Below the pieces are notes generated by a model that saw only the letters and a list, made by a program, of their open reading frames with translations, ran no database searches and had not been told where the DNA came from. Shown here piece after piece: positions 1 through 64,000 of a DNA stretch of 64,000 nucleotides (its first letter is position 1; every line of letters begins with the position of its first letter). A program made the translations under genes and the position numbers. The stretch covers positions 1,364,001-1,428,000 of the forward strand of contig NZ_CP071796.1 of the NCBI RefSeq assembly GCF_017498525.1. The letters are read 5' to 3'. Origin of the DNA: Ottowia testudinis (GTDB taxonomy: Bacteria; Pseudomonadota; Gammaproteobacteria; Burkholderiales; Burkholderiaceae_C).

Positions 1-317
1 CGGCTCATCGCGTAGGCCAGCGGCACGCACACCGCCACGCTGACCAGCATGGTGAGCGCCGCCACGATCAGGCTGGTTTTCAGGCTGCCCCACGCCGAAA
101 GCACGCCATCGTCGTCCGACGCCAGCACCTGCCAGGCGCTTTCATACCAACGCAGCGAGAACGACGCGGGCGGGAAGTCCAGCGTGGTGCCGGCTGAAAA
201 CGACATCACCACGATCATCAGCACCGGCAACGCACTGACCGCCAGGCCCAGCACCGCCACGGCCATCAGCGTGCGGCGCAAGGCGCTGCCGGGGGGGCCG
301 AGCAAAACGGCGCTCAT
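1..317 (-). CDS. ABC transporter permease, PotC-like (3' part outside window)
   Basis: This is the N-terminal ~105 residues of an inner-membrane permease of the spermidine/putrescine-type ABC importer family. The start ATG at 317 overlaps the stop of the preceding permease (ATGA), which indicates translational coupling. A first membrane segment (about residues 15-35, LMAVAVLGLAVSALPVLMIV) is followed by a periplasmic stretch containing SFSLRWYESAW, as in PotC proteins. A second segment (SLIVAALTMLVSVAVCVPLAYAM) then begins the permease core. The gene runs off the left edge. The family is clear; the substrate cannot be told. Confidence 0.85.
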   Translation of the reverse strand, partial: MSAVLLGPPGSALRRTLMAVAVLGLAVSALPVLMIVVMSFSAGTTLDFPPASFSLRWYESAWQVLASDDDGVLSAWGSLKTSLIVAALTMLVSVAVCVPLAYAMS

Positions 318-1171
318 GCCGCCCCCGCCTTGCGCTGCCACAGCTGCACGGCGGCCTGCGCGAGATACAGCGCCGCGAAGGTGATCACGATCAGCACCAC
401 ACCCGCCGCCGCCGCGCCAGCCCAGTCGAACAAGGTGCCCACCATGTCGCGGATGGCGGTGCCCACGGTGCGCACGCGCCGCCCGCCCAGCAGCAGTGGC
501 ACGGCAAAGGCGCTGGCATTGAAGGCAAAGACGATGGATGCGGCGCCCACCAGACCGGGGCGCAGCAGCGGCAAGGTGACGTCAACAAATGAACGCCAAG
601 GCGTGGCGCCCAGGCTGGAGGCGGCTTCGATGAGTTCGCTCTGCACGCCGCGCATGGCTGCCAGGATGGGGAACACGGCCAAGGGCAGCGCGGTCTGCAC
701 CATGCCCATCAGCACCCCGAATTCGTTGAACAGCATCTGCACCGGTTGCTGCGCCAAACCCAGTGCCATCAGGGTGCGGTTGACGATGCCATGGGCGCCC
801 AGCACCATCATCCAGCCATAGGACTGGATCAGCAGGTTCAAGATCATCGGCAGCAGCACCAGGCACATCACCAGCCGCCGCCAAGCCGGTGACGTGACGG
901 CGGCCAGCAGCAAGGCCAGCGGCACCGCCAGCACCACACAGATCACCGTGCTGTAGGCGGCCAGCTTGAAGGTGCGCGCCAGCGTTTCCATGAAAAAGGG
1001 CTGGCTCAGCTCGGCATAGTGCTGCCCCGTCCAGCCTTCAATAGCCTGCGTGTCGGCGGAGAACGAGAACCGTGCCACCAGCACGACCGCCAGCAAAAAC
1101 GGCAGCAGAACGGCCACCGCGGGCAGCGACATGCCGGCCAGGCGCCAGCGCGTGGAAATGTGGGAAAACAT
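314..1171 (-). CDS. ABC transporter permease, PotB-like
   Basis: Inner-membrane permease of a polyamine/iron-type ABC importer, about 285 residues with six predicted membrane segments. The cytoplasmic EAA loop is visible as LIEAASSLGATPWRSF, the docking site for the ATPase. It pairs with the downstream PotC-like permease, whose start overlaps this stop, and with the upstream binding protein at 1260-2357. ATG 1171 is preferred; an in-frame GTG lies at 1180. No ATPase subunit is in the window, so it is probably beyond the left edge. Confidence 0.88.
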   Translation of the reverse strand: MFSHISTRWRLAGMSLPAVAVLLPFLLAVVLVARFSFSADTQAIEGWTGQHYAELSQPFFMETLARTFKLAAYSTVICVVLAVPLALLLAAVTSPAWRRLVMCLVLLPMILNLLIQSYGWMMVLGAHGIVNRTLMALGLAQQPVQMLFNEFGVLMGMVQTALPLAVFPILAAMRGVQSELIEAASSLGATPWRSFVDVTLPLLRPGLVGAASIVFAFNASAFAVPLLLGGRRVRTVGTAIRDMVGTLFDWAGAAAAGVVLIVITFAALYLAQAAVQLWQRKAGAA

Positions 1172-1197
1172 GGCGTGCACAAACGCTGAAACAATGG

Positions 1198-1237
1198 CCC
1201 ATCGGCCCCGCCGCTGAGCGGGGGTTCTTCCGATGGG
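1198..1237 (-). promoter_or_regulatory. Stem-loop between binding-protein and permease genes
   Basis: The outer arms CCCATCGG (1198-1205) and CCGATGGG (1230-1237) pair, and the inner arms CCCCGC and GCGGGG (1206-1211, 1218-1223) extend the stem. It lies in the 80-90 bp between the binding-protein stop and the permease start. Such hairpins often protect the upstream transcript or attenuate the downstream genes, which would give excess binding protein. There is no U-run, so it is not a standard terminator. Confidence 0.5.
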
Positions 1238-1259
1238 TGCGAGCGAGCCGGCCGGTGGC

Positions 1260-2357
1260 TCAGGTCAGCAGCTGCGTGTAGCGCTTGATCCAGTCTTCGC
1301 GCACCTTGGCCAGCAGGGCGCGGTCGTGCACGATGGCGTTGGGGCCAAGCTGCTCGGGCTTGATGATGTGCGGGCTTTTCTTCGCGTAGTCCGACAGCAC
1401 GGCCTTCTGGTTGACCGGGCCATTCAGCACGGCCTCGGCCATCTTGCCTTGCACCACCGGGTCGAGCGTGTGGTTGATGAAGGCCATGGCCAGCTCCAGC
1501 TTGGCGGGGTGCGCCTTGGGCACCACGGTGTACATCAGGTCGGCGAAGAAGCCTTCCTTCAATGCATAGGTGGAGCCGATGCCTGAATTCGGGTCGCGCA
1601 TCTCCTTGGCCAGCAGCGCGGGCGGGTAAACAGCGCCAATGTCGAGCTGGCCGGTGCGGATCAACTCGGCGATTTGCGTCGGGTTTTCGCCAAACGTCAG
1701 CACGCGATCGCGCAACTGCGCCAGCTTCTTCAGGCCGCCTTCCGGCTCCGCCATGCTTCCGCCCACGGTCTTGGCGGCGGCCACGATGGTGTCGAGCGCA
1801 TCGGCCCAGTTGGCCGGAGGCAGGAACAGGCGCTTGGCGTATTTGGGGCTCCACAACTCTTCATACGAGGTGGGCGCCGTCTTCACCGTGCGCGTGTTGT
1901 AGATCATGCCGCCCGTCCACAACAGGTAGCCGATGCCCGTGCCGTCGGGGCTGGTGCGAAAGCGCGGATCCACGTCTTTCAGGTTGGGCAGCTGGTTCAG
2001 ATCGGGCTGCGCCAGCAGGCCGGCCTGCGCCAGCGTGTTCTGACCAACGCCAGCGAGCGTGAGCACGTCGTACTGCGGGCGGTTGCCCGCCGCCTTGAGC
2101 TTGGCGACCATGTCGGAGGTGCCTCCGGTGCGGTCAGCCACCACCTTGGCGCCGGTTTTTTCCTCGAAGGTCTTGGCAATGTGGGTCAACACCTCCTGGC
2201 CGGTCACATCGGACCAGGTGAGCAGGCGCAAGGTCTGCCCCGAAAACTGCTTGCCCTGCGCCAGCGCATGCAAGGCCGGAAAGCCGGCGGCCGCAGCCGC
2301 CCCCATGGCCAGACCAGTGCGCAGCACGCCGCGCCGATTGAAGGCTGTTGTCGTCAT
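1260..2357 (-). CDS. Extracellular solute-binding protein (PotD/spermidine-putrescine type), Tat-exported
   Basis: Periplasmic binding protein of 365 residues for the ABC importer encoded downstream. The N-terminus has a twin-arginine signal (NRRGVLRTGLAMGAAAAAG) ending near ALAQG. The mature part begins with TLRLLTWSDVTGQEV and contains FEEKTGAKVV and VDPRFRTSPDGTGIGYLLW, typical of the PotD/AfuA group of type 2 periplasmic binding proteins. First gene of a minus-strand operon with the two permeases and divergent from the LysR gene at 2502. The ligand could be a polyamine, an iron chelate or an organic compound. Confidence 0.85.
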   Translation of the reverse strand: MTTTAFNRRGVLRTGLAMGAAAAAGFPALHALAQGKQFSGQTLRLLTWSDVTGQEVLTHIAKTFEEKTGAKVVADRTGGTSDMVAKLKAAGNRPQYDVLTLAGVGQNTLAQAGLLAQPDLNQLPNLKDVDPRFRTSPDGTGIGYLLWTGGMIYNTRTVKTAPTSYEELWSPKYAKRLFLPPANWADALDTIVAAAKTVGGSMAEPEGGLKKLAQLRDRVLTFGENPTQIAELIRTGQLDIGAVYPPALLAKEMRDPNSGIGSTYALKEGFFADLMYTVVPKAHPAKLELAMAFINHTLDPVVQGKMAEAVLNGPVNQKAVLSDYAKKSPHIIKPEQLGPNAIVHDRALLAKVREDWIKRYTQLLT

Positions 2358-2501
2358 TGAGAGTCTCCGTTGTGAAATCTACATCTCGCCGCTGGCAGGC
2401 CTGCCGCGTGCGATGGGGTGCAAGCCCATCGTATCGGCGGATGACATTTGCGCTAGAGGCAAAATATTGGCTGTGGTATCAAATAAATTGAAAGCGCGCA
2501 C
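2358..2501. promoter_or_regulatory. Divergent promoter region of LysR gene and importer operon
   Basis: A 144-bp gap between divergently transcribed genes, less GC-rich than its surroundings near 2455-2490 (TGGTATCAAATAAATTG). In this arrangement a LysR protein usually binds the shared region and controls both itself and the divergent operon. A precise operator cannot be assigned by eye. Confidence 0.45.
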
Positions 2502-3419
2502 ATGGCCGACCTTGATCCGTACTTGCTTCGCGCCTTCATGGCCGTGGCCGAACTGGGGACGGTCAGCGCCGCCGCGCAAACGCTGCACCGCACGCAAGCC
2601 GCGGTCAGCATGCAGATCCAAAGGCTGGAAGCGCTGACCGGCAGCACCTTGTTCGAACGCACGCCGCGTGGCCTGCGGCTGACCGCCCAAGGCCTGATTC
2701 TTTGGCCCTGCGCCCGCGACATTTTGTGTGCCAACGCGCTGGCCTTGCAACGCATGCGCGATCAGCACGTGCAGGGCCGCGTTCGGCTCGCGGTGGTGGA
2801 GGACATCGCGGCGGCGCGCCTGCACCATTTGCTGCGCCATTTTCATGACCACACCCCCAATGTGCAGTTGGACCTGATCGTGGCGGGCAACCGCGCGCTG
2901 GGCGCGCAGTTCGATGACGATCGCATCGATTTGATGGTGTGCGACGCTGGCGCCGTGCGCGCCGAGCCCTTGGCCTCTTGGCAGGAAGAACTGGTGTGGG
3001 CGGTGCGCAGCGATCTGTGGCCCAAGATGCGCGATGAGTGGCCGGTGGTGATGTTTGCCGAAGGCTGCCCCTGGCGCCTGGATGTCGTCAAGCATCTCTC
3101 GCACAGCAAGCACGCATGGAAGACGGTGTGTGAAGCTTCCACGCTGGTGGCCATGTCCACCGCATTGCAGGTCGGCATCGGCATGGGCCCCATGATGCGC
3201 GGCACCGTGCCGCCGGACTGCCGCGAGGTCGGCGTTGCCGAGGGCGCGCCAGCGCCGGTGGTGTTGCACGTGGCGTTGTTCGCGCGCGCGGCGGCGTCGC
3301 CGCAGGCGCGTTACCTGGCCGACTTTCTGCTCAAGAGCCTGCCCAATCAACGGGGCGTGCCGAGCGCCGAGGCGCCGCCGCGCGCCCGGCCAGCGCGCCG
3401 GCGCGCGGCTGCGGTGTGA
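2502..3419 (+). CDS. LysR-family transcriptional regulator
   Basis: LysR-type DNA-binding regulator of 305 residues. The N-terminal winged helix (residues 5-65) has the family pattern LRAFMAVAELGTVSAAAQTL, then TQAAVSMQIQRLEALTG and LFERTPRGLRLTAQG. The rest is the effector-binding domain. It is divergent from the solute-binding protein gene, so the importer operon is its likely target and the transported compound a possible inducer. The Arg/Pro-rich tail after about residue 280 has no family counterpart. Start ATG 2502 is the only good one. Confidence 0.9.
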   Translation: MADLDPYLLRAFMAVAELGTVSAAAQTLHRTQAAVSMQIQRLEALTGSTLFERTPRGLRLTAQGLILWPCARDILCANALALQRMRDQHVQGRVRLAVVEDIAAARLHHLLRHFHDHTPNVQLDLIVAGNRALGAQFDDDRIDLMVCDAGAVRAEPLASWQEELVWAVRSDLWPKMRDEWPVVMFAEGCPWRLDVVKHLSHSKHAWKTVCEASTLVAMSTALQVGIGMGPMMRGTVPPDCREVGVAEGAPAPVVLHVALFARAAASPQARYLADFLLKSLPNQRGVPSAEAPPRARPARRRAAAV

Positions 3420-3543
3420 GCGGCGCGCACAGGCTTCGCCGAGGCCACGGCTGGCACCGGATGATGACGGCCCGGTCCGCGAGGTCATGGCGGATGGCGT
3501 CGCGAAGTTCACCGCAGCGTCCTGATCATTTGGCTTGATGATG

Positions 3544-3600
3544 AAAAATGGCGTTTGCGCTTTCCAATCAAGCGCAAGCAGCTATAAAAATTATAGTTTT
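3544..3600 (-). repeat. Interspersed hairpin repeat, copy 1
   Basis: Read on the minus strand this is ATAGCTGCTTGCGCTTGAT followed by TGGAAAGCGCAAACGCCATTTT. TTGCGCTT (3555-3562) and AAGCGCAA (3570-3577) form a perfect 8-bp stem. It matches the other copies listed here (10787, 13221, 49641, 52721) in order: AGCTGCT, hairpin arm, short loop, second arm, GCC, T-rich tail. It lies downstream of the LysR gene. The 3420-3652 gap holds nothing else I recognise. Confidence 0.7.
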
Positions 3601-3652
3601 CCGGAAACCCAAGCGTTGCCGGAATGCGGTGCGGCATGGCCGCCGAGGGATG

Positions 3653-4916
3653 TCATCGCGCTTGCTCGAGGTGGCGCGCCAGTGCCTCGTGGCCGGCTTG
3701 ACGTGCGTGGTCTATGGCGCTGGCGCCCTGGCGGTCGGGGCGGCGCGGGTCGGCGCCAGCGGCCAGCAGCAGGCGTGCCATGCCGACGTCGCCGCGGCGC
3801 GCGGCCCGCACCAGGGCGGTCCGGCCACCGCCGTCGGCCCCGTTCACGGGCCCGCCCTGTTCGCGGGCACCTTGCGCGGCCTCCGCCCCTCCTTCCCAGG
3901 CGGCGGCCAGCCAGGCCTGCGCGGGTTGGAGCGCACCCGGGGCCGGCGTGGGGCGCGCGCGCGGCGCGGCCGCTGCCGGCGGGCCCGGTGGGTGGCGGCG
4001 TGCCAGCCGTCTCGGGGGCGGGGGGCGCGGCTGCCACACCCGGCCGCTCGCCGGGAAAGGCGCGCGGCTGCGGGGCGTGATCGTTCTCGTGACGCGCGGG
4101 CGGCGCGGCGAATTCGCCGCCTGGCGCGGGGCGTGGGCGCTGGCCGGGCGGCCGTGCGTCGGCGGCCATCGGCGGCCAGGGTGCGGAAGATGGGGAGGGG
4201 GCCGCGTCGGCCGCGATGCGCCCGAGCGATGGATCCGGACGGGCATCCGGCGCGGCATGGCGTGCCTCGGTGGCGGCCTGGGGTTTGGCGGCCAGGCGCT
4301 CGCTGGCCCGCGCCCGCGTGCGTTCGGCGGCAGACGGCTTTTGGGACTGCGCGGGCGCCATGCTGGTCACCGGAGGTGGCGGCACCGGCAGCACCGGCGC
4401 TGGCGACGGGGCTGATGCTGGCGCGGGTGTTGGTGCCGATGCGGGTTGCGGTGCGGCCGACGGCCCGGCCGCTGAGGCGTTGAGCGGCGCCGATTCAGCC
4501 CGCGGCGCGGCGGCGCGGCCCAGCGCCACCGCCTGATCTTCAACCGGTGCGCGGCCGAACTGCAGCGCCAGCAGGCTGGCCAAACCCAGCATGGCGACGC
4601 TGGCCACGGCCGGCACCCACCAACGCCGGTCGTTGGCGGCTTGGGCAGGGGCCGGCGTCGGCAGCGGCGACGTACGGTCAAAACCAGCTCTGGCGCTTAT
4701 TGGGCGCGCTCGAGCAGCTTCACTTTTTGTAGCTAAACCGGCGCCGTCCGCGGCCCTGTCGGTGTACCTCCAGGCCAGCACCTCGGCCTGGGCGAGCACG
4801 GCGGCACGCAGCTCTGGGTCCGGCGCGGCGTCGTCCAGCGCGGCGGCCTCGAGGTAGCGCGCGACCAATTCGTCCTCGGTGGCCCGAGGCAGATGGCCGG
4901 GTGGCTGCGTGCTCAT
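3653..4916 (-). CDS. Membrane protein with ankyrin repeats, probable anti-sigma partner (apparent frameshift)
   Basis: The start at 4916 (MSTQPPGHLPRATEDELV) opens a short cytoplasmic helical region. A transmembrane segment (RWWVPAVASVAMLGLASLLA, about residues 85-105) and a long Pro/Ala-rich linker follow. In this frame the C-terminus becomes Arg-rich nonsense. A different frame ends at 3653 with a convincing ankyrin pair (GRTALVRAARRGDVGMARLL, then GADPRR). The frames must switch near 3950-4010, in a run of GC-rich repeats. It lies just downstream of an ECF sigma gene, so an anti-sigma role is likely but inferred. A sequencing error or a real mutation could explain the shift. Confidence 0.6.
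4677..4736 (-). repeat. Interspersed hairpin repeat, copy inside coding sequence
   Basis: On the minus strand it reads AAGCTGCTCGAGCGCGCCCA then ATAAGCGCCAGAGCTGGTTTT, matching the layout of the other copies. It lies in the reading frame of the membrane/ankyrin protein and encodes roughly KSEAARARPISARAGFD, just before the transmembrane segment. The match is less tidy than the intergenic copies. Confidence 0.5.
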
Positions 4917-5040
4917 GGCGCTGCTCCTGCGTGGCCAGCGGGTGGCCACGTCAGCGCGGCGATGGCGGCGGGGCAGCCCGCGCCCGTGTGCCGCGGCACG
5001 GGGCGGCCGCGGCCGCCGGCTTGGCCCGGTGGGCGGTTTC

Positions 5041-5640
5041 TCATAGGCACTCCAGCGCGCGGCGCAGCGCCGTGCGGGCGTAGCGCAGCCGGCTCTTGGC
5101 GGTTTCAAAGCCGACGCCGGTGGCGGCGGCGATCTCGCCCACGCTCATCTCGGCCTCGGCCTGCAGTAAAAAGGCTTCGCGCTGCTCCGGCGGCAGAGCG
5201 GCCAGCGCGGCCAGCAATTGCTTGGCCTGCTGGCGCGTTTCGATGCGGCGCAGCGGCCCAAAGCCAGACGGCGCGGCCAGCGTGCCGGCCAGGGTTTCGT
5301 CTTGCGCGCCGAGCGGCGCGTCCAGGCTGGCGCTCGGGCGGTGAGCGCGCAGGTGATCGATGACGCGGTGGCGCGCCAGCGTGAACAGCCAAGTGGTGAA
5401 GCGCGCTGGCGGCAGATCGGGCGCCGAGGCGCGCGGGGCATAGCGCGGGGCCTGGCGCGCCACGCTGAACCACACCTCCTGCGCCAAGTCGTCGGCCGTG
5501 GCGGCATCGCCGGTGCTGCGCAAGATATAGCGCCACAGCCTTTTCGAATGCCGGTCATACAGCGCTTCGAACGCCGCCGCCTGACCCGTGGCGTAGGCGC
5601 GCATGAGCTGCTCGTCGGCGGTGGCGGCCAGCGGGGACAT
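5041..5640 (-). CDS. RNA polymerase sigma factor, ECF (sigma-70 family)
   Basis: ECF sigma factor of 199 residues. Region 2 (residues 10-75) shows FEALYDRHSKRLWRYI, then DDLAQEVWFSVARQ and FTTWLFTLARHRVIDHLRAH. Region 4 (about 135-195) shows LAALPPEQREAFLLQAEAEM and the helix-turn-helix SVGEIAAATGVGFETAKSRL. It precedes the membrane ankyrin protein by 124 bp on the same strand, a sigma/anti-sigma arrangement. The secreted protein gene at 5823-6641 lies upstream and may be co-regulated. Start ATG 5640; no strong ribosome site seen. Confidence 0.9.
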   Translation of the reverse strand: MSPLAATADEQLMRAYATGQAAAFEALYDRHSKRLWRYILRSTGDAATADDLAQEVWFSVARQAPRYAPRASAPDLPPARFTTWLFTLARHRVIDHLRAHRPSASLDAPLGAQDETLAGTLAAPSGFGPLRRIETRQQAKQLLAALAALPPEQREAFLLQAEAEMSVGEIAAATGVGFETAKSRLRYARTALRRALECL

Positions 5641-5822
5641 GGGCACGATTATGTGGGCGCATGGCGGGCGTGGGCGCCCTGGGTGCGCGTGCGCCGGGCG
5701 CCTTTGATGCGGCGCGGGCGCGCCAGGGATCGGCGCGAGCGGCCTTGGCCATGCAGGGGCGCGCCATGTTTCGCGGCCATTCATGGCGGCCAAGACTTGA
5801 TCCGACGGCGCGTGGCCAGGCG

Positions 5823-6641
5823 TTAGCGCCACGCGGGCGGATCGGGCACATAGCGGGTCGACTCCGGAAACGGCCGCGGCTGCGGTGTTGGCGGCTGAAC
5901 CGGGCTGGCGATGATGCCGGCGGCGATCAGGTTCGCGCGGCTGTCGTAGCGGATGGTGATGACCTCGTCCGGCCGGCTGCCGCGCCGCTCGAAGGTGGTG
6001 TGGGTGACGTAAGAGGTCTCGCGTTCGCCATGACCGGTGCCCAGGCGTGCATCGGGCGCGGGCGCGCGGGCGCTGGCGTCGGCCTGCGGGCTGGCGGGTG
6101 CGGCGGCGGCCGACGCGGCCGATTCGGCGCTGAAGCGGCCGTTTGGTGGCGCCGGCGCCACCGATGCTCGGGGCGGTGGCGGTACATAGCGCTCGCGGAA
6201 CACGGCAACGCCGATCACGCCGACGTCGTCGGGTCGCCCGGTGCGCGCGGCGTAAGAGTCGGGCAGCGCGGTGAAGTGAAACGCGGCCACCTCGTCGTCG
6301 CTCTTGCGCCAGCCGGTGATCTGCGCGCTCTGGCCACGCGAGAGCACGTAGCCGGTCTGCTGCCACGACGCGGTGTCGCCGCTGATGACGTTGACGCCAT
6401 CGACCGCCATGACTCCCAGCACGCGGCCGGGCGCGGCGTTGCGCACCTGGATGGCGTAGCGCGCGCCGGGGCGCCCGGCCACCCACCACTCGCCACGGTG
6501 CTGGTACACCGGCAGCGTGGCGCTGCTGTCGCGGTCGATGATTTGAACGTCCACCAAGCGGCCGACGGCGTGCGCGGGCGCGGCCAGCGTGGCGGCGGCC
6601 AGGGCCAGCGCGGACAACAGAAGCGAGCGGGGCGATGTCAT
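5823..6641 (-). CDS. Secreted protein of unknown function
   Basis: Unrecognised protein of 272 residues. It starts at ATG 6641, chosen for a GGAG seven bases upstream. The N-terminus is a Sec signal peptide (SLLLSALALAAATLAAPAHA). The mature N-terminal ~130 residues look like a folded beta-rich domain (GRLVDVQIIDRDSSATLPVY, GEWWVAGRPGARYAIQVRN, VIGVAVFRERY). An Ala/Pro linker and a short C-terminal domain (ITIRYDSRANLIAAGIIASP) follow. It lies just upstream of the ECF sigma gene on the same strand, so it may act in the same envelope-stress circuit. That is inference. Confidence 0.7.
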   Translation of the reverse strand: MTSPRSLLLSALALAAATLAAPAHAVGRLVDVQIIDRDSSATLPVYQHRGEWWVAGRPGARYAIQVRNAAPGRVLGVMAVDGVNVISGDTASWQQTGYVLSRGQSAQITGWRKSDDEVAAFHFTALPDSYAARTGRPDDVGVIGVAVFRERYVPPPPRASVAPAPPNGRFSAESAASAAAAPASPQADASARAPAPDARLGTGHGERETSYVTHTTFERRGSRPDEVITIRYDSRANLIAAGIIASPVQPPTPQPRPFPESTRYVPDPPAWR

Positions 6642-6777
6642 GCGGATCTCCATTAAATGAACAGGTACGCGGCATGAAACGGACGCGCCCGCCCGATGGG
6701 GTTGCCGCGGGCGCGTCAAGTTGTGTCGGCTGGTAACGCGCTACGCTTGACGTTTTGTTGCTGAACACGCGTTGGTC

Positions 6778-7185
6778 ATGAATACACCTGCCGACATCCC
6801 CATGCTGACCGCGCCCGAGCTGTACACCGGCGACGACGGCCGCGCCCGCTTTCGCGATCGGCCCCTGCCGCTGGCCGAGGGCACGCCGATGGCGCGCCTA
6901 TCGGCGCTGGCGCCCTCGGGCGGTTGGCAAATGCGCCGCAGCCCTGTCGGCTTTGCCAGCACGGTGCACTGCACCACCACGCCGCAATGGCTGGTGGTCT
7001 TGCAAGGGCAGATGGAAATTGGCCTGCCGCACGACGGCAGCACGCGCGTGTTCGGGCCGGGTGAGTTTTTCTATTCCAACGACACGTTGCCAGCCGGCGC
7101 TGTGTTTGATCCGCGGGTGCATGGCCACTCCAGCCGGCTGCTGGGCGATCAGCCGCTGGTCACGTTGTTCGTGCGTGGCGGATGA
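6778..7185 (+). CDS. Cupin-domain protein
   Basis: Small protein of 135 residues with a single cupin barrel. The C-terminal half has TPQWLVVLQGQMEIGLPHDG, VFGPGEFFYSNDTLP and VHGHSSRLLGDQPLVTLFV, the spacing of cupin motifs 1 and 2. The first motif lacks the usual HxH pair (HCTTTPQW), so metal binding may differ. ATG 6778 is used rather than the TTG two codons upstream. Divergent from the secreted-protein gene; no functional context. Confidence 0.75.
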   Translation: MNTPADIPMLTAPELYTGDDGRARFRDRPLPLAEGTPMARLSALAPSGGWQMRRSPVGFASTVHCTTTPQWLVVLQGQMEIGLPHDGSTRVFGPGEFFYSNDTLPAGAVFDPRVHGHSSRLLGDQPLVTLFVRGG

Positions 7186-7287
7186 CGCAACACTGTTCGC
7201 GCGCCAGTCCGGCGGCTCGGGCGCCGTCTGCACGAGCGCACGCGCGTTGGCATGGCGCCGCCGCGAGCGTGCCATCAACTGCAAATT

Positions 7288-7335
7288 GGATAGCTGCTCG
7301 CGCACGTCTGGCGCGGACAAAAGCCTAAAACAGAT
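7288..7335 (+). repeat. Interspersed hairpin repeat, degenerate copy
   Basis: GATAGCTGCTCGCGC, a 7-base loop, then GCGCGGACAAAAGCC. It retains the AGCTGCT box and a short arm pair but has a shortened stem. It lies between the convergent cupin and oxidoreductase genes. Confidence 0.45.
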
Positions 7336-7348
7336 GGGTAAGCGGTGA

Positions 7349-8032
7349 TCAGCGGCGCTGTAGCGCGCCCGACAGCAGCACCTGTACGCCGGGGCCTTGC
7401 GCGCGCGTGGCGTCGATCAGGCCGAGCGCCACGTCGCGTGCGGCGATGGCGCGCAGGTTGGCGGGCGTAACGGGGCGCAGCACGCGCATGGCCGCCTGTA
7501 GCCAGCGTTCGCCCGCGCGCGGTGGCTGTTGCAGCGTGGAACGGTCGCCCTCCAGCAAGGAAGGGCGCGCGAATACGGTGGCCGTGATCCCCACTGCGCG
7601 CACCGCTTGCTCCATTTCGCCCTTGACGCGGTTGTAGAACACGCGCGATGCCGGGTCGGCGCCCATGGCGCTGACGATACCCAGCCGGCTGGCGCCAGCG
7701 GCGTGGGCAGCCCGAGCGGTGTTCACCACCGCATCGAAGTCGACGGCGCGAAACGCAGCCTGGCTGCCCGCCTGCTTGATGGTGGTGCCGAGCGCCACGT
7801 AAGCCTCGTCCACCGGCGGCAAAACCGGCAGCGCCGCGAAGTCGACCACGTGGTGGGTCAGCTTGGGATGCAGGGCGCCCAACGGCCGGCGGCCGAGGCT
7901 GTTCACCACGGCCACCCGCGGATCGGCCAGCAAAGCCTGCAGCAGCTCGCGCCCGATCAGGCCCGTGGCGCCGGCCAGCAGCACGCGGTGTGCGGCGGAC
8001 GAGATCGCGCGCGATGGCCCATCAGCGGCCAT
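7349..8032 (-). CDS. NAD(P)H-binding protein / atypical short-chain dehydrogenase
   Basis: Soluble protein of 227 residues with an N-terminal Rossmann fold: [19 protein letters not shown] carries the GxxGxxG nucleotide loop. Later segments [40 protein letters not shown] (Ser and Tyr in the SDR active-site region) and [12 protein letters not shown] match the NmrA/HTATIP2-like group. The substrate is unknown. ATG 8032 overlaps the stop of rhlE by 11 bp, so the two are probably co-transcribed. An in-frame extension further upstream is Ala/Val-rich shadow coding and was not used. Confidence 0.8.
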
Positions 8033-9866
8033 AACCTCCGCCGCCGCCACGGCGGCCACCGCCGCCCCCACCGCTGCGGCCAAAGCCGCCACCGCTGGAA
8101 GCGCCGCCGCCAAAGCCGCGACCGCCGCCGCCGCCGGAGCGGCTGCGTCCGCCGCCGCCCCCTTTGCCCTTGCCCATCAGGTCGATGCTGGTGCGCATCG
8201 GGTCGGGCTGGCCCACGGCGCCATGGCTCGGGCCGCGCGGCGCGCTGCGGCGGCCGTGCAGGTTGGTCTGCAGCGGGTCGATGTGGCGTGGCAGGTGATC
8301 GATGTCGCGGTCGTCCTCGTCGTCAAAGCCGAATTCGCGCGTGGCCATTGGGGCCGGGCGCTGCTGGCCCGGACCATTGGCGCGTGGGTTTTGCTGCGGC
8401 GCGCCGCCTGCATTGCCACCGCGTCCACGGCGGCGGCGGTTGCGGCCGGTGCGCTCGCCTTGTGGCAGCGGCAGGCCGTCGGCATCCAGTTCGACCGCGC
8501 CCTCGACGCGCGCCGTGCCCTCGGCCTGACGTTGCGGCTGAGGTTTGCGCGCGGGTTGCGGGCCACGGCCACCGCCGCGCGGGCCCTGGCCGGCTTTGTT
8601 GTCACGGATGCGCTGCATCATCTCCTGGCGCGCGGCCTTGGCCGCGGCGGCCATCACCTCGCGGCTGGGTGGTTTGCCCAGACCGCCCCACAGCGTCTGG
8701 CGGCCCATGGCGATGGGTTCGGCGCGCTCGCCTTCCTCGGGGCCGAAGCCGTCGAGCACGCGCACGGGAATCTGCTGCTTGGTGAAGCGCTCGATCTCGT
8801 GCATGAAGCCTTCCTCGTCCATGCACACCAGGCTCACGGCTTCGCCGCTGGCGCCGGCGCGGCCGGTGCGGCCGATGCGGTGCACGTAGTCTTCCGACAC
8901 GTTGGGGATGTCGAAGTTGACGACGTGCGGCAGCTCATCGATGTCGATGCCGCGCGCCGCGATGTCGGTGGCCACCAGTGCGCGCAGGTCGCCGGTCTTG
9001 AATTCGGCCAGGGCCTGGGTGCGCGCGCTCTGGCTCTTGTTGCCGTGCAGCGCCATGGCCTTGATGCCACGGTCGTTCAGGAAGTCGGCGACCTTGTTGG
9101 CGCCGAACTTGGTGCGCGTGAACACCAGCACCTGGCTCCAATTGTTCTCGCCGATCAGGTGAGCCAGCACGTCTTTCTTGCGGTGGCGGCCCACGGGGTA
9201 GATCACCTGGGCGATGCGCTCCACCGTGGTGTTAGGCGGCGTGACCTGCACGCTCTTGGGGGTCTTGAGCAGGTTGCCGGCCAGCTCGCGAATCTCGTCG
9301 CTGAAGGTGGCCGAGAACAGCAGGCTCTGCTTGTTCTTGGGCAGCAGCGCCAGCACCTTCTTGACGTCGTGGATGAAACCCATGTCGAGCATGCGGTCGG
9401 CTTCGTCGAGTACGAGGATTTCGACGTGCGAGAGGTCAATGTGGTTTTGCCCTTCCAGATCCAGCAGACGCCCGGGCGTGGCCACCAGGATGTCGACACC
9501 GCGCGCGATGCGGTTGATCTGCGGGTTCATGCCGACGCCGCCGAAAATCACGGTCGAGGTCAACTCCAGGTATTTGCCGTAAAGGCGAATGGATTCCTCG
9601 ACCTGCGCCGCCAGTTCACGCGTGGGCGTCAGCACCAGCGCGCGGATGGCGCCCGGCCGCGCCGCGGGGCGCGTGCTGAGCAGCTGCAGCATCGGCAGCG
9701 TGAAACCGGCCGTCTTGCCGGTGCCGGTCTGTGCGCCGGCCAGCAGGTCGTGGCCGTCGAGCACCACCGGAATGGCTTGCGCCTGGATGGGGGTAGGCTG
9801 CGTGTAGCCCTGTTCTTGCACCGCGCGCAGGATGGCGGGGGCCAGGTTCAGTTCGTCAAAGTTCAT
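8022..9866 (-). CDS. rhlE: ATP-dependent RNA helicase RhlE
   Basis: DEAD-box RNA helicase of 614 residues, acting on structured RNA (ribosome maturation, mRNA decay). Motifs in order: Q motif [10 protein letters not shown], motif [23 protein letters not shown] in [15 protein letters not shown] in [15 protein letters not shown] and [10 protein letters not shown]. The Gly/Arg-rich C-terminus (about residues 560-614, many GGGGR and RSGGGG units) is typical of betaproteobacterial RhlE and likely binds RNA. Start ATG 9866 ([13 protein letters not shown]). A long plus-strand ORF opposite this gene is a shadow. Confidence 0.93.
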
Positions 9867-10085
9867 CAAAATGGATGCACCGGTCTCTCGGCGCGGGGAG
9901 CTGCTGGCCTGTTCCGGCGGGTGCCGGCCAGTGTTGAAGGCTGCAGCGGGTTCTTCTTGAGATGGGCGCGGGCCTGTGGTGTGGCCAGAAACGCCCCAGC
10001 GGAAGGGCTGGCTTGCCGCATACTGGTGGGCTGCAAGCAGCGCGATTATCGCATGCTGCCGGCCCATCAGACTTCGAATCGCAAC

Positions 10086-10667
10086 ATGGCAGTTTCGACC
10101 ACGTTTGGCTATAACGCGCCCGAGGATCGCCTCTGGCTCGCCTGTGCCGCCTGGCCGCAGCGCCTGTGGCTGACACGCCGCGTGGTGCGGGCCATGCTGC
10201 AGGCGGTGGTGCAATCGCTGGAATCCGCCGCGGCGGCGGCGCCCTTGCCCGCCGGTGATACCCGTCCAGCCGCCGAGCGCGCCGCCGCCGCGCACGATGC
10301 GTCGCTCAACCAACCTCAGCCGGGAGAGCAGGTGCGGGCGCTGCAGATGGGGCGCGAGGCCACCGACGCGCCTGCGCTGCAAGGTGCGGTGCTGTGCACC
10401 CGTTTCACCTTGCTGACCCTGGGCACGCAGACCGAACTGGTTTTCGACACACCCGCCGGGCAGCGGCGCCTGCGCCTGAGCCGCATTGGTCTGCACCGCT
10501 GGCTGCATGCGCTACAACTGGTGCTGCGCTCGGCCGGCTGGACCGACTGGCCAGCGGCACCCGACTGGCTGACGCGCAGCTACTTGCCGCCGGCGCTGCG
10601 GTCGCTGCTGACGCCGCCGCCGGCGGATTCGGCGCTGGATGATGAGCCATACGATGACGTACCGTGA
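10086..10667 (+). CDS. Hypothetical protein
   Basis: Protein of 193 residues, not recognised. It starts at ATG 10086 ([20 protein letters not shown]) and has no signal peptide or membrane segment. A hydrophilic middle is followed by a conserved-looking C-terminal core ([20 protein letters not shown]) and an acidic tail (DDEPYDDVP). It is divergent from rhlE and precedes ettA by 180 bp on the same strand. Its codon use matches that of the neighbouring genes. Confidence 0.6.
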
Positions 10668-10786
10668 GCCCCATAGCCTGCATGTCCGTCCAACCCGGCC
10701 GGCTGGCGCCCAGCACCGATAATCGTTCCTGAACGGCCTGCGGCGCCGCCGCGCGATGGCCGCCATCCCTTTCTCGTTTTCCAATC

Positions 10787-10836
10787 TTTTTGGCCGATAG
10801 CGCTTGTCTGGCAAGCGCTGGCAGCTATATTTTTGA
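10787..10836 (-). repeat. Interspersed hairpin repeat in the ettA leader
   Basis: AGCGCTTG (10799-10806) and CAAGCGCT (10812-10819) form a perfect 8-bp stem with a 5-base loop. They are followed by GGCAGCTATATTTTTGA. On the minus strand this is the full layout ATAGCTGC-arm-loop-arm-GGCC-T-run. It ends about 10 bp before the ettA start, so it would be transcribed as part of the leader. Confidence 0.7.
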
Positions 10837-10846
10837 GAGTGAACCC

Positions 10847-12508
10847 ATGGCCCAGTATGTTTTCTCCATGAACCGCGTCGGCAAGATCGTGCCGCCCAAG
10901 CGGCAGATCCTGAAGGACATTTCGCTCAGCTTCTTTCCCGGCGCCAAGATCGGTGTGCTGGGCCTGAACGGCTCGGGCAAGTCGACGCTGCTGAAAATCA
11001 TGGCCGGTATCGACAAGGAAATCGAGGGCGAGGCCATCCCCATGCCGGGCCTGGACATCGGCTACCTCCCGCAAGAGCCGCAGCTCAACCCCGAAAACAC
11101 GGTGCGCCAAGAGGTGGAGCTGGCGCTGGGAGAAGTCAACGCCGCCAAGGCGCGGCTGGAGGAAATCTACGCCGCCTATGCCGAGCCCGACGCCGACTTC
11201 GACGCCTTGAGCGAGGAGCAAGGCAGGCTCGAAGCCGTGATTGCCGCCGCCGGCACCGACAGCGAGCACCAACTGGAGATCGCCGCCGACGCGCTGCGCC
11301 TGCCGCCGTGGGACGCCGTGATCGGCAAGCTCTCGGGTGGCGAAAAGCGCCGTGTGGCGCTGTGCAAGCTGCTGCTGTCCAAGCCCGACATGCTGCTGCT
11401 GGACGAACCCACCAACCACCTGGACGCCGAAAGCGTGGAGTGGCTGGAAATCTTCTTGAAGCGCTTCAGTGGCACCGTGGTCGCCATCACGCACGACCGC
11501 TACTTCCTCGACAACGCCGCCGAATGGATTCTGGAGCTGGACCGCGGCCACGGCATTCCGTACAAGGGCAACTACAGCACCTGGCTGGAGCAGAAAGAGG
11601 CGCGCCTGGCGCAAGAGCAGCGCACCGAGGACGCCCGCACCAAGGCCATGAAGAAAGAGCTGGAGTGGGCGCGCCAGAACCCCAAGGGCCGCCAGGCCAA
11701 GTCCAAGGCGCGCCTGGCCCGCTTCGAGGAACTGAGCGATTACGAATACCAGAAGCGCAACGAGACGCAGGAAATCTTCATCCCCGTGGCCGAGCGTCTG
11801 GGCACGGAGGTCTTTGAGTTCACCAACGTCAGCAAGAGCTTTGGCGACCGCCTGTTGATCGACAACCTGAGCTTCAAGGTGCCCGCTGGCGCCATCGTCG
11901 GCATCATTGGCCCCAACGGCGCCGGCAAATCGACGCTGTTCAAGCTGATTGCCGGCAAGGAGCAGCCCGATTCGGGCGAGATCAAGGTCGGCCAGACCGT
12001 CCGCATGGCCTTCGTCGACCAGAGCCGCGACGATCTGGCCAACAACAAGACGGTGTGGGAAGACATCTCGGGCGGGCTCGACATCATCACCGTCGGCAAG
12101 TTTCAGATGCCCAGCCGGGCGTATGCGGGCCGTTTCAACTTCAACGGCGGCGACCAGCAGAAGAAGGTAGGCACCCTGTCAGGCGGCGAACGCGGACGGC
12201 TGCACCTGGCCAAGACGCTGATGCAGGGCGGCAACGTGCTGCTGCTGGACGAGCCCAGCAACGACCTGGACGTCGAAACCCTGCGCGCGCTGGAAGACGC
12301 GCTGCTGGAGTTTGCCGGCAGCGTGATGGTCATCAGCCACGACCGCTGGTTCCTGGACCGCATCTGCACGCACATCCTGGCGGCCGAAGGCGATTCGCAA
12401 TGGACCTTCTTCAACGGCAACTATCAGGAATACGAAGCCGACAAGGTCAAGCGCCTGGGCGAGGAAGGTGCCCGGCCGCACCGGGTGCGGTACAAGGCCC
12501 TGAAGTGA
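10847..12508 (+). CDS. ettA: Energy-dependent translational throttle protein EttA (ABC-F)
   Basis: ABC-F ATPase of 553 residues (the family is ~555) that binds the ribosomal E site and gates the first elongation steps according to ATP level. It has two ABC domains without membrane segments. The first has Walker A GLNGSGKST, signature LSGGEKRRVALC and LLLDEPTNHLD. The second has GPNGAGKST, LSGGERGRLHLA and LLLDEPSNDLD. The linker is rich in charged helices (EWARQNPKGRQAKSKARLAR). Start ATG 10847 (MAQYVFSMNRVGK) matches EttA. A hairpin repeat lies in its leader. Confidence 0.95.
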   Translation: MAQYVFSMNRVGKIVPPKRQILKDISLSFFPGAKIGVLGLNGSGKSTLLKIMAGIDKEIEGEAIPMPGLDIGYLPQEPQLNPENTVRQEVELALGEVNAAKARLEEIYAAYAEPDADFDALSEEQGRLEAVIAAAGTDSEHQLEIAADALRLPPWDAVIGKLSGGEKRRVALCKLLLSKPDMLLLDEPTNHLDAESVEWLEIFLKRFSGTVVAITHDRYFLDNAAEWILELDRGHGIPYKGNYSTWLEQKEARLAQEQRTEDARTKAMKKELEWARQNPKGRQAKSKARLARFEELSDYEYQKRNETQEIFIPVAERLGTEVFEFTNVSKSFGDRLLIDNLSFKVPAGAIVGIIGPNGAGKSTLFKLIAGKEQPDSGEIKVGQTVRMAFVDQSRDDLANNKTVWEDISGGLDIITVGKFQMPSRAYAGRFNFNGGDQQKKVGTLSGGERGRLHLAKTLMQGGNVLLLDEPSNDLDVETLRALEDALLEFAGSVMVISHDRWFLDRICTHILAAEGDSQWTFFNGNYQEYEADKVKRLGEEGARPHRVRYKALK

Positions 12509-12519
12509 GGTTCTCGCCG

Positions 12520-12545
12520 CCGGCGCGGTGACGCGTTCGCGCCGG
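12520..12545 (+). terminator. GC-rich hairpin after ettA
   Basis: CCGGCGCG (12520-12527) and CGCGCCGG (12538-12545) pair perfectly across a 10-base loop, 12 bp after the ettA stop. There is no T-run on either side. It may terminate transcription, possibly with Rho, or protect the mRNA end. Confidence 0.45.
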
Positions 12546-12626
12546 TGCCCCGCCGAGCTTCGCGCCCGGGTGCAGGCAGGTTTTTAGCGGCACAGGCCTG
12601 ACCCGCCGGGCAGGCTAGGCGGATGT

Positions 12627-12983
12627 TTACCGGCTCGCCGCCGAAGCCGGTGCCATGGCTGTATCGGCGGTGGCGTGTTCTGCCTGCGATGCGGCCGAAG
12701 CCGCCATGGTGGCAGCGGCCGCTGCAGCCGCCGCAGCGGCTTGTGCATCGCTGTTGCTGCTGCCGGCGGCGGCAGCGCTGGTGCTGGCGTCCGCCGCTGC
12801 GCTGGCGGCCGAGGCGGTGGCCGCGGCAGCCTGGTTGGCGGCACCCTGGGCTTCGATGGCCTTGGTCATCGCTTCGCCAGCGGGCGCGGGCGTTTGCGGC
12901 GTGGCGGCGTCTTTCTGGCCGCAGGCGGTGAGCAGCACGACAAGGGCCAGCGCGGGGGCCAATTTCAAGGGAGTGGATGACAT
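12627..12983 (-). CDS. Alanine-rich lipoprotein
   Basis: Lipoprotein of 118 residues starting at ATG 12983 (MSSTPLKLAPALALVVLLTAC). The lipobox LLTAC puts the lipidated Cys near residue 21. The mature part is almost entirely Ala with Ser, Thr, Asp and Gln (for example QAAAATASAASAAADAS), likely a long helix. It resembles the low-complexity Ala-rich lipoproteins of betaproteobacteria that follow the Lpp principle, but no function can be assigned. Confidence 0.65.
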   Translation of the reverse strand: MSSTPLKLAPALALVVLLTACGQKDAATPQTPAPAGEAMTKAIEAQGAANQAAAATASAASAAADASTSAAAAGSSNSDAQAAAAAAAAAATMAASAASQAEHATADTAMAPASAASR

Positions 12984-13220
12984 GGCGAGGCTCCTGCGGC
13001 ACGACGTGGCGCGCCAATCGATGATGAACACCCTGGCATCTTTGCCGCCACCAGGCGCAGCGCTTGTCGGTCACGGCCGACGCCGCCTGTCGGAGACCGG
13101 GCCAATGCACGGCTGGGCGCACCGTGCGCGGCGCAAGGCTCTTGTACCGCGCCAACGCGTTGGGCGAGCGGCAATGATTTACACCAACTGGTTTTGGCGC
13201 TGACTCGACTGGGATTGTTT

Positions 13221-13273
13221 GCTATTCTTATAATAGCTTCTCGCGCTGGATGGATAAGCGCTGGCGGCGGTTT
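13221..13273 (+). repeat. Interspersed hairpin repeat, copy
   Basis: GCTATTCTTATAATAGCTTC then TCGCGCTGGATGGATAAGCG and CTGGCGGCGGTTT. It shows the family layout (TAGCT box, CGCT arm, GATGGAT loop, AAGCGCTGG arm, GGTTT). It lies in the 546-bp gene-free stretch 12984-13529, which otherwise holds only a truncated copy at 13477. Confidence 0.65.
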
Positions 13274-13476
13274 CGTCTCATAAGCGGTTCAGGGGCAAAT
13301 GAGGCTGCGGCAATGTCTGGCGGTTGACGGCACACCGTTCAGCCCGCTCGAGGGCTGGTTTTCGTGGCGGCGGGGCCGGAGGGGCTGCCTTGGCGCATCG
13401 CATCGACAACGCGTCGCATGGAGCGCGTTTGACCGGTGCGGCCGGCGCTGACCGCATCGCCCGTTAGCGCATCAAT

Positions 13477-13500
13477 GCATAGCTGCTCGCGCGGTTTTGG
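13477..13500 (+). repeat. Truncated interspersed repeat
   Basis: GCATAGCTGCTCGCGCGGTT: the leading AGCTGCTCGCGC box without its second hairpin arm, 30 bp from the end of the peroxiredoxin gene. Confidence 0.4.
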
Positions 13501-13529
13501 CGGCCGCTGCAGCCTGTTATGACCAAAAA

Positions 13530-14072
13530 TCAGCGCTGGCCCTTGGCCAGTTGCTGCACCGCCTTCATGGTCTCTTCGACGTGCTTGAGCGGGTTGCTGC
13601 CCTCATGCGCGAAGGCGATCTTGCCGTCTTGCCCGATGACATACGAGATGCGGCTGGCCATGCCGGGCAGCAGCGCGCTGGCGTCGTAGGCCTTGATGGT
13701 GCGCGCGGCGGGGTCGGAGCCCACGGCAAACCGGTCGCGGCATTCTTCGCGCGAAAAGCGTTTGAGCGTGTCGATGTCGTCGTGCGAGATGCCAATCACC
13801 GTGGCGCCGAGCGCGTCGAATCGCGGCGTGGCTTCGGCAAACGCATTGGCCTCGATCGTGCAGCCCTTGGTGAAAGCCTTGGGGAAAAAGTACAGCACCA
13901 CCGGCCCTTTTTTCAGCGCCGCCGCCAGGTCGAAGTCGAACGCCCGGCCGGCCACCGCGGCAGGTGTCTTGAACAGCGGCGCTTCGTCGCCCGGCTTGAG
14001 GGCGGCCAGCGCCGTGGCTGGCGCGGCGAACAAGGCGGTCAGCATCAGGGCGGCGGTGAGTGGCGTGGTCAT
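13530..14072 (-). CDS. Periplasmic peroxiredoxin (AhpC/TSA, BCP-like)
   Basis: Thiol peroxidase of 180 residues with an N-terminal signal peptide (LTAALMLTALFAAPATALAA), so probably periplasmic. The peroxidatic Cys is in PKAFTKGCTIEANAF (about residue 71), equivalent to FTPGCT of BCP/PrxQ. The PrxQ resolving Cys five residues on is missing; another Cys is in REECRDRF (~110). It reduces peroxides using an external thiol donor, which is family knowledge. It lies 49 bp downstream of the broken ABC transporter on the same strand and may have been its operon partner. Confidence 0.85.
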   Translation of the reverse strand: MTTPLTAALMLTALFAAPATALAALKPGDEAPLFKTPAAVAGRAFDFDLAAALKKGPVVLYFFPKAFTKGCTIEANAFAEATPRFDALGATVIGISHDDIDTLKRFSREECRDRFAVGSDPAARTIKAYDASALLPGMASRISYVIGQDGKIAFAHEGSNPLKHVEETMKAVQQLAKGQR

Positions 14073-14120
14073 CAGGCAGACTCCATCAAGGCAGGCGGCG
14101 AACGCCCGCAGCGCACCATG

Positions 14121-15819
14121 TTACGCGCTTGCCATGCGCGCCGGGCCCGGCCACGCGTCGGCTTGACCGGGGGCGGCGTCCTTCGCCGGGGCGCGCTGGC
14201 CCGAGGCGGTGCCATCGTCAAACGCGTAAGCTTCGGCTTCATGCAGTTTCCAACGGCCGCCGCCGGTCAGCTCCAGCACGTGGGTGTGGTGTTCGAGCAC
14301 CGCGGAGCGGTGCGCGATGCTGATCAGCGTGGCGCCTTCCGCCAGCAGGCGCTGGTACAGGCGCCTTTCGTTGGCGGTGTCGAGCGCGCTGGTGGCCTCG
14401 TCCAGGATCACGAAGCGTGGCGCGCTGATCAGCACCCGCGCGAAGGCCAGGCGCTGCTGCTCGCCAAGCGACAGCGTCTTGGCCCAGTCGACCTCGGCAT
14501 CCAGCCCGCCGCTGCGCTCGGCCAGATCGGGCAGGTTGACCTCTTGCAGCGCCCCCAGCAGCACGGCGTCGTCCACGTCGCGGTCGAACTGCGGGTACAG
14601 AAGTTGGCTGCGCAGACTGCCCACTTGCATGTAGGGGCGCTGCGGCAGGAACATGCTGTCGGCCACCGGTGGGCGCTGGATACTGCCTTCGCCCGCGCGC
14701 CACAGGCCGGCGATGGCGCGCAGCAGCGAGCTCTTGCCGCTGCCGCTTTCGCCTACGATGAGCAGCCCGTCGCCCCGCTGCAGCGTGAAGCTCAGACCCC
14801 GCACCAACTCGCGCTTGCCGTCCGGCGTGTTCAGGGTGACGCCTTGCAGGCTGAGCTCGGGCGCTTCGCTGGTCTGGATGGTGCGGCGACGGCGTGGCAG
14901 CGGCGCGGGTTCCGCCTCGGGCGCGTCGGCGCTCTCGCCCGGCTGCGCCGGCAGCGCCGCCATCAGCCCGTGGATGCGCTCGATGCCGGCGGTGAAGCGG
15001 GAGAGGCCCTCGAAGTTGTCGATGATGATCGATACCGCGCCCAGCACCGCCAGAAAAGCGCCCGCCGCCTTGATGGCCTGGCCCACCTCCAGCTCGCCCG
15101 ACAGCACCAGGTTGGCGATCAGCACGTTGGGCAGGATGATGGCGATCTGGTTGTAGGCTTGCTGAAAAAAGTTGAGGTTGAGCTGCTGGCGCAGCAGGCG
15201 CTGATAGTTGCGCAAAGCGCCCTTGAAGCGCCCGCGCACCTGCTTCAGCTCGGCCTGTTCGCCGCGATAGAAGGCGATCGATTCGGCGTTCTCGCGCACC
15301 CGCACCAGGCTGAAGCGGAAGTCGGCCTCGCGCTTGAGCTGAAAGAAGTTCAGGCGCATCAGCGGTGCGCCGAACACCTTCACCGTCAGCCAGGTGCCCA
15401 GCGCCGTGTAAGCCACCAGCACGTACACCAGCGTGTGCGAGATGCTCCATAACACCCAGCTGAAAGCCACCAGCTGCATCAGCGAACCCAGGCCGATGAG
15501 CAAAAAGTACAGCGAGCGCTGGGTGAAGGTGTTGACGTCCTCGGCAATGCGCTGGTCGGGGTTGTCGACGGTGTCGTTGGACGTCAGCTCGTAAAAGCGC
15601 TGGTTGTGAAAATAGCGCCCCAGCAGCCGCTCGGACAGCCAGCGCCGCCAGTGGTTGCCCAGCGTGTCGCGCACGAAGTAATACAGCGAGCGCGTCGGCA
15701 CGAACACCGCCACCACGATCAGACAGACCACGATGGCGTGCCAGAAGCGGCCTCCATCGCGCGCGGCCAGGGCCGACGTCATCTCGCCGGCTTGTTCATT
15801 CAGCATGACGGCGATTTGC
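14121..15819 (-). pseudogene. C-terminal part of SbmA/BacA-like (YddA-type) ABC transporter, split by transposon
   Basis: Holds the last ~565 codons of a fused permease-ATPase. The membrane domain has FWHAIVVCLIVVAVFVPT, LGNHWRRWLSERLLGRYF and DNPDQRIAEDVNTF. The ATPase has Walker A VGESGSGKSS, signature LSLGEQQRLAFAR, Walker B FVILDEATSALD and the His switch in SIAHR. This is the SbmA/BacA membrane fold with an ABC domain, as in E. coli YddA and rhizobial BclA, which move peptides. The first ~78 residues are at 49216-49449. The open frame runs on through the transposon tip to 16031, so a chimeric protein starting there is possible. Confidence 0.9.
15816..15819. repeat. Left target-site duplication (TTGC)
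   Basis: TTGC flanks the transposon tip TGACCGGC here and the other tip at 49216-49219. Removing the transposon and one copy rejoins the transporter frame exactly (GAG ACG CAA ATC GCC). A Tn7-type 5-bp duplication would need one mismatch. Confidence 0.75.
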
Positions 15820-15956
15820 TGACCGGCACAAATAAAGCCCGTCGACGATGGCGCCGCTAAGTCGTTGATTCTTCGAACTCTTAGCGCAATCAAAAAGTCC
15901 GTCGGAAATTTCCGAATCGACTGAGCCGATTCGACAGCAACAAACAAGGTCCGTCG
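15820..15956 (+). repeat. Transposon left end with three TnsB-type repeats
   Basis: L1 at 15828-15844 (ACAAATAAAGCCCGTCG, 16 of 17 to consensus), L2 at 15888-15904 (AATCAAAAAGTCCGTCG, 13 of 17) and L3 at 15940-15956 (ACAAACAAGGTCCGTCG, 15 of 17). All point the same way. The GTCCGTCG half is the most constant. Spacing is 60 and 52 bp, a spread-out left end as in Tn7. The Tn7 repeat also contains a GACAATAAAG block (family knowledge). Confidence 0.85.
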
Positions 15957-16185
15957 GATCTGTTGTCGAACCGCTGCGCTGACCAGATCACAGGCTAGCG
16001 TTTGCTCTTCAGGACTTGGGACACTGCACATTGAGGGCGTTTATGTTTTGGCGATCACAACCCTAACAGTGCAAAGACTCAAGAGGATTAGCCGACAAGG
16101 CAGTCCAACGCTGGTCGGGTTGACGCGGCTACTCGGGCAACCCTAAACGCCACTCAGTGCACATCTGCTGCACTTGGCGCATCAC

Positions 16186-17553
16186 CTAAGCCGAGGGTTT
16201 TCTGCCGAGTGACTCTCGGATGTCCCTCCCCGCTTGCAGCAGTTGCTCCAAAGAACGTGGTTTTGATCGACGCAAAGCTACGACCTTTCCACGTGGTCTT
16301 GCCATAGGTTGCGCGGCCCGTTCGATCGCGTCGACAGCCGCCTTTTCTTCTCCAGTCATTGCGCCTTGGACGCTGGCACGCGCCACAGCGGCTGTTCGCG
16401 CTTCGTGCAGCTGTGCTTGGTATGCCGCGCTGCGGGTCACAATTTCCGGACCATCGAAGGGACACCTCAAGTCTCGCCGCAGTTCGCCGCCTTGCCCGGC
16501 ATGCGCGATAAGCAGATCGACGTCCCTCCGTGGAGCCGAGAACATCGCCGAATGAAACGCCTGCAAGACGAAACACCACGTCACCCTCGTTGCACCAGAC
16601 TGCCGCGCGACGCGGTAGGCGTGCACAAGTAGCTTGACCAGCTCGCGTTTCAGTCCGGCGCAAAGATTCCAGAGTTCGATGCTGCGCTCCTCGATCTTGA
16701 ACTCGTAGGCTTCATCGAGAACTACGCCAAACTCCCTCATCAGGCCCTGCCAGTCCTCAGACATTGGCGAATCTGGCAGCACAACAATTGGATGGCCTAA
16801 CAGGCGTTGAACCGCCTCTGAGGGGCGAGCGAGCAGCTTCCAGATCAACGAATAGTTCGCGATGTAGAACCAAGGCACTCCGACGTCTGCTACGGCAAGC
16901 AAAGTTCTCGTAATCAGTGTGCTCGCAGTATCTGACTGCGCCATGAACTGAGTCTCGTCGACACCGAGGAGACAGCATCCCACGACTCGCTGCCATTCGG
17001 CGCATCTTGCGGAAATCTCGCTTCTTCTCACCTTTGCGTGCCCCGAAGCGATCTCCGGATTGGCCAGAGGTCTAAGGACCTCCAGCACACTTGCCTGCTG
17101 ACCAATTTTGCAGTCTGCATACTCGATCAGAGGCACTCGGGGATGCGCCTCATTCACGACCACATGGTCACGGCCAGTCAGTACTCGCGAAATGCTAAGA
17201 CGAATCCTCGACTTCCCGACGCCAGCGAGACCCGTCAGCAAGATCGGCACGTTGTCCTCACGCACGGCCACTCCGCTGTAGGCGGCGCGGAGGACGGCTG
17301 TCGGATCTGCGTACACGAGTTGCGCGTGCGCAAGCGCCCTTTCTAGACACCGTCGGATGATCGACTCGGCCTGGTCGGTGACCAAGTTGACGTACTGCAT
17401 TCCAAGCAGGAGCCGATCACAGGCCACTTCAATTTCCATTGCTTCAAGGCCGCGTACTACCTCGCCGTGCGTCTCAGCTCGACGCCTGATGACGCCTGGC
17501 TCCAGGGCTTCGGAATAACGTCCTGCCCAAATGGCCGGAGGGCACTTCATCAT
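16186..17553 (-). CDS. tnsC: TnsC/TniB-like AAA+ ATPase
   Basis: AAA+ ATPase of 455 residues that links the target selector (TniQ/TnsD) to the TnsAB transposase. Walker A is ILLTGLAGVGKSR (residues 104-116) and Walker B is CCLLGVDETQF (about 193-203). Downstream pieces LLAVADVGVPWFYIANYSL and LLGHPIVVLPDSPMSEDW match the sensor region of TniB/TnsC proteins. It overlaps the tnsB stop by 4 bp (17550-17553) and is the last gene of the tnsABC operon, transcribed toward the left tip 220 bp away. Confidence 0.88.
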   Translation of the reverse strand: MMKCPPAIWAGRYSEALEPGVIRRRAETHGEVVRGLEAMEIEVACDRLLLGMQYVNLVTDQAESIIRRCLERALAHAQLVYADPTAVLRAAYSGVAVREDNVPILLTGLAGVGKSRIRLSISRVLTGRDHVVVNEAHPRVPLIEYADCKIGQQASVLEVLRPLANPEIASGHAKVRRSEISARCAEWQRVVGCCLLGVDETQFMAQSDTASTLITRTLLAVADVGVPWFYIANYSLIWKLLARPSEAVQRLLGHPIVVLPDSPMSEDWQGLMREFGVVLDEAYEFKIEERSIELWNLCAGLKRELVKLLVHAYRVARQSGATRVTWCFVLQAFHSAMFSAPRRDVDLLIAHAGQGGELRRDLRCPFDGPEIVTRSAAYQAQLHEARTAAVARASVQGAMTGEEKAAVDAIERAAQPMARPRGKVVALRRSKPRSLEQLLQAGRDIRESLGRKPSA

Positions 17554-19634
17554 GCAGCCCTCTTTCCGGCGGTGATGCGCGCTGCCTCTGTTGCCTCGCG
17601 CCTGGCTGCCAGGTTTCCACGCTTAGGTCGGCCAGCAGTCCGCTGGCCGGATTTCCACTTCTCTCCAGTCTGAGCCTCGTAGTCCCGTGCGATATCCAGG
17701 CTCGCCGCCCGAGAATGACTCTGGAACCGACGCGCGGAGGCTTGCGTGTGTTGGTGGTACTGAACTGCTTCCGCCAGTGACATGTAGTTCACCTCTTCAT
17801 CGACGGGTATGGGGTAGCGGACGTCGAGCTCAATCAAGCGCCCACCCCAGTCAAACCAGATGTGACGGGTACAGGCGTTCAGAACGTAGACCTTCACATC
17901 TAACACTCGGGAACCGCCAACGGATTCCATCGCCGATTGGAAATCCGGCGATCTGGAGTAATAGTTGCGCCCTGCCAACTCAACTCCTTCGCGCGTCAGC
18001 TTCGCTGGCAAGTTCTCAAGGCAGGCGCGTACGGCATCCGCGAAGTCAACTTGGATGGCATCGTTTCGCCCGACAGATTCCAATGCCTCCCACACGCCAT
18101 TCGGGCTTTGTCTGCTCACAAGATGTTCAAGGCTCGGATCAATGCGGCTGCCCACGTCCGTACGCTCATTGAACTCCAGAACCCGGAAGATCTCACGACG
18201 AGCAAGCTGGGCTACCGTCAGCGTCGACCGGACAAACGAAGGAGGCTCGTCGTCTTTGAGCGTCTTCGGGTTCGACGTCTCGATGAGCCCCTTGCTGACC
18301 CCTGAGTACGCGGGGGTCATCTCGCGCACCACGGGCAACAGGCTGGCATCACGTGGCAACGCACTTGACGTGGCACCTGGCCCTCTATCCGTGATCTGCG
18401 TGGGCGAGAGGCCTTTCCCAGGTGATTTGACTTTCAGTCCGAACAGTCGTCCAAACTCCTGGAGGCCGATCGACTCACAGAAGGTTGCCATTCGGTATGC
18501 CGCGCCGGTTTCACTGCCCTGGCTGAATCCGATTCCAGTCAATCTGCCAGAAGCGGTGTCCCGCTTCGTGACCACAACCAAGGGAGGCAAGTCGCTGCCT
18601 TCCACGTAGCCTCGCGGAAGGTCGTGCACTCGATATGCGTCGGCTTCCACGTTCTGCATGAGGTTCCACGTTGACGCGCTGAACGTCCCCTTCACGGGGT
18701 CGATCGTTTTTCTCGCTCTATTGCGGCCAATTCGAGCAGTGCGGACAGCGGCCGGTTCGAAGTGGCGCTTGACGTGATAGAAGTAGGCGCCTTCCTGAGG
18801 GAAAGGATCACCGTTCGGGTGGTAGATCTCGAGTTGCCGCCTCTGACCAACGGAGATTTCTCTCGCCTTGCAGCCGAAGTGCTTGCGCATCGCCGAGACA
18901 TAGACTTCTGGCTCTGTGCGACCAAGTCTTTGTTCGGCTATGTAAGACGCGATGATCTTGTCGTGCATCTCCTTTGTGGTGTTGTATCCATGCGCGCTTC
19001 CGCGGTAGCCTGGTGCCCCTCGTTTGACCTCGGACACGGTTGTCAGACGATCCCACCGACCGATCTTGTGGATAGGGTAGAAAAGCGCGTTTCGGTTTCG
19101 CCCGAACACTAGATAGGTGAAGAACCACAGCCGCACCCGCGTTTCGTTTTGCTTTGGGGTCAGTTCCCGAGCGTGCTGATTGATCCGAGTCTCGAGGTCA
19201 GGGCTATCAATGAGCTCCTCGGCACGCTGCACGAGTGGATTGATGACGAGCAGCTTTTGGTCTATGCGGTCGGCGTGAGTCCTGGCAGGATCCCGTCGCT
19301 CAGAATCGACGCTATCGAGGTCAAGACCAGATAGTTGCTCTAGCCACGGCGGCAACGCTCGGCGCTGCGCCGGGATGATGTGTCGACCCAGAGCGTCTTC
19401 GAAAACGTCTCTTGGCATCCGCTCGATGATCGGATGTGGGTCAGGTGTGATAGTCCGTTTAGGTTTTTTCGCGTTCTTGTAGACGACATCTTTCGCTGGT
19501 TGCTGCACGAAGCGAACAAGCGTGACGACCTCGGTTACGGGACTGTTTCGCAACAGGTAATAGGTGTGCCCCGCAAACAGGTTCTTGTAGCCTTGTGGTG
19601 CTGCCAGCGGGCTTCCGGTGCCGATTCTGATCAT
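17550..19634 (-). CDS. tnsB: TnsB-like DDE transposase
   Basis: Transposase of 694 residues that binds the end repeats and joins the 3' ends to target DNA. The RNase H-fold triad is visible as D332 (NVEADAYRVHD), D416 (QITDRGPG) and E452 (SKGLIETSNPK). The spacing of D416 to E452 is exactly 35 residues, as in the rve/DDE superfamily. The N-terminal ~280 residues hold helical DNA-binding regions. The Lys/Arg-rich C-terminus (GRPKRGNLAARREATEAARI) may contact TnsC. It overlaps tnsA and tnsC by 4 bp each. Confidence 0.9.
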   Translation of the reverse strand: MIRIGTGSPLAAPQGYKNLFAGHTYYLLRNSPVTEVVTLVRFVQQPAKDVVYKNAKKPKRTITPDPHPIIERMPRDVFEDALGRHIIPAQRRALPPWLEQLSGLDLDSVDSERRDPARTHADRIDQKLLVINPLVQRAEELIDSPDLETRINQHARELTPKQNETRVRLWFFTYLVFGRNRNALFYPIHKIGRWDRLTTVSEVKRGAPGYRGSAHGYNTTKEMHDKIIASYIAEQRLGRTEPEVYVSAMRKHFGCKAREISVGQRRQLEIYHPNGDPFPQEGAYFYHVKRHFEPAAVRTARIGRNRARKTIDPVKGTFSASTWNLMQNVEADAYRVHDLPRGYVEGSDLPPLVVVTKRDTASGRLTGIGFSQGSETGAAYRMATFCESIGLQEFGRLFGLKVKSPGKGLSPTQITDRGPGATSSALPRDASLLPVVREMTPAYSGVSKGLIETSNPKTLKDDEPPSFVRSTLTVAQLARREIFRVLEFNERTDVGSRIDPSLEHLVSRQSPNGVWEALESVGRNDAIQVDFADAVRACLENLPAKLTREGVELAGRNYYSRSPDFQSAMESVGGSRVLDVKVYVLNACTRHIWFDWGGRLIELDVRYPIPVDEEVNYMSLAEAVQYHQHTQASARRFQSHSRAASLDIARDYEAQTGEKWKSGQRTAGRPKRGNLAARREATEAARITAGKRAA

Positions 19635-20617
19635 GTCCAGCGCCTGAACCAGGGTTCGAACATTTCAACGGCGTCCTGCGTTTCTGACCGCATCGGACGA
19701 TCGATGAACAGATGGCTCTCGATCAGATCCAAACGTAACTTCCTGAAGAAAACAGCTTGGTGAAAAACGATCTTCTGCTCATACCACGGAAGACCGTGGG
19801 AGAGTTCTGTTGCGCAGATCACGTCGAGCGGGGAAGCTTCCCGCTCAAGCCCTTCATTGAACGCATCGATCACTAAAGCGACGGCGTCTGGACTCAGCGT
19901 GCTACGGCGTTTCTGCCAACCTATCAATTGAAATAGGTTTGCAATGAGGATGTGTGGCAACTCGTCCGCTGCGACCTCAACTGTTCGGATCTGATGGTCC
20001 GAGTACAGAACGCGCTCTGTTTCGTGTCGCGCTTTCTCCTTGATCTGCGCTCGGATCGGATCTGACCTCATGGTCACACCGACCTGCGGCGCCTCAAACT
20101 CTGATCGGGTCGACTTGACGTTGATGTTGACGCAGTATGGGCCGCCTTCGTCGGTGAGAAATGCAAGGAAGTCACCGATCCAGCATCCAGGGGCTTGGTC
20201 GGGCGGCGCGCCATCCTGGCCCAGAACGTGTACCACTGGGTGAAACTTCAGATAACCTAGGTCGTGAGTGATCTGCAGGGTCCCTCTCGTCGGGGGCAGG
20301 TGCAGGCCGGCGGCCAATGGATGACCGTGAAGCGGGTGCAGTCCAGGCAGGAACGGCAACATCCGTTGCTCGTGCAATTCGAACAGCGTGGGACAGCAGT
20401 AGACGATGACTGCCAATGCCGAGCGCTCGGCCCTCGACAGCACGCACACATCGCGCCCCAGCTTATCGACCCAAACGGCCGCCGGCCTGCTGCTGGATGG
20501 CGCTTCCTCGCGCGTCGGCTTGATCGACGGTTCGTAGCCCGGCCCGAACCTGGGTGGATCTTGGCGCCGCAGGATCTCAGCGAGCCTTGCTTCAGTCAGT
20601 CTGTATTGCAACCCCAT
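19631..20617 (-). CDS. tnsA: TnsA-like endonuclease subunit
   Basis: Protein of 328 residues, first gene of tnsABC. In Tn7, TnsA cuts the 5' strands so that transposition is cut-and-paste. A restriction-endonuclease-like core is visible: Glu in LFELHEQRMLPFL, Asp in CWIGDFLAFLTDEGG, and Asn-Val-Lys in CVNINVKSTRSE. The last is where Tn7 TnsA has Gln-x-Lys, so Asn replaces Gln. The C-terminal part ERVLYSDHQIRTVEV, then LPHILIANLFQLIGW, matches the TnsA C-domain. If the substitution abolished cutting, transposition would become replicative. Confidence 0.78.
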   Translation of the reverse strand: MGLQYRLTEARLAEILRRQDPPRFGPGYEPSIKPTREEAPSSSRPAAVWVDKLGRDVCVLSRAERSALAVIVYCCPTLFELHEQRMLPFLPGLHPLHGHPLAAGLHLPPTRGTLQITHDLGYLKFHPVVHVLGQDGAPPDQAPGCWIGDFLAFLTDEGGPYCVNINVKSTRSEFEAPQVGVTMRSDPIRAQIKEKARHETERVLYSDHQIRTVEVAADELPHILIANLFQLIGWQKRRSTLSPDAVALVIDAFNEGLEREASPLDVICATELSHGLPWYEQKIVFHQAVFFRKLRLDLIESHLFIDRPMRSETQDAVEMFEPWFRRWT

Positions 20618-20845
20618 GGCCGCTCCTCATCTTGGTTGGAAGACCGGCTTGGCCGGCGAGACCAGACGTGGAAAAGCACGGGTGCGTCCACTCGCTTGCA
20701 GCAGCAAGCTTGACAGTGGACGCATTTTGCTAGAAAGTGGCAGGCAGGCGGACGCCCAAAGTCTGCTTGCACGTTCTAAGGCGCCTGATTACCTTTGCCG
20801 AGGTAGTCGGGCGTTGTGCTTTTCCAAAGCTTGTTGTTTGCTATT

Positions 20846-21109
20846 TCATACCTCACCTCGCGTCGCTACGGATTTAGCCTGAGACGAGGCAAGAGGATGC
20901 ATTTCGCCCGCCTCGGGCGCCGCCCGGAGGCCAAGTTGGACGGCAGCTTCATGCGCCTGCCCCCATTGACCGCGGGTTCTGCCGGACAACAGTGCCGCAA
21001 CCACGCTGGGCTTGAATCCTCGCGCACGGGCCCACGCGCTGATAGTTACTCCGTGCCTTTCGAGCCATTGACGAGCTTGAACGGGGGTGCGCAAATCTGA
21101 CGTCGACAT
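20846..21109 (-). CDS. Small Cro/C1-type DNA-binding protein
   Basis: Protein of 87 residues with one helix-turn-helix (VTISAWARARGFKPSVVAAL, then GRTRGQWGQAHEAAVQLGL). Such small regulators recur on mobile elements of proteobacteria. It lies upstream of tnsA on the same strand with a 228-bp gap in which I see no other gene. It is divergent from the XRE gene at 21176, so it probably controls the transposition operon or itself (inference). Confidence 0.7.
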   Translation of the reverse strand: MSTSDLRTPVQARQWLERHGVTISAWARARGFKPSVVAALLSGRTRGQWGQAHEAAVQLGLRAAPEAGEMHPLASSQAKSVATRGEV

Positions 21110-21175
21110 TCGCGTATCCTGCCGAGTGCGCTATGATTTGTCAATAAATCCGACGAACAACAACGATGTTTGCAT
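21110..21175. promoter_or_regulatory. Divergent promoter region
   Basis: A 66-bp AT-richer gap (GCTATGATTTGTCAATAAATC) between the minus-strand HTH gene and the plus-strand XRE gene. TATGAT is a good -10 candidate for the XRE gene. Confidence 0.4.
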
Positions 21176-21571
21176 ATGTTTGGACTTCGTCTTTCCGCTG
21201 AGCGACGACGACTTGGCCTCAGCCAACAGCAAGTTGCCGACCGGCTCGGGGTAAGCCGCTCCGCGGTAGGAATGCTTGAAACTGATCGAGCGGCCCTCGA
21301 AGTTGAACGCTTGCTGAAGCTGTCCGAAATCGACTATGACGTCTTGAAGGTCTTGACGGACGAACCCGCACGACTAGCCGCTGGGCGTCTGCTGGACTGG
21401 CAGCTCGTCGTCGACGTGGTGGAGCGCGTGACTGCATGGGAACAAGCTCGGGGTCTGCGCCTTCCATCGGAGAAGAAGGCACTGGTCATTAAGCACTTGT
21501 ACTTGCGGTTTGCGGCACAAGGTGTGGTCGACAAGCAAGCCCTGGACGAAACTCTCCAGATGGCTGCATAA
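21176..21571 (+). CDS. XRE-family transcriptional regulator
   Basis: Protein of 131 residues with an N-terminal helix-turn-helix: RLSAERRRLGLSQQQVADRL then GVSRSAVGMLETDR. The C-terminal part (LVVDVVERVTAWEQARGL) is helical and unassigned. ATG 21176 is chosen; a TTG lies two codons upstream. It opens a plus-strand run with the membrane protein (12-bp gap) and the first TniQ gene, so the three are probably one operon. Confidence 0.75.
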   Translation: MFGLRLSAERRRLGLSQQQVADRLGVSRSAVGMLETDRAALEVERLLKLSEIDYDVLKVLTDEPARLAAGRLLDWQLVVDVVERVTAWEQARGLRLPSEKKALVIKHLYLRFAAQGVVDKQALDETLQMAA

Positions 21572-21582
21572 ATTGCATTCAT

Positions 21583-22203
21583 ATGAGTTCATCTGCGCGA
21601 GATTCGAGGGAGCTGCATCAGGTCTTCTCTCTGTTGGACGATGCGCTGTTGGAGACACTTCGCAATAGTCCAGACGAAGCCTCGGTCGCGCGAGTTCGTC
21701 GCCGGAGAACCATGGGAAATGGATCGGTAGCGCTCGCGTCTTGCTGCGTGCTCGCCACAGCCACCCCGTTCGTATCACGATCGCCTATTGGCACTGTGCT
21801 GCTTTTTGTTGCAACCGTCCTGCTGCTTCTCATTGGTGGATGGGCAATCGACAGTGCGACAGGAGAAGAAATTCGCGCCCATCGAATTGGCATTGTGGAT
21901 CCGTTGGCCCATGCACTTCATGATCCGAGAATCATGTGGCCCGGTATTCGCCGCCGTAAGCACTTGGGGTTCGCTCTGCTGTCGTCGTCCGGGTTCTGTG
22001 CATGCACTGCATGGGCGCTCTTCGGAGGCCAGCGATCTATCGACACCACGATGTGGGCTTGCTTCGCGTGTACGCTCGCTGCTCTCGGCGCTTTGCAGTT
22101 GAATCGGGCTTTCAAGCAGCTGCTCGCTACCAAGGCGATGGCTGCCACTGCTCTGCGGCGTGCTGCCGCCAGGAACTCGCGGCATCTATGGCGCGTGAAG
22201 TAG
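21583..22203 (+). CDS. Membrane protein of unknown function
   Basis: Protein of 206 residues with four likely membrane segments in two hairpins: VALASCCVLATATPFV and GTVLLFVATVLLLLIGGWA, then GFALLSSSGFCACTAWALF and TTMWACFACTLAALGALQL. The hairpins are joined by a cytoplasmic loop. No family recognised. It sits between the XRE regulator and the first tniQ gene (7-bp gap), inside the transposition-control block, where a membrane protein is unexpected. Confidence 0.6.
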   Translation: MSSSARDSRELHQVFSLLDDALLETLRNSPDEASVARVRRRRTMGNGSVALASCCVLATATPFVSRSPIGTVLLFVATVLLLLIGGWAIDSATGEEIRAHRIGIVDPLAHALHDPRIMWPGIRRRKHLGFALLSSSGFCACTAWALFGGQRSIDTTMWACFACTLAALGALQLNRAFKQLLATKAMAATALRRAAARNSRHLWRVK

Positions 22204-22210
22204 TAAAGCA

Positions 22211-23860
22211 GTGACGGACTCTTCGCAACGTGAGCTGCGGCACGTCAAGTTCGGTCTTCCTCAGAGATGGCTGCCGGATGAAACGCTTTTTAGCCTCTGC
22301 AGCCGCTACCACATGGCGAGCGGCCATCAGCTTGCCTCCACCACGTGCAAGGCGCTGTTCGGGCACCCCACTCAAGGCTCCGGGCACGACTTCGCTGCAC
22401 GCCTCAACCACTTTCTCGCTGTCGCCGGCTCAAACCTCGGATCGGCAGATGAGATCGTGGAGGCCCGGACTGTCCTTCCAATCTATCTAGTATTCGCCAG
22501 CAAGGAACTTGCGGATGCTGCACGCCGCGCTTCGGCTGAGGGCTCTGCCGGAGCACTGAAGTTTCGCCTCGGATTGCTAACTAGCCGATTCCGAGCCAAT
22601 CATCCCTTGAAGGCTTGCCCCACCTGCATGATCCAAGACGCGTCCGATCATGCGACTGCTTACTGGCATCGATCGCATCAGCTCCCTGGGGTTTGGGTAT
22701 GTCGGCGGCACAAACGCTGGTTGGTTGCGTCGGACCTCAAAGCAACTGGCATCCGCAGGTTCCACTGGATGTTGCCCTCGTCCGCGCAATTTACTCTCGC
22801 CCACCAGTGCGACCCAAGTAGGGAAGTATTCGCTTTGGCTGACTTGGCGATCGCCCTAGCTTCTCGAACTAGGCTCAACTTGAATCCAAGGGTGCTGTCT
22901 TTGACGTACCGTGAAGCGCTCGCAGAGCATGGCTTGCTTACCCCCTCCGGTAGCCGGCTACGACATGGCGCGGCCGGCCTGCGTTATCACGAATTCTTAA
23001 AGGGCCTTCCCCTGATCGATCAGTTGGGAGGTATACCCACTTCGGTGGAGGGCACTTCCGCTGAGATTGCCCGCTTGATTGGACCAAAGCGGTCGGGAAT
23101 ACACCCCCTGCGACACTTGATGCTGGCGACGTGGCTATTCGACAGCGCTGAAGGGTTTCTAGCGCGTTGCGACCAAGTCGAGTTTCAGAGCGACTTTTCC
23201 CAGCTCAGACAAGGCCCAGCGCTCTCAGTTTCACCCGCACTGGGTCCAGATCCAAGGAAGGATCAACTGGCATCACTTCTTCAAGCAGGATTAACAGTCA
23301 CACGGGCATCACGGGAACTCGGCGTGGATACGAACACGGGCATGGCATGGGCTGCAGAGCAGGGGTTTACGATCCGGCGAAGGCCGAAGGTCCTGACTTC
23401 TGAAGTTCGCAAGAAGGTGATTCGGTTACTCAAGCGCGGTGTCCACAAGGCTGAAGCCGCCACGGCAGGCAACGTCTCTGTTGAAACGATCACCAGCCTA
23501 CTGCGCAGCGAGGTTGGGCTGCATCAAGCCTGGAAGGACGCACAATTCGAGGGAAACCGCCGACGGAACAGACGGCGCTGGGTGCGCTGGGTAAGTGCCA
23601 ACCCGCACTCCGGGGTCAAAGCCGCGAGGCTCGCCGAGCCCGCTGTTTATGCATGGCTGTACCGCAATGATCGCACCTGGCTGGCAGCGCAGACTGTTTC
23701 CATGGAGCGAGTTACCCGCAACCCAAGAATCAAGGTTGACTGGGATGCTCGTGATAGGCAACTATCAAACGAGGTGAAGCGATTAGCTCTCGAACTGCAC
23801 GAATCCGACTTAGAAGGGCGGATCAAGCTTTGGAGTTCCCCCCATCTCACGGACGGTTGA
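22211..23860 (+). CDS. tniQ: TniQ/TnsD-family target-site selector 1, C-terminus replaced by IS3
   Basis: Sequence-specific target-selection protein. The N-terminal TniQ domain has GLPQRWLPDETLFSLCSRYH and a zinc finger C136-x2-C139 ... C164-x2-H167 (ACPTCMIQ, HQLPGVWVCRRH). The long C-terminal region with HTH-like stretches (GLTVTRASRELGVDTNTG, HKAEAATAGNVSVETITSLL) resembles TnsD and would read the attachment DNA. GTG start at 22211. An IS3 element cuts the gene at 23830, so the last ~10 residues are IS-encoded; the native 41-residue tail is at 25137-25259. Whether the truncated protein works is unknown. Confidence 0.85.
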   Translation: MTDSSQRELRHVKFGLPQRWLPDETLFSLCSRYHMASGHQLASTTCKALFGHPTQGSGHDFAARLNHFLAVAGSNLGSADEIVEARTVLPIYLVFASKELADAARRASAEGSAGALKFRLGLLTSRFRANHPLKACPTCMIQDASDHATAYWHRSHQLPGVWVCRRHKRWLVASDLKATGIRRFHWMLPSSAQFTLAHQCDPSREVFALADLAIALASRTRLNLNPRVLSLTYREALAEHGLLTPSGSRLRHGAAGLRYHEFLKGLPLIDQLGGIPTSVEGTSAEIARLIGPKRSGIHPLRHLMLATWLFDSAEGFLARCDQVEFQSDFSQLRQGPALSVSPALGPDPRKDQLASLLQAGLTVTRASRELGVDTNTGMAWAAEQGFTIRRRPKVLTSEVRKKVIRLLKRGVHKAEAATAGNVSVETITSLLRSEVGLHQAWKDAQFEGNRRRNRRRWVRWVSANPHSGVKAARLAEPAVYAWLYRNDRTWLAAQTVSMERVTRNPRIKVDWDARDRQLSNEVKRLALELHESDLEGRIKLWSSPHLTDG

Positions 23861-24761
23861 GCGCTGAAGAATTCAGCGCAGCGGTGACGGCATTTGCCAC
23901 CTGGGACTGCTCGGATTTTGATTCATTGATCTTCTCGAATTCGTTGGGTGAGAGATAGCCGAGCGCGCTGTGCAGGCGCTGCGGGTTGTACCAGCCCTCG
24001 ATCCAGGCGAAGACCGCGTGCCTGGCTTCGGTCTGACTCCTCCAGCTTCTACGGTTGATCAGTTCGCACTCCAGGCTGGCAAAGAAGCTCTCAGCCATCG
24101 CGTTGTCGTAGGCGTCACCCACAGAGCCCATGCTCGAGCGCACGCCCATCTCTTGGCAGCGCTTGCCAAACACCGTGCTGGTGTATTGGCTGCCTTGATC
24201 GGAATGATGGATGACGCCTTCGGGTTTGCGGGTGAAGGCGGCCATCTCCAGCGCCTGCAGCACCAGATCGGCTGTCATGCGCGTGCCAAAGGCCCAGCCC
24301 ACCACCTTGCGGCTGTACACATCGATGACCACCGCCAGGTAGGCAAAGCCGCTCCAGGTGGGCAGGTAAGTCATGTCGGCCACCCAGAGCTGGTTTGGAG
24401 CTTCGGCCACAAACTGGCGGTTGACCAGATCGCTGGCCACGCTGGCCTGCCGATCGCGCCGGGTGGTGACGCACCAGCCGCGTCGGCGGCTGATGCCCTT
24501 CAGGCCCGCCTGGCGCATCAGGCGCTCGACGCGTTTCTTGTTGACGATCACACCCTCTCGGGCCAGTTGCGCGACCATGCGCGGCACGCCGTAGGTGGCA
24601 TCGCTCATCTGGTGGATGGCTTCGATGTGTTGCAGCAACTCGGCATTGGCCTGATCGCGTGCACTGGGTTGGCGATCCAGCCAGTCGTGATAGCCGCTGC
24701 TGGACACGCCCAGCACGCGGGCCATGGTGCGTACCGGGGCGTCGGCCTGATTTGCTCGCAT
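23847..24761 (-). CDS. IS3-family transposase OrfB
   Basis: Catalytic DDE subunit, 304 residues. An HTH_21-type start (GVSSSGYHDWLDRQPSARD) is followed by the integrase core with D in WVADMTYLPTW, D in VIHHSDQGSQY and E in NAMAESFFASLECE, then FAWIEGWYNPQRLHSALGY. The ATG overlaps the orfA stop (TGATG). The OrfB frame is also open further upstream (KREDVHAVYTLMRANQ), so a -1 frameshift near GGGCAAAGCGAG can give the OrfAB fusion. Confidence 0.93.
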   Translation of the reverse strand: MRANQADAPVRTMARVLGVSSSGYHDWLDRQPSARDQANAELLQHIEAIHQMSDATYGVPRMVAQLAREGVIVNKKRVERLMRQAGLKGISRRRGWCVTTRRDRQASVASDLVNRQFVAEAPNQLWVADMTYLPTWSGFAYLAVVIDVYSRKVVGWAFGTRMTADLVLQALEMAAFTRKPEGVIHHSDQGSQYTSTVFGKRCQEMGVRSSMGSVGDAYDNAMAESFFASLECELINRRSWRSQTEARHAVFAWIEGWYNPQRLHSALGYLSPNEFEKINESKSEQSQVANAVTAALNSSALNRP

Positions 24762-25081
24762 CAGCGTGTAGACGGCGTGGACGTCTTCTCGCTTTGCCCG
24801 GCAAACCAGGCCGTAGCCTTTGCCAGGATGTCGCGCTCCGTCTGCAATCGCCGGTTCTCCCGGCGCAGATGCATCAACTCCTCACGCTCGGCCGTGCTCA
24901 ACACATCCTTGCCGGGCAGCGGCTTGCCGGCATCAGCAGCAGCGCGTGCAACCCAGTTGGCGATGCTGGCCGCCGACACATCGAACTCTCGCGCCAGCTC
25001 CGACTGGCTGCGCCCGGCTTGAAACAGCTCGACGATCTGCTGTCTGAATGCCGCCGGGTACGGTGGCTTGGTTCTTCCCAT
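24761..25081 (-). CDS. IS3-family transposase OrfA
   Basis: DNA-binding subunit of 106 residues. The helix-turn-helix is FRQQIVELFQAGRSQSELAR then FDVSAASIANWVARA. The leucine-zipper-like C-terminus is EREELMHLRRENRRLQTERD. It binds the IS ends. Confidence 0.93.
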   Translation of the reverse strand: MGRTKPPYPAAFRQQIVELFQAGRSQSELAREFDVSAASIANWVARAAADAGKPLPGKDVLSTAEREELMHLRRENRRLQTERDILAKATAWFAGQSEKTSTPSTR

Positions 25082-25136
25082 TTCGGACTCCTTCCTTTTC
25101 GATGAAAGTGTCCGTCAAACAGGGGGAACTCCACTT

Positions 25137-25259
25137 TTTCACATCTACCAGCGTTTGCCAGAGCTCAAGGCAAAGCTATTCAAGCTTGATCGACTACCGC
25201 TCACGAGGTCTGCCATCTACATCGCGGTTGGCAAGCCACGAGACAAAAAAGCCAGCTGA
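25137..25259 (+). pseudogene. Detached C-terminal tail of TniQ 1
   Basis: In frame after removal of the IS: EGRIKL joins FHIYQRLPELKAKLFKLDRL and ends at PRDKKAS. It has no start of its own apart from IS-derived sequence. Confidence 0.75.
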
Positions 25260-25346
25260 CAAGCTAAGACATTCGTCAGTGTGACTGCAGCGGCGGTCAC
25301 GCCCTATTGAAAGGGTTCCCCCGCTCTGTGCAACTATCGCACTTCT

Positions 25347-25363
25347 AGTGCTATAGTAGCACT
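25347..25363. promoter_or_regulatory. Palindromic operator with -10 box, abutting an ATG
   Basis: AGTGCTA-TAG-TAGCACT is a perfect 7-bp inverted repeat ending 1 bp before the ATG at 25365. A -10-like TATAGT (25352-25357) is embedded in it. Transcription would begin at or next to the start codon, so the mRNA is probably leaderless and the gene autoregulated. Confidence 0.6.
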
Positions 25364-25364
25364 G

Positions 25365-25685
25365 ATGAGCAGATCAACTGTGCGCCCCCAGTCATTCCCC
25401 AAGTCGCAAGGCGAACTCATACGCTTGGCTCGAGGAAACCGTACGCAGGCTGACTTTGCTCGCTTTCTTGGAGTTGACCGAACGTGTCTGTCTCGATATG
25501 AGAGCGAGGCACTCGGTGCCCCAACGACCGTACTGAACGAGTGCCTCTCCCGAATCGCTGCAGATGCGGAAGCCGATTCGTCAGATGCTGCTATGGCACT
25601 GAGATACGCGAAGCTCCTCTTGGGGCATCTGGAAAACTTCGCGGCGAAAACGGAGTCGTCAGCGTTGGCGAAGAAACCCACATGA
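25365..25685 (+). CDS. XRE-family transcriptional regulator
   Basis: Protein of 106 residues with a helix-turn-helix (LIRLARGNRTQADFARFL then GVDRTCLSRYESEALG). It lies between the two tniQ genes, 40 bp before the second. The palindrome directly before its ATG is its probable autoregulatory site. Confidence 0.75.
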   Translation: MSRSTVRPQSFPKSQGELIRLARGNRTQADFARFLGVDRTCLSRYESEALGAPTTVLNECLSRIAADAEADSSDAAMALRYAKLLLGHLENFAAKTESSALAKKPT

Positions 25686-25725
25686 AGCGCGCCCCTGGCG
25701 AGCCCGCAAATAATCGACTGACGCG

Positions 25726-27042
25726 ATGAAATCCGAGTGCGGACCGGCAAGCCCTTCGGTATCAGGGCACTTGTTTTCGAAGCCGATGGTGGATGAGTTC
25801 ATTCTGGGCCATCTCGGTCGCAACCGCAGACTGCTCGGATTTCCGACCACAGAAGCGCTGGTGACGGAACGATATCTGGAGTTGAACCCTGGGTGCCATG
25901 CTTCTTTCGCCAAGTCTTGCGCCGTCGTGGGAACTACGCTCGCCGAGCTTGACATCAGGGTGTATATCCAACTCCACACGCTGCTGCCTTTCCTAAGGTT
26001 TGCTGGACGGCGAGAAGCGAGTCCTGGGCAAGGTCGCCCGGTGTCGTTCGAGGTCAGCCGATCCTGCTCGATTGCACGCAACGTCGCTTCTTTTTGCCCC
26101 GCATGTGTGGAGGAAGACGAGAGCTTTTGGGGCTTCAGTTACTGGAGGCGCTCTCATCAATTGCCCGGGCACGACTGGTGCGGCAAGCACGTAGAGACCC
26201 GTCTACTCGATATCCCGCAGGTTCGGTCGTTCGAGCAAGTCCCACGAACTTTCCTCACCTCGGCGCACACAAGCTCTGATACCGAGGCACACACGTCAGA
26301 CCCCAACCTCGTTGTTAACCGGTTCTTGGCAGCGTCTGAGGCCATGCTCGACTCTCCATTACGTGACCGCCGAGCTCAGGTTTCCGTCGTATTGAACTCA
26401 CGCGCTCACTCGCTCAATATATGCACAGGTAAGGCAAGGCTCGCAACCACGAAAGAGCTTCTGAGTGATTGGTGTGTCCGTGCCCTTTCGCGCGAATTCC
26501 TAGAGGACCTCTTTCCCGGCGTATCAAACAAGGAACCTGGCGTCAGATTTGAGCCCATCGACAGTGCAGTAGACGCGGGTCAAACGGGAGCATCGTCCGC
26601 CGCTATTGCCCTGGCAATTGCGTTGCTCTTCCCAGAAGTCGAACAAGCCTTCAGAGCCATCGATTCCGCGGAACCCCATGTAACGCGTCGGGGGAAATGC
26701 GCCACCTTAGAGACCTACTACGCGACGAGGGGCGATCTCCACAAGATGGCAAACGTGCTCAAACTGAGCCATGAGGATGTCGCCCACAGACTGTTAGCCA
26801 AACGAGCGCAAATCCTAAGAAAAGCGAAAGACACTCCTGAGGGGAGAGCTGTCGCGATGTTCGTCCAAGGTCGCAGTCTGGATCAAGCCTGTAAGGACAG
26901 TGGTGCCTACCAGCCGTTGGTTGAGCGATTACTTTGGCTAAACCTCTTAAAGTCACACCCCGCGGCGTCAGCTACGAATCGAGAGTTGGACATGGTGAGC
27001 AGTGTCTCGCCGATGGCCGCAAGGCCCAGCAGGAAAAGATGA
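25726..27042 (+). CDS. TniQ-family target-site selector 2
   Basis: Second TniQ-type protein, 438 residues. The zinc finger C124-x2-C127 ... C152-x2-H155 (FCPACVEEDESFW, HQLPGHDWCGKH) and the shared W(R/H)RSHQLPG block align with TniQ 1, but the rest has diverged and the C-terminus is shorter. ATG 25726. The last ~20 codons overlap a PsiF-like gene fragment, so the native 3' end may have been replaced. Two selectors imply two target pathways, as with TnsD and a TniQ in other Tn7-like elements. Confidence 0.8.
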   Translation: MKSECGPASPSVSGHLFSKPMVDEFILGHLGRNRRLLGFPTTEALVTERYLELNPGCHASFAKSCAVVGTTLAELDIRVYIQLHTLLPFLRFAGRREASPGQGRPVSFEVSRSCSIARNVASFCPACVEEDESFWGFSYWRRSHQLPGHDWCGKHVETRLLDIPQVRSFEQVPRTFLTSAHTSSDTEAHTSDPNLVVNRFLAASEAMLDSPLRDRRAQVSVVLNSRAHSLNICTGKARLATTKELLSDWCVRALSREFLEDLFPGVSNKEPGVRFEPIDSAVDAGQTGASSAAIALAIALLFPEVEQAFRAIDSAEPHVTRRGKCATLETYYATRGDLHKMANVLKLSHEDVAHRLLAKRAQILRKAKDTPEGRAVAMFVQGRSLDQACKDSGAYQPLVERLLWLNLLKSHPAASATNRELDMVSSVSPMAARPSRKR

Positions 27043-27122
27043 AGACCTGTAACGTTGAGGCCAAGGGAAAGAAGGGCGCAGAGCGTCGCACCTTTATGTC
27101 GGATTGCTTGAGCAAGCACTGA
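26985..27122 (+). pseudogene. PsiF-repeat gene fragment
   Basis: Encodes ADGRKAQQEKMKTCNVEAKG then ERRTFMSDCLSKH, a PsiF repeat (QxxKMxxCN...ERKxFMxxCL). Normal PsiF proteins start with a signal peptide, absent here. It overlaps the end of TniQ 2 in another frame and probably marks a recombination junction. From 27123 to 27358 I see no gene. Confidence 0.55.
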
Positions 27123-27358
27123 GAGCCGGATAACTTCCGGAGTCGCAAGTTCAAATCCCTCCTAAGGCACATGCATCGTGGATCATTGTCTGGCGACAGC
27201 GTCGTAAGAGGTGGCAGCACGCCACAAGTCATCTAGCAACGGCGCCGTCTTGCAGCCATTGAATCGGGGCGCTAACGACACGACCAAAAAGCGAAATGAT
27301 CAATGGTAGAAAGGCCAGGCTAGAGATTCGTCCGCTTAGATGTGTCGGCCCCGGTTGT

Positions 27359-27646
27359 CTAACTGCGCGACAGCTGGAGGAAGGTTTGATTCACCAATGC
27401 ACCAGGCTCTACACCTAAGCCTTCAGCCAGTTTGAGGATCACCCATAGCGTGGGCTGGTTCTCACCTCGCTCGATTCGCCCGACGTGCGCGCGTTCTAGG
27501 CTCGCGAGGTGGGCCAAGTCTTCCTGCGATACCTGCGCGTTCAGACGCAACTGTCGTACCACCTGCCCAAAGGCCGCAGCAGACCGTGGCTCAAAACTCC
27601 TTGAGCCAAAAGGTCTCCCCTTGCTGATCTTCGGCGCGCCGACCAT
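27359..27646 (-). CDS. XRE-family transcriptional regulator
   Basis: Protein of 95 residues: VVRQLRLNAQVSQEDLAHLA then SLERAHVGRIERGENQPTLW is a classic Cro/C1 helix-turn-helix. The C-terminus continues LAEGLGVEPGALV. It is divergent from the gene at 27726 and may control it and the cluster that follows. Confidence 0.78.
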   Translation of the reverse strand: MVGAPKISKGRPFGSRSFEPRSAAAFGQVVRQLRLNAQVSQEDLAHLASLERAHVGRIERGENQPTLWVILKLAEGLGVEPGALVNQTFLQLSRS

Positions 27647-27725
27647 GGGCGCAGAGGATCAAGCCATGTATCATTAAAAGCCACGCATAACTATGCGCAG
27701 AATCTATTTGGGTAGGAGGCAATGC

Positions 27726-28286
27726 ATGTTGGGATTTCGTTGGACGGCCATGCTCTTCGCCAGTGCTTTTTGGTTGAGCGCCCACGCCGGCACCAAAGTC
27801 ATCAACGTCGAGTTGGGCGTCAGCACCCTGGAGCAAGTGCGCAAGGAAGCCGCCTCGGCCGGTCGCATCCAGAACGCCGGCACCAGCACCTGGTCCAAAG
27901 GGCCGATCCTTCAGATCGACAACCCCGATCTGGGCATCGAGGGCGTCAAATCGGTCCAGTACATCTTCGACGCCGCCGGCAAGCTATCGGCCGTGGTGAT
28001 GACCATGCCTGCCACCAAAGGCATGGCCGACCTGGAAAAACGCCGCTTCGACGAAGTCGCCAGCGTCCTGGGCGAGAAGTACAAGTTGGCCAAGAAGGTT
28101 CGGCCTTCCGTCGGTGACCGTTATGCCAAGTTCACCGCGCCGGACACCGTCATCGAGATCGACGCTCCGCACATGTCCTTCGACATGGAGGTGCGCTACA
28201 TGACCAACGCATTTCTCAAGGCATTCAACAGCGGCGTCAGCACCGGCGCTGCCGAGCAGCGTGCCAATGAGAAATCCAAGTTCTGA
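27726..28286 (+). CDS. Hypothetical periplasmic protein
   Basis: Protein of 186 residues with a signal peptide (MLGFRWTAMLFASAFWLSAHA). ATG 27726 is chosen because AGGAGG lies about seven bases upstream. The mature part (KVINVELGVSTLEQVRKEAA, SVQYIFDAAGKLSAVVMTMP) looks like a compact alpha/beta domain, not recognised. Its stop overlaps the next start (ATGGA at 28286), so it is translationally coupled to the ParS-like gene, an odd pairing for a secreted protein. Confidence 0.65.
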   Translation: MLGFRWTAMLFASAFWLSAHAGTKVINVELGVSTLEQVRKEAASAGRIQNAGTSTWSKGPILQIDNPDLGIEGVKSVQYIFDAAGKLSAVVMTMPATKGMADLEKRRFDEVASVLGEKYKLAKKVRPSVGDRYAKFTAPDTVIEIDAPHMSFDMEVRYMTNAFLKAFNSGVSTGAAEQRANEKSKF

Positions 28287-29134
28287 TGGACCAGCGCAGC
28301 ACCTCTCGTTCGGCATCCCCGCATTCGGCAGGCGATCTGTCCCTCTTGCGCCAGCGTTTCATAGAGGGCGCTGCACGCGAACCGGAGTGGCCCGACCTCG
28401 AATCGCTGGACAGTGGCGACCCCAACCAGGTGCTGGAAGCGCTCGCCCAGACCGGTCAGGCTTACATCCACAGTCTCAAGGCCCTGCTGGAAGAAACCCG
28501 AGGGTATCTGCCCGATGAACTGGCCAGCCGCATTGCCGAGCGCTGCGCTTTCACCGACGTTCTATGGCTGCGTGATGTCCATCGCGTGCAGGCCCTGCTC
28601 GAGTGCTCGGCAGCGACGGATGCGGAAGTGTCCTGGTTCTTGCCCACCCTGCTCACCCCGCGCAAACGCAAGTCACCCCCGCACCGGCCGGCGGAAAGCG
28701 AAGGGTGGCCAGAGGACGATCCACTGTTCTACCGCTACTTAAGTCGACTGGTTGGCCTGCCGCTGGATCGACGATCCGACGTGGCGTTCCGTGAGAAGAC
28801 TGGTCTGCCAAAGGACAAGTACTACAGCATCGTCGTCGCCATCAATGCCAAGGCGGCGCCGCAGCTTGGCACGTGGGCCGAACTGAAGGACCCGCACGTA
28901 GAGGACAGGCTCTCTGCGGCCGGATCGGCACGGGTGCTGCGAGTAGCGCGCGTCTTCGTAAGAGCGGTGCTTCTGTTCGGGACACGACCGCCAGCGGCAA
29001 AGTGGATGCTTCAGCCGCAGCCGTGGATGAACAGCGACGGGGAAGAAAGCCCGCTGGCGCTGTGCGCACGGTCCGAGGAAGGCACCCGGCAGGTCGAGCA
29101 GCGATTGGCGCGAGTATCGTGGGGCATCTTCTAG
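28286..29134 (+). CDS. Protein with C-terminal MbcA/ParS/Xre antitoxin-type domain
   Basis: Protein of 282 residues. The last ~65 (RVARVFVRAVLLFGTRPPAA then PLALCARSEEGTRQVEQRL, ending WGIF) match the toxin-binding domain of Xre/MbcA/ParS antitoxins (DUF2384). The N-terminal 200 residues are helical and unassigned. RES-type toxins usually lie next to such antitoxins; none is visible. A second ParS-like gene follows after 21 bp. Confidence 0.65.
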   Translation: MDQRSTSRSASPHSAGDLSLLRQRFIEGAAREPEWPDLESLDSGDPNQVLEALAQTGQAYIHSLKALLEETRGYLPDELASRIAERCAFTDVLWLRDVHRVQALLECSAATDAEVSWFLPTLLTPRKRKSPPHRPAESEGWPEDDPLFYRYLSRLVGLPLDRRSDVAFREKTGLPKDKYYSIVVAINAKAAPQLGTWAELKDPHVEDRLSAAGSARVLRVARVFVRAVLLFGTRPPAAKWMLQPQPWMNSDGEESPLALCARSEEGTRQVEQRLARVSWGIF

Positions 29135-29155
29135 TTCGGCAGGGACTTCAGCTCA

Positions 29156-30106
29156 ATGAATAAGCGCAAGGCAACGAAGATTCCTCGCAAGTCATCAGCC
29201 AAGCTGAAGAAGATGCTCGCGGAGTTCGACGTTTCCCAGCATGGCGGAGAGCGCATGGCGTATGAACCGGTCGGGGTGGAGTTCCCCTCGAAAGCCGAGC
29301 CGCAAGGCTCTACCTCCGGTCGATACAGGACCGTCGATCGGAAGGGGCGCATCTATCTTCAGGAAGACCTGATCGGAATGGTCTTCCGCATCACCGCGCA
29401 ATCCGATGGCACGTGGCTGCTGGAGCCGACCGACGAGGTGTCGAAATCCGAGCGCTGGGCGCATGCGCCCAAGATGGCGCGGGCTCTGGAACGTATCAAC
29501 AGGAACCGGGAGCCGGCAGCGTACGAGGCTGATGATGGCCCGCTGACTGAACGGGACCTGAGGGAAATTCGTGCGATCGCGGCCAAACAGTTGCGGAAAG
29601 GAAAGCTGCTAAGAGCGACTTCGCTGTTTCAATCAGACGCTCTCTGGCCAACACCCCCGACCTATGACCCATCCGCAGGCGTGGATGGCTATCTGGATGT
29701 GCTGCGACAAGCAAACCCATTGCAGATCGTCGCCCTCGAACGTGCCGGCGTTGCGGATACCTTCGTGGCCGATTTGGCCGAGCGCATGGCGTGGTCGCCC
29801 GAGCGTTTGCACAAACTTCTGGGACACGAGCCCGAACTGGGCCATGAGATCAGTGGTGGCTGGGAAACTGCAGGCGGCGGGGTAATGGGCCTGGTCCGCC
29901 TGATCGAGCTGGCGCGCGGGATTGTGGCGGACAGCACCAGAGAAGGCGCTGAACCGTTTGACGCCATCCTGTGGTTGGGGATCTGGCTGAATTTGCCGCA
30001 GCCGACCTTGGGAGGCCTTAGGGCGAACGAACTGCTGGATACGCCGACCGGGGCGAGCTTGGTTGCCAAGGTGCTGGGCTCAATAGGAAGCGGTGCGTAC
30101 CAGTGA
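29156..30106 (+). CDS. AbrB-like / ParS-like composite antitoxin protein
   Basis: Protein of 316 residues. Residues ~60-95 (YRTVDRKGRIYLQEDLIG, GTWLLEP) look like a SpoVT-AbrB swapped-hairpin DNA-binding domain. The last ~60 (FDAILWLGIWLNLPQPTLGG then NELLDTPTGASLVAKVLGSI) match a ParS/MbcA toxin-binding domain. If right, this is a fusion of two antitoxin modules. The middle (LRQANPLQIVALERAGVADT then WSPERLHKLLGH) is helical and could be an Xre-like part. Its stop overlaps the next start by 4 bp. Confidence 0.6.
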   Translation: MNKRKATKIPRKSSAKLKKMLAEFDVSQHGGERMAYEPVGVEFPSKAEPQGSTSGRYRTVDRKGRIYLQEDLIGMVFRITAQSDGTWLLEPTDEVSKSERWAHAPKMARALERINRNREPAAYEADDGPLTERDLREIRAIAAKQLRKGKLLRATSLFQSDALWPTPPTYDPSAGVDGYLDVLRQANPLQIVALERAGVADTFVADLAERMAWSPERLHKLLGHEPELGHEISGGWETAGGGVMGLVRLIELARGIVADSTREGAEPFDAILWLGIWLNLPQPTLGGLRANELLDTPTGASLVAKVLGSIGSGAYQ

Positions 30107-30342
30107 CTTGTTCGGACATCCCGCATGCTGGTCAAGGGGACAGCATGGAACCTGGCCTGTCGTCATGCGAGCCTCGGGTTCCCGTTCGTGAGCAACGACG
30201 GGAAAGCTTCCGCATTCAAACGCTCCAAGCCTGGGAAGAGTATTGCGTTACAGGCATGCATCCGAACGCCGATGAGGTGGATGACTGGCTGATTCAGCTC
30301 GAACAAGGCGCCGATACTGAGCCGCCGCCGTGCCACTTATGA
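30103..30342 (+). CDS. Small hypothetical protein
   Basis: Protein of 79 residues starting inside the end of the AbrB-ParS gene; an internal ATG may be the true start. The core is SFRIQTLQAWEEYCVTGMHP then ADEVDDWLIQLEQGADTEPP. It resembles small regulator-like proteins found near toxin-antitoxin genes, but I cannot name the family. Coupling to the upstream gene suggests a common role. Confidence 0.5.
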   Translation: MTCSDIPHAGQGDSMEPGLSSCEPRVPVREQRRESFRIQTLQAWEEYCVTGMHPNADEVDDWLIQLEQGADTEPPPCHL

Positions 30343-30389
30343 ATCGAACGAGTCGTCGGCGAAGTTGGAACGAGCGCTGAGGGGACACT

Positions 30390-31247
30390 ATGCAAAACTC
30401 AAAACGATTGGTCCCTGCACTGATCCTGACTTTGACACTAATCCAGAGTGGCTGTGCAACCGCGGATCAGGCACCGCCTTCACCGAAGGACCAGCCGCTG
30501 CAAACCGCCAACAGCCAAGAATCGCCCCCGGTCATCAAAACCACGATCCTCGGCTGGTCGCCGTTGAAGAAGGACCAACCTCTGCCGCCGATCCATGTCG
30601 AGTTCGAAGACAACCCCGAGCTTGTGCGCGTCATGCAGGCGTCTTTGGCGGCTGCAGGGTTTCCCGTTGCGCCGGATGCCTCGACCGCTGAGTTTCGGGT
30701 GCTGTTCAGCAGCTATTTCTCTTTCGATCGGTCGAGAACTAAGCGTCAGACCGTCTCTGTCGGCAAGCTCCTGGCGGATCAAAGAATGGCGTCGACATTG
30801 AGCTCGATGACCGAACTCGGTACGCGTGGGTACCGGGACGTAAATCTGTCGGCCAATTTGCTCTTGCTTCCGAGCTTTGGTGTGCCGGGCGTCGTGACGG
30901 GCTTGACCAACGACATTCTTGAGATCATTTCTGATCTCAGTGGGCTGCGAGGTGGACTCAACAAGGCCCTCGTTGGCGACGAGCGAGGCGTTTGCATCCC
31001 TATTCCCCCTGGCGCATGTGACAGGTGGAAGATCTACAGCCAACGGGTGACTGTGAAGGCTGCCATGTTCCCTCGGGGCGGGGACGCTCAAGAGATCAAT
31101 CTCTCTGTATCGACCGAGCATGAACGCCTCATGCCGGTTGAACTCTTCATGGATGCGCAGGCGAAGATTGTTGCCGCGCTTTTGCCCGAGGGTTTCCAGA
31201 GAACTATCCAAAGCAAAGAACTTGCGATGGCAGGCAAGGAGTCTTGA
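30390..31247 (+). CDS. Hypothetical lipoprotein
   Basis: Protein of 285 residues with a lipoprotein signal (RLVPALILTLTLIQSGC; lipobox IQSGC, Cys ~22). The mature part starts with a Pro/Gln-rich linker, then ILGWSPLKKDQPLPPIHVEF, MQASLAAAGFPVAPDASTAE and a Leu-rich segment NLLLLPSFGVPGVVTGLTND. No family recognised. It lies 47 bp after the small protein gene on the same strand. Confidence 0.65.
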   Translation: MQNSKRLVPALILTLTLIQSGCATADQAPPSPKDQPLQTANSQESPPVIKTTILGWSPLKKDQPLPPIHVEFEDNPELVRVMQASLAAAGFPVAPDASTAEFRVLFSSYFSFDRSRTKRQTVSVGKLLADQRMASTLSSMTELGTRGYRDVNLSANLLLLPSFGVPGVVTGLTNDILEIISDLSGLRGGLNKALVGDERGVCIPIPPGACDRWKIYSQRVTVKAAMFPRGGDAQEINLSVSTEHERLMPVELFMDAQAKIVAALLPEGFQRTIQSKELAMAGKES

Positions 31248-31867
31248 TTGGTTCCGAGGGGCCCGACCTGATGGTTGTTGCTATTCCGCTGGAAAGCAGG
31301 AACGCTCTATCGTCCGACATTGCCACTGGAAGCCGGCACCAATTATTCGAGCAGGCTCCTTGTATGCCGCGCGAGCAAGCGAGCGCTACATTGCTTCAGT
31401 GGCGCGACTGCGACGGCGTATGTGTAGACGAGATTAACGTCGGCGAGAGGCTGGGGCCGGTCGGTCAGACTTGGCCGCCCGATGACCGCTGTCACCGATA
31501 CCTGACATCGAAGATGCGGCGCGGAAGTTGGGCGATCAAACCTGACCGAAGGCGTATGCAAAGTTGAGGATGGCGCTCGACGCATAAGGTCTGCTCCCGG
31601 CCAATCGAGGTGTCTCGCCGCAAGCGTTGACCAACTCTTGTGCAACGGGATCGCCTTCCGTCTTCAGCTTGGAATCAGGTTCGGACCAGAATCTGACGTG
31701 TGAATCGCGCGGATGCCTGATTACCCGAAGGAGGTGTGTGCACAAGGTCATCTAACAGGCAGCGCTCGGTGGAGAGCCTCCTCTTGAAGGGGGCGAGGTT
31801 GCGGCACACTGTTGCCGTGCAGGATGATGGCGGGCGATTTTGCGATAGAGATGCTGCTGCGGTGCAA
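31248..31867. other. 620-bp stretch without a convincing gene
   Basis: Short open frames on both strands (for example 31244-31567 and 31536-31751) lack ribosome sites, family motifs or plausible composition. It separates the plus-strand lipoprotein from the convergent PIN-methylase operon. No hairpin or repeat stood out. Confidence 0.4.
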
Positions 31868-32389
31868 TCACAGCCGTAGCACGCGCAACTGCGGCTCGGC
31901 CTCGGCGAGTTTGTCGAAATCCCGATCGCAGCTGACCAGGGTCAGATCATGGGTTAGCGCCACGGCGGCGATCCAGATGTCGTTCTCTGTAATCTGCAGC
32001 GTCGAGGCCGGCCAGTCGTCGCTCCAGCGCTCGGGAGGCGTGCTCTTCACCTTTCCCTGCTGGGCCTTGTTGGGTGCGACGGTCCAGGCCCACTTTGCGC
32101 GTAGGCGCCCGTGTTCGATCGCCACGTGGCGCGTGACTTCCAAAGGTTCGGAGAGGCGTCCGGCGGCCTGTACTCGGGTGCGGACGACATCGAGATCTGC
32201 GGGGTGCGGCTTGGGCGTGCGGCCCTCGTACAAGCTGAGGCCAAATTGCATTTCAGCCAGGGACACCACGCAGATGAACAACGATTGTTCGTTACCCGCG
32301 TGTTGGGCCTGGAAGGCGACGGCCTTGGCGTGCTGCGGGTGCTGGGGGTTGGGCAGTACGGACAGAACGCTGGTATCGAGCAGGAACAC
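31868..32389 (-). CDS. PIN-domain nuclease (VapC-like)
   Basis: PIN-fold metal-dependent nuclease of 173 residues. Acidic residues are visible in FLLDTSVLS (first Asp), VSLAEMQFG (Glu), ENDIWIAAVAL (Asp) and SCDRDFDKL (Asp). GTG 32389 is chosen because AAGGGGG lies eight bases upstream and PIN proteins begin right at this strand; a TTG at 32428 would overlap the methylase gene. No antitoxin gene is adjacent. Instead it is the third gene of an operon with a MerR-like regulator and a DNA methylase. VapC proteins cut RNA; a DNA target cannot be excluded. Confidence 0.82.
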   Translation of the reverse strand: MFLLDTSVLSVLPNPQHPQHAKAVAFQAQHAGNEQSLFICVVSLAEMQFGLSLYEGRTPKPHPADLDVVRTRVQAAGRLSEPLEVTRHVAIEHGRLRAKWAWTVAPNKAQQGKVKSTPPERWSDDWPASTLQITENDIWIAAVALTHDLTLVSCDRDFDKLAEAEPQLRVLRL

Positions 32390-32402
32390 GCGCTGTCCCC
32401 CT

Positions 32403-34925
32403 TCAGGCCAAGTCGAAGACGTCAGCAACGCTGGCCGGCAACGGCTGTGCCAGCACCTTCAACGCGGCCTTGATGTCGCTGCGCGACATCGCGAGCTGCT
32501 TGTGCAGAGGCAGGGCTGCATCACCTTCGCGAGTGCCTGGGTAGCCTCCAAACGGAGCTCGTGTCGGTCGGGGTCCATCGCCCATAAATCGCAGCAGCTC
32601 GCGCTCCAACCGCGGCGGCAGGTCATAGGCCTTCAGTACGAGCGCGTCGATCTCCATCAGCAATTCTGTGGCTGACTTGGGCCGCGAAGAGAACAGCGGC
32701 CCATCGTCGCCCTCGCATGCTGCCACGTACTCTGCGACCAGACTGTCGATCTCGCGCGGCATCCGGGCAGGCGGAAGCGGGAGCTTCTGGAGTGTTTCCT
32801 TGCGCAGGCGCCGCTCGTTGTCATGGACGAAGCTATACGCATTCGCCAAGGGAGAATTGAGCACTGCGCATAGTTGAATCAGACTTATGTCTAACCCCGC
32901 AGCGTCACGCAACCATATCCCATAGAACTGCTGGGATGCAACCAATCCCGACGTGTCGACCGTGGCCAACAGACGCCAAGGACCGCGGGACGCGCGCGCC
33001 GCATTGGCAATGAGCTTGGGCGAACCCCATGGAAATTTGATAGCCGTCCAGCGCAGGTTATCCGGTCGAACATCTATGTAGACCGTCTTCTTGACCTCGA
33101 ACTGCTGGAGCGAGTCGGCTAGCAGATGCACACCGCGCCGGAACCCCGCTGTCGGTTTGCTCCGACTCACATCGTTGGGGTTCTTCCACTCGATGCCGCG
33201 ATGCAGGTCGGCTACGTCGCCAAGCGTCGGCGATCCGGCCAAGTAGTCCCAGAGGTGGCGCAGTGGACGCAAACCCACCAAGCCCGGCGAGATGCGGGGA
33301 TTGACCCGTGCGACATCGCTGGCGGAGGTCTGCAAGGTCCGGGTGAACCGCAGCCAGTCGGTACGCCGCACCACACTCTTACGGATCGTGGTCTCGAGGT
33401 CGGTGCCGGATTGGCGAGTATCCTCATCGCGCCGCGACTGGGCGATCAGGACCTCCGCGCCAATCGTGGCGTGGCGGAATATGCCTTCCGGCAACTGAAG
33501 GACTTCGACATCGCCGTAAATCTCGCAGATGCGGGCGAGGTGCGCGCGGTAGACCTTCTGCGATGACAGCCCACTGGGCAACACCACACCCACGTAGGCC
33601 GGCGGCGTCTCAATGATGGCATCTAGCAGCGCCACGGGCTTGTGGATTGACAGGGCATTAATCGGTTCTCTGAAATCCTCGAAGGGTGGATTGCAGAGCA
33701 GGACGTCGCATTGGCGGACCCGCTCGGCCAAGCGGCCGTCCAGGAACAGATCTTCGCGTGTGATCTGCCAGCCGTTGTGGTTGGGGTAATCCGCCAGAAT
33801 CAGGGCTAGTCGGGCAATCTCGCAGGCGAACGGGTCGATTTCGCTGGCACCGAAGTGGCTGACGAGATGGCTGTGCACATCGAGGGTGGACCAGTTAGCT
33901 GGCAGCAGTTCCTTGAAGCGGCGCAGCGCTGCAGTGAGGAACACGCAGGCGCCGGCGAACGGCTCGTAGACGCGCAGCTTCGCTGCATTACCACCCTGGG
34001 GCAGGCGCAGGGAGCGGACGACATAGTCCGCGGCGCTATAAGGCGTGCTATGCGTACCGTAGGCCTTGCGGGTATCCGGCGTAATGAGTGTGCTCTCGTA
34101 CACAAAGGCTAGGTCGTCGGCGGCGACGTTACGCACATAGAGGCCGTCGCGCAGATCCTGCCAGGCTCGTGTGAGCTGCGCCACCCGAGCCTTGGTCCAC
34201 TGCAGCCGTTGGGCCGGTAGGGAGTACAGTGACTCCACCTGCGTGACCACCTCGCGCGGGTCGGCAGTATCGATGCCGCCAATGCGCGGATCATCGCGGT
34301 CCAGCAGTATCTTGCCGGCCAGCAGCCGGAAGACAAGCGGCAACAACAGCTCGTAGTGCACTCCCATCGACAACTGGCCCGCGCTGACCCGTTCTCCATC
34401 GAAATGGGACAGGAAGCCGGTGAGCATCTCGTCCAGCGCCTGCTGGGTATTCGCCTGGATAGCGTAGAGCGTGCGCGGGTCGAAGAGGAGGGGGGTACTC
34501 GGGCCGTCGTCCCGCAACTGCAATGCCTTGAGTTGGCGGACGGGCTGAGGTCCCAGCCGGGACTTGTCCAACAGGAGGTTCTGCCAGTCGTCCACGTCCA
34601 CACGCGCGACCTGGGTAGCGCCGCTGGCGGTGTAGGTCCACATGGTGGCATCGTCCGTGCCTATCACCACGAGGTAGGGCGCGCCCAAGCTGGAGCTGGC
34701 TTCCACGGCCTCGCGTGCGGTCGCGTCCCCGGTCGCACGTACTATGCCCAAGGCGGCGGTTCGGTAGGACGCGGGGCCGCCGTCCACGAAGGCGGCAGCG
34801 TCAACCTGTCGCACCGGGCGTTCCGGGAGGTCCATTGCCGCGAATCGAAACTGCGGGTGGATGTCCGATGACTGGTAACCCAGGTCTCTGAGCGAGGAGC
34901 GCAGGGCTTGTACGCTGTAGTTCAC
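32403..34925 (-). CDS. N6-adenine DNA methyltransferase (Eco57I/TaqI-like)
   Basis: Protein of 840 residues. An N-terminal helical region (1-270) precedes the methylase core: ESTLITPDTRKAYGTHSTPY (277-296), SAM-binding motif I LRVYEPFAGACVFLTAAL (317-334) and catalytic NPPF in CDVLLCNPPFEDF (406-418). The C-terminal half resembles a TaqI-type specificity domain (DLHRGIEWKNPND, IQLCAVLNSPLANAY). This is the gamma-class layout of type IIG and BREX-like enzymes. No nuclease motif is seen in the protein itself. GTG start overlapping the upstream stop (GTGA). The PIN nuclease downstream may supply the effector. Confidence 0.85.
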   Translation of the reverse strand: MNYSVQALRSSLRDLGYQSSDIHPQFRFAAMDLPERPVRQVDAAAFVDGGPASYRTAALGIVRATGDATAREAVEASSSLGAPYLVVIGTDDATMWTYTASGATQVARVDVDDWQNLLLDKSRLGPQPVRQLKALQLRDDGPSTPLLFDPRTLYAIQANTQQALDEMLTGFLSHFDGERVSAGQLSMGVHYELLLPLVFRLLAGKILLDRDDPRIGGIDTADPREVVTQVESLYSLPAQRLQWTKARVAQLTRAWQDLRDGLYVRNVAADDLAFVYESTLITPDTRKAYGTHSTPYSAADYVVRSLRLPQGGNAAKLRVYEPFAGACVFLTAALRRFKELLPANWSTLDVHSHLVSHFGASEIDPFACEIARLALILADYPNHNGWQITREDLFLDGRLAERVRQCDVLLCNPPFEDFREPINALSIHKPVALLDAIIETPPAYVGVVLPSGLSSQKVYRAHLARICEIYGDVEVLQLPEGIFRHATIGAEVLIAQSRRDEDTRQSGTDLETTIRKSVVRRTDWLRFTRTLQTSASDVARVNPRISPGLVGLRPLRHLWDYLAGSPTLGDVADLHRGIEWKNPNDVSRSKPTAGFRRGVHLLADSLQQFEVKKTVYIDVRPDNLRWTAIKFPWGSPKLIANAARASRGPWRLLATVDTSGLVASQQFYGIWLRDAAGLDISLIQLCAVLNSPLANAYSFVHDNERRLRKETLQKLPLPPARMPREIDSLVAEYVAACEGDDGPLFSSRPKSATELLMEIDALVLKAYDLPPRLERELLRFMGDGPRPTRAPFGGYPGTREGDAALPLHKQLAMSRSDIKAALKVLAQPLPASVADVFDLA

Positions 34926-35479
34926 TGGGCCCTCCGTTTTCGTGATGCCGGAGCATGGGATGTAGCCGGCTTCGCAGAACTGGCGGGCGCGGCCGGTGGT
35001 GACGCAGGCGCCGATGTGACGACGGAGTCGACCGTCTGCGGTACGAAGCCCAGGTTGTGTTGGTGCCAGTTGAGCTGTGCCGTTCCGGGCAGCAGGTAGT
35101 CGTCGACAACCTGGAAGATGGGCGCCAGCGGTACGAGCAAGCCCTCTTCGAAGCCGCCAGTCGCTTCAAGATAATGAACGTCGGCCGGATCGAAGCTCAG
35201 CAACAGACTCGCAGTCTTGGATACTGGGCGCGGGCCGATCAATACGGAACGCAATGGATCCGAAAAATTCGCGACTGTGCCCCGCTGGAGGCCATAGCGA
35301 GTTTCAAGCTGGGTGCAGGTCCGGACTAGCAGCAGCTCCTGTGCCGAGTAGGTCTTGGCAATACGGGCGGCGGTATTGCGGCGCGCGAAGACGGGCATGG
35401 CATCAAGCAAGCCACGCATCTGGTCCCGTGTGTACCCGCTGACTGCCAGCAGATCAGCCATCGTCAATGGTCTGCTCAT
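34922..35479 (-). CDS. MerR-like winged-helix regulator
   Basis: Protein of 185 residues with an N-terminal MerR-type helix-turn-helix (MADLLAVSGYTRDQMRGLLD then AKTYSAQELLLVRTCTQLET). A middle domain (TASLLLSFDPADVHYLEATG) and a Pro/Ala-rich basic tail (SHAPASRKRRAQ) follow. ATG 35479 has AAGGAGG upstream. First gene of the methylase-PIN operon; a palindrome over the promoter (35502-35518) suggests autorepression. Confidence 0.78.
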   Translation of the reverse strand: MSRPLTMADLLAVSGYTRDQMRGLLDAMPVFARRNTAARIAKTYSAQELLLVRTCTQLETRYGLQRGTVANFSDPLRSVLIGPRPVSKTASLLLSFDPADVHYLEATGGFEEGLLVPLAPIFQVVDDYLLPGTAQLNWHQHNLGFVPQTVDSVVTSAPASPPAAPASSAKPATSHAPASRKRRAQ

Positions 35480-35501
35480 CTGGGCCTCCTTCGCACAGTG
35501 G

Positions 35502-35518
35502 TGCGTATTCTATACGCA
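35502..35518 (-). promoter_or_regulatory. Palindromic operator over the promoter of the methylase operon
   Basis: TGCGTAT-AGA-ATACGCA is a perfect 7-bp inverted repeat 23 bp upstream of the regulator ATG. It contains the -10-like TATAGAAT on the minus strand. Binding there would block the promoter. Confidence 0.6.
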
Positions 35519-35959
35519 GATGAGCCGTAACTGCACGCATCGGCGACTTTGTTTGGTATCTGTGGCGCCTCGTATACGCTGGCAGTAAGGCGCTGGAGGT
35601 GCGTACAGGCGCGCTCTGGGCTAGGGGCTGGGTTGGCGCGATGGCGACGGCAATGTACGTCCCACGCGATGGCGGGGCTGATCAGCGCCAAGTCACGGAC
35701 GTTGCTAGCAAGGTGAGAGTGGATGCGCAACCAGAGCTCCCCCGGCTTCTGAGCGGCGGCTTCTTGGCCAAGCAGGCCCTTATTCCAGCCGCTTATTGCG
35801 CGTGAATTCCTCATGGAGAGGACTTCGCCATGCTCAACGGCCGCTCCCGAGCCCAGTGAGACATATAGATGCCCAGTCCCGCCTGCGAAGCTGACGGACA
35901 GACACAATGTCAGCGGCGCGTTGCTTTACTCTCAGTGAAAGCAGATACCTGTAGGGCAA
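35519..35959. other. 441-bp gap between the two defence-like operons
   Basis: Carries the upstream promoter part of the methylase operon (-35 side) near 35520-35540. Open frames on both strands (35599-35805 plus, 35476-35907 minus) have no recognisable motif or ribosome site, so I call no gene. Confidence 0.4.
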
Positions 35960-38809
35960 TCAACCGTGACAGTGTTTGTACTTGAGGCCAGAGCCGCATG
36001 GACAAGGTTCGTTGCGGCCTACCTTTTTTCCGGTCGCGTGTCGTGAGGGCTTTGACTGTGAAGCGGCTTGCGAAGCAAGGATCCTCCGCATTGCCAGGGC
36101 TTGCTGCCGCGATACCAGCGGCTGGACGCGCTGCCGGGCGATCAAGGCCTTCTGTGCCGCGATTTCTGTCGCCTGTTGCGCCGTGAATCCTGGCGCATAG
36201 GGTTCGAGGCGCGCCATCTCTCGCTCCGCTGCATCGACATCCCCGCAGTAAGCAAGCACGACCGCGTACTGGCTTCGTACACTAACAATCCGATCGAGCA
36301 TGTTGGCTCTTATGGCTGTCGGAAGGACATGCTGCTCAAGAATCTCACGGGCGCCTTCAAAGTCATGCATGTAGACGAAGTCGTCAGCAGCGTCCTGTCC
36401 GACGCGGACGAGCGAGTCCACGGCGTCGACGAGACTATAGAACTTCATCGCATGGATGCGCGCGAACATCTCTGTCCTGCCGAGCGCCTTTGTCACCATG
36501 GCCAGGAGCTCCAACGCGTCGGCCGTGTGCTTCAGATCGTGATAGTCAATGTCGGGCCGGTGGACAAGTGCGGACAACTCATGTTGCTTCAATCCGATCA
36601 CCTGTTCGGGAGTGATCCCCAGCACCTCGTAGTTCTCCGCGACTACTTGACGGGCTTCGCGCTCTGCCCTATCGAGCCTCGTGAGTCGGAACAGCGCGCA
36701 GGCAGCGTTGTAGCGAAAGACGCGGTGATGCTTCGGCTTGTCCGGCAACATGGCGCGCATGGCGTCGATGCTTTTGTCGACCGCATACTGGTCCCCTTGA
36801 TCGGCCTCGAAATTCATGCGCTTCATGATGAAGGACAGGCATTCGTCATCGCCCAGATCATGCTCAGCCAAGAGCCGTTCCATTTCATCGAAGCGGTCTT
36901 GCAGTCGATCGGTACGCCCGTGCTTCATGTCAGAGAAAACCAGCCCGTCAAGCGCCCAAAAACGGTCGCTCGGCTCGACGCTCGGATCCTGGAGCACCTG
37001 TTCCAGCCCATGCCAAATGTGCGGCGCGAGGCCGAGTTCGTGAAACATCTCTTCGCCGATCAGTTCCACTAGGACCTTGATCTCTCGAGTCTCCACCAGC
37101 ATCCGGGTGTACAGGGAGAACCGCGAAGTGTCCCGGGTCTCCAGCAGCGTCTTCAGCAGCACCGCTTTCAGCGCTGATTTCGCCTGCGCGGCCACTTTCT
37201 CATGCGCGGCCAATAGGTGCCGCCCTCCGAGGATGCGGATAGCATCGTGGATCTTGACGCGACTGTCGCCATAGATTTCTGCGACGCCAGCCTGACGCAG
37301 GGCGCGAAGGATCGAGGCGATGGCCGGGTCAGTCAGCCCGATGGCAGCGCGGAGGAGCTCGGTCACCTCACGAGACTCAAGAACCACGTCACAGAGGCTC
37401 AACACCGCGACCGCATCCCTTGACTGCCGCGGCAGTGCATTGAAGACCTTCTCGAGAATGACCTCCTGTGCCGTTTCCGCCGTGTTGGTCTGCTGCTCCA
37501 GGGCATTGCACAGCTGCTCCAGGTCGCCGGCGTGTTCGCGCGCCGCGATGCGCGCCGCGCTCTCGACAAACAGCGGCATGCCGTGCGTCAACGCCTGCAA
37601 TCGCCCCAACGTGGCGGCACTGCCGAAAGCGCCAGCAGCGGTGCAGGCACTGGCCAGCTCGTCCAAGCCCCAGCCCAAGAGACTCTCTCGCGTCAACCCC
37701 AGCGTGGCTTCGAGTTCGCGCAGCGAACCAAGCGGCTGACAGAGAAGGACGAAGCGCAAGGAAGACGTGCATTCGACGACTCGCCGCAAGCTCTGGGCGT
37801 CGATACGATTGGCGTTGTCCAAGACCACGATCGGTGCCATGCCCTGACGATGCAGGTAGTTGTCCAAAGCCGTGAGGGATTCCAGGCCGGTGGCTCCCGG
37901 AAGCAGGATTTCGCGGCGCACGGGATCACTCGCGCCGGCAAGCTTGGCCGCCAGTTCGCGGACCAGTGAAGACGCGAGAGCCTCACTGGGTGTCTCGGTG
38001 CAGTCGTAGTAGGCACAACTGTGTGTGCTGTGGCAAGCGGCTTGCGCTGCCCACGCCGTCTTCCCGGCTCCTGAGAAGCCGGCGATGACTCTCACTCGTT
38101 CGCCCGTCTCAATTGCCGGTTCCTCAGCCTGGGGGCGGTAAGGGAGCGGTGGTGCCGGGAATTGCTGGAGTTGAACCACCAGCTGCTCAAAAAGCGCGGG
38201 AAGCTGCTTGATGAGGAAGGTGTGATCGGCGTGGGGTGCGTTGCCGGCCGCCGCAGCCAATACCCGGCCCGCGAGCTTCCACACCAAGGAGTCCGGAGCC
38301 AGGGTAGGGAAAGGCAATGTTCCGGCGCGAGAGGTGCACCATTGGACGCCCTCGTCGATCGTGTGCCAGGCCGGGGGCAATGCCGCAAACAGGCCAGTGG
38401 CGGTTTGGCCCGGGTACACGACTTGGACGTCGCCCAACGCGCCGGTCGCAATCCTCTCGGCCAATGCAGGGCCGGGAGGCTGGTTGCTGACGACGAGGAA
38501 GCCGGAAATTCCCGTCCGCCTCCCCTCTATATGCTCGGTGCGCAAGCGCTCAAAGCGTTCCAATGCCTGAGCGATGTCGCTCGGCATGATGGGATGCAGG
38601 CGTGTTTTCACCTGGATGTAGAGCCGCGCCGTGGATGTGACGATCTCAATGTCCTCATCCCGCTCGACCACCACGACGTTGGCAACTAACGGTGGTGCAT
38701 TCAACAAACAAGCCGCAGCGTAAAGGTGCTGGTAGAGGAAACCACGGTGAACGGCCGCGATCCTCACTTCTTGCGCGGGATCCAGAGTAGGCAGCGTCGT
38801 GTTTGTCAT
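35960..38809 (-). CDS. Nuclease-STAND NTPase-SEC-C protein, probable anti-phage sensor/effector
   Basis: Protein of 949 residues starting at ATG 38809. Residues ~20-110 resemble a Cap4/DUF4297 PD-(D/E)XK nuclease (HRGFLYQHLYAAACLL, DEDIEIVTST, YIQVKTR with Q66-x-K68). The NTPase has Walker A GFSGAGKT (244-251) and Walker B PIVVLDNANRID (326-337), followed by winged-helix and TPR-like helical repeats (LVHRPDIDYHDLKHTADALE). The C-terminus is a SEC-C zinc motif (GRNEPCPCGSGLKYKHCHG). Nuclease-STAND-repeat architecture is that of Avs-type antiviral proteins, where the repeats sense a phage protein and the nuclease kills. The SEC-C tail is unusual. Function is inferred. Confidence 0.78.
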   Translation of the reverse strand: MTNTTLPTLDPAQEVRIAAVHRGFLYQHLYAAACLLNAPPLVANVVVVERDEDIEIVTSTARLYIQVKTRLHPIMPSDIAQALERFERLRTEHIEGRRTGISGFLVVSNQPPGPALAERIATGALGDVQVVYPGQTATGLFAALPPAWHTIDEGVQWCTSRAGTLPFPTLAPDSLVWKLAGRVLAAAAGNAPHADHTFLIKQLPALFEQLVVQLQQFPAPPLPYRPQAEEPAIETGERVRVIAGFSGAGKTAWAAQAACHSTHSCAYYDCTETPSEALASSLVRELAAKLAGASDPVRREILLPGATGLESLTALDNYLHRQGMAPIVVLDNANRIDAQSLRRVVECTSSLRFVLLCQPLGSLRELEATLGLTRESLLGWGLDELASACTAAGAFGSAATLGRLQALTHGMPLFVESAARIAAREHAGDLEQLCNALEQQTNTAETAQEVILEKVFNALPRQSRDAVAVLSLCDVVLESREVTELLRAAIGLTDPAIASILRALRQAGVAEIYGDSRVKIHDAIRILGGRHLLAAHEKVAAQAKSALKAVLLKTLLETRDTSRFSLYTRMLVETREIKVLVELIGEEMFHELGLAPHIWHGLEQVLQDPSVEPSDRFWALDGLVFSDMKHGRTDRLQDRFDEMERLLAEHDLGDDECLSFIMKRMNFEADQGDQYAVDKSIDAMRAMLPDKPKHHRVFRYNAACALFRLTRLDRAEREARQVVAENYEVLGITPEQVIGLKQHELSALVHRPDIDYHDLKHTADALELLAMVTKALGRTEMFARIHAMKFYSLVDAVDSLVRVGQDAADDFVYMHDFEGAREILEQHVLPTAIRANMLDRIVSVRSQYAVVLAYCGDVDAAEREMARLEPYAPGFTAQQATEIAAQKALIARQRVQPLVSRQQALAMRRILASQAASQSKPSRHATGKKVGRNEPCPCGSGLKYKHCHG

Positions 38810-38847
38810 GGCGTTCAGGGCTACGTGGCGCCGGACTGGCTGCAAGA

Positions 38848-39207
38848 TCTCCGGTCCACATGCACCGCTGGGTCGAGGACCTCGGCCTGGACCGCGCCGA
38901 CTATGGCACGCACTCGATGCGCAGGACGAAGGCGACGCTGACCTATCGGCGAACCAAGAACCTTCGCGCCGTGCAATTGCTCCTCGGGCACTCCAACCTG
39001 GAGTCGAGGGTAAGGTACCTCGGCATCGAAGTCTACGATGCGCTCGAGATCGCCGGGCACACGGAGATCAGAGGCAAGCGAATGCGACCGCGCCGACCCA
39101 TGGGTCCTACGGCGGTCGCTCTCAACGCCGCATATCAGGGTGCCGACTTGGGCACGGTCGGCAAAGCCTTGAATTCCGGACGTTGGCGCAAAGCATTGGA
39201 GGGGTAG
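38848..39207 (+). pseudogene. Tyrosine recombinase, C-terminal fragment
   Basis: Encodes HRWVEDLGLDRADYGTHSMR then QLLLGHSNLESRVRYLGIEV, the R-H-R-(H)-Y half of a phage-type integrase. The catalytic Tyr is in RYLG. The N-terminal two thirds are missing, cut where the STAND gene begins. After about 39080 the frame continues into unrelated sequence. Confidence 0.75.
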
Positions 39208-39316
39208 CTCAATGTCCGCATTTATGCCGACAGCCCCTACTTGGCGTCCTCCGCCGATCGACCGCTCCTGTTAAGGGCTGTGAGACACCTGCCCGGAGCC
39301 TGAGGCTGGGCGATGT

Positions 39317-39685
39317 TCAGCGACGACCTGAGGGCAGGCGTGCGACCTCCTGCGGGCTGAGCACCACCGGCAAAGTGCGCGGCAGCTTGACCGGCTGCAT
39401 CCTGGCCATCAGCTCCGCGCGCTGCAGCGTGATGTCGAAGAAGAACCGCAGGCCGGTCAGCGTGGCGTTGAGCGTCACGGGCGAGGTGCCCGAGTCGACC
39501 AGGTGGAGCTGGAAGTTGCGCAACTCCTCCACGCTGGCCGTGTCAGGCGGGCGATGAAGATAGGCAGCCAGCTTGCGCACGCCGCGGATGTAGGCCTGCT
39601 GGGTGCGAGGCTCGAATTTGCGCAGGCGCATGTCTTCGAGCATGCGCTGGCGCAGTGGGGTTACCCCCGATGCGATCGTCTCCAT
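39317..39685 (-). pseudogene. Tyrosine recombinase, N-terminal fragment
   Basis: Starts at ATG 39685: TPLRQRMLEDMRLRKFEPRT, then YIRGVRKLAAYLHRPPDTAS and LPVVLSPQEVARL. This is the SAM-like core-binding domain of integrases linked to IS91/ISCR-like or integron-type elements. The catalytic domain is gone: sequence diverges right after QEVARL. The 39686-39937 stretch upstream has no gene I recognise. Confidence 0.75.
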
Positions 39686-39937
39686 GGTTCGTGCTCCGTC
39701 GATGAACGAGGCAGGTTCGCCTCACTGTCAACGGTGCAACTCGCAGAGCAAGAACACAGGAGTCACGCGGAGCACCTACCGAGAGAGCGGTTTAGTCCCC
39801 CGCTGCGGAACCGCCGGTCGCGACGGCAAGTTGAGGCTGATTGCAGCCGTTCGAGTCCGCGTTCACGAGGACTCGTCTCGACCCATGGCAGAAGTTCGTG
39901 CAATTGGGTCAAGCGACTGCTATGAGGCAGCTTCCTG

Positions 39938-41407
39938 TCATCGAGGAAGCTTGCTGCCCTCTGCCGGAGCGCGATCGCCAGCCAAGTGGCCACCAACGCG
40001 CGGAATTCGTATCGCAAAGGCATTGCCTGTGGCGCGCGGCGTGACAGATACATCGCCAGCATGTGCCTGGACGATCGCCTGCGTGATGGCCAAGCCCAGA
40101 CCCGCGCCCTCACCGCTGTTGCGCACATGGCTGCGGTCTGCCTGCGCCCGATAGAAGCGATCGAAAAGATGGGGCAAAGCATCCGTGCTGATGGGAGTCC
40201 CCTCGTTGAACACGGTCACACAGGCGCAGTCGTCTTTCGTGCTTATGTTGACTTCAAGCTTGCCGCCGATGGGCGTGTGCTGAAGAGCGTTGGACAACAG
40301 GTTGCCGATGGCCCGGCGAAGCATCAACCGGTCGCCCATCACGGTCGCGGCGCCTTTTTGGGTCAGGCTCACATCGGCTTCCAGCGCCAGAGCCTCATAG
40401 AACTCGAATAGCGCCTGGACCTCGGTGCGCAACTCGACCCGCTCGGGTGACGGCAGCAACAAGCCATGGTCGCTCTTGGCCAGAAACAACATGTCGCTCA
40501 CGGTGCGGCTGAGACGTTCCAGTTCCTCGGCGTTGGATGCCAGCGTTTCCCGGTAATCGGCTGTCGATCTCGGCTGGCTCAGCGTCACCTGGGTCTGCGT
40601 CATGAGATTCGACAACGGCGTGCGCAACTCGTGCGCGATGTCGCTGGAATAGGCGCGCAGACGCTCGAACGATTCCTGCAGCCGCGCCAGCATCGCGTTG
40701 AGTGCGCTGGCCATCTCCGCCAACTCCACAGGGCCTTCGTCGACGGGCATGCGCGCGTCGAGTTGCCCGGCACCGATGCGTCCAGCCTGTGCGCGCATCA
40801 CCGCGAGCGGTTTCAACCCGCTGCGCACCGCCCATGCCCCCAGAAGGGCACTGCCCAGCGCTGCGAGGAGCACATAGCCAATCAGCGCACGGCGAAAACT
40901 GGTGACGAAGGCCTCATGGTGATGGATGTCGAGCGCCATCGCCACAGTCACGGGCACCGCCCCGTCCACCGGCAGCGGCATCAGCATGGCGCTGCCGCGC
41001 CACATGTGATCGCCCTCGCGCCAGGTGAGCAATGGCGCAGGGTGCGTTTGGGCCGGGTTGGCCAGGAGGTCGGCCGGGATGTGCGCCTCGGGCGCCTGCA
41101 TGAACAAAGCTTGCCCTGACGCTTCTTGCACCCGGACAACCAGGTCGCTGTGGCTGCCGAAGGCGCGTTCCAGCTCGCCCGGCAGCGCTTGCAGCGCCTC
41201 GGCGTTGTCAACGCGCAACAGCAGACTGCGCGCCTGCTGCAGGTGGCTGTGCAGGATGCCGCGATCCTGTGCCTCGAAATGCTCATCGAGCGCCAGCAGT
41301 GTCACCCCGCCCAGCAGCGCCAGTGCCAGGCTGGCCACCAGCGCGAAGAGCAGCGTCAACCGCGTGGTCAGCGAAGCGCGCCGGCGTATTGCCGCGGTGT
41401 GGCTCAT
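39938..41407 (-). CDS. copS: Copper-sensing histidine kinase CopS/CusS-like
   Basis: Inner-membrane sensor kinase of 489 residues. Two membrane segments ([20 protein letters not shown] and [20 protein letters not shown]) enclose a ~140-residue periplasmic sensor. A HAMP domain follows, then the phospho-acceptor His in [17 protein letters not shown] and the ATPase boxes [11 protein letters not shown] and [16 protein letters not shown]. The GTG/ATG overlap with copR (4 bp) shows coupling. It is expected to phosphorylate CopR when periplasmic copper rises. Confidence 0.9.
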
Positions 41408-42105
41408 GGCTGGCGCGGCGTCTCATCCAGCACGTAGCCCATGCCCCGCACGGTCTGGATCAGCTTGGGCTCGAACGGGTCATCCACCTTGGCGCGCAGA
41501 CGGCGTACGGCGACCTCGACGACGTTGGTGTCGCTGTCGAAGTTCATGTCCCATACCTGCGAGGCGATCAGCGAGCGTGGCAGCACCTCACCGCGGCGGC
41601 GCAAGAGCAGCTCCAGCAGGGCGAACTCCTTGGCCGTCAGATCGATGCGCTGGCCGGCGCGCATGGCGCGGCGGCGCATCAGGTCGAGCGAGAGATCGGC
41701 CGCTTCCAGCGTGGTCGGTTCGGCGGCGCCGGGGCCGGCCGCCGTACGGCCACGCCGCAACAGGGTGCGCACGCGCGCCAGAAGTTCCGCGAAGGCAAAG
41801 GGTTTGACCAGGTAGTCGTCGGCGCCCAGCTCCAGGCCCTTGACGCGGTCTTCGACCTGATCGCGCGCCGTCAGGAACAGCACGGGAATCTCGCGCCCAG
41901 CCTGACGCAATGCGCCCAGCACCTGCCAGCCGTCCAGGCCCGGCAGCATGACATCGAGCACGATCAGGTCCGGCGCCTCGGTCAGCGCCAGGTGCAGGCC
42001 ATCCGGGCCATTGCGCGCCAGCAGGACGCTGTAGCCCGCTTCCTGCAGGCCCTGGCGCAGGTAGTCGCCGGTCTTGACCTCGTCTTCGACGATCAGCAGT
42101 TTCAT
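41404..42105 (-). CDS. copR: Copper response regulator CopR/CusR-like
   Basis: OmpR-family regulator of 233 residues starting at [19 protein letters not shown]. The receiver has the phospho-Asp in [13 protein letters not shown] and Lys in [10 protein letters not shown]. The winged helix has [20 protein letters not shown] and [19 protein letters not shown], then [11 protein letters not shown]. It is divergent from copA with a perfect palindrome between them that is its likely binding site. Confidence 0.92.
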
Positions 42106-42144
42106 CGGTAGCAAGTGTGCCTTGCCGCGCAGCGTCCTCCATTC

Positions 42145-42164
42145 AGATTACAAAAAAGTAATCT
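42145..42164. promoter_or_regulatory. Cop box (CopR operator)
   Basis: AGATTAC-AAAAAA-GTAATCT is a perfect 7-bp inverted repeat in the copR-copA gap. It resembles the ATTAC/GTAAT operators of CopR/CusR regulators and sits where it can control both directions. Confidence 0.7.
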
Positions 42165-42207
42165 CCGCGTCACCCTTGGGTCGGGGGCCGCGCGCCAGAC
42201 TGCCGGC

Positions 42208-44004
42208 ATGCTGATTCCTTCACTTCTGCCGGCCGCAGGCTTGCTGCCACGTCGACGCTTCCTGCAAGCCATGACGGCCTTGGGCTCCACTGCGGCGCTC
42301 CCCGCCTGGGCTCAGGCCTTGCCCGCCGCGCGCACCGGAACGCCACCAGAGTTGCGCGGACCGCACTTCGAGCTGACCATGGACTACACGTCGGTCGATT
42401 TCGACGGCCGCCGCGGCATCGCCACCACCCTCAACGGCAGCTTGCCCGGCCCCACGCTGCGCATGCGCGAGGGCGAAACAGTCACGATCCGCGTCACCAA
42501 CCGTCTGCGCGAGACGGCCTCCATCCACTGGCATGGCGTCATCCTGCCGTTCCAAATGGACGGCGTGCCCGGCATCAGCTTTGCCGGAATCGCGCCGGGC
42601 GAGACCTTCACCTACCGTTTCACGCTGGAGCAGAGTGGCACCTACTGGTATCACTCGCACTCCGGCATGCAGGAGCTGACCGGCATTTACGGCGCGCTCA
42701 TTGTTGAGCCGCGCGGCGGCGAGACGATCCGCGCCGCGCGCGATCAGGTGGTGCTGCTGTCGGACTGGACCGGCGACGACCCGATGCGCGCCCTGGCCAA
42801 GCTCAAGGCCGAGGCGCATGTGTACAACCAGAACAACCCGACGCTGGTGAAGCTGCTGCGCGATGCGCGCCAGCATGGCATGAAGGCTGCGCTGGCCGAA
42901 CGCGACATGTGGAACGCCATGCGCATGAGCCCGACCGACCTCGCCGACCTGTCCTCGCGCGTGCTCTCCTACTTGATCAATGGCCAGGCGTCGGGTGCCA
43001 ACTGGACTGCCTTGTTCAAGCCGGGCGAACGCGTGCGCCTGCGCTGCATCAACGGTGCGGGAAACACCTTCTATGACTTGCGTATCCCGGGCCTCAAGCT
43101 CACCGTGGTGCAGCAGGACGGCCAGAACGTCGAGCCGGTGACCGTGGATGAATTCCGCATCGGACCAGGTCAGACCTGTGACGTGGTCGTGCAACCCCGG
43201 GAAGATGCCTACACCTTGTTCGCGCAATCGATGGACCGCACCGGCGCGGCCATCGGGACGCTGGCGGTGCGTGAGGGCCTGAAGGCGCCGGTGCCCGTGC
43301 TGGATGCGGTGCAATGGCTGAGCATGGCCGACATGATGGGTGGCATGGACCATGGCGCGCACGGTGGTGAAGGCGACGCCAGTGCAGCGATGATGAACCA
43401 CGGGTCGATGGATCACTCGTCCATGGGACACGGGGCCATGAACCACGGCCTCGCAGACGGCAACCGGCCGGCGCGCGCCAGTGCCCAGGTGCGCCACGCC
43501 CGCACGGAATGGGGTCCAGGCAGCGACATGCGCGTCGACATGCCGCGCGCCAACCTCGACGATCCGGGCGTGGGTCTGCGCAACAACGGCCGCCGCGTAC
43601 TCACGCTGGCAGACCTGCACACCATCGGTGGTCCGATGGACCCACGCGGCGCCGAGCGCGAGATCGAGCTGCACCTGACCGGCAACATGGAGCGCTACAC
43701 CTGGTCGATCGACGGTCAACGCTTTGCCGACAGCAAGCCTGTCCATTTCAAGTATGGCGAGCGCCTGCGCGTCATTCTGCACAACGACACCATGATGACG
43801 CACCCTATGCACCTGCATGGCATGTGGCAAGAACTTGAATCGCCCGAGGGGAAATTCTTGGCCCGGCTGCACACCATCCCCGTGCAGCCGGCGCAGCGCC
43901 TGAGCTTTCTCGTTACGGCCGATGCGCTGGGACGCTGGGTCTGGCACTGCCACCTGATGTTCCACATGGACCTGGGCATGTTCCGGGAGGTGGTGGTGTC
44001 ATGA
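42208..44004 (+). CDS. copA: Multicopper oxidase CopA, Tat-exported
   Basis: Periplasmic copper-resistance oxidase of 598 residues. The Tat signal is LLPRRRFLQAMTALGSTAAL. Copper ligands appear in the usual order: IHWHGVIL, YWYHSHSGMQ, HPMHLHGMWQ and WHCHLMFHMDLGM. A Met/His-rich loop (residues ~395-430, repeated MDHSSMGHGAMNHG) binds extra copper. It oxidises Cu(I) in the periplasm. ATG 42208 is chosen at the Tat start. copB overlaps its stop (ATGA). Confidence 0.93.
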   Translation: MLIPSLLPAAGLLPRRRFLQAMTALGSTAALPAWAQALPAARTGTPPELRGPHFELTMDYTSVDFDGRRGIATTLNGSLPGPTLRMREGETVTIRVTNRLRETASIHWHGVILPFQMDGVPGISFAGIAPGETFTYRFTLEQSGTYWYHSHSGMQELTGIYGALIVEPRGGETIRAARDQVVLLSDWTGDDPMRALAKLKAEAHVYNQNNPTLVKLLRDARQHGMKAALAERDMWNAMRMSPTDLADLSSRVLSYLINGQASGANWTALFKPGERVRLRCINGAGNTFYDLRIPGLKLTVVQQDGQNVEPVTVDEFRIGPGQTCDVVVQPREDAYTLFAQSMDRTGAAIGTLAVREGLKAPVPVLDAVQWLSMADMMGGMDHGAHGGEGDASAAMMNHGSMDHSSMGHGAMNHGLADGNRPARASAQVRHARTEWGPGSDMRVDMPRANLDDPGVGLRNNGRRVLTLADLHTIGGPMDPRGAEREIELHLTGNMERYTWSIDGQRFADSKPVHFKYGERLRVILHNDTMMTHPMHLHGMWQELESPEGKFLARLHTIPVQPAQRLSFLVTADALGRWVWHCHLMFHMDLGMFREVVVS

Positions 44005-45050
44005 ATAAGTTCGAGTTGAATCCACCGTCCGTTGGCGGGATCAGGCCGCTTCACGCTTTCGCACTGCTAGCGTTGGCGTTCGGATCTTCCGTCGCCGCTG
44101 CGCAAGGCATGACGCACGACCATGGGGCGACGCACGGTGCAACACCGGCAGCGCCTACGCCTTCGCCTGCAACACCACCTGCGGCAGGCGCACATGACCA
44201 TGGTGCCACGCACAGAGCGCCGCCTGCCGCCGCCGCGGCATCTCCATCACCACAAGCGCCAGACGCTCCCGTTCCACAAGCCGCAATGGACCATGGTGAC
44301 ATGCAAGGTGGAAGCCCACCTGCGGACGCACGCGATCCGGACGCCTACGCCAATGGCCATGAACGCGGCACTGGCGAGCATGTGCCGCCGGGCGTGACCA
44401 AGCTGCACCTGGGTGATGAACACAGCTTTGCCTCGTTCAAGCTGAATCGGCTGGAACGCGTGTTTCCCCGTCGCGGTGGCAACCACACCGCCTATGAAGG
44501 CCAGTTGAAATTCGGCGGTGACTTCAACCACGCCGTGCTGAAGGCCGAGGGCGAGGTCGCTGGCGGCAAGTTGCATGAATCACGTACCGAACTGCTGTGG
44601 GGCCACGCCATCGCGGCCTACTGGGACTCGCAACTCGGCTTGCGCCACGACGGCGGCGAAGGACCCAGCCGCACCTGGCTGGCGTTTGGCGTCGAAGGCA
44701 CGGCGCCGTACTGGATTCATACCCGCGTCACCGCCTACCTGGGCCAAAGTGGCCGTACCGCTTTGCGGCTGGAGGCCGAGTACGACGCGTACCTGACCCA
44801 GAAGCTGGTGCTGCAACCCAAGACCGAATGGCATTTCTACAGCAAGAACGACCCTGAGCAAGGCATTGGCAAAGGCCTGTCCAGCGCCAGTCTCGGCCTG
44901 CGCCTGCGCTACGAGTTCACGCCGCAGATCTCGCCCTACATCGGTGTGGAGTGGCAGCGCAGCTTTGGCCGCACGGCTGATTTCATGCGCGACGCGGGTG
45001 GTCGCGCCTCGCAGACCCGCTGGGTGGCGGGCCTGAGTTTCTGGTTCTGA
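44001..45050 (+). CDS. copB: Outer-membrane copper-resistance protein CopB
   Basis: Outer-membrane beta-barrel protein of 349 residues. A signal peptide (LHAFALLALAFGSSVAAAQG) and a His/Pro/Ala-rich metal-binding region with repeated THDHGATHG and MDHGDM units come first. The CopB domain then contains FNHAVLKAEGEVAGGKLHES, WDSQLGLRHDGGEGPSRTWL, IGVEWQRSFGRTADF and a C-terminal GLSFWF. It is translationally coupled to copA. Confidence 0.92.
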   Translation: MNKFELNPPSVGGIRPLHAFALLALAFGSSVAAAQGMTHDHGATHGATPAAPTPSPATPPAAGAHDHGATHRAPPAAAAASPSPQAPDAPVPQAAMDHGDMQGGSPPADARDPDAYANGHERGTGEHVPPGVTKLHLGDEHSFASFKLNRLERVFPRRGGNHTAYEGQLKFGGDFNHAVLKAEGEVAGGKLHESRTELLWGHAIAAYWDSQLGLRHDGGEGPSRTWLAFGVEGTAPYWIHTRVTAYLGQSGRTALRLEAEYDAYLTQKLVLQPKTEWHFYSKNDPEQGIGKGLSSASLGLRLRYEFTPQISPYIGVEWQRSFGRTADFMRDAGGRASQTRWVAGLSFWF

Positions 45051-45072
45051 CACAACTTTCCAAGGAGTCCCG

Positions 45073-45546
45073 ATGACCAAATCCCTGATGACCGTTCTGC
45101 TCGCCATGGCAATGCCCTTGATGGCGCAGGCAGCCGGCTCTCATGACCACAGCCACGGCCCAGCCGTGAACAGCGCCGTTGGCCAACCTGGCGATGCCGC
45201 CAAAGTCACGCGCACCATCGAGGTGCTGCTGAATGACGACATGCGATTCAAGCCCGAAACCATAGAGGTGAAACAGGGCGAGACCGTCCGGTTCTTCGTC
45301 AAGAACCAGGGCGCCGTTCAGCACGAAATGGTGCTCGGCACGCTCGCCGAACTGAAAGAGCATGCCGAGATGATGCGCAAGATGCCCGACATGAAGCACA
45401 GTGACCCGAACGCGGTCAACTTGCAGCCAGGCCAGCGCGGCGGCATGGTATGGCAATTCACCCAAACCGGCACAGTGGATTTCGCATGCACCGTACCCGG
45501 CCACATGGAAGCTGGCATGGTCGGCAAGGTCATCGTCTCGCCGTGA
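45073..45546 (+). CDS. Cupredoxin-like copper protein
   Basis: Periplasmic protein of 157 residues with a signal peptide (SLMTVLLAMAMPLMAQA). It is a plastocyanin-type beta sandwich: TIEVKQGETVRFFVKNQGA, a His ligand in VQHEMVLG, and Cys-His-Met ligands in FACTVPGHMEAGMVG. A His-rich segment (GSHDHSHG) follows the signal. It probably carries copper or electrons between the periplasmic members of this operon. AAGGAG precedes the start. Confidence 0.88.
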   Translation: MTKSLMTVLLAMAMPLMAQAAGSHDHSHGPAVNSAVGQPGDAAKVTRTIEVLLNDDMRFKPETIEVKQGETVRFFVKNQGAVQHEMVLGTLAELKEHAEMMRKMPDMKHSDPNAVNLQPGQRGGMVWQFTQTGTVDFACTVPGHMEAGMVGKVIVSP

Positions 45547-45574
45547 CCGGCCCCAGAAGGAAAGGAGTGTGAAC

Positions 45575-46066
45575 ATGACCACGACCCTGACGCTCTCGCG
45601 ACGCGCCGCACTGCACTGGGCAGTTGCAAGCGCTGGCGCCGTGATGGCGCCGGCGCTGATGGCGCAGACCAAAGCAGCACTGACCACCGGCATGGAAATC
45701 TGGAAAGACGCCAGTTGCGGTTGCTGCGGCGACTGGATCAAGCACATGGAGGCCAACGGCTTCAAGGTCGATGCCATCCACGACACCGGCAACAACGCCG
45801 CGCGGGCGCGCCTGGGACTGGCGGCCAAGTACGGCTCATGCCACACGGCGCTGATCGGTAGCTATGTGGTGGAAGGACATGTCCCCGCGGCCGATGTGAA
45901 GCGCCTGTTGCGGGAGAAACCCCAGGCCCTGGGCATTGCCGTTCCCGGCATGCCGATCGGCTCGCCTGGCATGGATGGGCCCGTCTACGGAGGTCGCCGT
46001 GACAAGTACGACACGCTGCTGGTGAAGCGCGATGGCACGAGTCACGTGTTTCAGAGCCACAGTTGA
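45575..46066 (+). CDS. DUF411-family metal-binding protein
   Basis: Periplasmic protein of 163 residues. The signal (LSRRAALHWAVASAGAVMAP) carries a double Arg. The mature part begins with MEIWKDASCGCCGDWIKHME, the C-x-C-C site of DUF411 proteins found in copper and silver operons, followed by GSCHTALIGSYVVEGHVPA and GMPIGSPGMD. It probably binds or hands over copper. AAAGGAG lies seven bases before ATG 45575. Confidence 0.88.
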   Translation: MTTTLTLSRRAALHWAVASAGAVMAPALMAQTKAALTTGMEIWKDASCGCCGDWIKHMEANGFKVDAIHDTGNNAARARLGLAAKYGSCHTALIGSYVVEGHVPAADVKRLLREKPQALGIAVPGMPIGSPGMDGPVYGGRRDKYDTLLVKRDGTSHVFQSHS

Positions 46067-46159
46067 TCGGCTGCTTCTTGCGTCGAGCAGCGCTTTCCGA
46101 ATCCGGGCGGCCAAGCTTGTTGGGGTCACCGCGTGCGCATGGGGTCAAGGGCCTCTGGC

Positions 46160-46645
46160 ATGACACGCCAGCGGTGGATGGTGGTGACACTGTTGAGCCT
46201 GCTGCTGATCGCAACGCTGCTCCTGTGGCAACGGCAGCGGCCCGTGGATCGCGCAGCGCCATTGCTTCGACCCGGCGACGATACGCTGGTGATCAGAGGG
46301 GCGGCGATCTACTCGCGGCACTGTGCCAGTTGCCATGGTGCAAGCGGTGAAGGTCAACCAAACTGGCGTCAACGTGGGCCCGACGGCTTGCTTCCAGCCC
46401 CGCCACATGACTCCAGCGGCCACACTTGGCACCACCCCGACGCGCAGTTGTTTGCCATCACCAAGCTGGGGCTGCCGCGCGTCATCAACCAGCCGAACTA
46501 CCAGACTGCCATGCCCGTTTACGAAGGCGTTCTGAGCGATGACGACATCATCGCCGTGCTGTCGTGGATCAAGGCGCAGTGGCCGCCTGAAGTGCGTGCG
46601 CACCAGGACCAGATCAACGCGCAGGCGGCGCCTGCAACCCGCTGA
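46160..46645 (+). CDS. c-type cytochrome, membrane-anchored
   Basis: Protein of 161 residues with an N-terminal membrane anchor (WMVVTLLSLLLIATLLLW) and one haem site CASCH in SRHCASCHGASGEGQ. The axial Met is probably in YQTAMPVYEGVLSDDDI. Such cytochromes accompany multicopper oxidases in copper-resistance clusters. ATG 46160 is preferred; GTG 46133 and ATG 46139 are in frame upstream. Confidence 0.85.
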   Translation: MTRQRWMVVTLLSLLLIATLLLWQRQRPVDRAAPLLRPGDDTLVIRGAAIYSRHCASCHGASGEGQPNWRQRGPDGLLPAPPHDSSGHTWHHPDAQLFAITKLGLPRVINQPNYQTAMPVYEGVLSDDDIIAVLSWIKAQWPPEVRAHQDQINAQAAPATR

Positions 46646-46706
46646 AAGCGTGGCGTGCCCGTTGACGGCATGCGTGCATGTGGCGTAAGCCACAAGGAGT
46701 TTCGTC

Positions 46707-48926
46707 ATGAATGAACACCCGCATGACCATGGTGGCCCTCATCACCACGCCACCGATCAGGGAGCACATGCCGATGTCGATGGCGGGACTTCTTCCAGCC
46801 TGAATTCCCCACCGGCCGCTTCATCGGCAGTCGCGGGCACCATCTACACCTGCCCTATGCATCCCGAGATTCGGCAGGATCACTCGGGCAACTGCCCCAT
46901 CTGCGGCATGTCGCTGGAACCGGTGATGCCGACGTTCGACGAAGACGACAGCGAGCTGCGCGACTTCCGGCGCCGCTTCTGGTGGACGCTGCCCTTGACC
47001 GTCGTGGTCACCGTGCTGGCGATGTTCGGACACCGGCTGGGCTGGTTCGACATGGGCACGCAGTCGTGGGTCGAACTGGTGCTGTCGCTGCCGGTGGTGC
47101 TGTGGGCGGGCTGGCCATTCTTCGTGCGCTGCTGGCAGTCCATCGTCAGCCGCAACCCCAACATGTGGACGCTGATCGGCCTGGGCACCGGCGCGGCCTT
47201 CGGCTACAGCGTGGTAGCCACCGTCGCGCCACAGGTGTTCCCGGACTCCTTCGTGTCGATGGGACGCGTGGCGGTCTACTTCGAGGCGGCAGTCGTCATC
47301 ATTTCTCTCACGCTGTTGGGCCAGGTATTGGAATTGAAGGCCCGATCCCAGACTTCCGCTGCCATCAAGTCCTTGCTTGGCCTGGCGCCCAAGACGGCGC
47401 GGCGCATCGCCCCAGACGGCAGCGAGGCTGACGTGCCGCTCGACCATGTGCATGTCGGTGACTTGCTGCGCGTGCGCCCCGGCGAAAAAGTGCCCGTGGA
47501 TGGCGTGGTCGTAGAGGGCAGCAGTTCAGTCGATGAATCCATGCTCACGGGTGAGCCACTGCCGGTAGGCAAGCGCGTGGGCGACGGCCTGATCGGGGCC
47601 ACGCTCAACACCAGCGGCGCGCTGGTAATGCGTTCGGAGAAAGTGGGTTCTGCCACCGTGCTGTCCCAGATCGTGCAGATGGTGGCTCAAGCGCAGCGCT
47701 CGAAGGCACCGTTGCAGCGGCTAGCGGACGTGGTGGCCGGAAAGTTCGTTATCGTCGTCGTGCTGATCGCCATTGCCACCTTCTTTGCCTGGGGCCTTTG
47801 GGGGCCGGAGCCGAGCTGGGTCTACGCCTTGATCAACGCCGTGGCCGTGCTCATCATCGCTTGCCCCTGCGCGCTGGGCCTGGCCACGCCGATGTCGGTG
47901 ATGGTGGCCACCGGTCGAGCGGCGACGCAAGGCGTGCTGTTTCGCGATGCCGCGGCCATCGAGAAGCTGCGAGAGGTCGATACCCTGATCGTCGACAAGA
48001 CCGGTACGCTGACCGAAGGGCGACCTGCGTTCGACCGTGCCGTGGGCGTGGGCGCGTATGACGAAGCCGAAGTGCTCCGGCTGGCGGCCAGTCTGGATCA
48101 GGGCAGCGAGCATCCGCTGGCCGATGCCATCGTGGCTGCGGCGCGTGAGCGCAAGCTGGCACTGGACACGCCGGACGAGTTTGATTCCGGCACCGGCATC
48201 GGCGTGCGGGGTACCGTCGCCGGCCAGCGCCTGGCGCTGGGCAATACGACGCTGATGGACCAGGAGGGCGTGGATGTGACTCCGGTCGCTGCGCAGGCCG
48301 AAGCACTGCGCAGCGAAGGCGCGAGCGTGATTCACCTTGCCGTCAACGGTCAACTGGCGGGCCTGTTGGCGGTGACCGATCCGGTCAAGGCCAGCACCCC
48401 CGAAGCCCTGAACAAGCTGCACGCAGCCGGCCTGCGGATCATCATGGCCACCGGTGACGGCGTCACCACGGCCAGGGCCGTAGCCGCCCGTCTGGGCATC
48501 GACGAGGTCCATGGCGAAGTCAAGCCGGCCGACAAGCTGGCGCTGGTGGAACAGTTGCAGCAGCAAGGCCGTGTCGTGGCGATGGCAGGCGATGGCATCA
48601 ACGACGCTCCAGCGCTGGCCCGCGCTGACGTGGGCATCGCGATGGGCACCGGCACCGATGTGGCCATGACCAGCGCCCAGCTCACCCTGGTGAAGGGTGA
48701 TCTGCGCGGCATCGCCATGGCGCGCAACATCTCGCAGGACACCGTGCGCAACATGCACCAGAACCTGTGGTTCGCGTTCCTCTACAACGGCATCGGTGTG
48801 CCCATTGCGGCGGGCTTGCTGTATCCGTGGACCGACTGGTTGTTGTCACCGATGATCGCCGCACTGGCCATGAGCTTGAGTTCGGCTTCTGTGATCTTCA
48901 ATGCCTTGCGGTTGCGCGTTCGGTGA
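46707..48926 (+). CDS. Cu(I)-exporting P1B-type ATPase
   Basis: Inner-membrane copper pump of 739 residues. A His-rich N-terminus ([14 protein letters not shown]) is followed by a heavy-metal-binding YTCPMHPEI ... [10 protein letters not shown] domain rather than an HMA domain. Core motifs: SMLTGEPLP, the intramembrane CPC in [12 protein letters not shown], the phosphorylation site [12 protein letters not shown] in EHPLADAI, and [10 protein letters not shown]. The YN and MSxSS pairs in helices 7 and 8 ([18 protein letters not shown]) define the Cu(I) subgroup. The N-terminal domain is that of CopF/CueA-like pumps. Last gene of the copper operon. Confidence 0.93.
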
Positions 48927-49130
48927 GCCTGCTGCCGAGTGATCGCGATCGACCAGAAGCGGGCATTTACCAATTAACCCTGACGGTCTGCTAATGGCCG
49001 TTGCCGACGTTGCTTGCTGCCGACTGACCGACGGCAATCGCTGCGCTGCGGTCATTCGGGCGCAGTTGTACGAGGCTCGTGCCCAAGCAGGATCGCGTCT
49101 CAACTTTAGAGCGACCTGCAGGTGCGCTGA
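48927..49130. other. Transposon sequence between copper operon and right end
   Basis: About 200 bp with no gene. It contains GACCGACGGCAATCGCTGCG and other GC-rich stretches but no clear terminator or repeat of the end type. Confidence 0.4.
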
Positions 49131-49215
49131 TTTCAGAGTTTATTTTTACGATCAACCTTCCTAAGGTTCTCGACGGACTTTATTTGTGCCCGACGGACTT
49201 TATTTGTCGGAGTCA
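49131..49215 (-). repeat. Transposon right end with two exact TnsB-type repeats
   Basis: R1 at 49191-49207 and R2 at 49171-49187 are both exact copies of ACAAATAAAGTCCGTCG (minus strand), 20 bp apart. A degenerate third copy may lie at 49131-49147 (AAAAATAAACTCTG core). The tip TGACTCCG ends at 49215. Closely packed right-end repeats against spread-out left-end ones is the Tn7 pattern. Confidence 0.85.
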
Positions 49216-49219
49216 TTGC
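49216..49219. repeat. Right target-site duplication (TTGC)
   Basis: Second copy of the TTGC found at 15816-15819, directly after the transposon tip. Confidence 0.75.
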
Positions 49220-49449
49220 GTCTCGGCCAGCAACATGCCGACCAGCAGCATCAGAAAACCCCAGGCCTTGGCCTTTTCGCCTTCGCGCCAATAGGGCGAG
49301 GCGATGTCCCAAAAGCGCCGCCAGATCTCGGCCGAAAAGAAATCGAAGCTTGGGCGCCGCCGGTCGCGCGCCGGCGCGGCGGTGCCGGTCTGGACCGGCG
49401 CCGCGAGGTTTTGCGGCGAGGCGTCGGGGTTGTGGTCCAGTTGGCTCAT
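49216..49449 (-). pseudogene. N-terminal part of the split SbmA/BacA-like ABC transporter
   Basis: Starts at ATG 49449 (MSQLDHNPDASPQNLAAPVQ). A short cytoplasmic arm (FFSAEIWRRFWDIASPYW) and the first membrane helix (AWGFLMLLVGMLLAETQ) follow. The reading frame then hits TGA, which is formed by the transposon tip itself. The next native codons (IAVMLNEQAGEM) are at 15815 and lower. This fragment alone cannot form a transporter. Confidence 0.92.
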
Positions 49450-49614
49450 GGTGTGGCGACAAGGGCGGCGCGGATGGCCTTGGTTACGTGAGGTGACCAA
49501 GCGTAACCAGGCGCGGGCGCGGCCGTTGTCGGAAAACCGCCAGCCCCCGGCGTAGGCGGCCAGCGTCACCGAAGGGCATGGCGGCGTCCCGCCCGCCGCC
49601 GCGCGGCCATGAAA

Positions 49615-49639
49615 AACGCCACCTCGGATGGGTGGCGTT
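49615..49639 (-). terminator. Rho-independent terminator
   Basis: AACGCCACC (49615-49623) and GGTGGCGTT (49631-49639) pair over nine bases with a 7-base loop, followed by TTTTT on the minus strand. It would end transcription of the secreted-protein gene at 49718-50062, before the transporter start. Confidence 0.75.
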
Positions 49640-49640
49640 G

Positions 49641-49705
49641 CTTCTAAAACAGGAGCTGCTCGCGCTTGCCGGGAAAGCGCTAGGGCCAGTTTTGGCTCTA
49701 AACGC
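49641..49705 (+). repeat. Interspersed hairpin repeat, copy
   Basis: GGAGCTGCTCGCGCTTGCC, GGGA, AAGCGCTAGGGCCAGTTTTG. It is close to the form at 52721. It lies between the terminator and the small secreted-protein gene. Confidence 0.7.
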
Positions 49706-49717
49706 TTCGTGCCGCGC

Positions 49718-50062
49718 TCAGTTGCGGTCGCGGCGCGGGCGCGGACGTGGGCAATAGCCGGGCGCGCACGGCAGCGTGGGCGCGGCCACCAGCGCGTAAG
49801 GCCGCGACGCGCGGGTGTCGATCACGATGGCGGGCGGGTAAGTCATGGCGGCGGGTGCCACATGGACAGCCGGCGCGCCGGCGGCCGCGTGTGCCTTGGC
49901 ATCGTCGTTCGGGTTGAACTTGCCCGCGTCAGGAAAGCCCAGTTCCTTGAACGGCGAATTGGGCGGCACCAGGTCGGAGTTCTCCGCGCTCGGCAACGCC
50001 AGCGCGGCACCGCAGAACAGCAGGCCCGCCATCAGCAGGGAGGAGGAGGTCATGGTCTTCAT
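49718..50062 (-). CDS. Small secreted protein
   Basis: Protein of 114 residues with a signal peptide (SSLLMAGLLFCGAALALPSA). The mature part is Pro/Ala-rich (SDLVPPNSPFKELGFPDAGK, TYPPAIVIDTRASRPYALV) and ends in a Cys-containing basic tail (LPCAPGYCPRPRPRRDRN). Not recognised. ATG 50062 is chosen at the signal peptide. A terminator hairpin follows about 80 bp downstream. Confidence 0.6.
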   Translation of the reverse strand: MKTMTSSSLLMAGLLFCGAALALPSAENSDLVPPNSPFKELGFPDAGKFNPNDDAKAHAAAGAPAVHVAPAAMTYPPAIVIDTRASRPYALVAAPTLPCAPGYCPRPRPRRDRN

Positions 50063-50171
50063 TTTCTTGCGCTTTTTTCGGGCGGACGTGGCAGCAAGTG
50101 TAACGAGCGCGGTGGCCACCTGTCCACGCGCCGCGCCGCGCAGACGTGTGCCTTACACGACAATGCGCGTC

Positions 50172-51185
50172 ATGACGACAACATCCAGCCTGAACCGGCC
50201 CCGCATCGTGGTGGTCGCCACCGGCGGCACTATCGCGGGCGCCGGCGCGGGCGGCGGCGCGCCGTCGGCGGCGTACCAGTCGGCGATTTTTACCGCCGAC
50301 GCGCTGCTGGCCAGCGTCCCCGGGCTGGAGCGGCAGGCTGAGTTGCAGGCGGAGCAGCTGCTGCAGATCGACTCGGCCGACTTCACGGACGACCGGCTGC
50401 TGCTGCTGGCGCGCCGCGTGGCCGATTTGTGCGCGCGGGACGAGGTCGATGGCGTGGTCATCACCCACGGCACCGACACGATGGAGGAGTCGGCCTACTT
50501 CTTGCACCTGACGGTGAAAAGCGCCAAGCCCATCGTGCTGACCGGCGCCATGCGGCCCGGCACCGCGCCGGCTGCCGATGGTCCGGCCAATCTGCTGCAT
50601 GCCGTGGCGGTGGCGGCGCACCCCTCATCGGTGGGGCGCGGCGTGCTGGTGGTGATGAACGAAGAGGTGCACAGTGCGCGCGACGTGACCAAGGTGCACG
50701 CCATGCGGCTGGATGCGTTTGCCTCGCCGCACGGCCCGCTGGGCACGGTGGTGGAAGGCGCGCCGCGCTGGTACCGCGCCGTCGCGCGGCCGCACACGCT
50801 GCACAGTGAATTCGACCTTGCCCGCATCGACACGCTGCCGCTGGTCGGCGTGGTCACCAGCCACGGCAACATGCGGCGCGAAATTTTCGACGCCTGGGTG
50901 GCCGCCGGCGCGCGCGCCATCGTGCACGCGGGTTTTGGCGGCGGCACGGTGCCCGGCTATTTGAAGCCCTTGTTCGCCGAGTTGTGCGCTGCCGGCGTGC
51001 CCATCGTGCGCTGCTCGCGCGTGGGCGCCGGCCAGGTGATCCGCAATGCCAGCTTTGACGACGACGCCTCCGGCAGCGTCGCCGCCGACGACCAGAACCC
51101 GCCGCGCGCACGCCTGCTGGCGGCGCTGGCGTTGACGCGTGCGCAGGATGTCGGCGAGATGCAGCGTATCTTCAGCTGCTATTGA
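50172..51185 (+). CDS. L-asparaginase
   Basis: Asparaginase/glutaminase-like enzyme of 337 residues, hydrolysing L-Asn to Asp and ammonia. The two catalytic Thr regions are visible: VVVATGGTIAG (residues 11-21) and VITHGTDTMEESAYFLHLT (~95-113). TGAMRPGTAPAADGPANLL is another conserved block. There is no signal peptide, so it is cytoplasmic. ATG 50172 is used; ATG 50163 is three codons upstream. The gene ends (FSCY) inside a truncated copy of the hairpin repeat. Confidence 0.9.
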   Translation: MTTTSSLNRPRIVVVATGGTIAGAGAGGGAPSAAYQSAIFTADALLASVPGLERQAELQAEQLLQIDSADFTDDRLLLLARRVADLCARDEVDGVVITHGTDTMEESAYFLHLTVKSAKPIVLTGAMRPGTAPAADGPANLLHAVAVAAHPSSVGRGVLVVMNEEVHSARDVTKVHAMRLDAFASPHGPLGTVVEGAPRWYRAVARPHTLHSEFDLARIDTLPLVGVVTSHGNMRREIFDAWVAAGARAIVHAGFGGGTVPGYLKPLFAELCAAGVPIVRCSRVGAGQVIRNASFDDDASGSVAADDQNPPRARLLAALALTRAQDVGEMQRIFSCY

Positions 51186-51215
51186 AAGAGAAGCTGCCTG
51201 CGCTTGCCTGGCTTG
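51183..51215 (+). repeat. Truncated interspersed repeat at the asparaginase stop
   Basis: AAGCTGCCTGCGCTTGCCTG carries the leading box and first arm. The expected second arm is absent, and the REP-like 25-mer at 51219 begins in its place. Confidence 0.5.
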
Positions 51216-51218
51216 CGA

Positions 51219-51243
51219 CGTAGGGTGGGTGCTCGCACCCACG
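51219..51243 (+). repeat. REP-like 25-mer, left copy
   Basis: Starts CGTAGGGTGGGTGCTCGCAC. The internal palindrome GTGGGTGC-TC-GCACCCAC can form a hairpin. An exact inverted copy is at 51770-51794; together they flank the RAYT gene. Confidence 0.8.
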
Positions 51244-51250
51244 TGAGCGA

Positions 51251-51739
51251 CTACCCCGCCTGCAGCCGCCCCTGCGCCACAAAGCGGTGGAAGCTGCTGT
51301 ACGGCCAATCGGCGGCTTGCCGCACCAGACCATGCTTCACGGGGTTGTAGTGGATGTAGTCCACGTGGCGCTGCAAGTCTTGTTTGTCGCGAATCCGGTG
51401 CTCCCAGAAACGGCGCTGCCAGATGCCCTTCTCGCCTTTCGCCACTTTGCTCTGGCTGCGCTCCGCGCTGGCCGGGAAATGGCTTGAAAAGTAGAACTTG
51501 AACAGCCGCCATCGCGTCGAAAAATCGCCGTCATCCTCAGGCAATTTCCAGATCGTGTGCAGGTGCTCCGGCAACACGCAAATGGCGATCGTCTCGAACG
51601 GGTAATGTGCCTGCGCGCGCCGGTACGCCTGGCGCAGCAGGTCAATGTGTTGCGTCAGCAGGCCGCTGCGCCGGTCCGCGAGTGTGGCGGTGAAGAACCA
51701 CGTGGCGCCCGCGAGGTGTGGGCGGCGGTAGCGGGACAT
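51251..51739 (-). CDS. REP-associated tyrosine transposase (RAYT)
   Basis: Y1-type (HUH) single-strand transposase of 162 residues, from the family that mobilises REP/BIME repeats. MSRYRRPHLAGATWFFTATL opens the protein. The HxH metal site is in CVLPEHLHTIWKLP and the nucleophile Tyr in HVDYIHYNPVKHGLV. GIWQRRFWEHRIRDKQD is the typical RAYT block. It is bracketed by exact inverted REP-like 25-mers 8-30 bp from its ends, its probable cognate substrates. Confidence 0.92.
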   Translation of the reverse strand: MSRYRRPHLAGATWFFTATLADRRSGLLTQHIDLLRQAYRRAQAHYPFETIAICVLPEHLHTIWKLPEDDGDFSTRWRLFKFYFSSHFPASAERSQSKVAKGEKGIWQRRFWEHRIRDKQDLQRHVDYIHYNPVKHGLVRQAADWPYSSFHRFVAQGRLQAG

Positions 51740-51769
51740 GTCGGCCTTCCCTGGTTTGCCGCTGCGCCG

Positions 51770-51794
51770 CGTGGGTGCGAGCACCCACCCTACG
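51770..51794 (-). repeat. REP-like 25-mer, right inverted copy
   Basis: Exact inverted copy of 51219-51243. Its last bases include the stop codon (TAG, 51790-51792 on the minus strand) of the TAXI gene, so the repeat sits exactly at that gene's end. Confidence 0.8.
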
Positions 51795-53157
51795 CGGGCC
51801 GCTTGGCCAGCAGCCGTCGACGCACGGTGTCGATGTTGTTGCGCAGCGCGAAGAGCTCTTCGGCATGCGCCAGCGGCACGGTGATGCCGTTGGCCACGCG
51901 GTCCAGTTCGTCCAGCTCGTTCAACAGCTCGTTGCGTTCGCCCAGGCCTTCGTCCACCTTGGCCTCGATGCCGCGCAGCCGCGCGTACCAGCGGAACACG
52001 CGCCGCCGCACGCGGAAGGTGTAGAGCGGCGGCACCACGCGGCTCAAAGGCAGCAGCAGCACGATCAAGCCGCCGATCACCAGCCACATGCGCTCCAGCA
52101 GGTTGCTGGCCCAGAACGGCAGGTAGCGCTGCCAGAACGGCGGCGTGCCGTTGATGGCGCGGTCGCCCTCGGGGCTCACCGGCAGTTCACTGGTGCGTGT
52201 GTTGGGAAAGTCGCGCGCGCGGTTGAACCAGCCGGCGCCGCTGTGCAAGCCCTGCGCCGCCTGCGCGAACAGCTGGCGCAGCGCGGGGTGTGTCTGCTCG
52301 CGCGTTAGCAGCGAGGTGGTGGTGGCCAGCAGGCTGATGTCGCGCGGTGGAATATCGGCCGCCAGATCCACCACGCCGCGCGGCAGGGTGACGGGCTGCA
52401 AGAACGGAAAGCGCCGCGCGTAGGCGTCGGCCTGCGCCACGTCCATCAGCGCCACGCCGGGCGCGCGCAGCAGGCGCTCGACCACCGGGGATTCGGGCGC
52501 GGTGACCAGCACCATGGCATCCAGGTAGCCGCCCAGCAGCGCTTCAGCCGCGGCGGGCGGCGGCAACTGGCTGGTGACCAGTGCGGTGGCGTCGATGCCG
52601 TTGGCCTGCAGCAGGCGCTGCACGATCTCGGGCACGCCGCTGCCGGGCTGGTCGATGTTGACGCGCAGGCCCTTGAGCTGGCCCAGCGTGCTCACGGCGG
52701 GCGCAGATGCTGCGGATTTGGGAGCTGCTCGCGCTTGCCCTGCAAGCGCTACCGGCCTGTAGAACACCCACAGCGGCTCGTAGAACAGCGCGCCGAGCGA
52801 GGTGATGCCGGCTTCGCCATCGGCCGCCGCGTCGGCGCTGCCGCCGCGTACGAAGGCGACGTGGGCCTGGCCCGCGCGCAGCGCCTGCAGGTTGGCGAGC
52901 GAGCCTTCGGTGGTGTGCCGCTCGACCTGAATGTGGTTGCGCGCCAGCGCCTGCGCGTAGCGCTGGCCGAATTCGGCGTAGGCGCTGCCGTCGGGGCCGG
53001 TGGCCAGCGTCACCGTCTTGGGCGGCTGCGGGTCGAGCCACCAGTAGGCGGCCACCAGCACGCCTACCGCCAGCAGCGCCACCGGGCCGGCCGAGGCCAG
53101 CATGTCGCGGATCGAGAGCACGATCAGGGTCAGGGTGCGGCGAATCGGTCCGATCAT
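51790..53157 (-). CDS. TAXI-family solute-binding protein, membrane-anchored
   Basis: Protein of 455 residues. The N-terminal anchor is PVALLAVGVLVAAYWWLD, then a TRAP-type binding domain: VTLATGPDGSAYAEFGQRYA, LQALRAGQAHVAFVRGG, VNIDQPGSGVPEIVQRLL. A second membrane segment (MWLVIGGLIVLLLPLSRVVP) and a coiled cytoplasmic tail follow. An in-frame hairpin repeat (52721-52762) encodes YRPVALAGQARAAPKSAA inside the binding domain. No TRAP permease is nearby. The stop codon lies in a REP copy. Confidence 0.85.
   Translation of the reverse strand: MIGPIRRTLTLIVLSIRDMLASAGPVALLAVGVLVAAYWWLDPQPPKTVTLATGPDGSAYAEFGQRYAQALARNHIQVERHTTEGSLANLQALRAGQAHVAFVRGGSADAAADGEAGITSLGALFYEPLWVFYRPVALAGQARAAPKSAASAPAVSTLGQLKGLRVNIDQPGSGVPEIVQRLLQANGIDATALVTSQLPPPAAAEALLGGYLDAMVLVTAPESPVVERLLRAPGVALMDVAQADAYARRFPFLQPVTLPRGVVDLAADIPPRDISLLATTTSLLTREQTHPALRQLFAQAAQGLHSGAGWFNRARDFPNTRTSELPVSPEGDRAINGTPPFWQRYLPFWASNLLERMWLVIGGLIVLLLPLSRVVPPLYTFRVRRRVFRWYARLRGIEAKVDEGLGERNELLNELDELDRVANGITVPLAHAEELFALRNNIDTVRRRLLAKRPA
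52721..52762 (+). repeat. Interspersed hairpin repeat inside the TAXI gene
   Basis: AGCTGCTCGCGCTTGC, CCTG, CAAGCGCTACCGGCCTG. It is nearly identical to the intergenic copy at 49655, yet lies in frame in a coding sequence. Confidence 0.7.
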
Positions 53158-53186
53158 GAATGAAAAGTCCCGCGAGTCGTGGTGGA

Positions 53187-54215
53187 TTAAGCGTGTGCAG
53201 CTATTAAATCACTAGCGCAAGGCAGATTGAGCGTATCGGTCTGGATGCCTTGCGCGGCCCGCACCGCGTTCACGCAGGCGCGCGCCACGGCTTCGGCGGC
53301 CATCACGCACAGCACGTTGAAATCCAGCGCCGGCGCTTGGGCCGTGGTCAGCGCGAACAGCGTATCGCCATCGCTCATGGTGTGCACGGGCTGGATCGCG
53401 CGCGCCAGACCGTCGTGGCCCGCACCCGCCAGCCGCTGGCATTGCGCTTTGGTCAAGGGTGCGTCAGTGGCGATCACGCCGATGGTGGTGTTGGTGCCCG
53501 CCAGCAGCGACAGCGGCGCCTCGCCCGCCAGCACCGCCGCTACGCTGCCGCGCAAGGCCCGGCCGTCGGCGGTGCGCGCGCCGGCGATCGGCGCGCCCGT
53601 GGCCGGGTCCACCACGTCGCCCAGCGCGTTGACGGCGATGAGCGCGCCCACTGTCACGCCGCCGACGGTGACGGCCGCGCTGCCGATGCCACCCTTCATG
53701 GCGTGCGCCATGCCGAACAGCTTGCCCACGGTAGCGCCCGCGCCCGCGCCCACATTACCCTGCGGCACCGGGCCGCTGCGGGCGGCGTCACAGGCGGCAT
53801 ATCCGGCATCGGCGTCGGGGCGGATGCGCGCATCACCCACGTGCAAATCGAACAGCACGGCGGCGGGCACGATGGGCACGATCTGGCCCGGCGCGGCGCC
53901 CACGCGCAGACCGGTGCCGCGCTCGGCCAGCCAGCGCATCACGCCGCCGGCGGCGTCCAGCCCCCAGGCGCTGCCGCCCGACAGCAGCACCGCATGCACC
54001 ACGCCGACCAGGTTGGCCGGGTCGAGCAGATCGGTCTCGCGCGTGCCTGGGGCCGCGCCGCGCACATCCACACCGCCCACGGCGCCGTCGGGCGCGATCA
54101 CCACGCTGCAACCCGTGGGCCGGCGCGGGTCGGTGTAGTGACCAGCGTCGATGCCGCGCACGTCGGTAATGGCGCCGGGGTAGGGCAAGGCGGGGGCGGC
54201 GGGTGACGAGCGCAT
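53187..54215 (-). CDS. P1-family peptidase (DmpA/BapA-like aminopeptidase)
   Basis: N-terminal-nucleophile hydrolase of 342 residues, cleaving itself into two chains. The family glycine-rich core is LVGVVHAVLLSGGSAWGLDA and GKLFGMAHAMKGGIGSAAV. The self-cleavage site is in LLAGTNTTIGVIATDAPL, where DmpA has Gly-Asn-Ser. Here Thr takes the place of Ser as nucleophile. It acts on N-terminal D-amino acids or beta-peptides (family knowledge). The final codons (CASDLIAAHA) run into a degenerate hairpin-repeat half. Confidence 0.85.
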   Translation of the reverse strand: MRSSPAAPALPYPGAITDVRGIDAGHYTDPRRPTGCSVVIAPDGAVGGVDVRGAAPGTRETDLLDPANLVGVVHAVLLSGGSAWGLDAAGGVMRWLAERGTGLRVGAAPGQIVPIVPAAVLFDLHVGDARIRPDADAGYAACDAARSGPVPQGNVGAGAGATVGKLFGMAHAMKGGIGSAAVTVGGVTVGALIAVNALGDVVDPATGAPIAGARTADGRALRGSVAAVLAGEAPLSLLAGTNTTIGVIATDAPLTKAQCQRLAGAGHDGLARAIQPVHTMSDGDTLFALTTAQAPALDFNVLCVMAAEAVARACVNAVRAAQGIQTDTLNLPCASDLIAAHA

Positions 54216-54270
54216 GCGGGTCGGATCGGGCGGCGTTTTGGGGCGGCCGCCATGGTAAACCCCTGCCGCG

Positions 54271-55098
54271 TCAGCTGCGCGCGGCGGGTTCCAGCATGGC
54301 GGCGCGGATGTCGCGCACGGTGGCGAGCAGTTGCGGGCCGACCTCGTGGCGCAGCCGGGCCAGCGTCAGGCCGCTGGCCGGGCCGGCGCAGTGGAAGGCA
54401 TACAGCGCGTTGCGCCGGGGCAGCATCAGCGGCACGCCAACGCCGCTGACCTCGCGCCCGAGCGAGCGGTGGTAGGTCACGAAGCCGTGGCGGTCGTATT
54501 CCTGGTGGGCGCGCTCGATCTGCTGGCGCACCGTGTCCCAGGGCGTGCTGGCGCGCCGGCGCAGGCCGTCCAGGATGCTGGTCTGCTCCTTGACCGGGGC
54601 GCCCACGATGTAGGCCAGCCCGATCGAGGTTTGCTCCAGCGGCAGCACCGAGCCCTGACCCGTGTTGGTCACCAGCCGGGTGGCGGCGTCGGGCCGCAGC
54701 ACCTCCAGAAACACGATGCCGAGGCGGTCGCGCGTGCCGAACGACACCGTCAGCCCGGTCTGGTTGGCCAGCCGTTCCATGAACGGGCGCGCCGCGCGGT
54801 GCAGGCCGATGTGGCGCTGCACGCGCATGCCCATGCCCACCAGGCGGTTGCCCATGCACAGCTTGCGGGTGATGGGGTCGAGCCGCAGATAGCCCAGCTG
54901 CACCAGCGTGGAGGTCAGGCGCGAGACGGTGGCCTTGGGCAGCCCGGTGCGCTCCACCAGCTGCTGGTTGCCCAGCAGTTCGCCTTCGGAAAACGCCGCC
55001 AGGATCTCCAGCCCCTTGGCCAGCGCATACACGAAGTTCGGGTTGCGGTCTTCGGTGTTGCGTGGCGCGGGGCGGTGTTCAGAGGCGGGAGCGTGCAT
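54271..55098 (-). CDS. IclR-family transcriptional regulator
   Basis: Regulator of 275 residues. The winged helix-turn-helix (residues 22-75) is VYALAKGLEILAAFSEGELL, then QQLVERTGLPKATVSRLTST and LGYLRLDP. The effector domain has GTRDRLGIVFLEVLRP and FVTYHRSLGREVSGVGVPL. It lies downstream of the porin gene on the same strand. Its probable operators are the two GTTCCG-N5-CGGAAC palindromes upstream of the porin and the divergent catabolic operon. Confidence 0.9.
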   Translation of the reverse strand: MHAPASEHRPAPRNTEDRNPNFVYALAKGLEILAAFSEGELLGNQQLVERTGLPKATVSRLTSTLVQLGYLRLDPITRKLCMGNRLVGMGMRVQRHIGLHRAARPFMERLANQTGLTVSFGTRDRLGIVFLEVLRPDAATRLVTNTGQGSVLPLEQTSIGLAYIVGAPVKEQTSILDGLRRRASTPWDTVRQQIERAHQEYDRHGFVTYHRSLGREVSGVGVPLMLPRRNALYAFHCAGPASGLTLARLRHEVGPQLLATVRDIRAAMLEPAARS

Positions 55099-55201
55099 GG
55101 GCGCGATCGGCCGGGCTTAGGCAGCCACCGGCTTGATCCGTGTCAAGGAAAGCTTATCCCACTTTCGCGCCGGCCGCAGGGCGCAGACGCCGTGCGCCGC
55201 G

Positions 55202-56308
55202 TCAGAACATGTGCCGCACGCCGACCTCGAAGCCGCGCGAGCCGGTGCCGGCCGCGGCGCCGGCCAGCCCGCCGGGCACCGCAAACCGCGCCTTGCCCTG
55301 GTTGTGCACGAAGGCGGCCGTGCCATACAGCGCGGTGCGCTTGGACAGGTTGTGCACGTAGCCCAGGCCCAGCACGTGCGCGTCGTTGCCGCGCGTGCTG
55401 CTGCCGTCGGCGGCAAAGCCCGACTGGTCCACATAGTGGTACGCCGCGCGCACCTGCCCGGCGCCCACCCGCCAGTCGACGCCCAGCGTGTAGTTGGTTT
55501 GCCGTGCGTTCAGGTAGTCCATGCGCACCGCGCCCAGCGTCAGCTTGGCCTGGCCGCCGGTGTACACTCCGGCCAGTCCGTAGACCTTGAAGTGCTTGCC
55601 CGTGGCTTCGATCCTGGTGCTGCCGGCGTGCGCCGACACGTCCAGCGGCCCGGCGGCGTAGCCGGCGCGAACGCCGCGGAAATGGAAATCCGCCGCCTCC
55701 GGCCCGCCGCTCGCATGGGCCAGCATGGCATTCAGGTAGAAGCCGCCCAGGCTGCGCGGCGTGTAGTACTGCACGGCGCCATTGGCCCGCGCCACGGTGG
55801 TGGCGCCGCTGCCGAACGCGCGCGCCACCGGCGTCGAGGCGGTGGCGTTGTACAAGGTGCCCATGCCGGCAGCGCCCACGTAGCCGAATACGTCGGTTGC
55901 GGCAAAGGCGCGGAACAGCGGCGTGTAGTCGCGGCCCAGCCGCAACTCGCCGAACGGGCCGGACAGGCTGAGCGTGCTGCGGCGATCCCAGATGCTGGCG
56001 CCGGTGCCGAACGCGCCGCCGGTGGCGTTGACCGTGCCCTCCAGCCAGAAGCTGGCCTTCAGGCCGCCGCCCAGATCTTCGCTGCCCGTGACGGCCAGCC
56101 GCGAGGTGTAGTTGTTGCCGCTCTGCATCCTGGTCTGCGAGCCGGCATCGTTGCCGACGTGGCGCACGCCCAGATCGACCCCGCCCCACAGCTGGACGGC
56201 GCTTTGCGCCCACGCCGCGCCCGGGGCGGCGCCCAGCGTCAGCGCCAGCAGGGCGGCTTGGGGGCGGCATGCGGGCAGGGAAAAGCGAATCGGTGAAAGC
56301 GGGCGCAC
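55202..56308 (-). CDS. Gram-negative porin (Comamonas Omp32-like)
   Basis: Trimeric outer-membrane porin of 368 residues. GTG 56308 is preceded by GAGGAGA at good distance. The signal peptide (PQAALLALTLGAAPGAAWAQ) is followed by SAVQLWGGVDLGVRHVG, NNYTSRLAVTGSEDLGGGLK, GPFGELRLGRDYTPL and a C-terminal GFEVGVRHMF ending in Phe as porins require. It is divergent from the hydrolase-dioxygenase operon and probably admits its substrate. Confidence 0.92.
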   Translation of the reverse strand: MRPLSPIRFSLPACRPQAALLALTLGAAPGAAWAQSAVQLWGGVDLGVRHVGNDAGSQTRMQSGNNYTSRLAVTGSEDLGGGLKASFWLEGTVNATGGAFGTGASIWDRRSTLSLSGPFGELRLGRDYTPLFRAFAATDVFGYVGAAGMGTLYNATASTPVARAFGSGATTVARANGAVQYYTPRSLGGFYLNAMLAHASGGPEAADFHFRGVRAGYAAGPLDVSAHAGSTRIEATGKHFKVYGLAGVYTGGQAKLTLGAVRMDYLNARQTNYTLGVDWRVGAGQVRAAYHYVDQSGFAADGSSTRGNDAHVLGLGYVHNLSKRTALYGTAAFVHNQGKARFAVPGGLAGAAAGTGSRGFEVGVRHMF

Positions 56309-56449
56309 GGTGTCTCCTCGGGAAGTGGTTCGTTGTTTCCTGGAGCGTCCGTCGCACATGGCTGCGGCGCATGGCCGTGCCGGGGCGGGCTCGCAGGAAG
56401 CGCGAACTGTAGGAAGGGTGCGGGGAAGCTGCCGTTCTTTCCGTGCGTG

Positions 56450-56466
56450 GTTCCGGATGGCGGAAC
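56450..56466. promoter_or_regulatory. IclR-type operator 1
   Basis: GTTCCG-GATGG-CGGAAC, perfect 6-bp inverted repeat, in the 360-bp porin/hydrolase divergent gap. It has the same half-sites and spacing as operator 2. Confidence 0.65.
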
Positions 56467-56512
56467 TCAATCTGGGCGCCGTGCAATGCGGCAGACGGAA
56501 AGCGAAGAAGCA

Positions 56513-56529
56513 GTTCCGGAGTGCGGAAC
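56513..56529. promoter_or_regulatory. IclR-type operator 2
   Basis: GTTCCG-GAGTG-CGGAAC, 63 bp (six helical turns) from operator 1. The outer bases also pair, giving AGTTCCG/CGGAACT. Two same-face sites suggest cooperative binding or looping. Confidence 0.65.
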
Positions 56530-56668
56530 TGAAGCGGGCTTCGCTTTGGCAACCAAGAAGGATTGCCCAGAATGCCTCACGAGGATTTGATCCATCGCAA
56601 AAGATGTTTCGACTCCGTTGCCGCAGCGTGTGCGTTGCGCGCTTTTCAAACGAACCCACCGGAGACAC

Positions 56669-57475
56669 ATGACCAAGCCCTACCGTTTTCCCGACCACCA
56701 GGTGGCTGGTGACGCCGACACCACGGTGTTTCTGCTGCACGGGGCCTACGGCTCCAAGGACTACTTTCGCCACGAGATCGAAACGCTGGTCAAGGCCGGC
56801 TTGCGCGTCGTGGCCTGGGACGCACCCGGCTATGGCATCAGCCCGCTGCCGCCGGACGGTCTGAGCATCGAGCGCATGGCCGAAACTGCCGGCTGCCTGA
56901 TCGATCGCGTGGGCAGCCGCACCAACATCGTGCTGGGCCACAGCATGGGCGGCGTCATGGCGCCGGCGGTCTGTGCGGCGCGTCCGGACAAGGTGCACGC
57001 GGTGGTCATTTCGGCCACGGTGGCCTCGTTCTCGCAAAAGAGCGAGGAGGACAAGAAGAACTTCCTGGCCGAGCGCATCGAGCCGCTGCGCCAAGGCAAG
57101 TCGTTTCGCGACACCGCGGGCGCCGTCATCGATTCCATGTTCGCGCCCGGTTCGCAGGGGCCGATGGTGGAGCTGGTGCGCGAGGTGGCACTCAGCACCT
57201 CGTCCGAGACCTTCTGCGCCGCCATCCAGGCCATCGTGGATTACGACGGCATGGCCAACCTGAAGGCCCTGAAGGTGCCCCTGCTGCTGCTGGCCGGCGC
57301 GCACGACAAAGTGGGGCGCCCCGAGGGCATGAAAAACATCCAGAGCAGCTTTGTGCCGCACGCCGACTACGCCTGCCTGCCGGCGTCTGGCCACTACGCC
57401 TTCGCGGAAGAGCATGCACTGTTCAACCAGCACTTGCTGGATTTCATTCGCGGCCGCGTGACCGCGCGCGCCTGA
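56669..57475 (+). CDS. Alpha/beta hydrolase
   Basis: Hydrolase of 268 residues. Nucleophile Ser is in VLGHSMGGVMAPA (~93), Asp in LLLAGAHDKVGRP and His in CLPASGHYAFAEEH. The oxyanion stretch is VFLLHGAYGSKD. ATG 56669 follows GGAG. First gene of a plus-strand operon with a Bug-type binding protein, a carotenoid-oxygenase-type enzyme and a second hydrolase. It may cleave an ester or C-C bond in that pathway. Confidence 0.88.
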   Translation: MTKPYRFPDHQVAGDADTTVFLLHGAYGSKDYFRHEIETLVKAGLRVVAWDAPGYGISPLPPDGLSIERMAETAGCLIDRVGSRTNIVLGHSMGGVMAPAVCAARPDKVHAVVISATVASFSQKSEEDKKNFLAERIEPLRQGKSFRDTAGAVIDSMFAPGSQGPMVELVREVALSTSSETFCAAIQAIVDYDGMANLKALKVPLLLLAGAHDKVGRPEGMKNIQSSFVPHADYACLPASGHYAFAEEHALFNQHLLDFIRGRVTARA

Positions 57476-57514
57476 TTTCCCCGCTTATCCCGGATTATTT
57501 GGACAACCCCTCAC

Positions 57515-58486
57515 ATGCTCAAGCAACGCTTTCTGAAACTGCCCCTCATCGCCGCCGCTCTGACGCTGGCCGCCACGCAGGCGCTGGCCAGCGCCTGGCC
57601 GCAGCGGCCCATCAAGCTCATCGTGCCGTACCCGGCGGGGGGCCTCACCGACGTGGTGTCGCGCCTGGTGGGCGACGAACTGGGCCGCGTGCTGAACACG
57701 CCGATCGTCATCGACAACCGTGCGGGCGCTGGCGGGCAGATCGGCCTGCAGGCCCTGCTGCAGGCGCCGCGCGACGGCTACACGATGGCGCTGGTGGTGC
57801 CGGCCACCATGGTCACGCTGCCGCTGACCAACCCCAACTACAAGATCAAGCCGCTGGACCAGCTGGAGCCGGTGACGATCGCGGTCGACACCTTCCTGAC
57901 CCTGGTTACGGACCGCAAGCTGGGCTTCAAGTCGGTGCAGGACTTTGTGGCCTACGGCAAGAAGCACCCCGGCAAGATGAACTACGGCACGCCGGGTGCG
58001 GGCACCAGCTTTCACTTCAACAACGTGATGATGGCGCAGAAGCTGGGCATCGAGGCCGTGCACGTGCCCTACAACGGCGAGGTGCAGATGCTGAACGACA
58101 TCGTCGGCGGCCAGCTGCAGTACGCGCTGGTGTCCAACGCCGGCAAGAACTTCATCGACGGCGGGCAGGTGTCGGCGCTGGCGGTGACCTCGCGCAACCG
58201 CTCCAACTCGCTGCCCAATACCCCGAGCTTCAAGGAACTGGGTGTGGACTTCGTGTCGGACGGCTGGGTCGGCTACGCCGTGGCCAAGGGCACGCCGCCC
58301 GACATCGTCAGCAAGCTGCACGCGGCGCTGGCGACAGCGCTGAATGCACCGGCCGTGAAAAGCAAGCTTTCCGACATGGGCTACCAGGTGGTCGGCAACA
58401 CGCCCGAGCAGTTCCGCCAGATCGTGCGGCAGAACCACGACAGCTACAGCGCCTTGCTGCAATCGGGGGCCGTCAAGCTCAAGTGA
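57515..58486 (+). CDS. Tripartite tricarboxylate transporter binding protein (Bug/TctC)
   Basis: Periplasmic binding protein of 323 residues with a signal peptide (FLKLPLIAAALTLAATQALA). Bug-family features: WPQRPIKLIVPYPAGGLTDV, NRAGAGGQIGLQALLQAPRD, NYGTPGAGTSFHFNNVMMAQ, VPYNGEVQMLNDIVGGQLQY. The TctAB membrane parts are not in the window, as is usual for the many orphan Bug proteins of this order. Its operon position suggests it binds the aromatic compound degraded here. Confidence 0.9.
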   Translation: MLKQRFLKLPLIAAALTLAATQALASAWPQRPIKLIVPYPAGGLTDVVSRLVGDELGRVLNTPIVIDNRAGAGGQIGLQALLQAPRDGYTMALVVPATMVTLPLTNPNYKIKPLDQLEPVTIAVDTFLTLVTDRKLGFKSVQDFVAYGKKHPGKMNYGTPGAGTSFHFNNVMMAQKLGIEAVHVPYNGEVQMLNDIVGGQLQYALVSNAGKNFIDGGQVSALAVTSRNRSNSLPNTPSFKELGVDFVSDGWVGYAVAKGTPPDIVSKLHAALATALNAPAVKSKLSDMGYQVVGNTPEQFRQIVRQNHDSYSALLQSGAVKLK

Positions 58487-58557
58487 CCCGCGGCCCCGGA
58501 TGCGCCACGGGCGCTCGGGCCAGCACAGTTTTCGTCCCGCTCCAGAGGAAAGACACC

Positions 58558-60075
58558 ATGCAGAAGATTCTTCACACCTACACATCGACCATCCGCGCCG
58601 ACAACGATCATCCGTTCCTGCACGGCCCCTTCACGCCGACCATGGAAGAATGGGTCGCCGACACCGACAGCATGGAGGTGATCGGCGAGATCCCGCGCGA
58701 CCTGCATGGCATGTACATCCGCAACACGCACAACCAGGTGCACGAGTCGCTGGGCATCTACCACCCGTTCGACGGCGACGGCATGCTGCATTCGATGCAC
58801 TTCGAGGACGGGCGCGCCACCTACCGCAACCGCTTCGTGCAGACCACGGGCTTTCTGGCCGAGCAGGCGGCGGGCCGCTCGCTGTGGCCAGGCATCCTGG
58901 CGCCGCAGATGCGGGCGCGCCGGGGCTGGGGCGCCATCGGCGCCATGAAGGACAACGCCGGCACCGATGTGAAGATCCACGCTGGCCGGCTGCTGGCGTC
59001 CATGTCGCAGGGCAGCGAGCCCTGGCGGCTCGATCCGCTGACACTGGAAACGCTGGGCCCCGACGCCGACTGGGCGCGCCTAGTGCCCGACGGCGTGTCG
59101 TCGCATTACAAGGTGGATCCGGCCACCGGGGAGATGATGTTCTTCAACTACCCCGAGAAGCCGCCGTACATGAACTACGGCATCGTCGACAAGCACAACA
59201 AGCTGGTGCATTACGTGCCGATCGAGTTGCCCGGCGCGCGCTGGCCGCACGACCTGGGCATCACCAAGAACTACACCATCGTGCACGACCTGCCGTTCCA
59301 CTTCGACAACGAACTGCTGGCCAAGGGCGAGCGCAAGATGATGTTCTACCGCGACCGGCCGGCGCGCTTCGGCATCCTGCCGCGTCACGGCGATTCGGCC
59401 AGCGTGCGCTGGTTCGAGGGCACGCCCTGCCACATCCTGCACCTGGCCAACTGCTACGAAGATAGCGACGAGATCGTGATGGACGGCTGCATCATGCCCG
59501 ACCCGCACAAGCCCAACGTGGGCCAGTCGCTGTCGGACGGCCACCAGGCGGCCTACGACAAGATCCGTGCCCACCTTGACAAGCACAACAACCCGACGCT
59601 GATGTACCGGTGGCGCTTCAACCTGAAGACCGGCGCCACGCGCGAGGAGCAGATCGACGACGAGATCACGGAATTCCCCATGGTCAGCAACGACTACGTG
59701 GGCCTGCCCTACCGCTACAGCTTCAACGTGCTGTATCAGAAGGGCGAGTGGCTGTTCCGCGGCCTCAAGCGCTACGACATGCAGACGCGCCAGACGCAGT
59801 CGCTGGAATACGGCAAGGGCTGCTTTGGCAGCGAGCCGCAGATGGCACGCCGCGTCGGCGCCAAGGGCGAAGACGACGGCTACGTCACCACCTTCGTCAA
59901 CAACATGACGGATGGCCGCTCCGAGTGCTGGATCATTCCGGCGGAGGACATCACGCGCGGCCCGATCGCGCGCATCATCCTGCCGCACCGCATCTCGGCC
60001 GGCACGCATTCGGCTTGGGTCGAAGGCGACCGCATCCACGGCGAGAACCGCGATCCGCGCTGCCTGCCGGCATGA
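58558..60075 (+). CDS. Carotenoid-oxygenase-family dioxygenase (lignostilbene-type)
   Basis: Fe(II) dioxygenase of 505 residues, of the seven-bladed propeller family that splits C=C bonds. Candidate iron His ligands: MKDNAGTDVKIHAGRLL region, ARWPHDLGITKNYTIVHDLPF, TPCHILHLANCYED, and C-terminal ISAGTHSAWVEGD. RNTHNQVHESLGIYHPFDGD is the N-terminal family block. Bacterial members in catabolic operons usually cleave stilbenes from lignin rather than carotenoids. ATG 58558; the next gene overlaps by 4 bp. Confidence 0.88.
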   Translation: MQKILHTYTSTIRADNDHPFLHGPFTPTMEEWVADTDSMEVIGEIPRDLHGMYIRNTHNQVHESLGIYHPFDGDGMLHSMHFEDGRATYRNRFVQTTGFLAEQAAGRSLWPGILAPQMRARRGWGAIGAMKDNAGTDVKIHAGRLLASMSQGSEPWRLDPLTLETLGPDADWARLVPDGVSSHYKVDPATGEMMFFNYPEKPPYMNYGIVDKHNKLVHYVPIELPGARWPHDLGITKNYTIVHDLPFHFDNELLAKGERKMMFYRDRPARFGILPRHGDSASVRWFEGTPCHILHLANCYEDSDEIVMDGCIMPDPHKPNVGQSLSDGHQAAYDKIRAHLDKHNNPTLMYRWRFNLKTGATREEQIDDEITEFPMVSNDYVGLPYRYSFNVLYQKGEWLFRGLKRYDMQTRQTQSLEYGKGCFGSEPQMARRVGAKGEDDGYVTTFVNNMTDGRSECWIIPAEDITRGPIARIILPHRISAGTHSAWVEGDRIHGENRDPRCLPA

Positions 60076-60797
60076 TGCCGTCGCCGCAACACGTGGTCCT
60101 GCTGCCGGGCCTCAACAACACGCGGACGGTGTTTGCCGGGGTGCTGGCGGCATGGCCTGCGGGCATCCAGGCGCACGCGCTGGACAACCCGGCGCTGGAC
60201 AGCGTGGAGGCGATCGCTGAGGCGCATTTGGCGCAGCTGCCGGATCGCTTCTGGCTGGCCGGCTTCTCGTTCGGCGGCTACGTGGCGCTGGCCATGCTGG
60301 CGCAGGCGCCCGAGCGAGTGCAGGGCATCGCCCTGCTGTGCAGCACGCCGTATGCCGATGCGCCGGAAGCCGCCGCCAAGCGCCTCGTGGCGCTGGATGC
60401 CGTGGCGCAGGGGCGGTATCTGGAGTTGGTCGACGCACAGGCCGACAACGCCTTCCACCCCGACAGTTTGGGTAACGCGGCCCTGATGCAGGCGCGCCGC
60501 GCCATGGTGCGTGACTATGGCTCGGCGCGTTACGCCGCGCACGTGCGCGCCACCGCCGCGCGCCCCGACCTCACGCATCTGCTCGATGGGCGCCGGCCTA
60601 CGCTGGTGGTGGCGGCTTCGCACGACAAGGTGTTCCCGCCCGAGCAGGTGGCGCGCTGGGCAAACGCGATTGCCGGCGCGCGCGCTGCCACCATCGACGG
60701 CGCCGGCCATCTCGCGCCGATGGAAAAGCCGGACGCGGTGGCGCGCGTGCTGGCCGAGTGGATCGAAGCCGAGCCTACTGGCCGCGCCGCTGCTTGA
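60072..60797 (+). CDS. Alpha/beta hydrolase
   Basis: Hydrolase of 241 residues. [20 protein letters not shown] opens it; nucleophile Ser in [15 protein letters not shown], Asp in [15 protein letters not shown], His in [13 protein letters not shown]. Its ATG overlaps the dioxygenase stop (ATGA). Its 3' end overlaps the convergent DAHP synthase gene by 23 bp. The substrate is presumably a pathway ester or lactone. Confidence 0.88.
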
Positions 60798-62136
60798 GCA
60801 GATCCGCCACCAGAAACGCCAGTTCCAGGCTTTGCGAGCCGTTCAGGCGCGGGTCGCAGGCGGTGGTGTAGCGCTCTTGCAGTTGCGCGTCGCCCAGGTT
60901 CTGGCCGCCGCCGCGGCATTCGGTGACGTCCTGGCCCGTGAGCTCAACGTGCAGGCCGCCAGCCACGGTGCCTTCGGCCGCGTGCACGGCAAAGAATTCG
61001 CGCACCTCTTGCACCACGTTGGCGAAGTCGCGCGTCTTGTAGCCGTTGGCGCTGGTCACGGTGTTGCCGTGCATCGGGTCGCAGCTCCAGACCACGGGCC
61101 GGCCAGCGTCGCGCACGGCGCGCACCAGCGGCGGCAGCAGGGTGGGCAGCTTGCCCGCGCCCATGCGGGTGATGAGCACCACGCGGCCGGCCTCGCGCGC
61201 CGGGTCCAGCGCCTCCAGCAGCGCCAGCACGTCGGCCGGCGTGGCGGTGGGGCCGATCTTCACGCCCACCGGGTTGGCGATGCCGCGCAGGTAGTCGATG
61301 TGCGCGCCATCCAGCTGGCGCGTGCGCTCGCCCAGCCACAGCATGTGGGCCGAGGCGCCGAACCAGTCGCCGCCAGCGCCTTCGCCCGGGCGCGTCAGCG
61401 CTTCTTCATAGGGCAGCAGCAGCGCCTCGTGCGAGGTGTAGAAGGTGACTTCGCGCAGCTGCGGCGTGTTGTCCGACGTGAAGCCGCAGGCGGCCATGAA
61501 GGCCAGCGTCTCGCCGATGCGGCCGGCCAGTTCGGCATAGCGCTGGCCTTGCGGGCTGGCGCGCACGAAATCGGTGGTCCACGCGTGCAGCTGGTGCAGA
61601 TCGGCAAAGCCGCCTTGGGCCAGCGCGCGCAGCAGATTTAGCGTGGCGGCGCTGGCCGAATAGGCGCGCAGTAGCCGCTCGGGCTGCGGCGCGCGGTCTT
61701 GCGGCGTGAACGCGGCGCCGTTGACGATGTCGCCGCGATAGCTGGGCAGGGTGACGCCGGCTTGCGTCTCGGTATCGGCCGAACGCGGCTTGGCGTACTG
61801 GCCGGCGATGCGGCCCACCTTGACGACTGGGCGCGCGGCGGCGTAGGTCAGCACCACGGCCATTTGCAGCATGACGCGAAAGGTCTCGCGCGCCGATTCG
61901 CCATCCAGCGTGTCGAAGCTCTCGGCGCAGTCGCCGCCTTGCAGCAGAAAGGCGCGGCCGGCGGCGACCTCGGCCAACTGCTGGCGCAGCGCGCGCACTT
62001 CGCCGTCGAAGATGAGCGGGGGGAATTGCTTGAGCTGCGCGCACACCGCGTCCAGCCGCGCCGGATCGGGGTAGGCGGGCATCTGGCGCGCCGGTTTCTG
62101 GCGCCACAAGGTGGGATGCCACGGCGTAACATTCAT
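60775..62136 (-). CDS. Class II 3-deoxy-7-phosphoheptulonate (DAHP) synthase
   Basis: First enzyme of the shikimate pathway, 453 residues: condenses phosphoenolpyruvate and erythrose-4-phosphate. Family blocks: [101 protein letters not shown]. Metal and PEP ligands (Cys in GGDCAES, His in DPMHGNT, Glu in TECRGG) are present. It starts at ATG 62136 ([12 protein letters not shown]). No feedback domain is visible. Confidence 0.94.
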
Positions 62137-62699
62137 GGGTAGATTGACCGGAAGCCTGAATAATCTGCGTGACGAGTACGGAGAGCGCGAAGGAACCTCA
62201 AAAAATTTTTTTTTTGGCGCAGACATTGACCTTTTGTGCCAGGTTGTGGTGCATGCGGCGCAATCAGCAGAATCAATTCGGCTCAGGGTGCCACGAGGTT
62301 TATTTCATCAAGAAGCTCGCGGTTGCGCGTCCTCTCGGGCTTACGCTCGAATACCGCCGTGCTTAGTCTCATTTGATTCACAGCTTCAAAATTGCGCTTT
62401 CCGTGCCAGCGAAGATATTATGCAGAGACTCCTTGGTGCACGCTATGAAAATTCTGTCTTACAAACATTTCTATATCAACGGCAACTGCGCCATACGCTG
62501 TGGCGCGCAACGAAGAATGTAGCTGCTATGCCTGCCGACAGGCTTGCATCGGTCTTGTAAGCCATTGTGATGAAATTTAAAAATAATAAAATGCAACAAA
62601 GTTTATGTCGACGCCGCTGCCGGGTGCTCGCGCTAATACGCCATTAACGGTCGATCCCAAGGGGAAAAAGTCAGTTTTCTTAAAGCCAAATTTAGCAGT
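62137..62699. other. 563-bp AT-richer stretch without a gene
   Basis: Contains a long A/T run at about 62197-62215 and several short frames with no motifs. Base composition drops sharply here, marking the edge of probably acquired DNA. I see no tRNA gene at the junction. Confidence 0.45.
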
Positions 62700-63284
62700 T
62701 TAAACAAGCCAGCCTGGATATGATGGATCGACTAACTCAGCCTCAAGTGTATACCAATTAGGCGTGGAATCGGCGCTAATTTTTACGCGAACCCAATATT
62801 CGCGCCCAGCGACAATAGGCCAATTGGGCGGACGCGGGGTAATATAAGCTCCTGCTGTATTTGGCGTTGAAAGGCATAGCTGCGGGTTAGGTGAGGCATC
62901 AGGCCCCATTCCGATTCCACAAATGTTCACGCTGTTCCAAACATAGGCCGATCCTAAATGGTTATTATTTGGGTTGAACCAAAACTCTATACTCAATCCT
63001 AAATCACTTACAAATGCTCCGACACCATATTTGCAGATAGAATCATTATTCTGCGAATTAATCCAATTGCTATTCAATCCTTGCACGAAAGCAACAATCG
63101 CATGATCGGAGATCACTGCGGGGACATTCCAGATAAATCGTGATTGCAACTTCAAGGCACCAGAAGACGGAATCGGCCCGGTAAAGACGGAGGGTCTAAG
63201 CCAATCAAAGCCACCAGAGCCACCCACAGCATGAAGCACGCCTTGAACCTGGCTATCAGCTCGAGAGTGCATAGAGAATGCCAA
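62700..63284 (-). CDS. Hypothetical secreted-type protein of low GC content
   Basis: Unrecognised protein of about 194 residues, rich in Asn, Ser and Trp (SNWINSQNNDSICKYGVGAF, NPNNNHLGSAYVWNSVNICG), suggesting an extracellular beta fold. The only starts in frame are TTG 63284 or ATG 63272. The frame continues open upstream and encodes KKTYGLHTILCFLAFSMHSR, which looks like a signal peptide, but without a normal start codon. An AAGGAG lies just beyond. A mutated start or rare start codon is possible. Confidence 0.55.
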   Translation of the reverse strand: MAFSMHSRADSQVQGVLHAVGGSGGFDWLRPSVFTGPIPSSGALKLQSRFIWNVPAVISDHAIVAFVQGLNSNWINSQNNDSICKYGVGAFVSDLGLSIEFWFNPNNNHLGSAYVWNSVNICGIGMGPDASPNPQLCLSTPNTAGAYITPRPPNWPIVAGREYWVRVKISADSTPNWYTLEAELVDPSYPGWLV

Positions 63285-63369
63285 AAAACAAAGAATAGTA
63301 TGTAGCCCATAAGTTTTTTTATAATTTATCTCCTTCGCGTAAGATAAAAATTTTAAATCTGGGAGTCAT

Positions 63370-63870
63370 ATTCCCTGCCGCTTGCGGCGTAAGCTTTAAG
63401 GATGAGCGGGTACCTGCATAAGAGTCATAACGTTACCGTGCTGATGTACCACTTGGTGTTTCCAGCCAAGTACAGAAGAGCGGTGTTCGACGATGAAGTT
63501 GATGAAGTGCTCAAAGAGGTGTGCTTGGAGATAGAGCGTCGTTATGAACTGAAGCTTTTAGAGATTGGCACCGGCCGAGATCACGTGCATTTTTGGTGCA
63601 ATCGGTGCCGATGCACAGCGTGACGAAGGTTGCACATACGCTCAAGAGCATCACGGCACGAGAGGTGTTCAGGAGATGTCCGAAAGTCAAACGTCAACTA
63701 TTGGGCGGCAAGTTTTGGTCAAAAGGGTACTTTGCAGCGACGGTAGGCAAACACGGAGACCAAGAGATGATCGGACGCTACGTAAAGAATCAAGGTGGTT
63801 AATATAAAAAGCTGCACTCAGATCATCAACGGGGGTTATTATGATATCCCGCAGCTTGCTGTGGGGTGGT
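63370..63870 (+). mobile_element. IS200/IS605-like element (approximate ends)
   Basis: A left-end hairpin GCCGC-TT-GCGGC (63377-63388) and a right-end hairpin CCCGCAGC-TT-GCTGTGGG (63848-63865) flank a Y1 transposase gene. This is the hairpin-ended, inverted-repeat-free design of IS200. Exact cleavage sites cannot be set from one copy. From 63871 to 64000 I see no gene. Confidence 0.6.
63402..63802 (+). pseudogene. IS200-like transposase TnpA, frameshifted
   Basis: Y1/HUH transposase. Frame 1 gives SHNVTVLMYHLVFPAKYRRA and IGTGRDHVHF (the HxH site), then stops at 63623. The neighbouring frame continues VQSVPMHSVTKVAHTLKSIT, FWSKGYFAATVGKHG and the Tyr in IGRYVKNQGG. The two join if one T is added to the T-run near 63590. 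A one-base deletion has inactivated it, unless it is a sequencing error. Confidence 0.82.
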
Positions 63871-64000
63871 TCATTACCATTTTGTAGATATGGAAGTGGT
63901 GAAAACTTAAGCAGCATGAAATTCTAGTTGCTTAACTGCATTGGTGGAATCCTGAGTGAATCAATAATACCCCAGTTCCACCAGGCCCACGGATTTTTTG

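What the first reader, a model, noticed from the sequence alone, without database searches (positions are those of the whole stretch)
15820..49215. 33.4-kb Tn7-like transposon splitting an SbmA/BacA-like ABC transporter gene
Two halves of one transporter gene lie 33.4 kb apart on the same strand and rejoin in frame (GAG ACG CAA | ATC GCC) when the insert and one TTGC are removed. The insert has inverted TGAC tips, 17-bp end repeats, tnsABC and two tniQ genes. Known Tn7-like elements mostly use sites downstream of glmS or in comM, yhiN, guaC and similar genes; this transporter gene would be a new kind of site.
Basis: partly seen in the sequence, partly recalled or inferred. Interest (0 to 1): 0.92.

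Follow-up and report, generated by a model that had tools for sequence, protein, structure and literature searches.

The report
Tn7-like transposon with 4-bp target duplication
A 33-kb jumping element carrying copper-resistance genes has landed inside, and broken, a membrane transporter gene; its relatives usually sit beside the glmS gene, and the family appears to copy four bases of target DNA on insertion instead of the five thought typical of all Tn7 relatives.

Summary
A 33,396-bp element (15820-49215, TGAC...GTCA) splits a 642-codon ABC transporter gene at codon 78/79, with TTGC on both sides. A congener has the uninterrupted gene, gap-free over 240 bp across the junction.

It is a Tn7-type element, but the transporter is not supported as a new attachment site. 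67 of 399 family genomes (this one included) have the gene, and no second insertion was seen. The closest relatives sit in classical attTn7 beside glmS. Of 21 clear glmS-side ends in the clade, 12 lie 15-24 bp past a glmS tail and 4, this one included, show no such tail. The window's TnsD keeps 30 of 31 C-terminal columns conserved in glmS-inserted TnsDs, and no such end lies at the host's own glmS. I read it as a one-off landing by a second route, perhaps through the second TniQ protein.

The surprise is the target duplication: exactly 4 bp in 9 of 9 elements with both tips resolved; [quoted passage not shown]

The parts
15820..49215 (.). whole element, tips TGAC...GTCA
   Evidence: tips and duplication; congener empty site
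15816..15819 (.). TTGC, target-site duplication, copy 1
49216..49219 (.). TTGC, target-site duplication, copy 2
15820..15957 (+). left (glmS-distal type) end: repeats at 15828-15845, 15888-15905, 15940-15957
49170..49215 (-). right (glmS-proximal type) end: two repeats 20 bp apart (49190-49207, 49170-49187)
   Evidence: same layout as the glmS-side ends of relatives
16186..17553 (-). TnsC-like AAA+ ATPase, 455 aa
   Evidence: profile to VchTnsC 2.8e-6 and Tn7 TnsC 4.8e-6; G111, K114 and E200 invariant, D199 nearly so, in 12 sequences
17550..19634 (-). TnsB-like DDE transposase, 694 aa; D332, D416, E452 invariant in 16 sequences
   Evidence: profile to Tn7 TnsB 7pik 2.7e-14
19631..20617 (-). 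TnsA-like endonuclease, 328 aa; D149 and K168 invariant in 12 sequences
   Evidence: profile to Tn7 TnsA 1f1z 1.2e-7
21583..22203 (+). 206-aa protein of unknown function, also beside tnsD in G621 and G079
22211..23860 (+). TnsD, 549 aa: TniQ domain plus TnsD C-terminal domain; predicted glmS (attTn7) selector
   Evidence: PF15978 6.6e-42, PF06527 3.3e-11; Tn7 TnsD 1.6e-11; 30/31 C-terminal columns
23847..24761 (-). IS3-type transposase ORF (integrase core) between the two tniQ genes
   Evidence: PF00665 4.5e-28, PF13276 8.8e-20; the name IS3/OrfB is my reading
25726..27042 (+). TniQ2, 438 aa: second TniQ protein, candidate second target selector
   Evidence: PF06527 4.9e-9; family profile to Tn7 TnsD 9.6e-10; AF2 model matches TnsD(1-318)
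39938..48926 (.). copper cargo: CusS-type kinase, response regulator, multicopper oxidase, CopB, cupredoxin, cytochrome c, heavy-metal P-type ATPase
32403..38845 (-). cargo: 840-aa DNA methylase-like protein, two small ORFs, 961-aa AAA/SEC-C protein
49216..49449 (-). 5' part of the split transporter gene (codons 1-78)
14121..15819 (-). 3' part of the split transporter gene (codons 79-642, stop, and one TTGC copy)
   Evidence: ABC_membrane_2 4.2e-50, ABC_tran 3.9e-20, SbmA_BacA 5.3e-11

Best explanation
This is a structurally complete element (tnsA, B, C, D and tniQ2 frames open, both ends present) of a divergent Tn7-like family that usually homes to attTn7 downstream of glmS. By analogy with Tn7, TnsD binds the glmS tail, TnsC bridges, and TnsA plus TnsB cut the element out and paste it a short way past the glmS stop, the end with two repeats 20 bp apart facing glmS. 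Shown from sequence: in this family the joint duplicates 4 bp, not 5. Here the element went elsewhere: it inserted at codon 78/79 of an SbmA/BacA-like ABC transporter gene with no glmS-like sequence beside it, breaking that gene, while the host's glmS has no such element. Inferred: it used a second, non-TnsD route; my first candidate is TniQ2, doing the job that TnsE does in Tn7. Low-specificity TnsABC activity is possible.
For: Links of TnsA, TnsB, TnsC, TnsD and TniQ2 to Tn7 proteins. Close relatives at glmS: tip 24 bp (G502), 22 bp (G621), 21 bp (G079) past the stop; of 21 clear glmS-side ends, 12 at a glmS tail, 2 stacked behind another element at glmS, 1 abutting another end, 2 at glmS-like stretches, 4 with no tail; 2 more ends of unclear type are at glmS tails. 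Window flank P = 0.51 against 10,000 random points of the window, while a pseudo-site (G603:C1) exceeds all of them. Window TnsD keeps 30/31 columns against 13/31 for G415. TSD 4 bp in 9 of 9. One copy in the genome, none at glmS. Two relatives on Pseudomonas plasmids sit by sequences that do not score as glmS-like (P = 0.06 and 0.93).
Against: Nothing ties TniQ2 to off-site insertion: G257 and G262, which are at glmS, carry a TniQ2 homologue, as do G572, G565, G543 and G525, at or near glmS, and G621 and G079 show none in the stretches read. G621 also shows no tnsC and G079 no tnsABC there, so these two may be defective. No tns or tniQ gene lay in the stretches read inside the other off-site elements. 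TnsD specificity is inferred from conservation only, and elements away from glmS (G030 28/31, CP027478 30/31) score alike. The closest relative's TnsD is missing from its MAG. Four more ends of unclear type (L161, L163, L173 minus strand, L177) lie by no glmS tail, so off-site copies may be commoner than 4 of 21.
Confidence: 0.75

Rival explanations
1. The transporter codon is a dedicated attachment site recognised by a re-targeted TnsD.
For: Insertion is precise and the gene is widespread (67 of 399 family genomes, own included). TnsD re-targeting seems to occur in this family: G415 sits 12 bp past the stop of a gene that I read as an ammonium transporter (my reading of its translation, no family search) and has a diverged TnsD C-terminus.
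Against: No recurrence in what was examined; the window TnsD keeps the glmS-type columns (30/31); 3 of 3 relatives with TnsB or TnsD at 53-57% identity are at glmS; the insertion breaks the gene instead of sitting behind it.
Confidence: 0.07
2. TnsD-directed insertion at a glmS-like pseudo-attTn7 inside the transporter gene.
For: Such sites seem to exist in the clade: G603:C1 has a glmS-like stretch 24 bp from the tip, scoring above all 10,000 random points; G681:C1 is weaker (P = 0.004).
Against: The window flank scores like a random point (P = 0.51).
Confidence: 0.1
3. Rare, nearly random TnsABC insertion with no selector protein.
For: 4 of 21 clear glmS-side ends show no glmS-like tail, and two of the plasmid or chromosomal Pseudomonas flanks also look random.
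Against: Tn7-type systems are tightly controlled by selectors (review passages); the element carries an open second tniQ gene.
Confidence: 0.25

Closest known systems
Tn7 (TnsABCDE, attTn7/glmS)
   Same: TnsA, TnsB, TnsC and TnsD homologues; end asymmetry (clustered repeats on the glmS side, spaced repeats on the other; the Tn7 layout is recalled); glmS tail used by relatives
   Different: 4-bp instead of 5-bp duplication; TGAC tips; TnsABC too diverged for the Pfam and NCBIfam searches made; a second TniQ and no TnsE model hit among the ORFs scanned; tnsABC at the glmS-distal end; the window copy is not at glmS
Dual TniQ/TnsD Tn7-like elements (surveyed in PMC10293859, passages read)
   Same: one large TnsD with a C-terminal extension plus a second TniQ
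   Different: TniQ2 is 438 aa here with its own C-terminal extension; no CRISPR-Cas model hit among the ORFs scanned
Tn6022 / comM elements
   Same: a Tn7-like element that sits inside a chromosomal gene
   Different: Tn6022 uses TnsF to target comM (passages); no recurrence was seen in this transporter

Membership tests
Tn7-like transposon | heteromeric TnsA + TnsB transposase | tested here: met
   profiles to 1f1z 1.2e-7 and 7pik 2.7e-14; candidate catalytic residues invariant; activity not tested
Tn7-like transposon | TnsC AAA+ regulator | tested here: met
   profile to VchTnsC 2.8e-6 and Tn7 TnsC 4.8e-6
Tn7-like transposon | TniQ-family target selector | tested here: met
   PF06527 in two proteins, PF15978 in TnsD; 8glu
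Tn7-like transposon | asymmetric ends with several transposase-type repeats | tested here: met
   binding not tested
[quoted passage not shown]
   exactly 4 bp in 9 of 9 elements with both tips resolved
attTn7 (glmS) homing subgroup | inserted just past the glmS stop | tested here: not met
   the window copy is in a transporter gene and none is seen at the host's glmS; relatives meet it
attTn7 (glmS) homing subgroup | glmS-type TnsD C-terminal domain | tested here: met
   30/31 conserved columns; binding itself not tested
Tn7 sensu stricto | TnsE | tested here: inconclusive
   no TnsE model hit among the element ORFs scanned; not every ORF was scanned
CRISPR-associated transposon | cas genes or array | tested here: inconclusive
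   no cas model hit among the ORFs scanned; arrays were not searched for

The most novel reading that the evidence does not exclude
A deep branch of Tn7-like elements whose TnsB joins DNA with a 4-bp stagger, breaking the supposed universal 5-bp rule, and which replaces TnsE by a second TniQ protein that sends the element to plasmids and unrelated chromosomal sites such as this transporter gene.
Probability: 0.4. Interest if true: 0.68.

Novelty: new variant of a known kind. Interest (0 to 1): 0.55.

Why it matters
The stagger of strand transfer is built into the transpososome, and 5 bp is treated as a constant of Tn7 relatives, including those being engineered for DNA insertion. A family with open tnsABC and a 4-bp stagger gives a natural test of what sets it. 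Searches that demand 5-bp duplications and the usual TnsA/TnsB profiles may miss such elements. The transporter insertion itself is probably incidental.

Tried and rejected
Transporter as a recurrent attachment site: none found. G669 looked truncated, but its DNA aligns through the junction with 4 gap positions. G535's frame is short (427 aa); its DNA was not read.

glmS-like pseudo-site at the transporter: a first model of 11 tails gave nothing convincing (best score at a gap of 16-26 bp reached by 6% of positions); a larger one (26 tails) gave P = 0.51.

TSD pairs that did not resolve and are not among the nine: G030 (right end uncertain, no match); G090 (two ends about 290 bp apart, flanks do not match); G603 and G553 (proximal and distal flanks do not match); G572 (tip unclear). 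The G598 pair was picked from two proximal and two distal ends, and G681 from two proximal ends. For CP087161 a 5-bp reading is possible if its two tips differ in length by one base.

Ends dropped before the site count (one search printed 41 distinct ends): 11 distal-type and 7 of unclear type with no glmS tail, four of which (L161, L163, L173 minus, L177) could be proximal. L182 minus was not printed because its end repeats that of L157. Two unclear ends with a glmS tail (L173 plus, L174) are quoted apart from the 21. L183 has a weakly raised tail score (P = 0.02); I keep it among the four without a tail, so 4 may be 3.

TnsD of the closest relative G502: not found in that MAG. TniQ2 versus insertion site: of 12 stretches fetched, one lay on the flank side by my error; the 11 others held no tns or tniQ gene. 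End pattern in IMG/VR: 0 hits.
Full report
OBSERVATION. The element runs from 15820 (TGAC) to 49215 (GTCA), with TTGC on both sides. Removing it with one TTGC restores a 642-codon frame. The intact gene in the congener G023 encodes ABC_membrane_2, SbmA_BacA and ABC_tran domains, and the window's 3' part shows the same three. G023 aligns over 240 of 240 columns without a gap across the junction. One search covered 80 family genomes, 46 with a match, and returned 30 loci; the 29 that are not the window all span codon 78/79. So the halves are one gene, and tips and duplication coincide with the breakpoint.

MACHINERY. The three-gene operon 16186-20617 matches no Pfam (E <= 0.001) or NCBIfam (E <= 1) model. 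Profiles from relatives match Tn7 TnsB at 2.7e-14, Tn7 TnsA at 1.2e-7 and Tn7 TnsC at 4.8e-6. D332, D416 and E452 of TnsB are invariant in 16 sequences, D149 and K168 of TnsA in 12; that these are the catalytic residues is my reading. TnsD (22211-23860) has TniQ and TnsD domains and matches Tn7 TnsD. TniQ2 (25726-27042) gives an AF2 model of mean pLDDT 77 whose best solved match is Tn7 TnsD residues 1-318 (E 5.6e-6), plus a helical C-terminal extension.

WHERE RELATIVES SIT. A genome scan with a three-sequence TnsB alignment gave 10 loci. The closest is an Acidovorax MAG (TnsB 54%). What I take for the other end of its element, on another contig, lies 24 bp past the glmS stop. In 399 family genomes 16 have a TnsD at E <= 1e-50, the window's own included. 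The two closest others, G621 (54%) and G079 (53%), are at glmS with the same end repeats. glmS lies within the stretch read for 7 of these 15 relatives (G079, G525, G543, G565, G572, G621, and in pieces G742); three of the other eight were on short contigs. In a scan of 399 genomes of the order, 6 had a TnsB at E <= 1e-20, own included; of these G257 and G262 are at glmS. Three Pseudomonas loci are at glmS too, two copies are on Pseudomonas plasmids, and G415 is just past a gene that I read as amt.

ENDS AS A SITE CENSUS. A 26-base end pattern with up to 3 mismatches hit 27 of 399 family genomes; the reversed control pattern shows 0 in each genome listed. With G502 added, one search printed 41 distinct ends. 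Of 21 with the clear glmS-side layout, 12 lie 15-24 bp past a glmS tail, 2 lie behind another element at glmS, 1 abuts another end, 2 lie by glmS-like stretches (G603:C1, G681:C1) and 4 by none (the window, G771, G603:C77, G598:C17). Two ends of unclear layout are also at glmS tails, and four of unclear layout are at no tail. Against 10,000 random points of the window (whose own composition is the only null used), the window flank has P = 0.51, G603:C1 exceeds them all, G681:C1 has P = 0.004 and G603:C77 P = 0.02.

TnsD SPECIFICITY. Of 31 C-terminal columns conserved in at least 7 of 8 TnsDs counted as glmS-inserted (G572 among them, though its tip is unclear), the window keeps 30 and G415 13. 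Left out one at a time, five of the eight keep 30-31 of 33-42 columns. The unresolved G030 and G456 keep 28 and 26, the plasmid copies 26 and 30. So the measure shows a changed specificity only when it is large, and a glmS-type TnsD can sit in an element that is elsewhere. By segment the window is closest to G621 at the N-terminus (64, 63%) and less so further on (38, 41, 58, 49%), a fall also seen between G621 and G589 (57, 54, 34, 40, 51, 41%). I take this to mean that the element did not re-target its TnsD. No end of this type lies behind the host's glmS, whose stop is a few bases from the end of a convergent ORF.

FOUR-BASE DUPLICATION. For nine elements I could name both tips: the window TTGC (+ strand), G502 GCTC, G262 GCTG, G257 ATTT, CP087161 CAGA, CP027478 GAGA, G087 GCTG, G681 GGGG, G598 GCTG. 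The longest shared flank is exactly 4 in 9 of 9; among 72 mismatched pairings 6 reach 4, because three elements share GCTG. Three of the nine join ends on different contigs (G502, G681, G598). In the window no fifth base is duplicated whichever way the tip is drawn: TTTGC on the left, ATTGC on the right, and the congener's empty site has the stretch once. [quoted passage not shown] PMC2918618 (passages) gives 5 bp for Tn7. I saw no report of a 4-bp Tn7-like family in the search listings, nor in the passages; a find in PMC8649781 for duplication terms gave nothing. These are open-access papers, mostly seen as listings, so this is not proof of absence. I ran no positive control of the method on a canonical Tn7.

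MECHANISM. Shown: tips, duplication, gene content, relatives' sites, the empty site. Inferred: cut-and-paste by TnsAB with a 4-bp stagger; TnsD homing to glmS; a second route for the off-site copies. TniQ2 is my first candidate because it has a TniQ core and its own C-terminal extension and no TnsE model was hit. But G257 and G262, at glmS, carry a homologue, as do G572, G565, G543 and G525, at or near glmS, while G621 and G079 show none; G621 also shows no tnsC and G079 no tnsABC in the stretches read.

VERDICT. A real, structurally complete, divergent Tn7-like element in a probably incidental site. It works like a Tn7-like transposon; by the stated 5-bp criterion it is a variant, not a standard member. 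Not supported as a new attachment site.

Noticed in passing
L007:4880-4960 (G502 distal flank): Just beyond the distal end of the glmS-inserted relative lies a second glmS-tail-like stretch (LANSVTVE), reading away from the element; possibly a scar of an older insertion.
   Followed up: partly
L065:16463 (G415:C1 about 1844463): A relative with a diverged TnsD C-terminus sits 12 bp past the stop of a gene I read as an amt-type ammonium transporter; possible separate attachment site.
   Followed up: partly
L154:1526 (G603:C1): An element end 24 bp from a glmS-like stretch that is not the glmS tail itself; a likely natural pseudo-attTn7.
   Followed up: partly
G087:C5:73708-75249 (L190, L160): Two facing ends only 1.5 kb apart at glmS with a 4-bp duplication; looks like a non-autonomous mini-element.
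   Followed up: partly
G257, G262, G737 and G589 end arrays: Elements lie end to end, with 2-5 bases between neighbouring tips.
   Followed up: partly
window 32403-38845: Methylase-like 840-aa protein, two small ORFs and a 961-aa AAA/SEC-C protein with a weak Cap4-nuclease match; possible unnamed defence system.
   Followed up: no
window 27693-30106: Two ORFs with Xre/MbcA/ParS C-terminal domains in a row after a 197-aa ORF; unclear toxin-antitoxin-like group.
   Followed up: no
G000:C1:3718890 (L052): Own glmS ends a few bases from the end of a convergent ORF (Lrp/AsnC-like by my reading), so an attTn7 insertion would cut into that ORF.
   Followed up: partly
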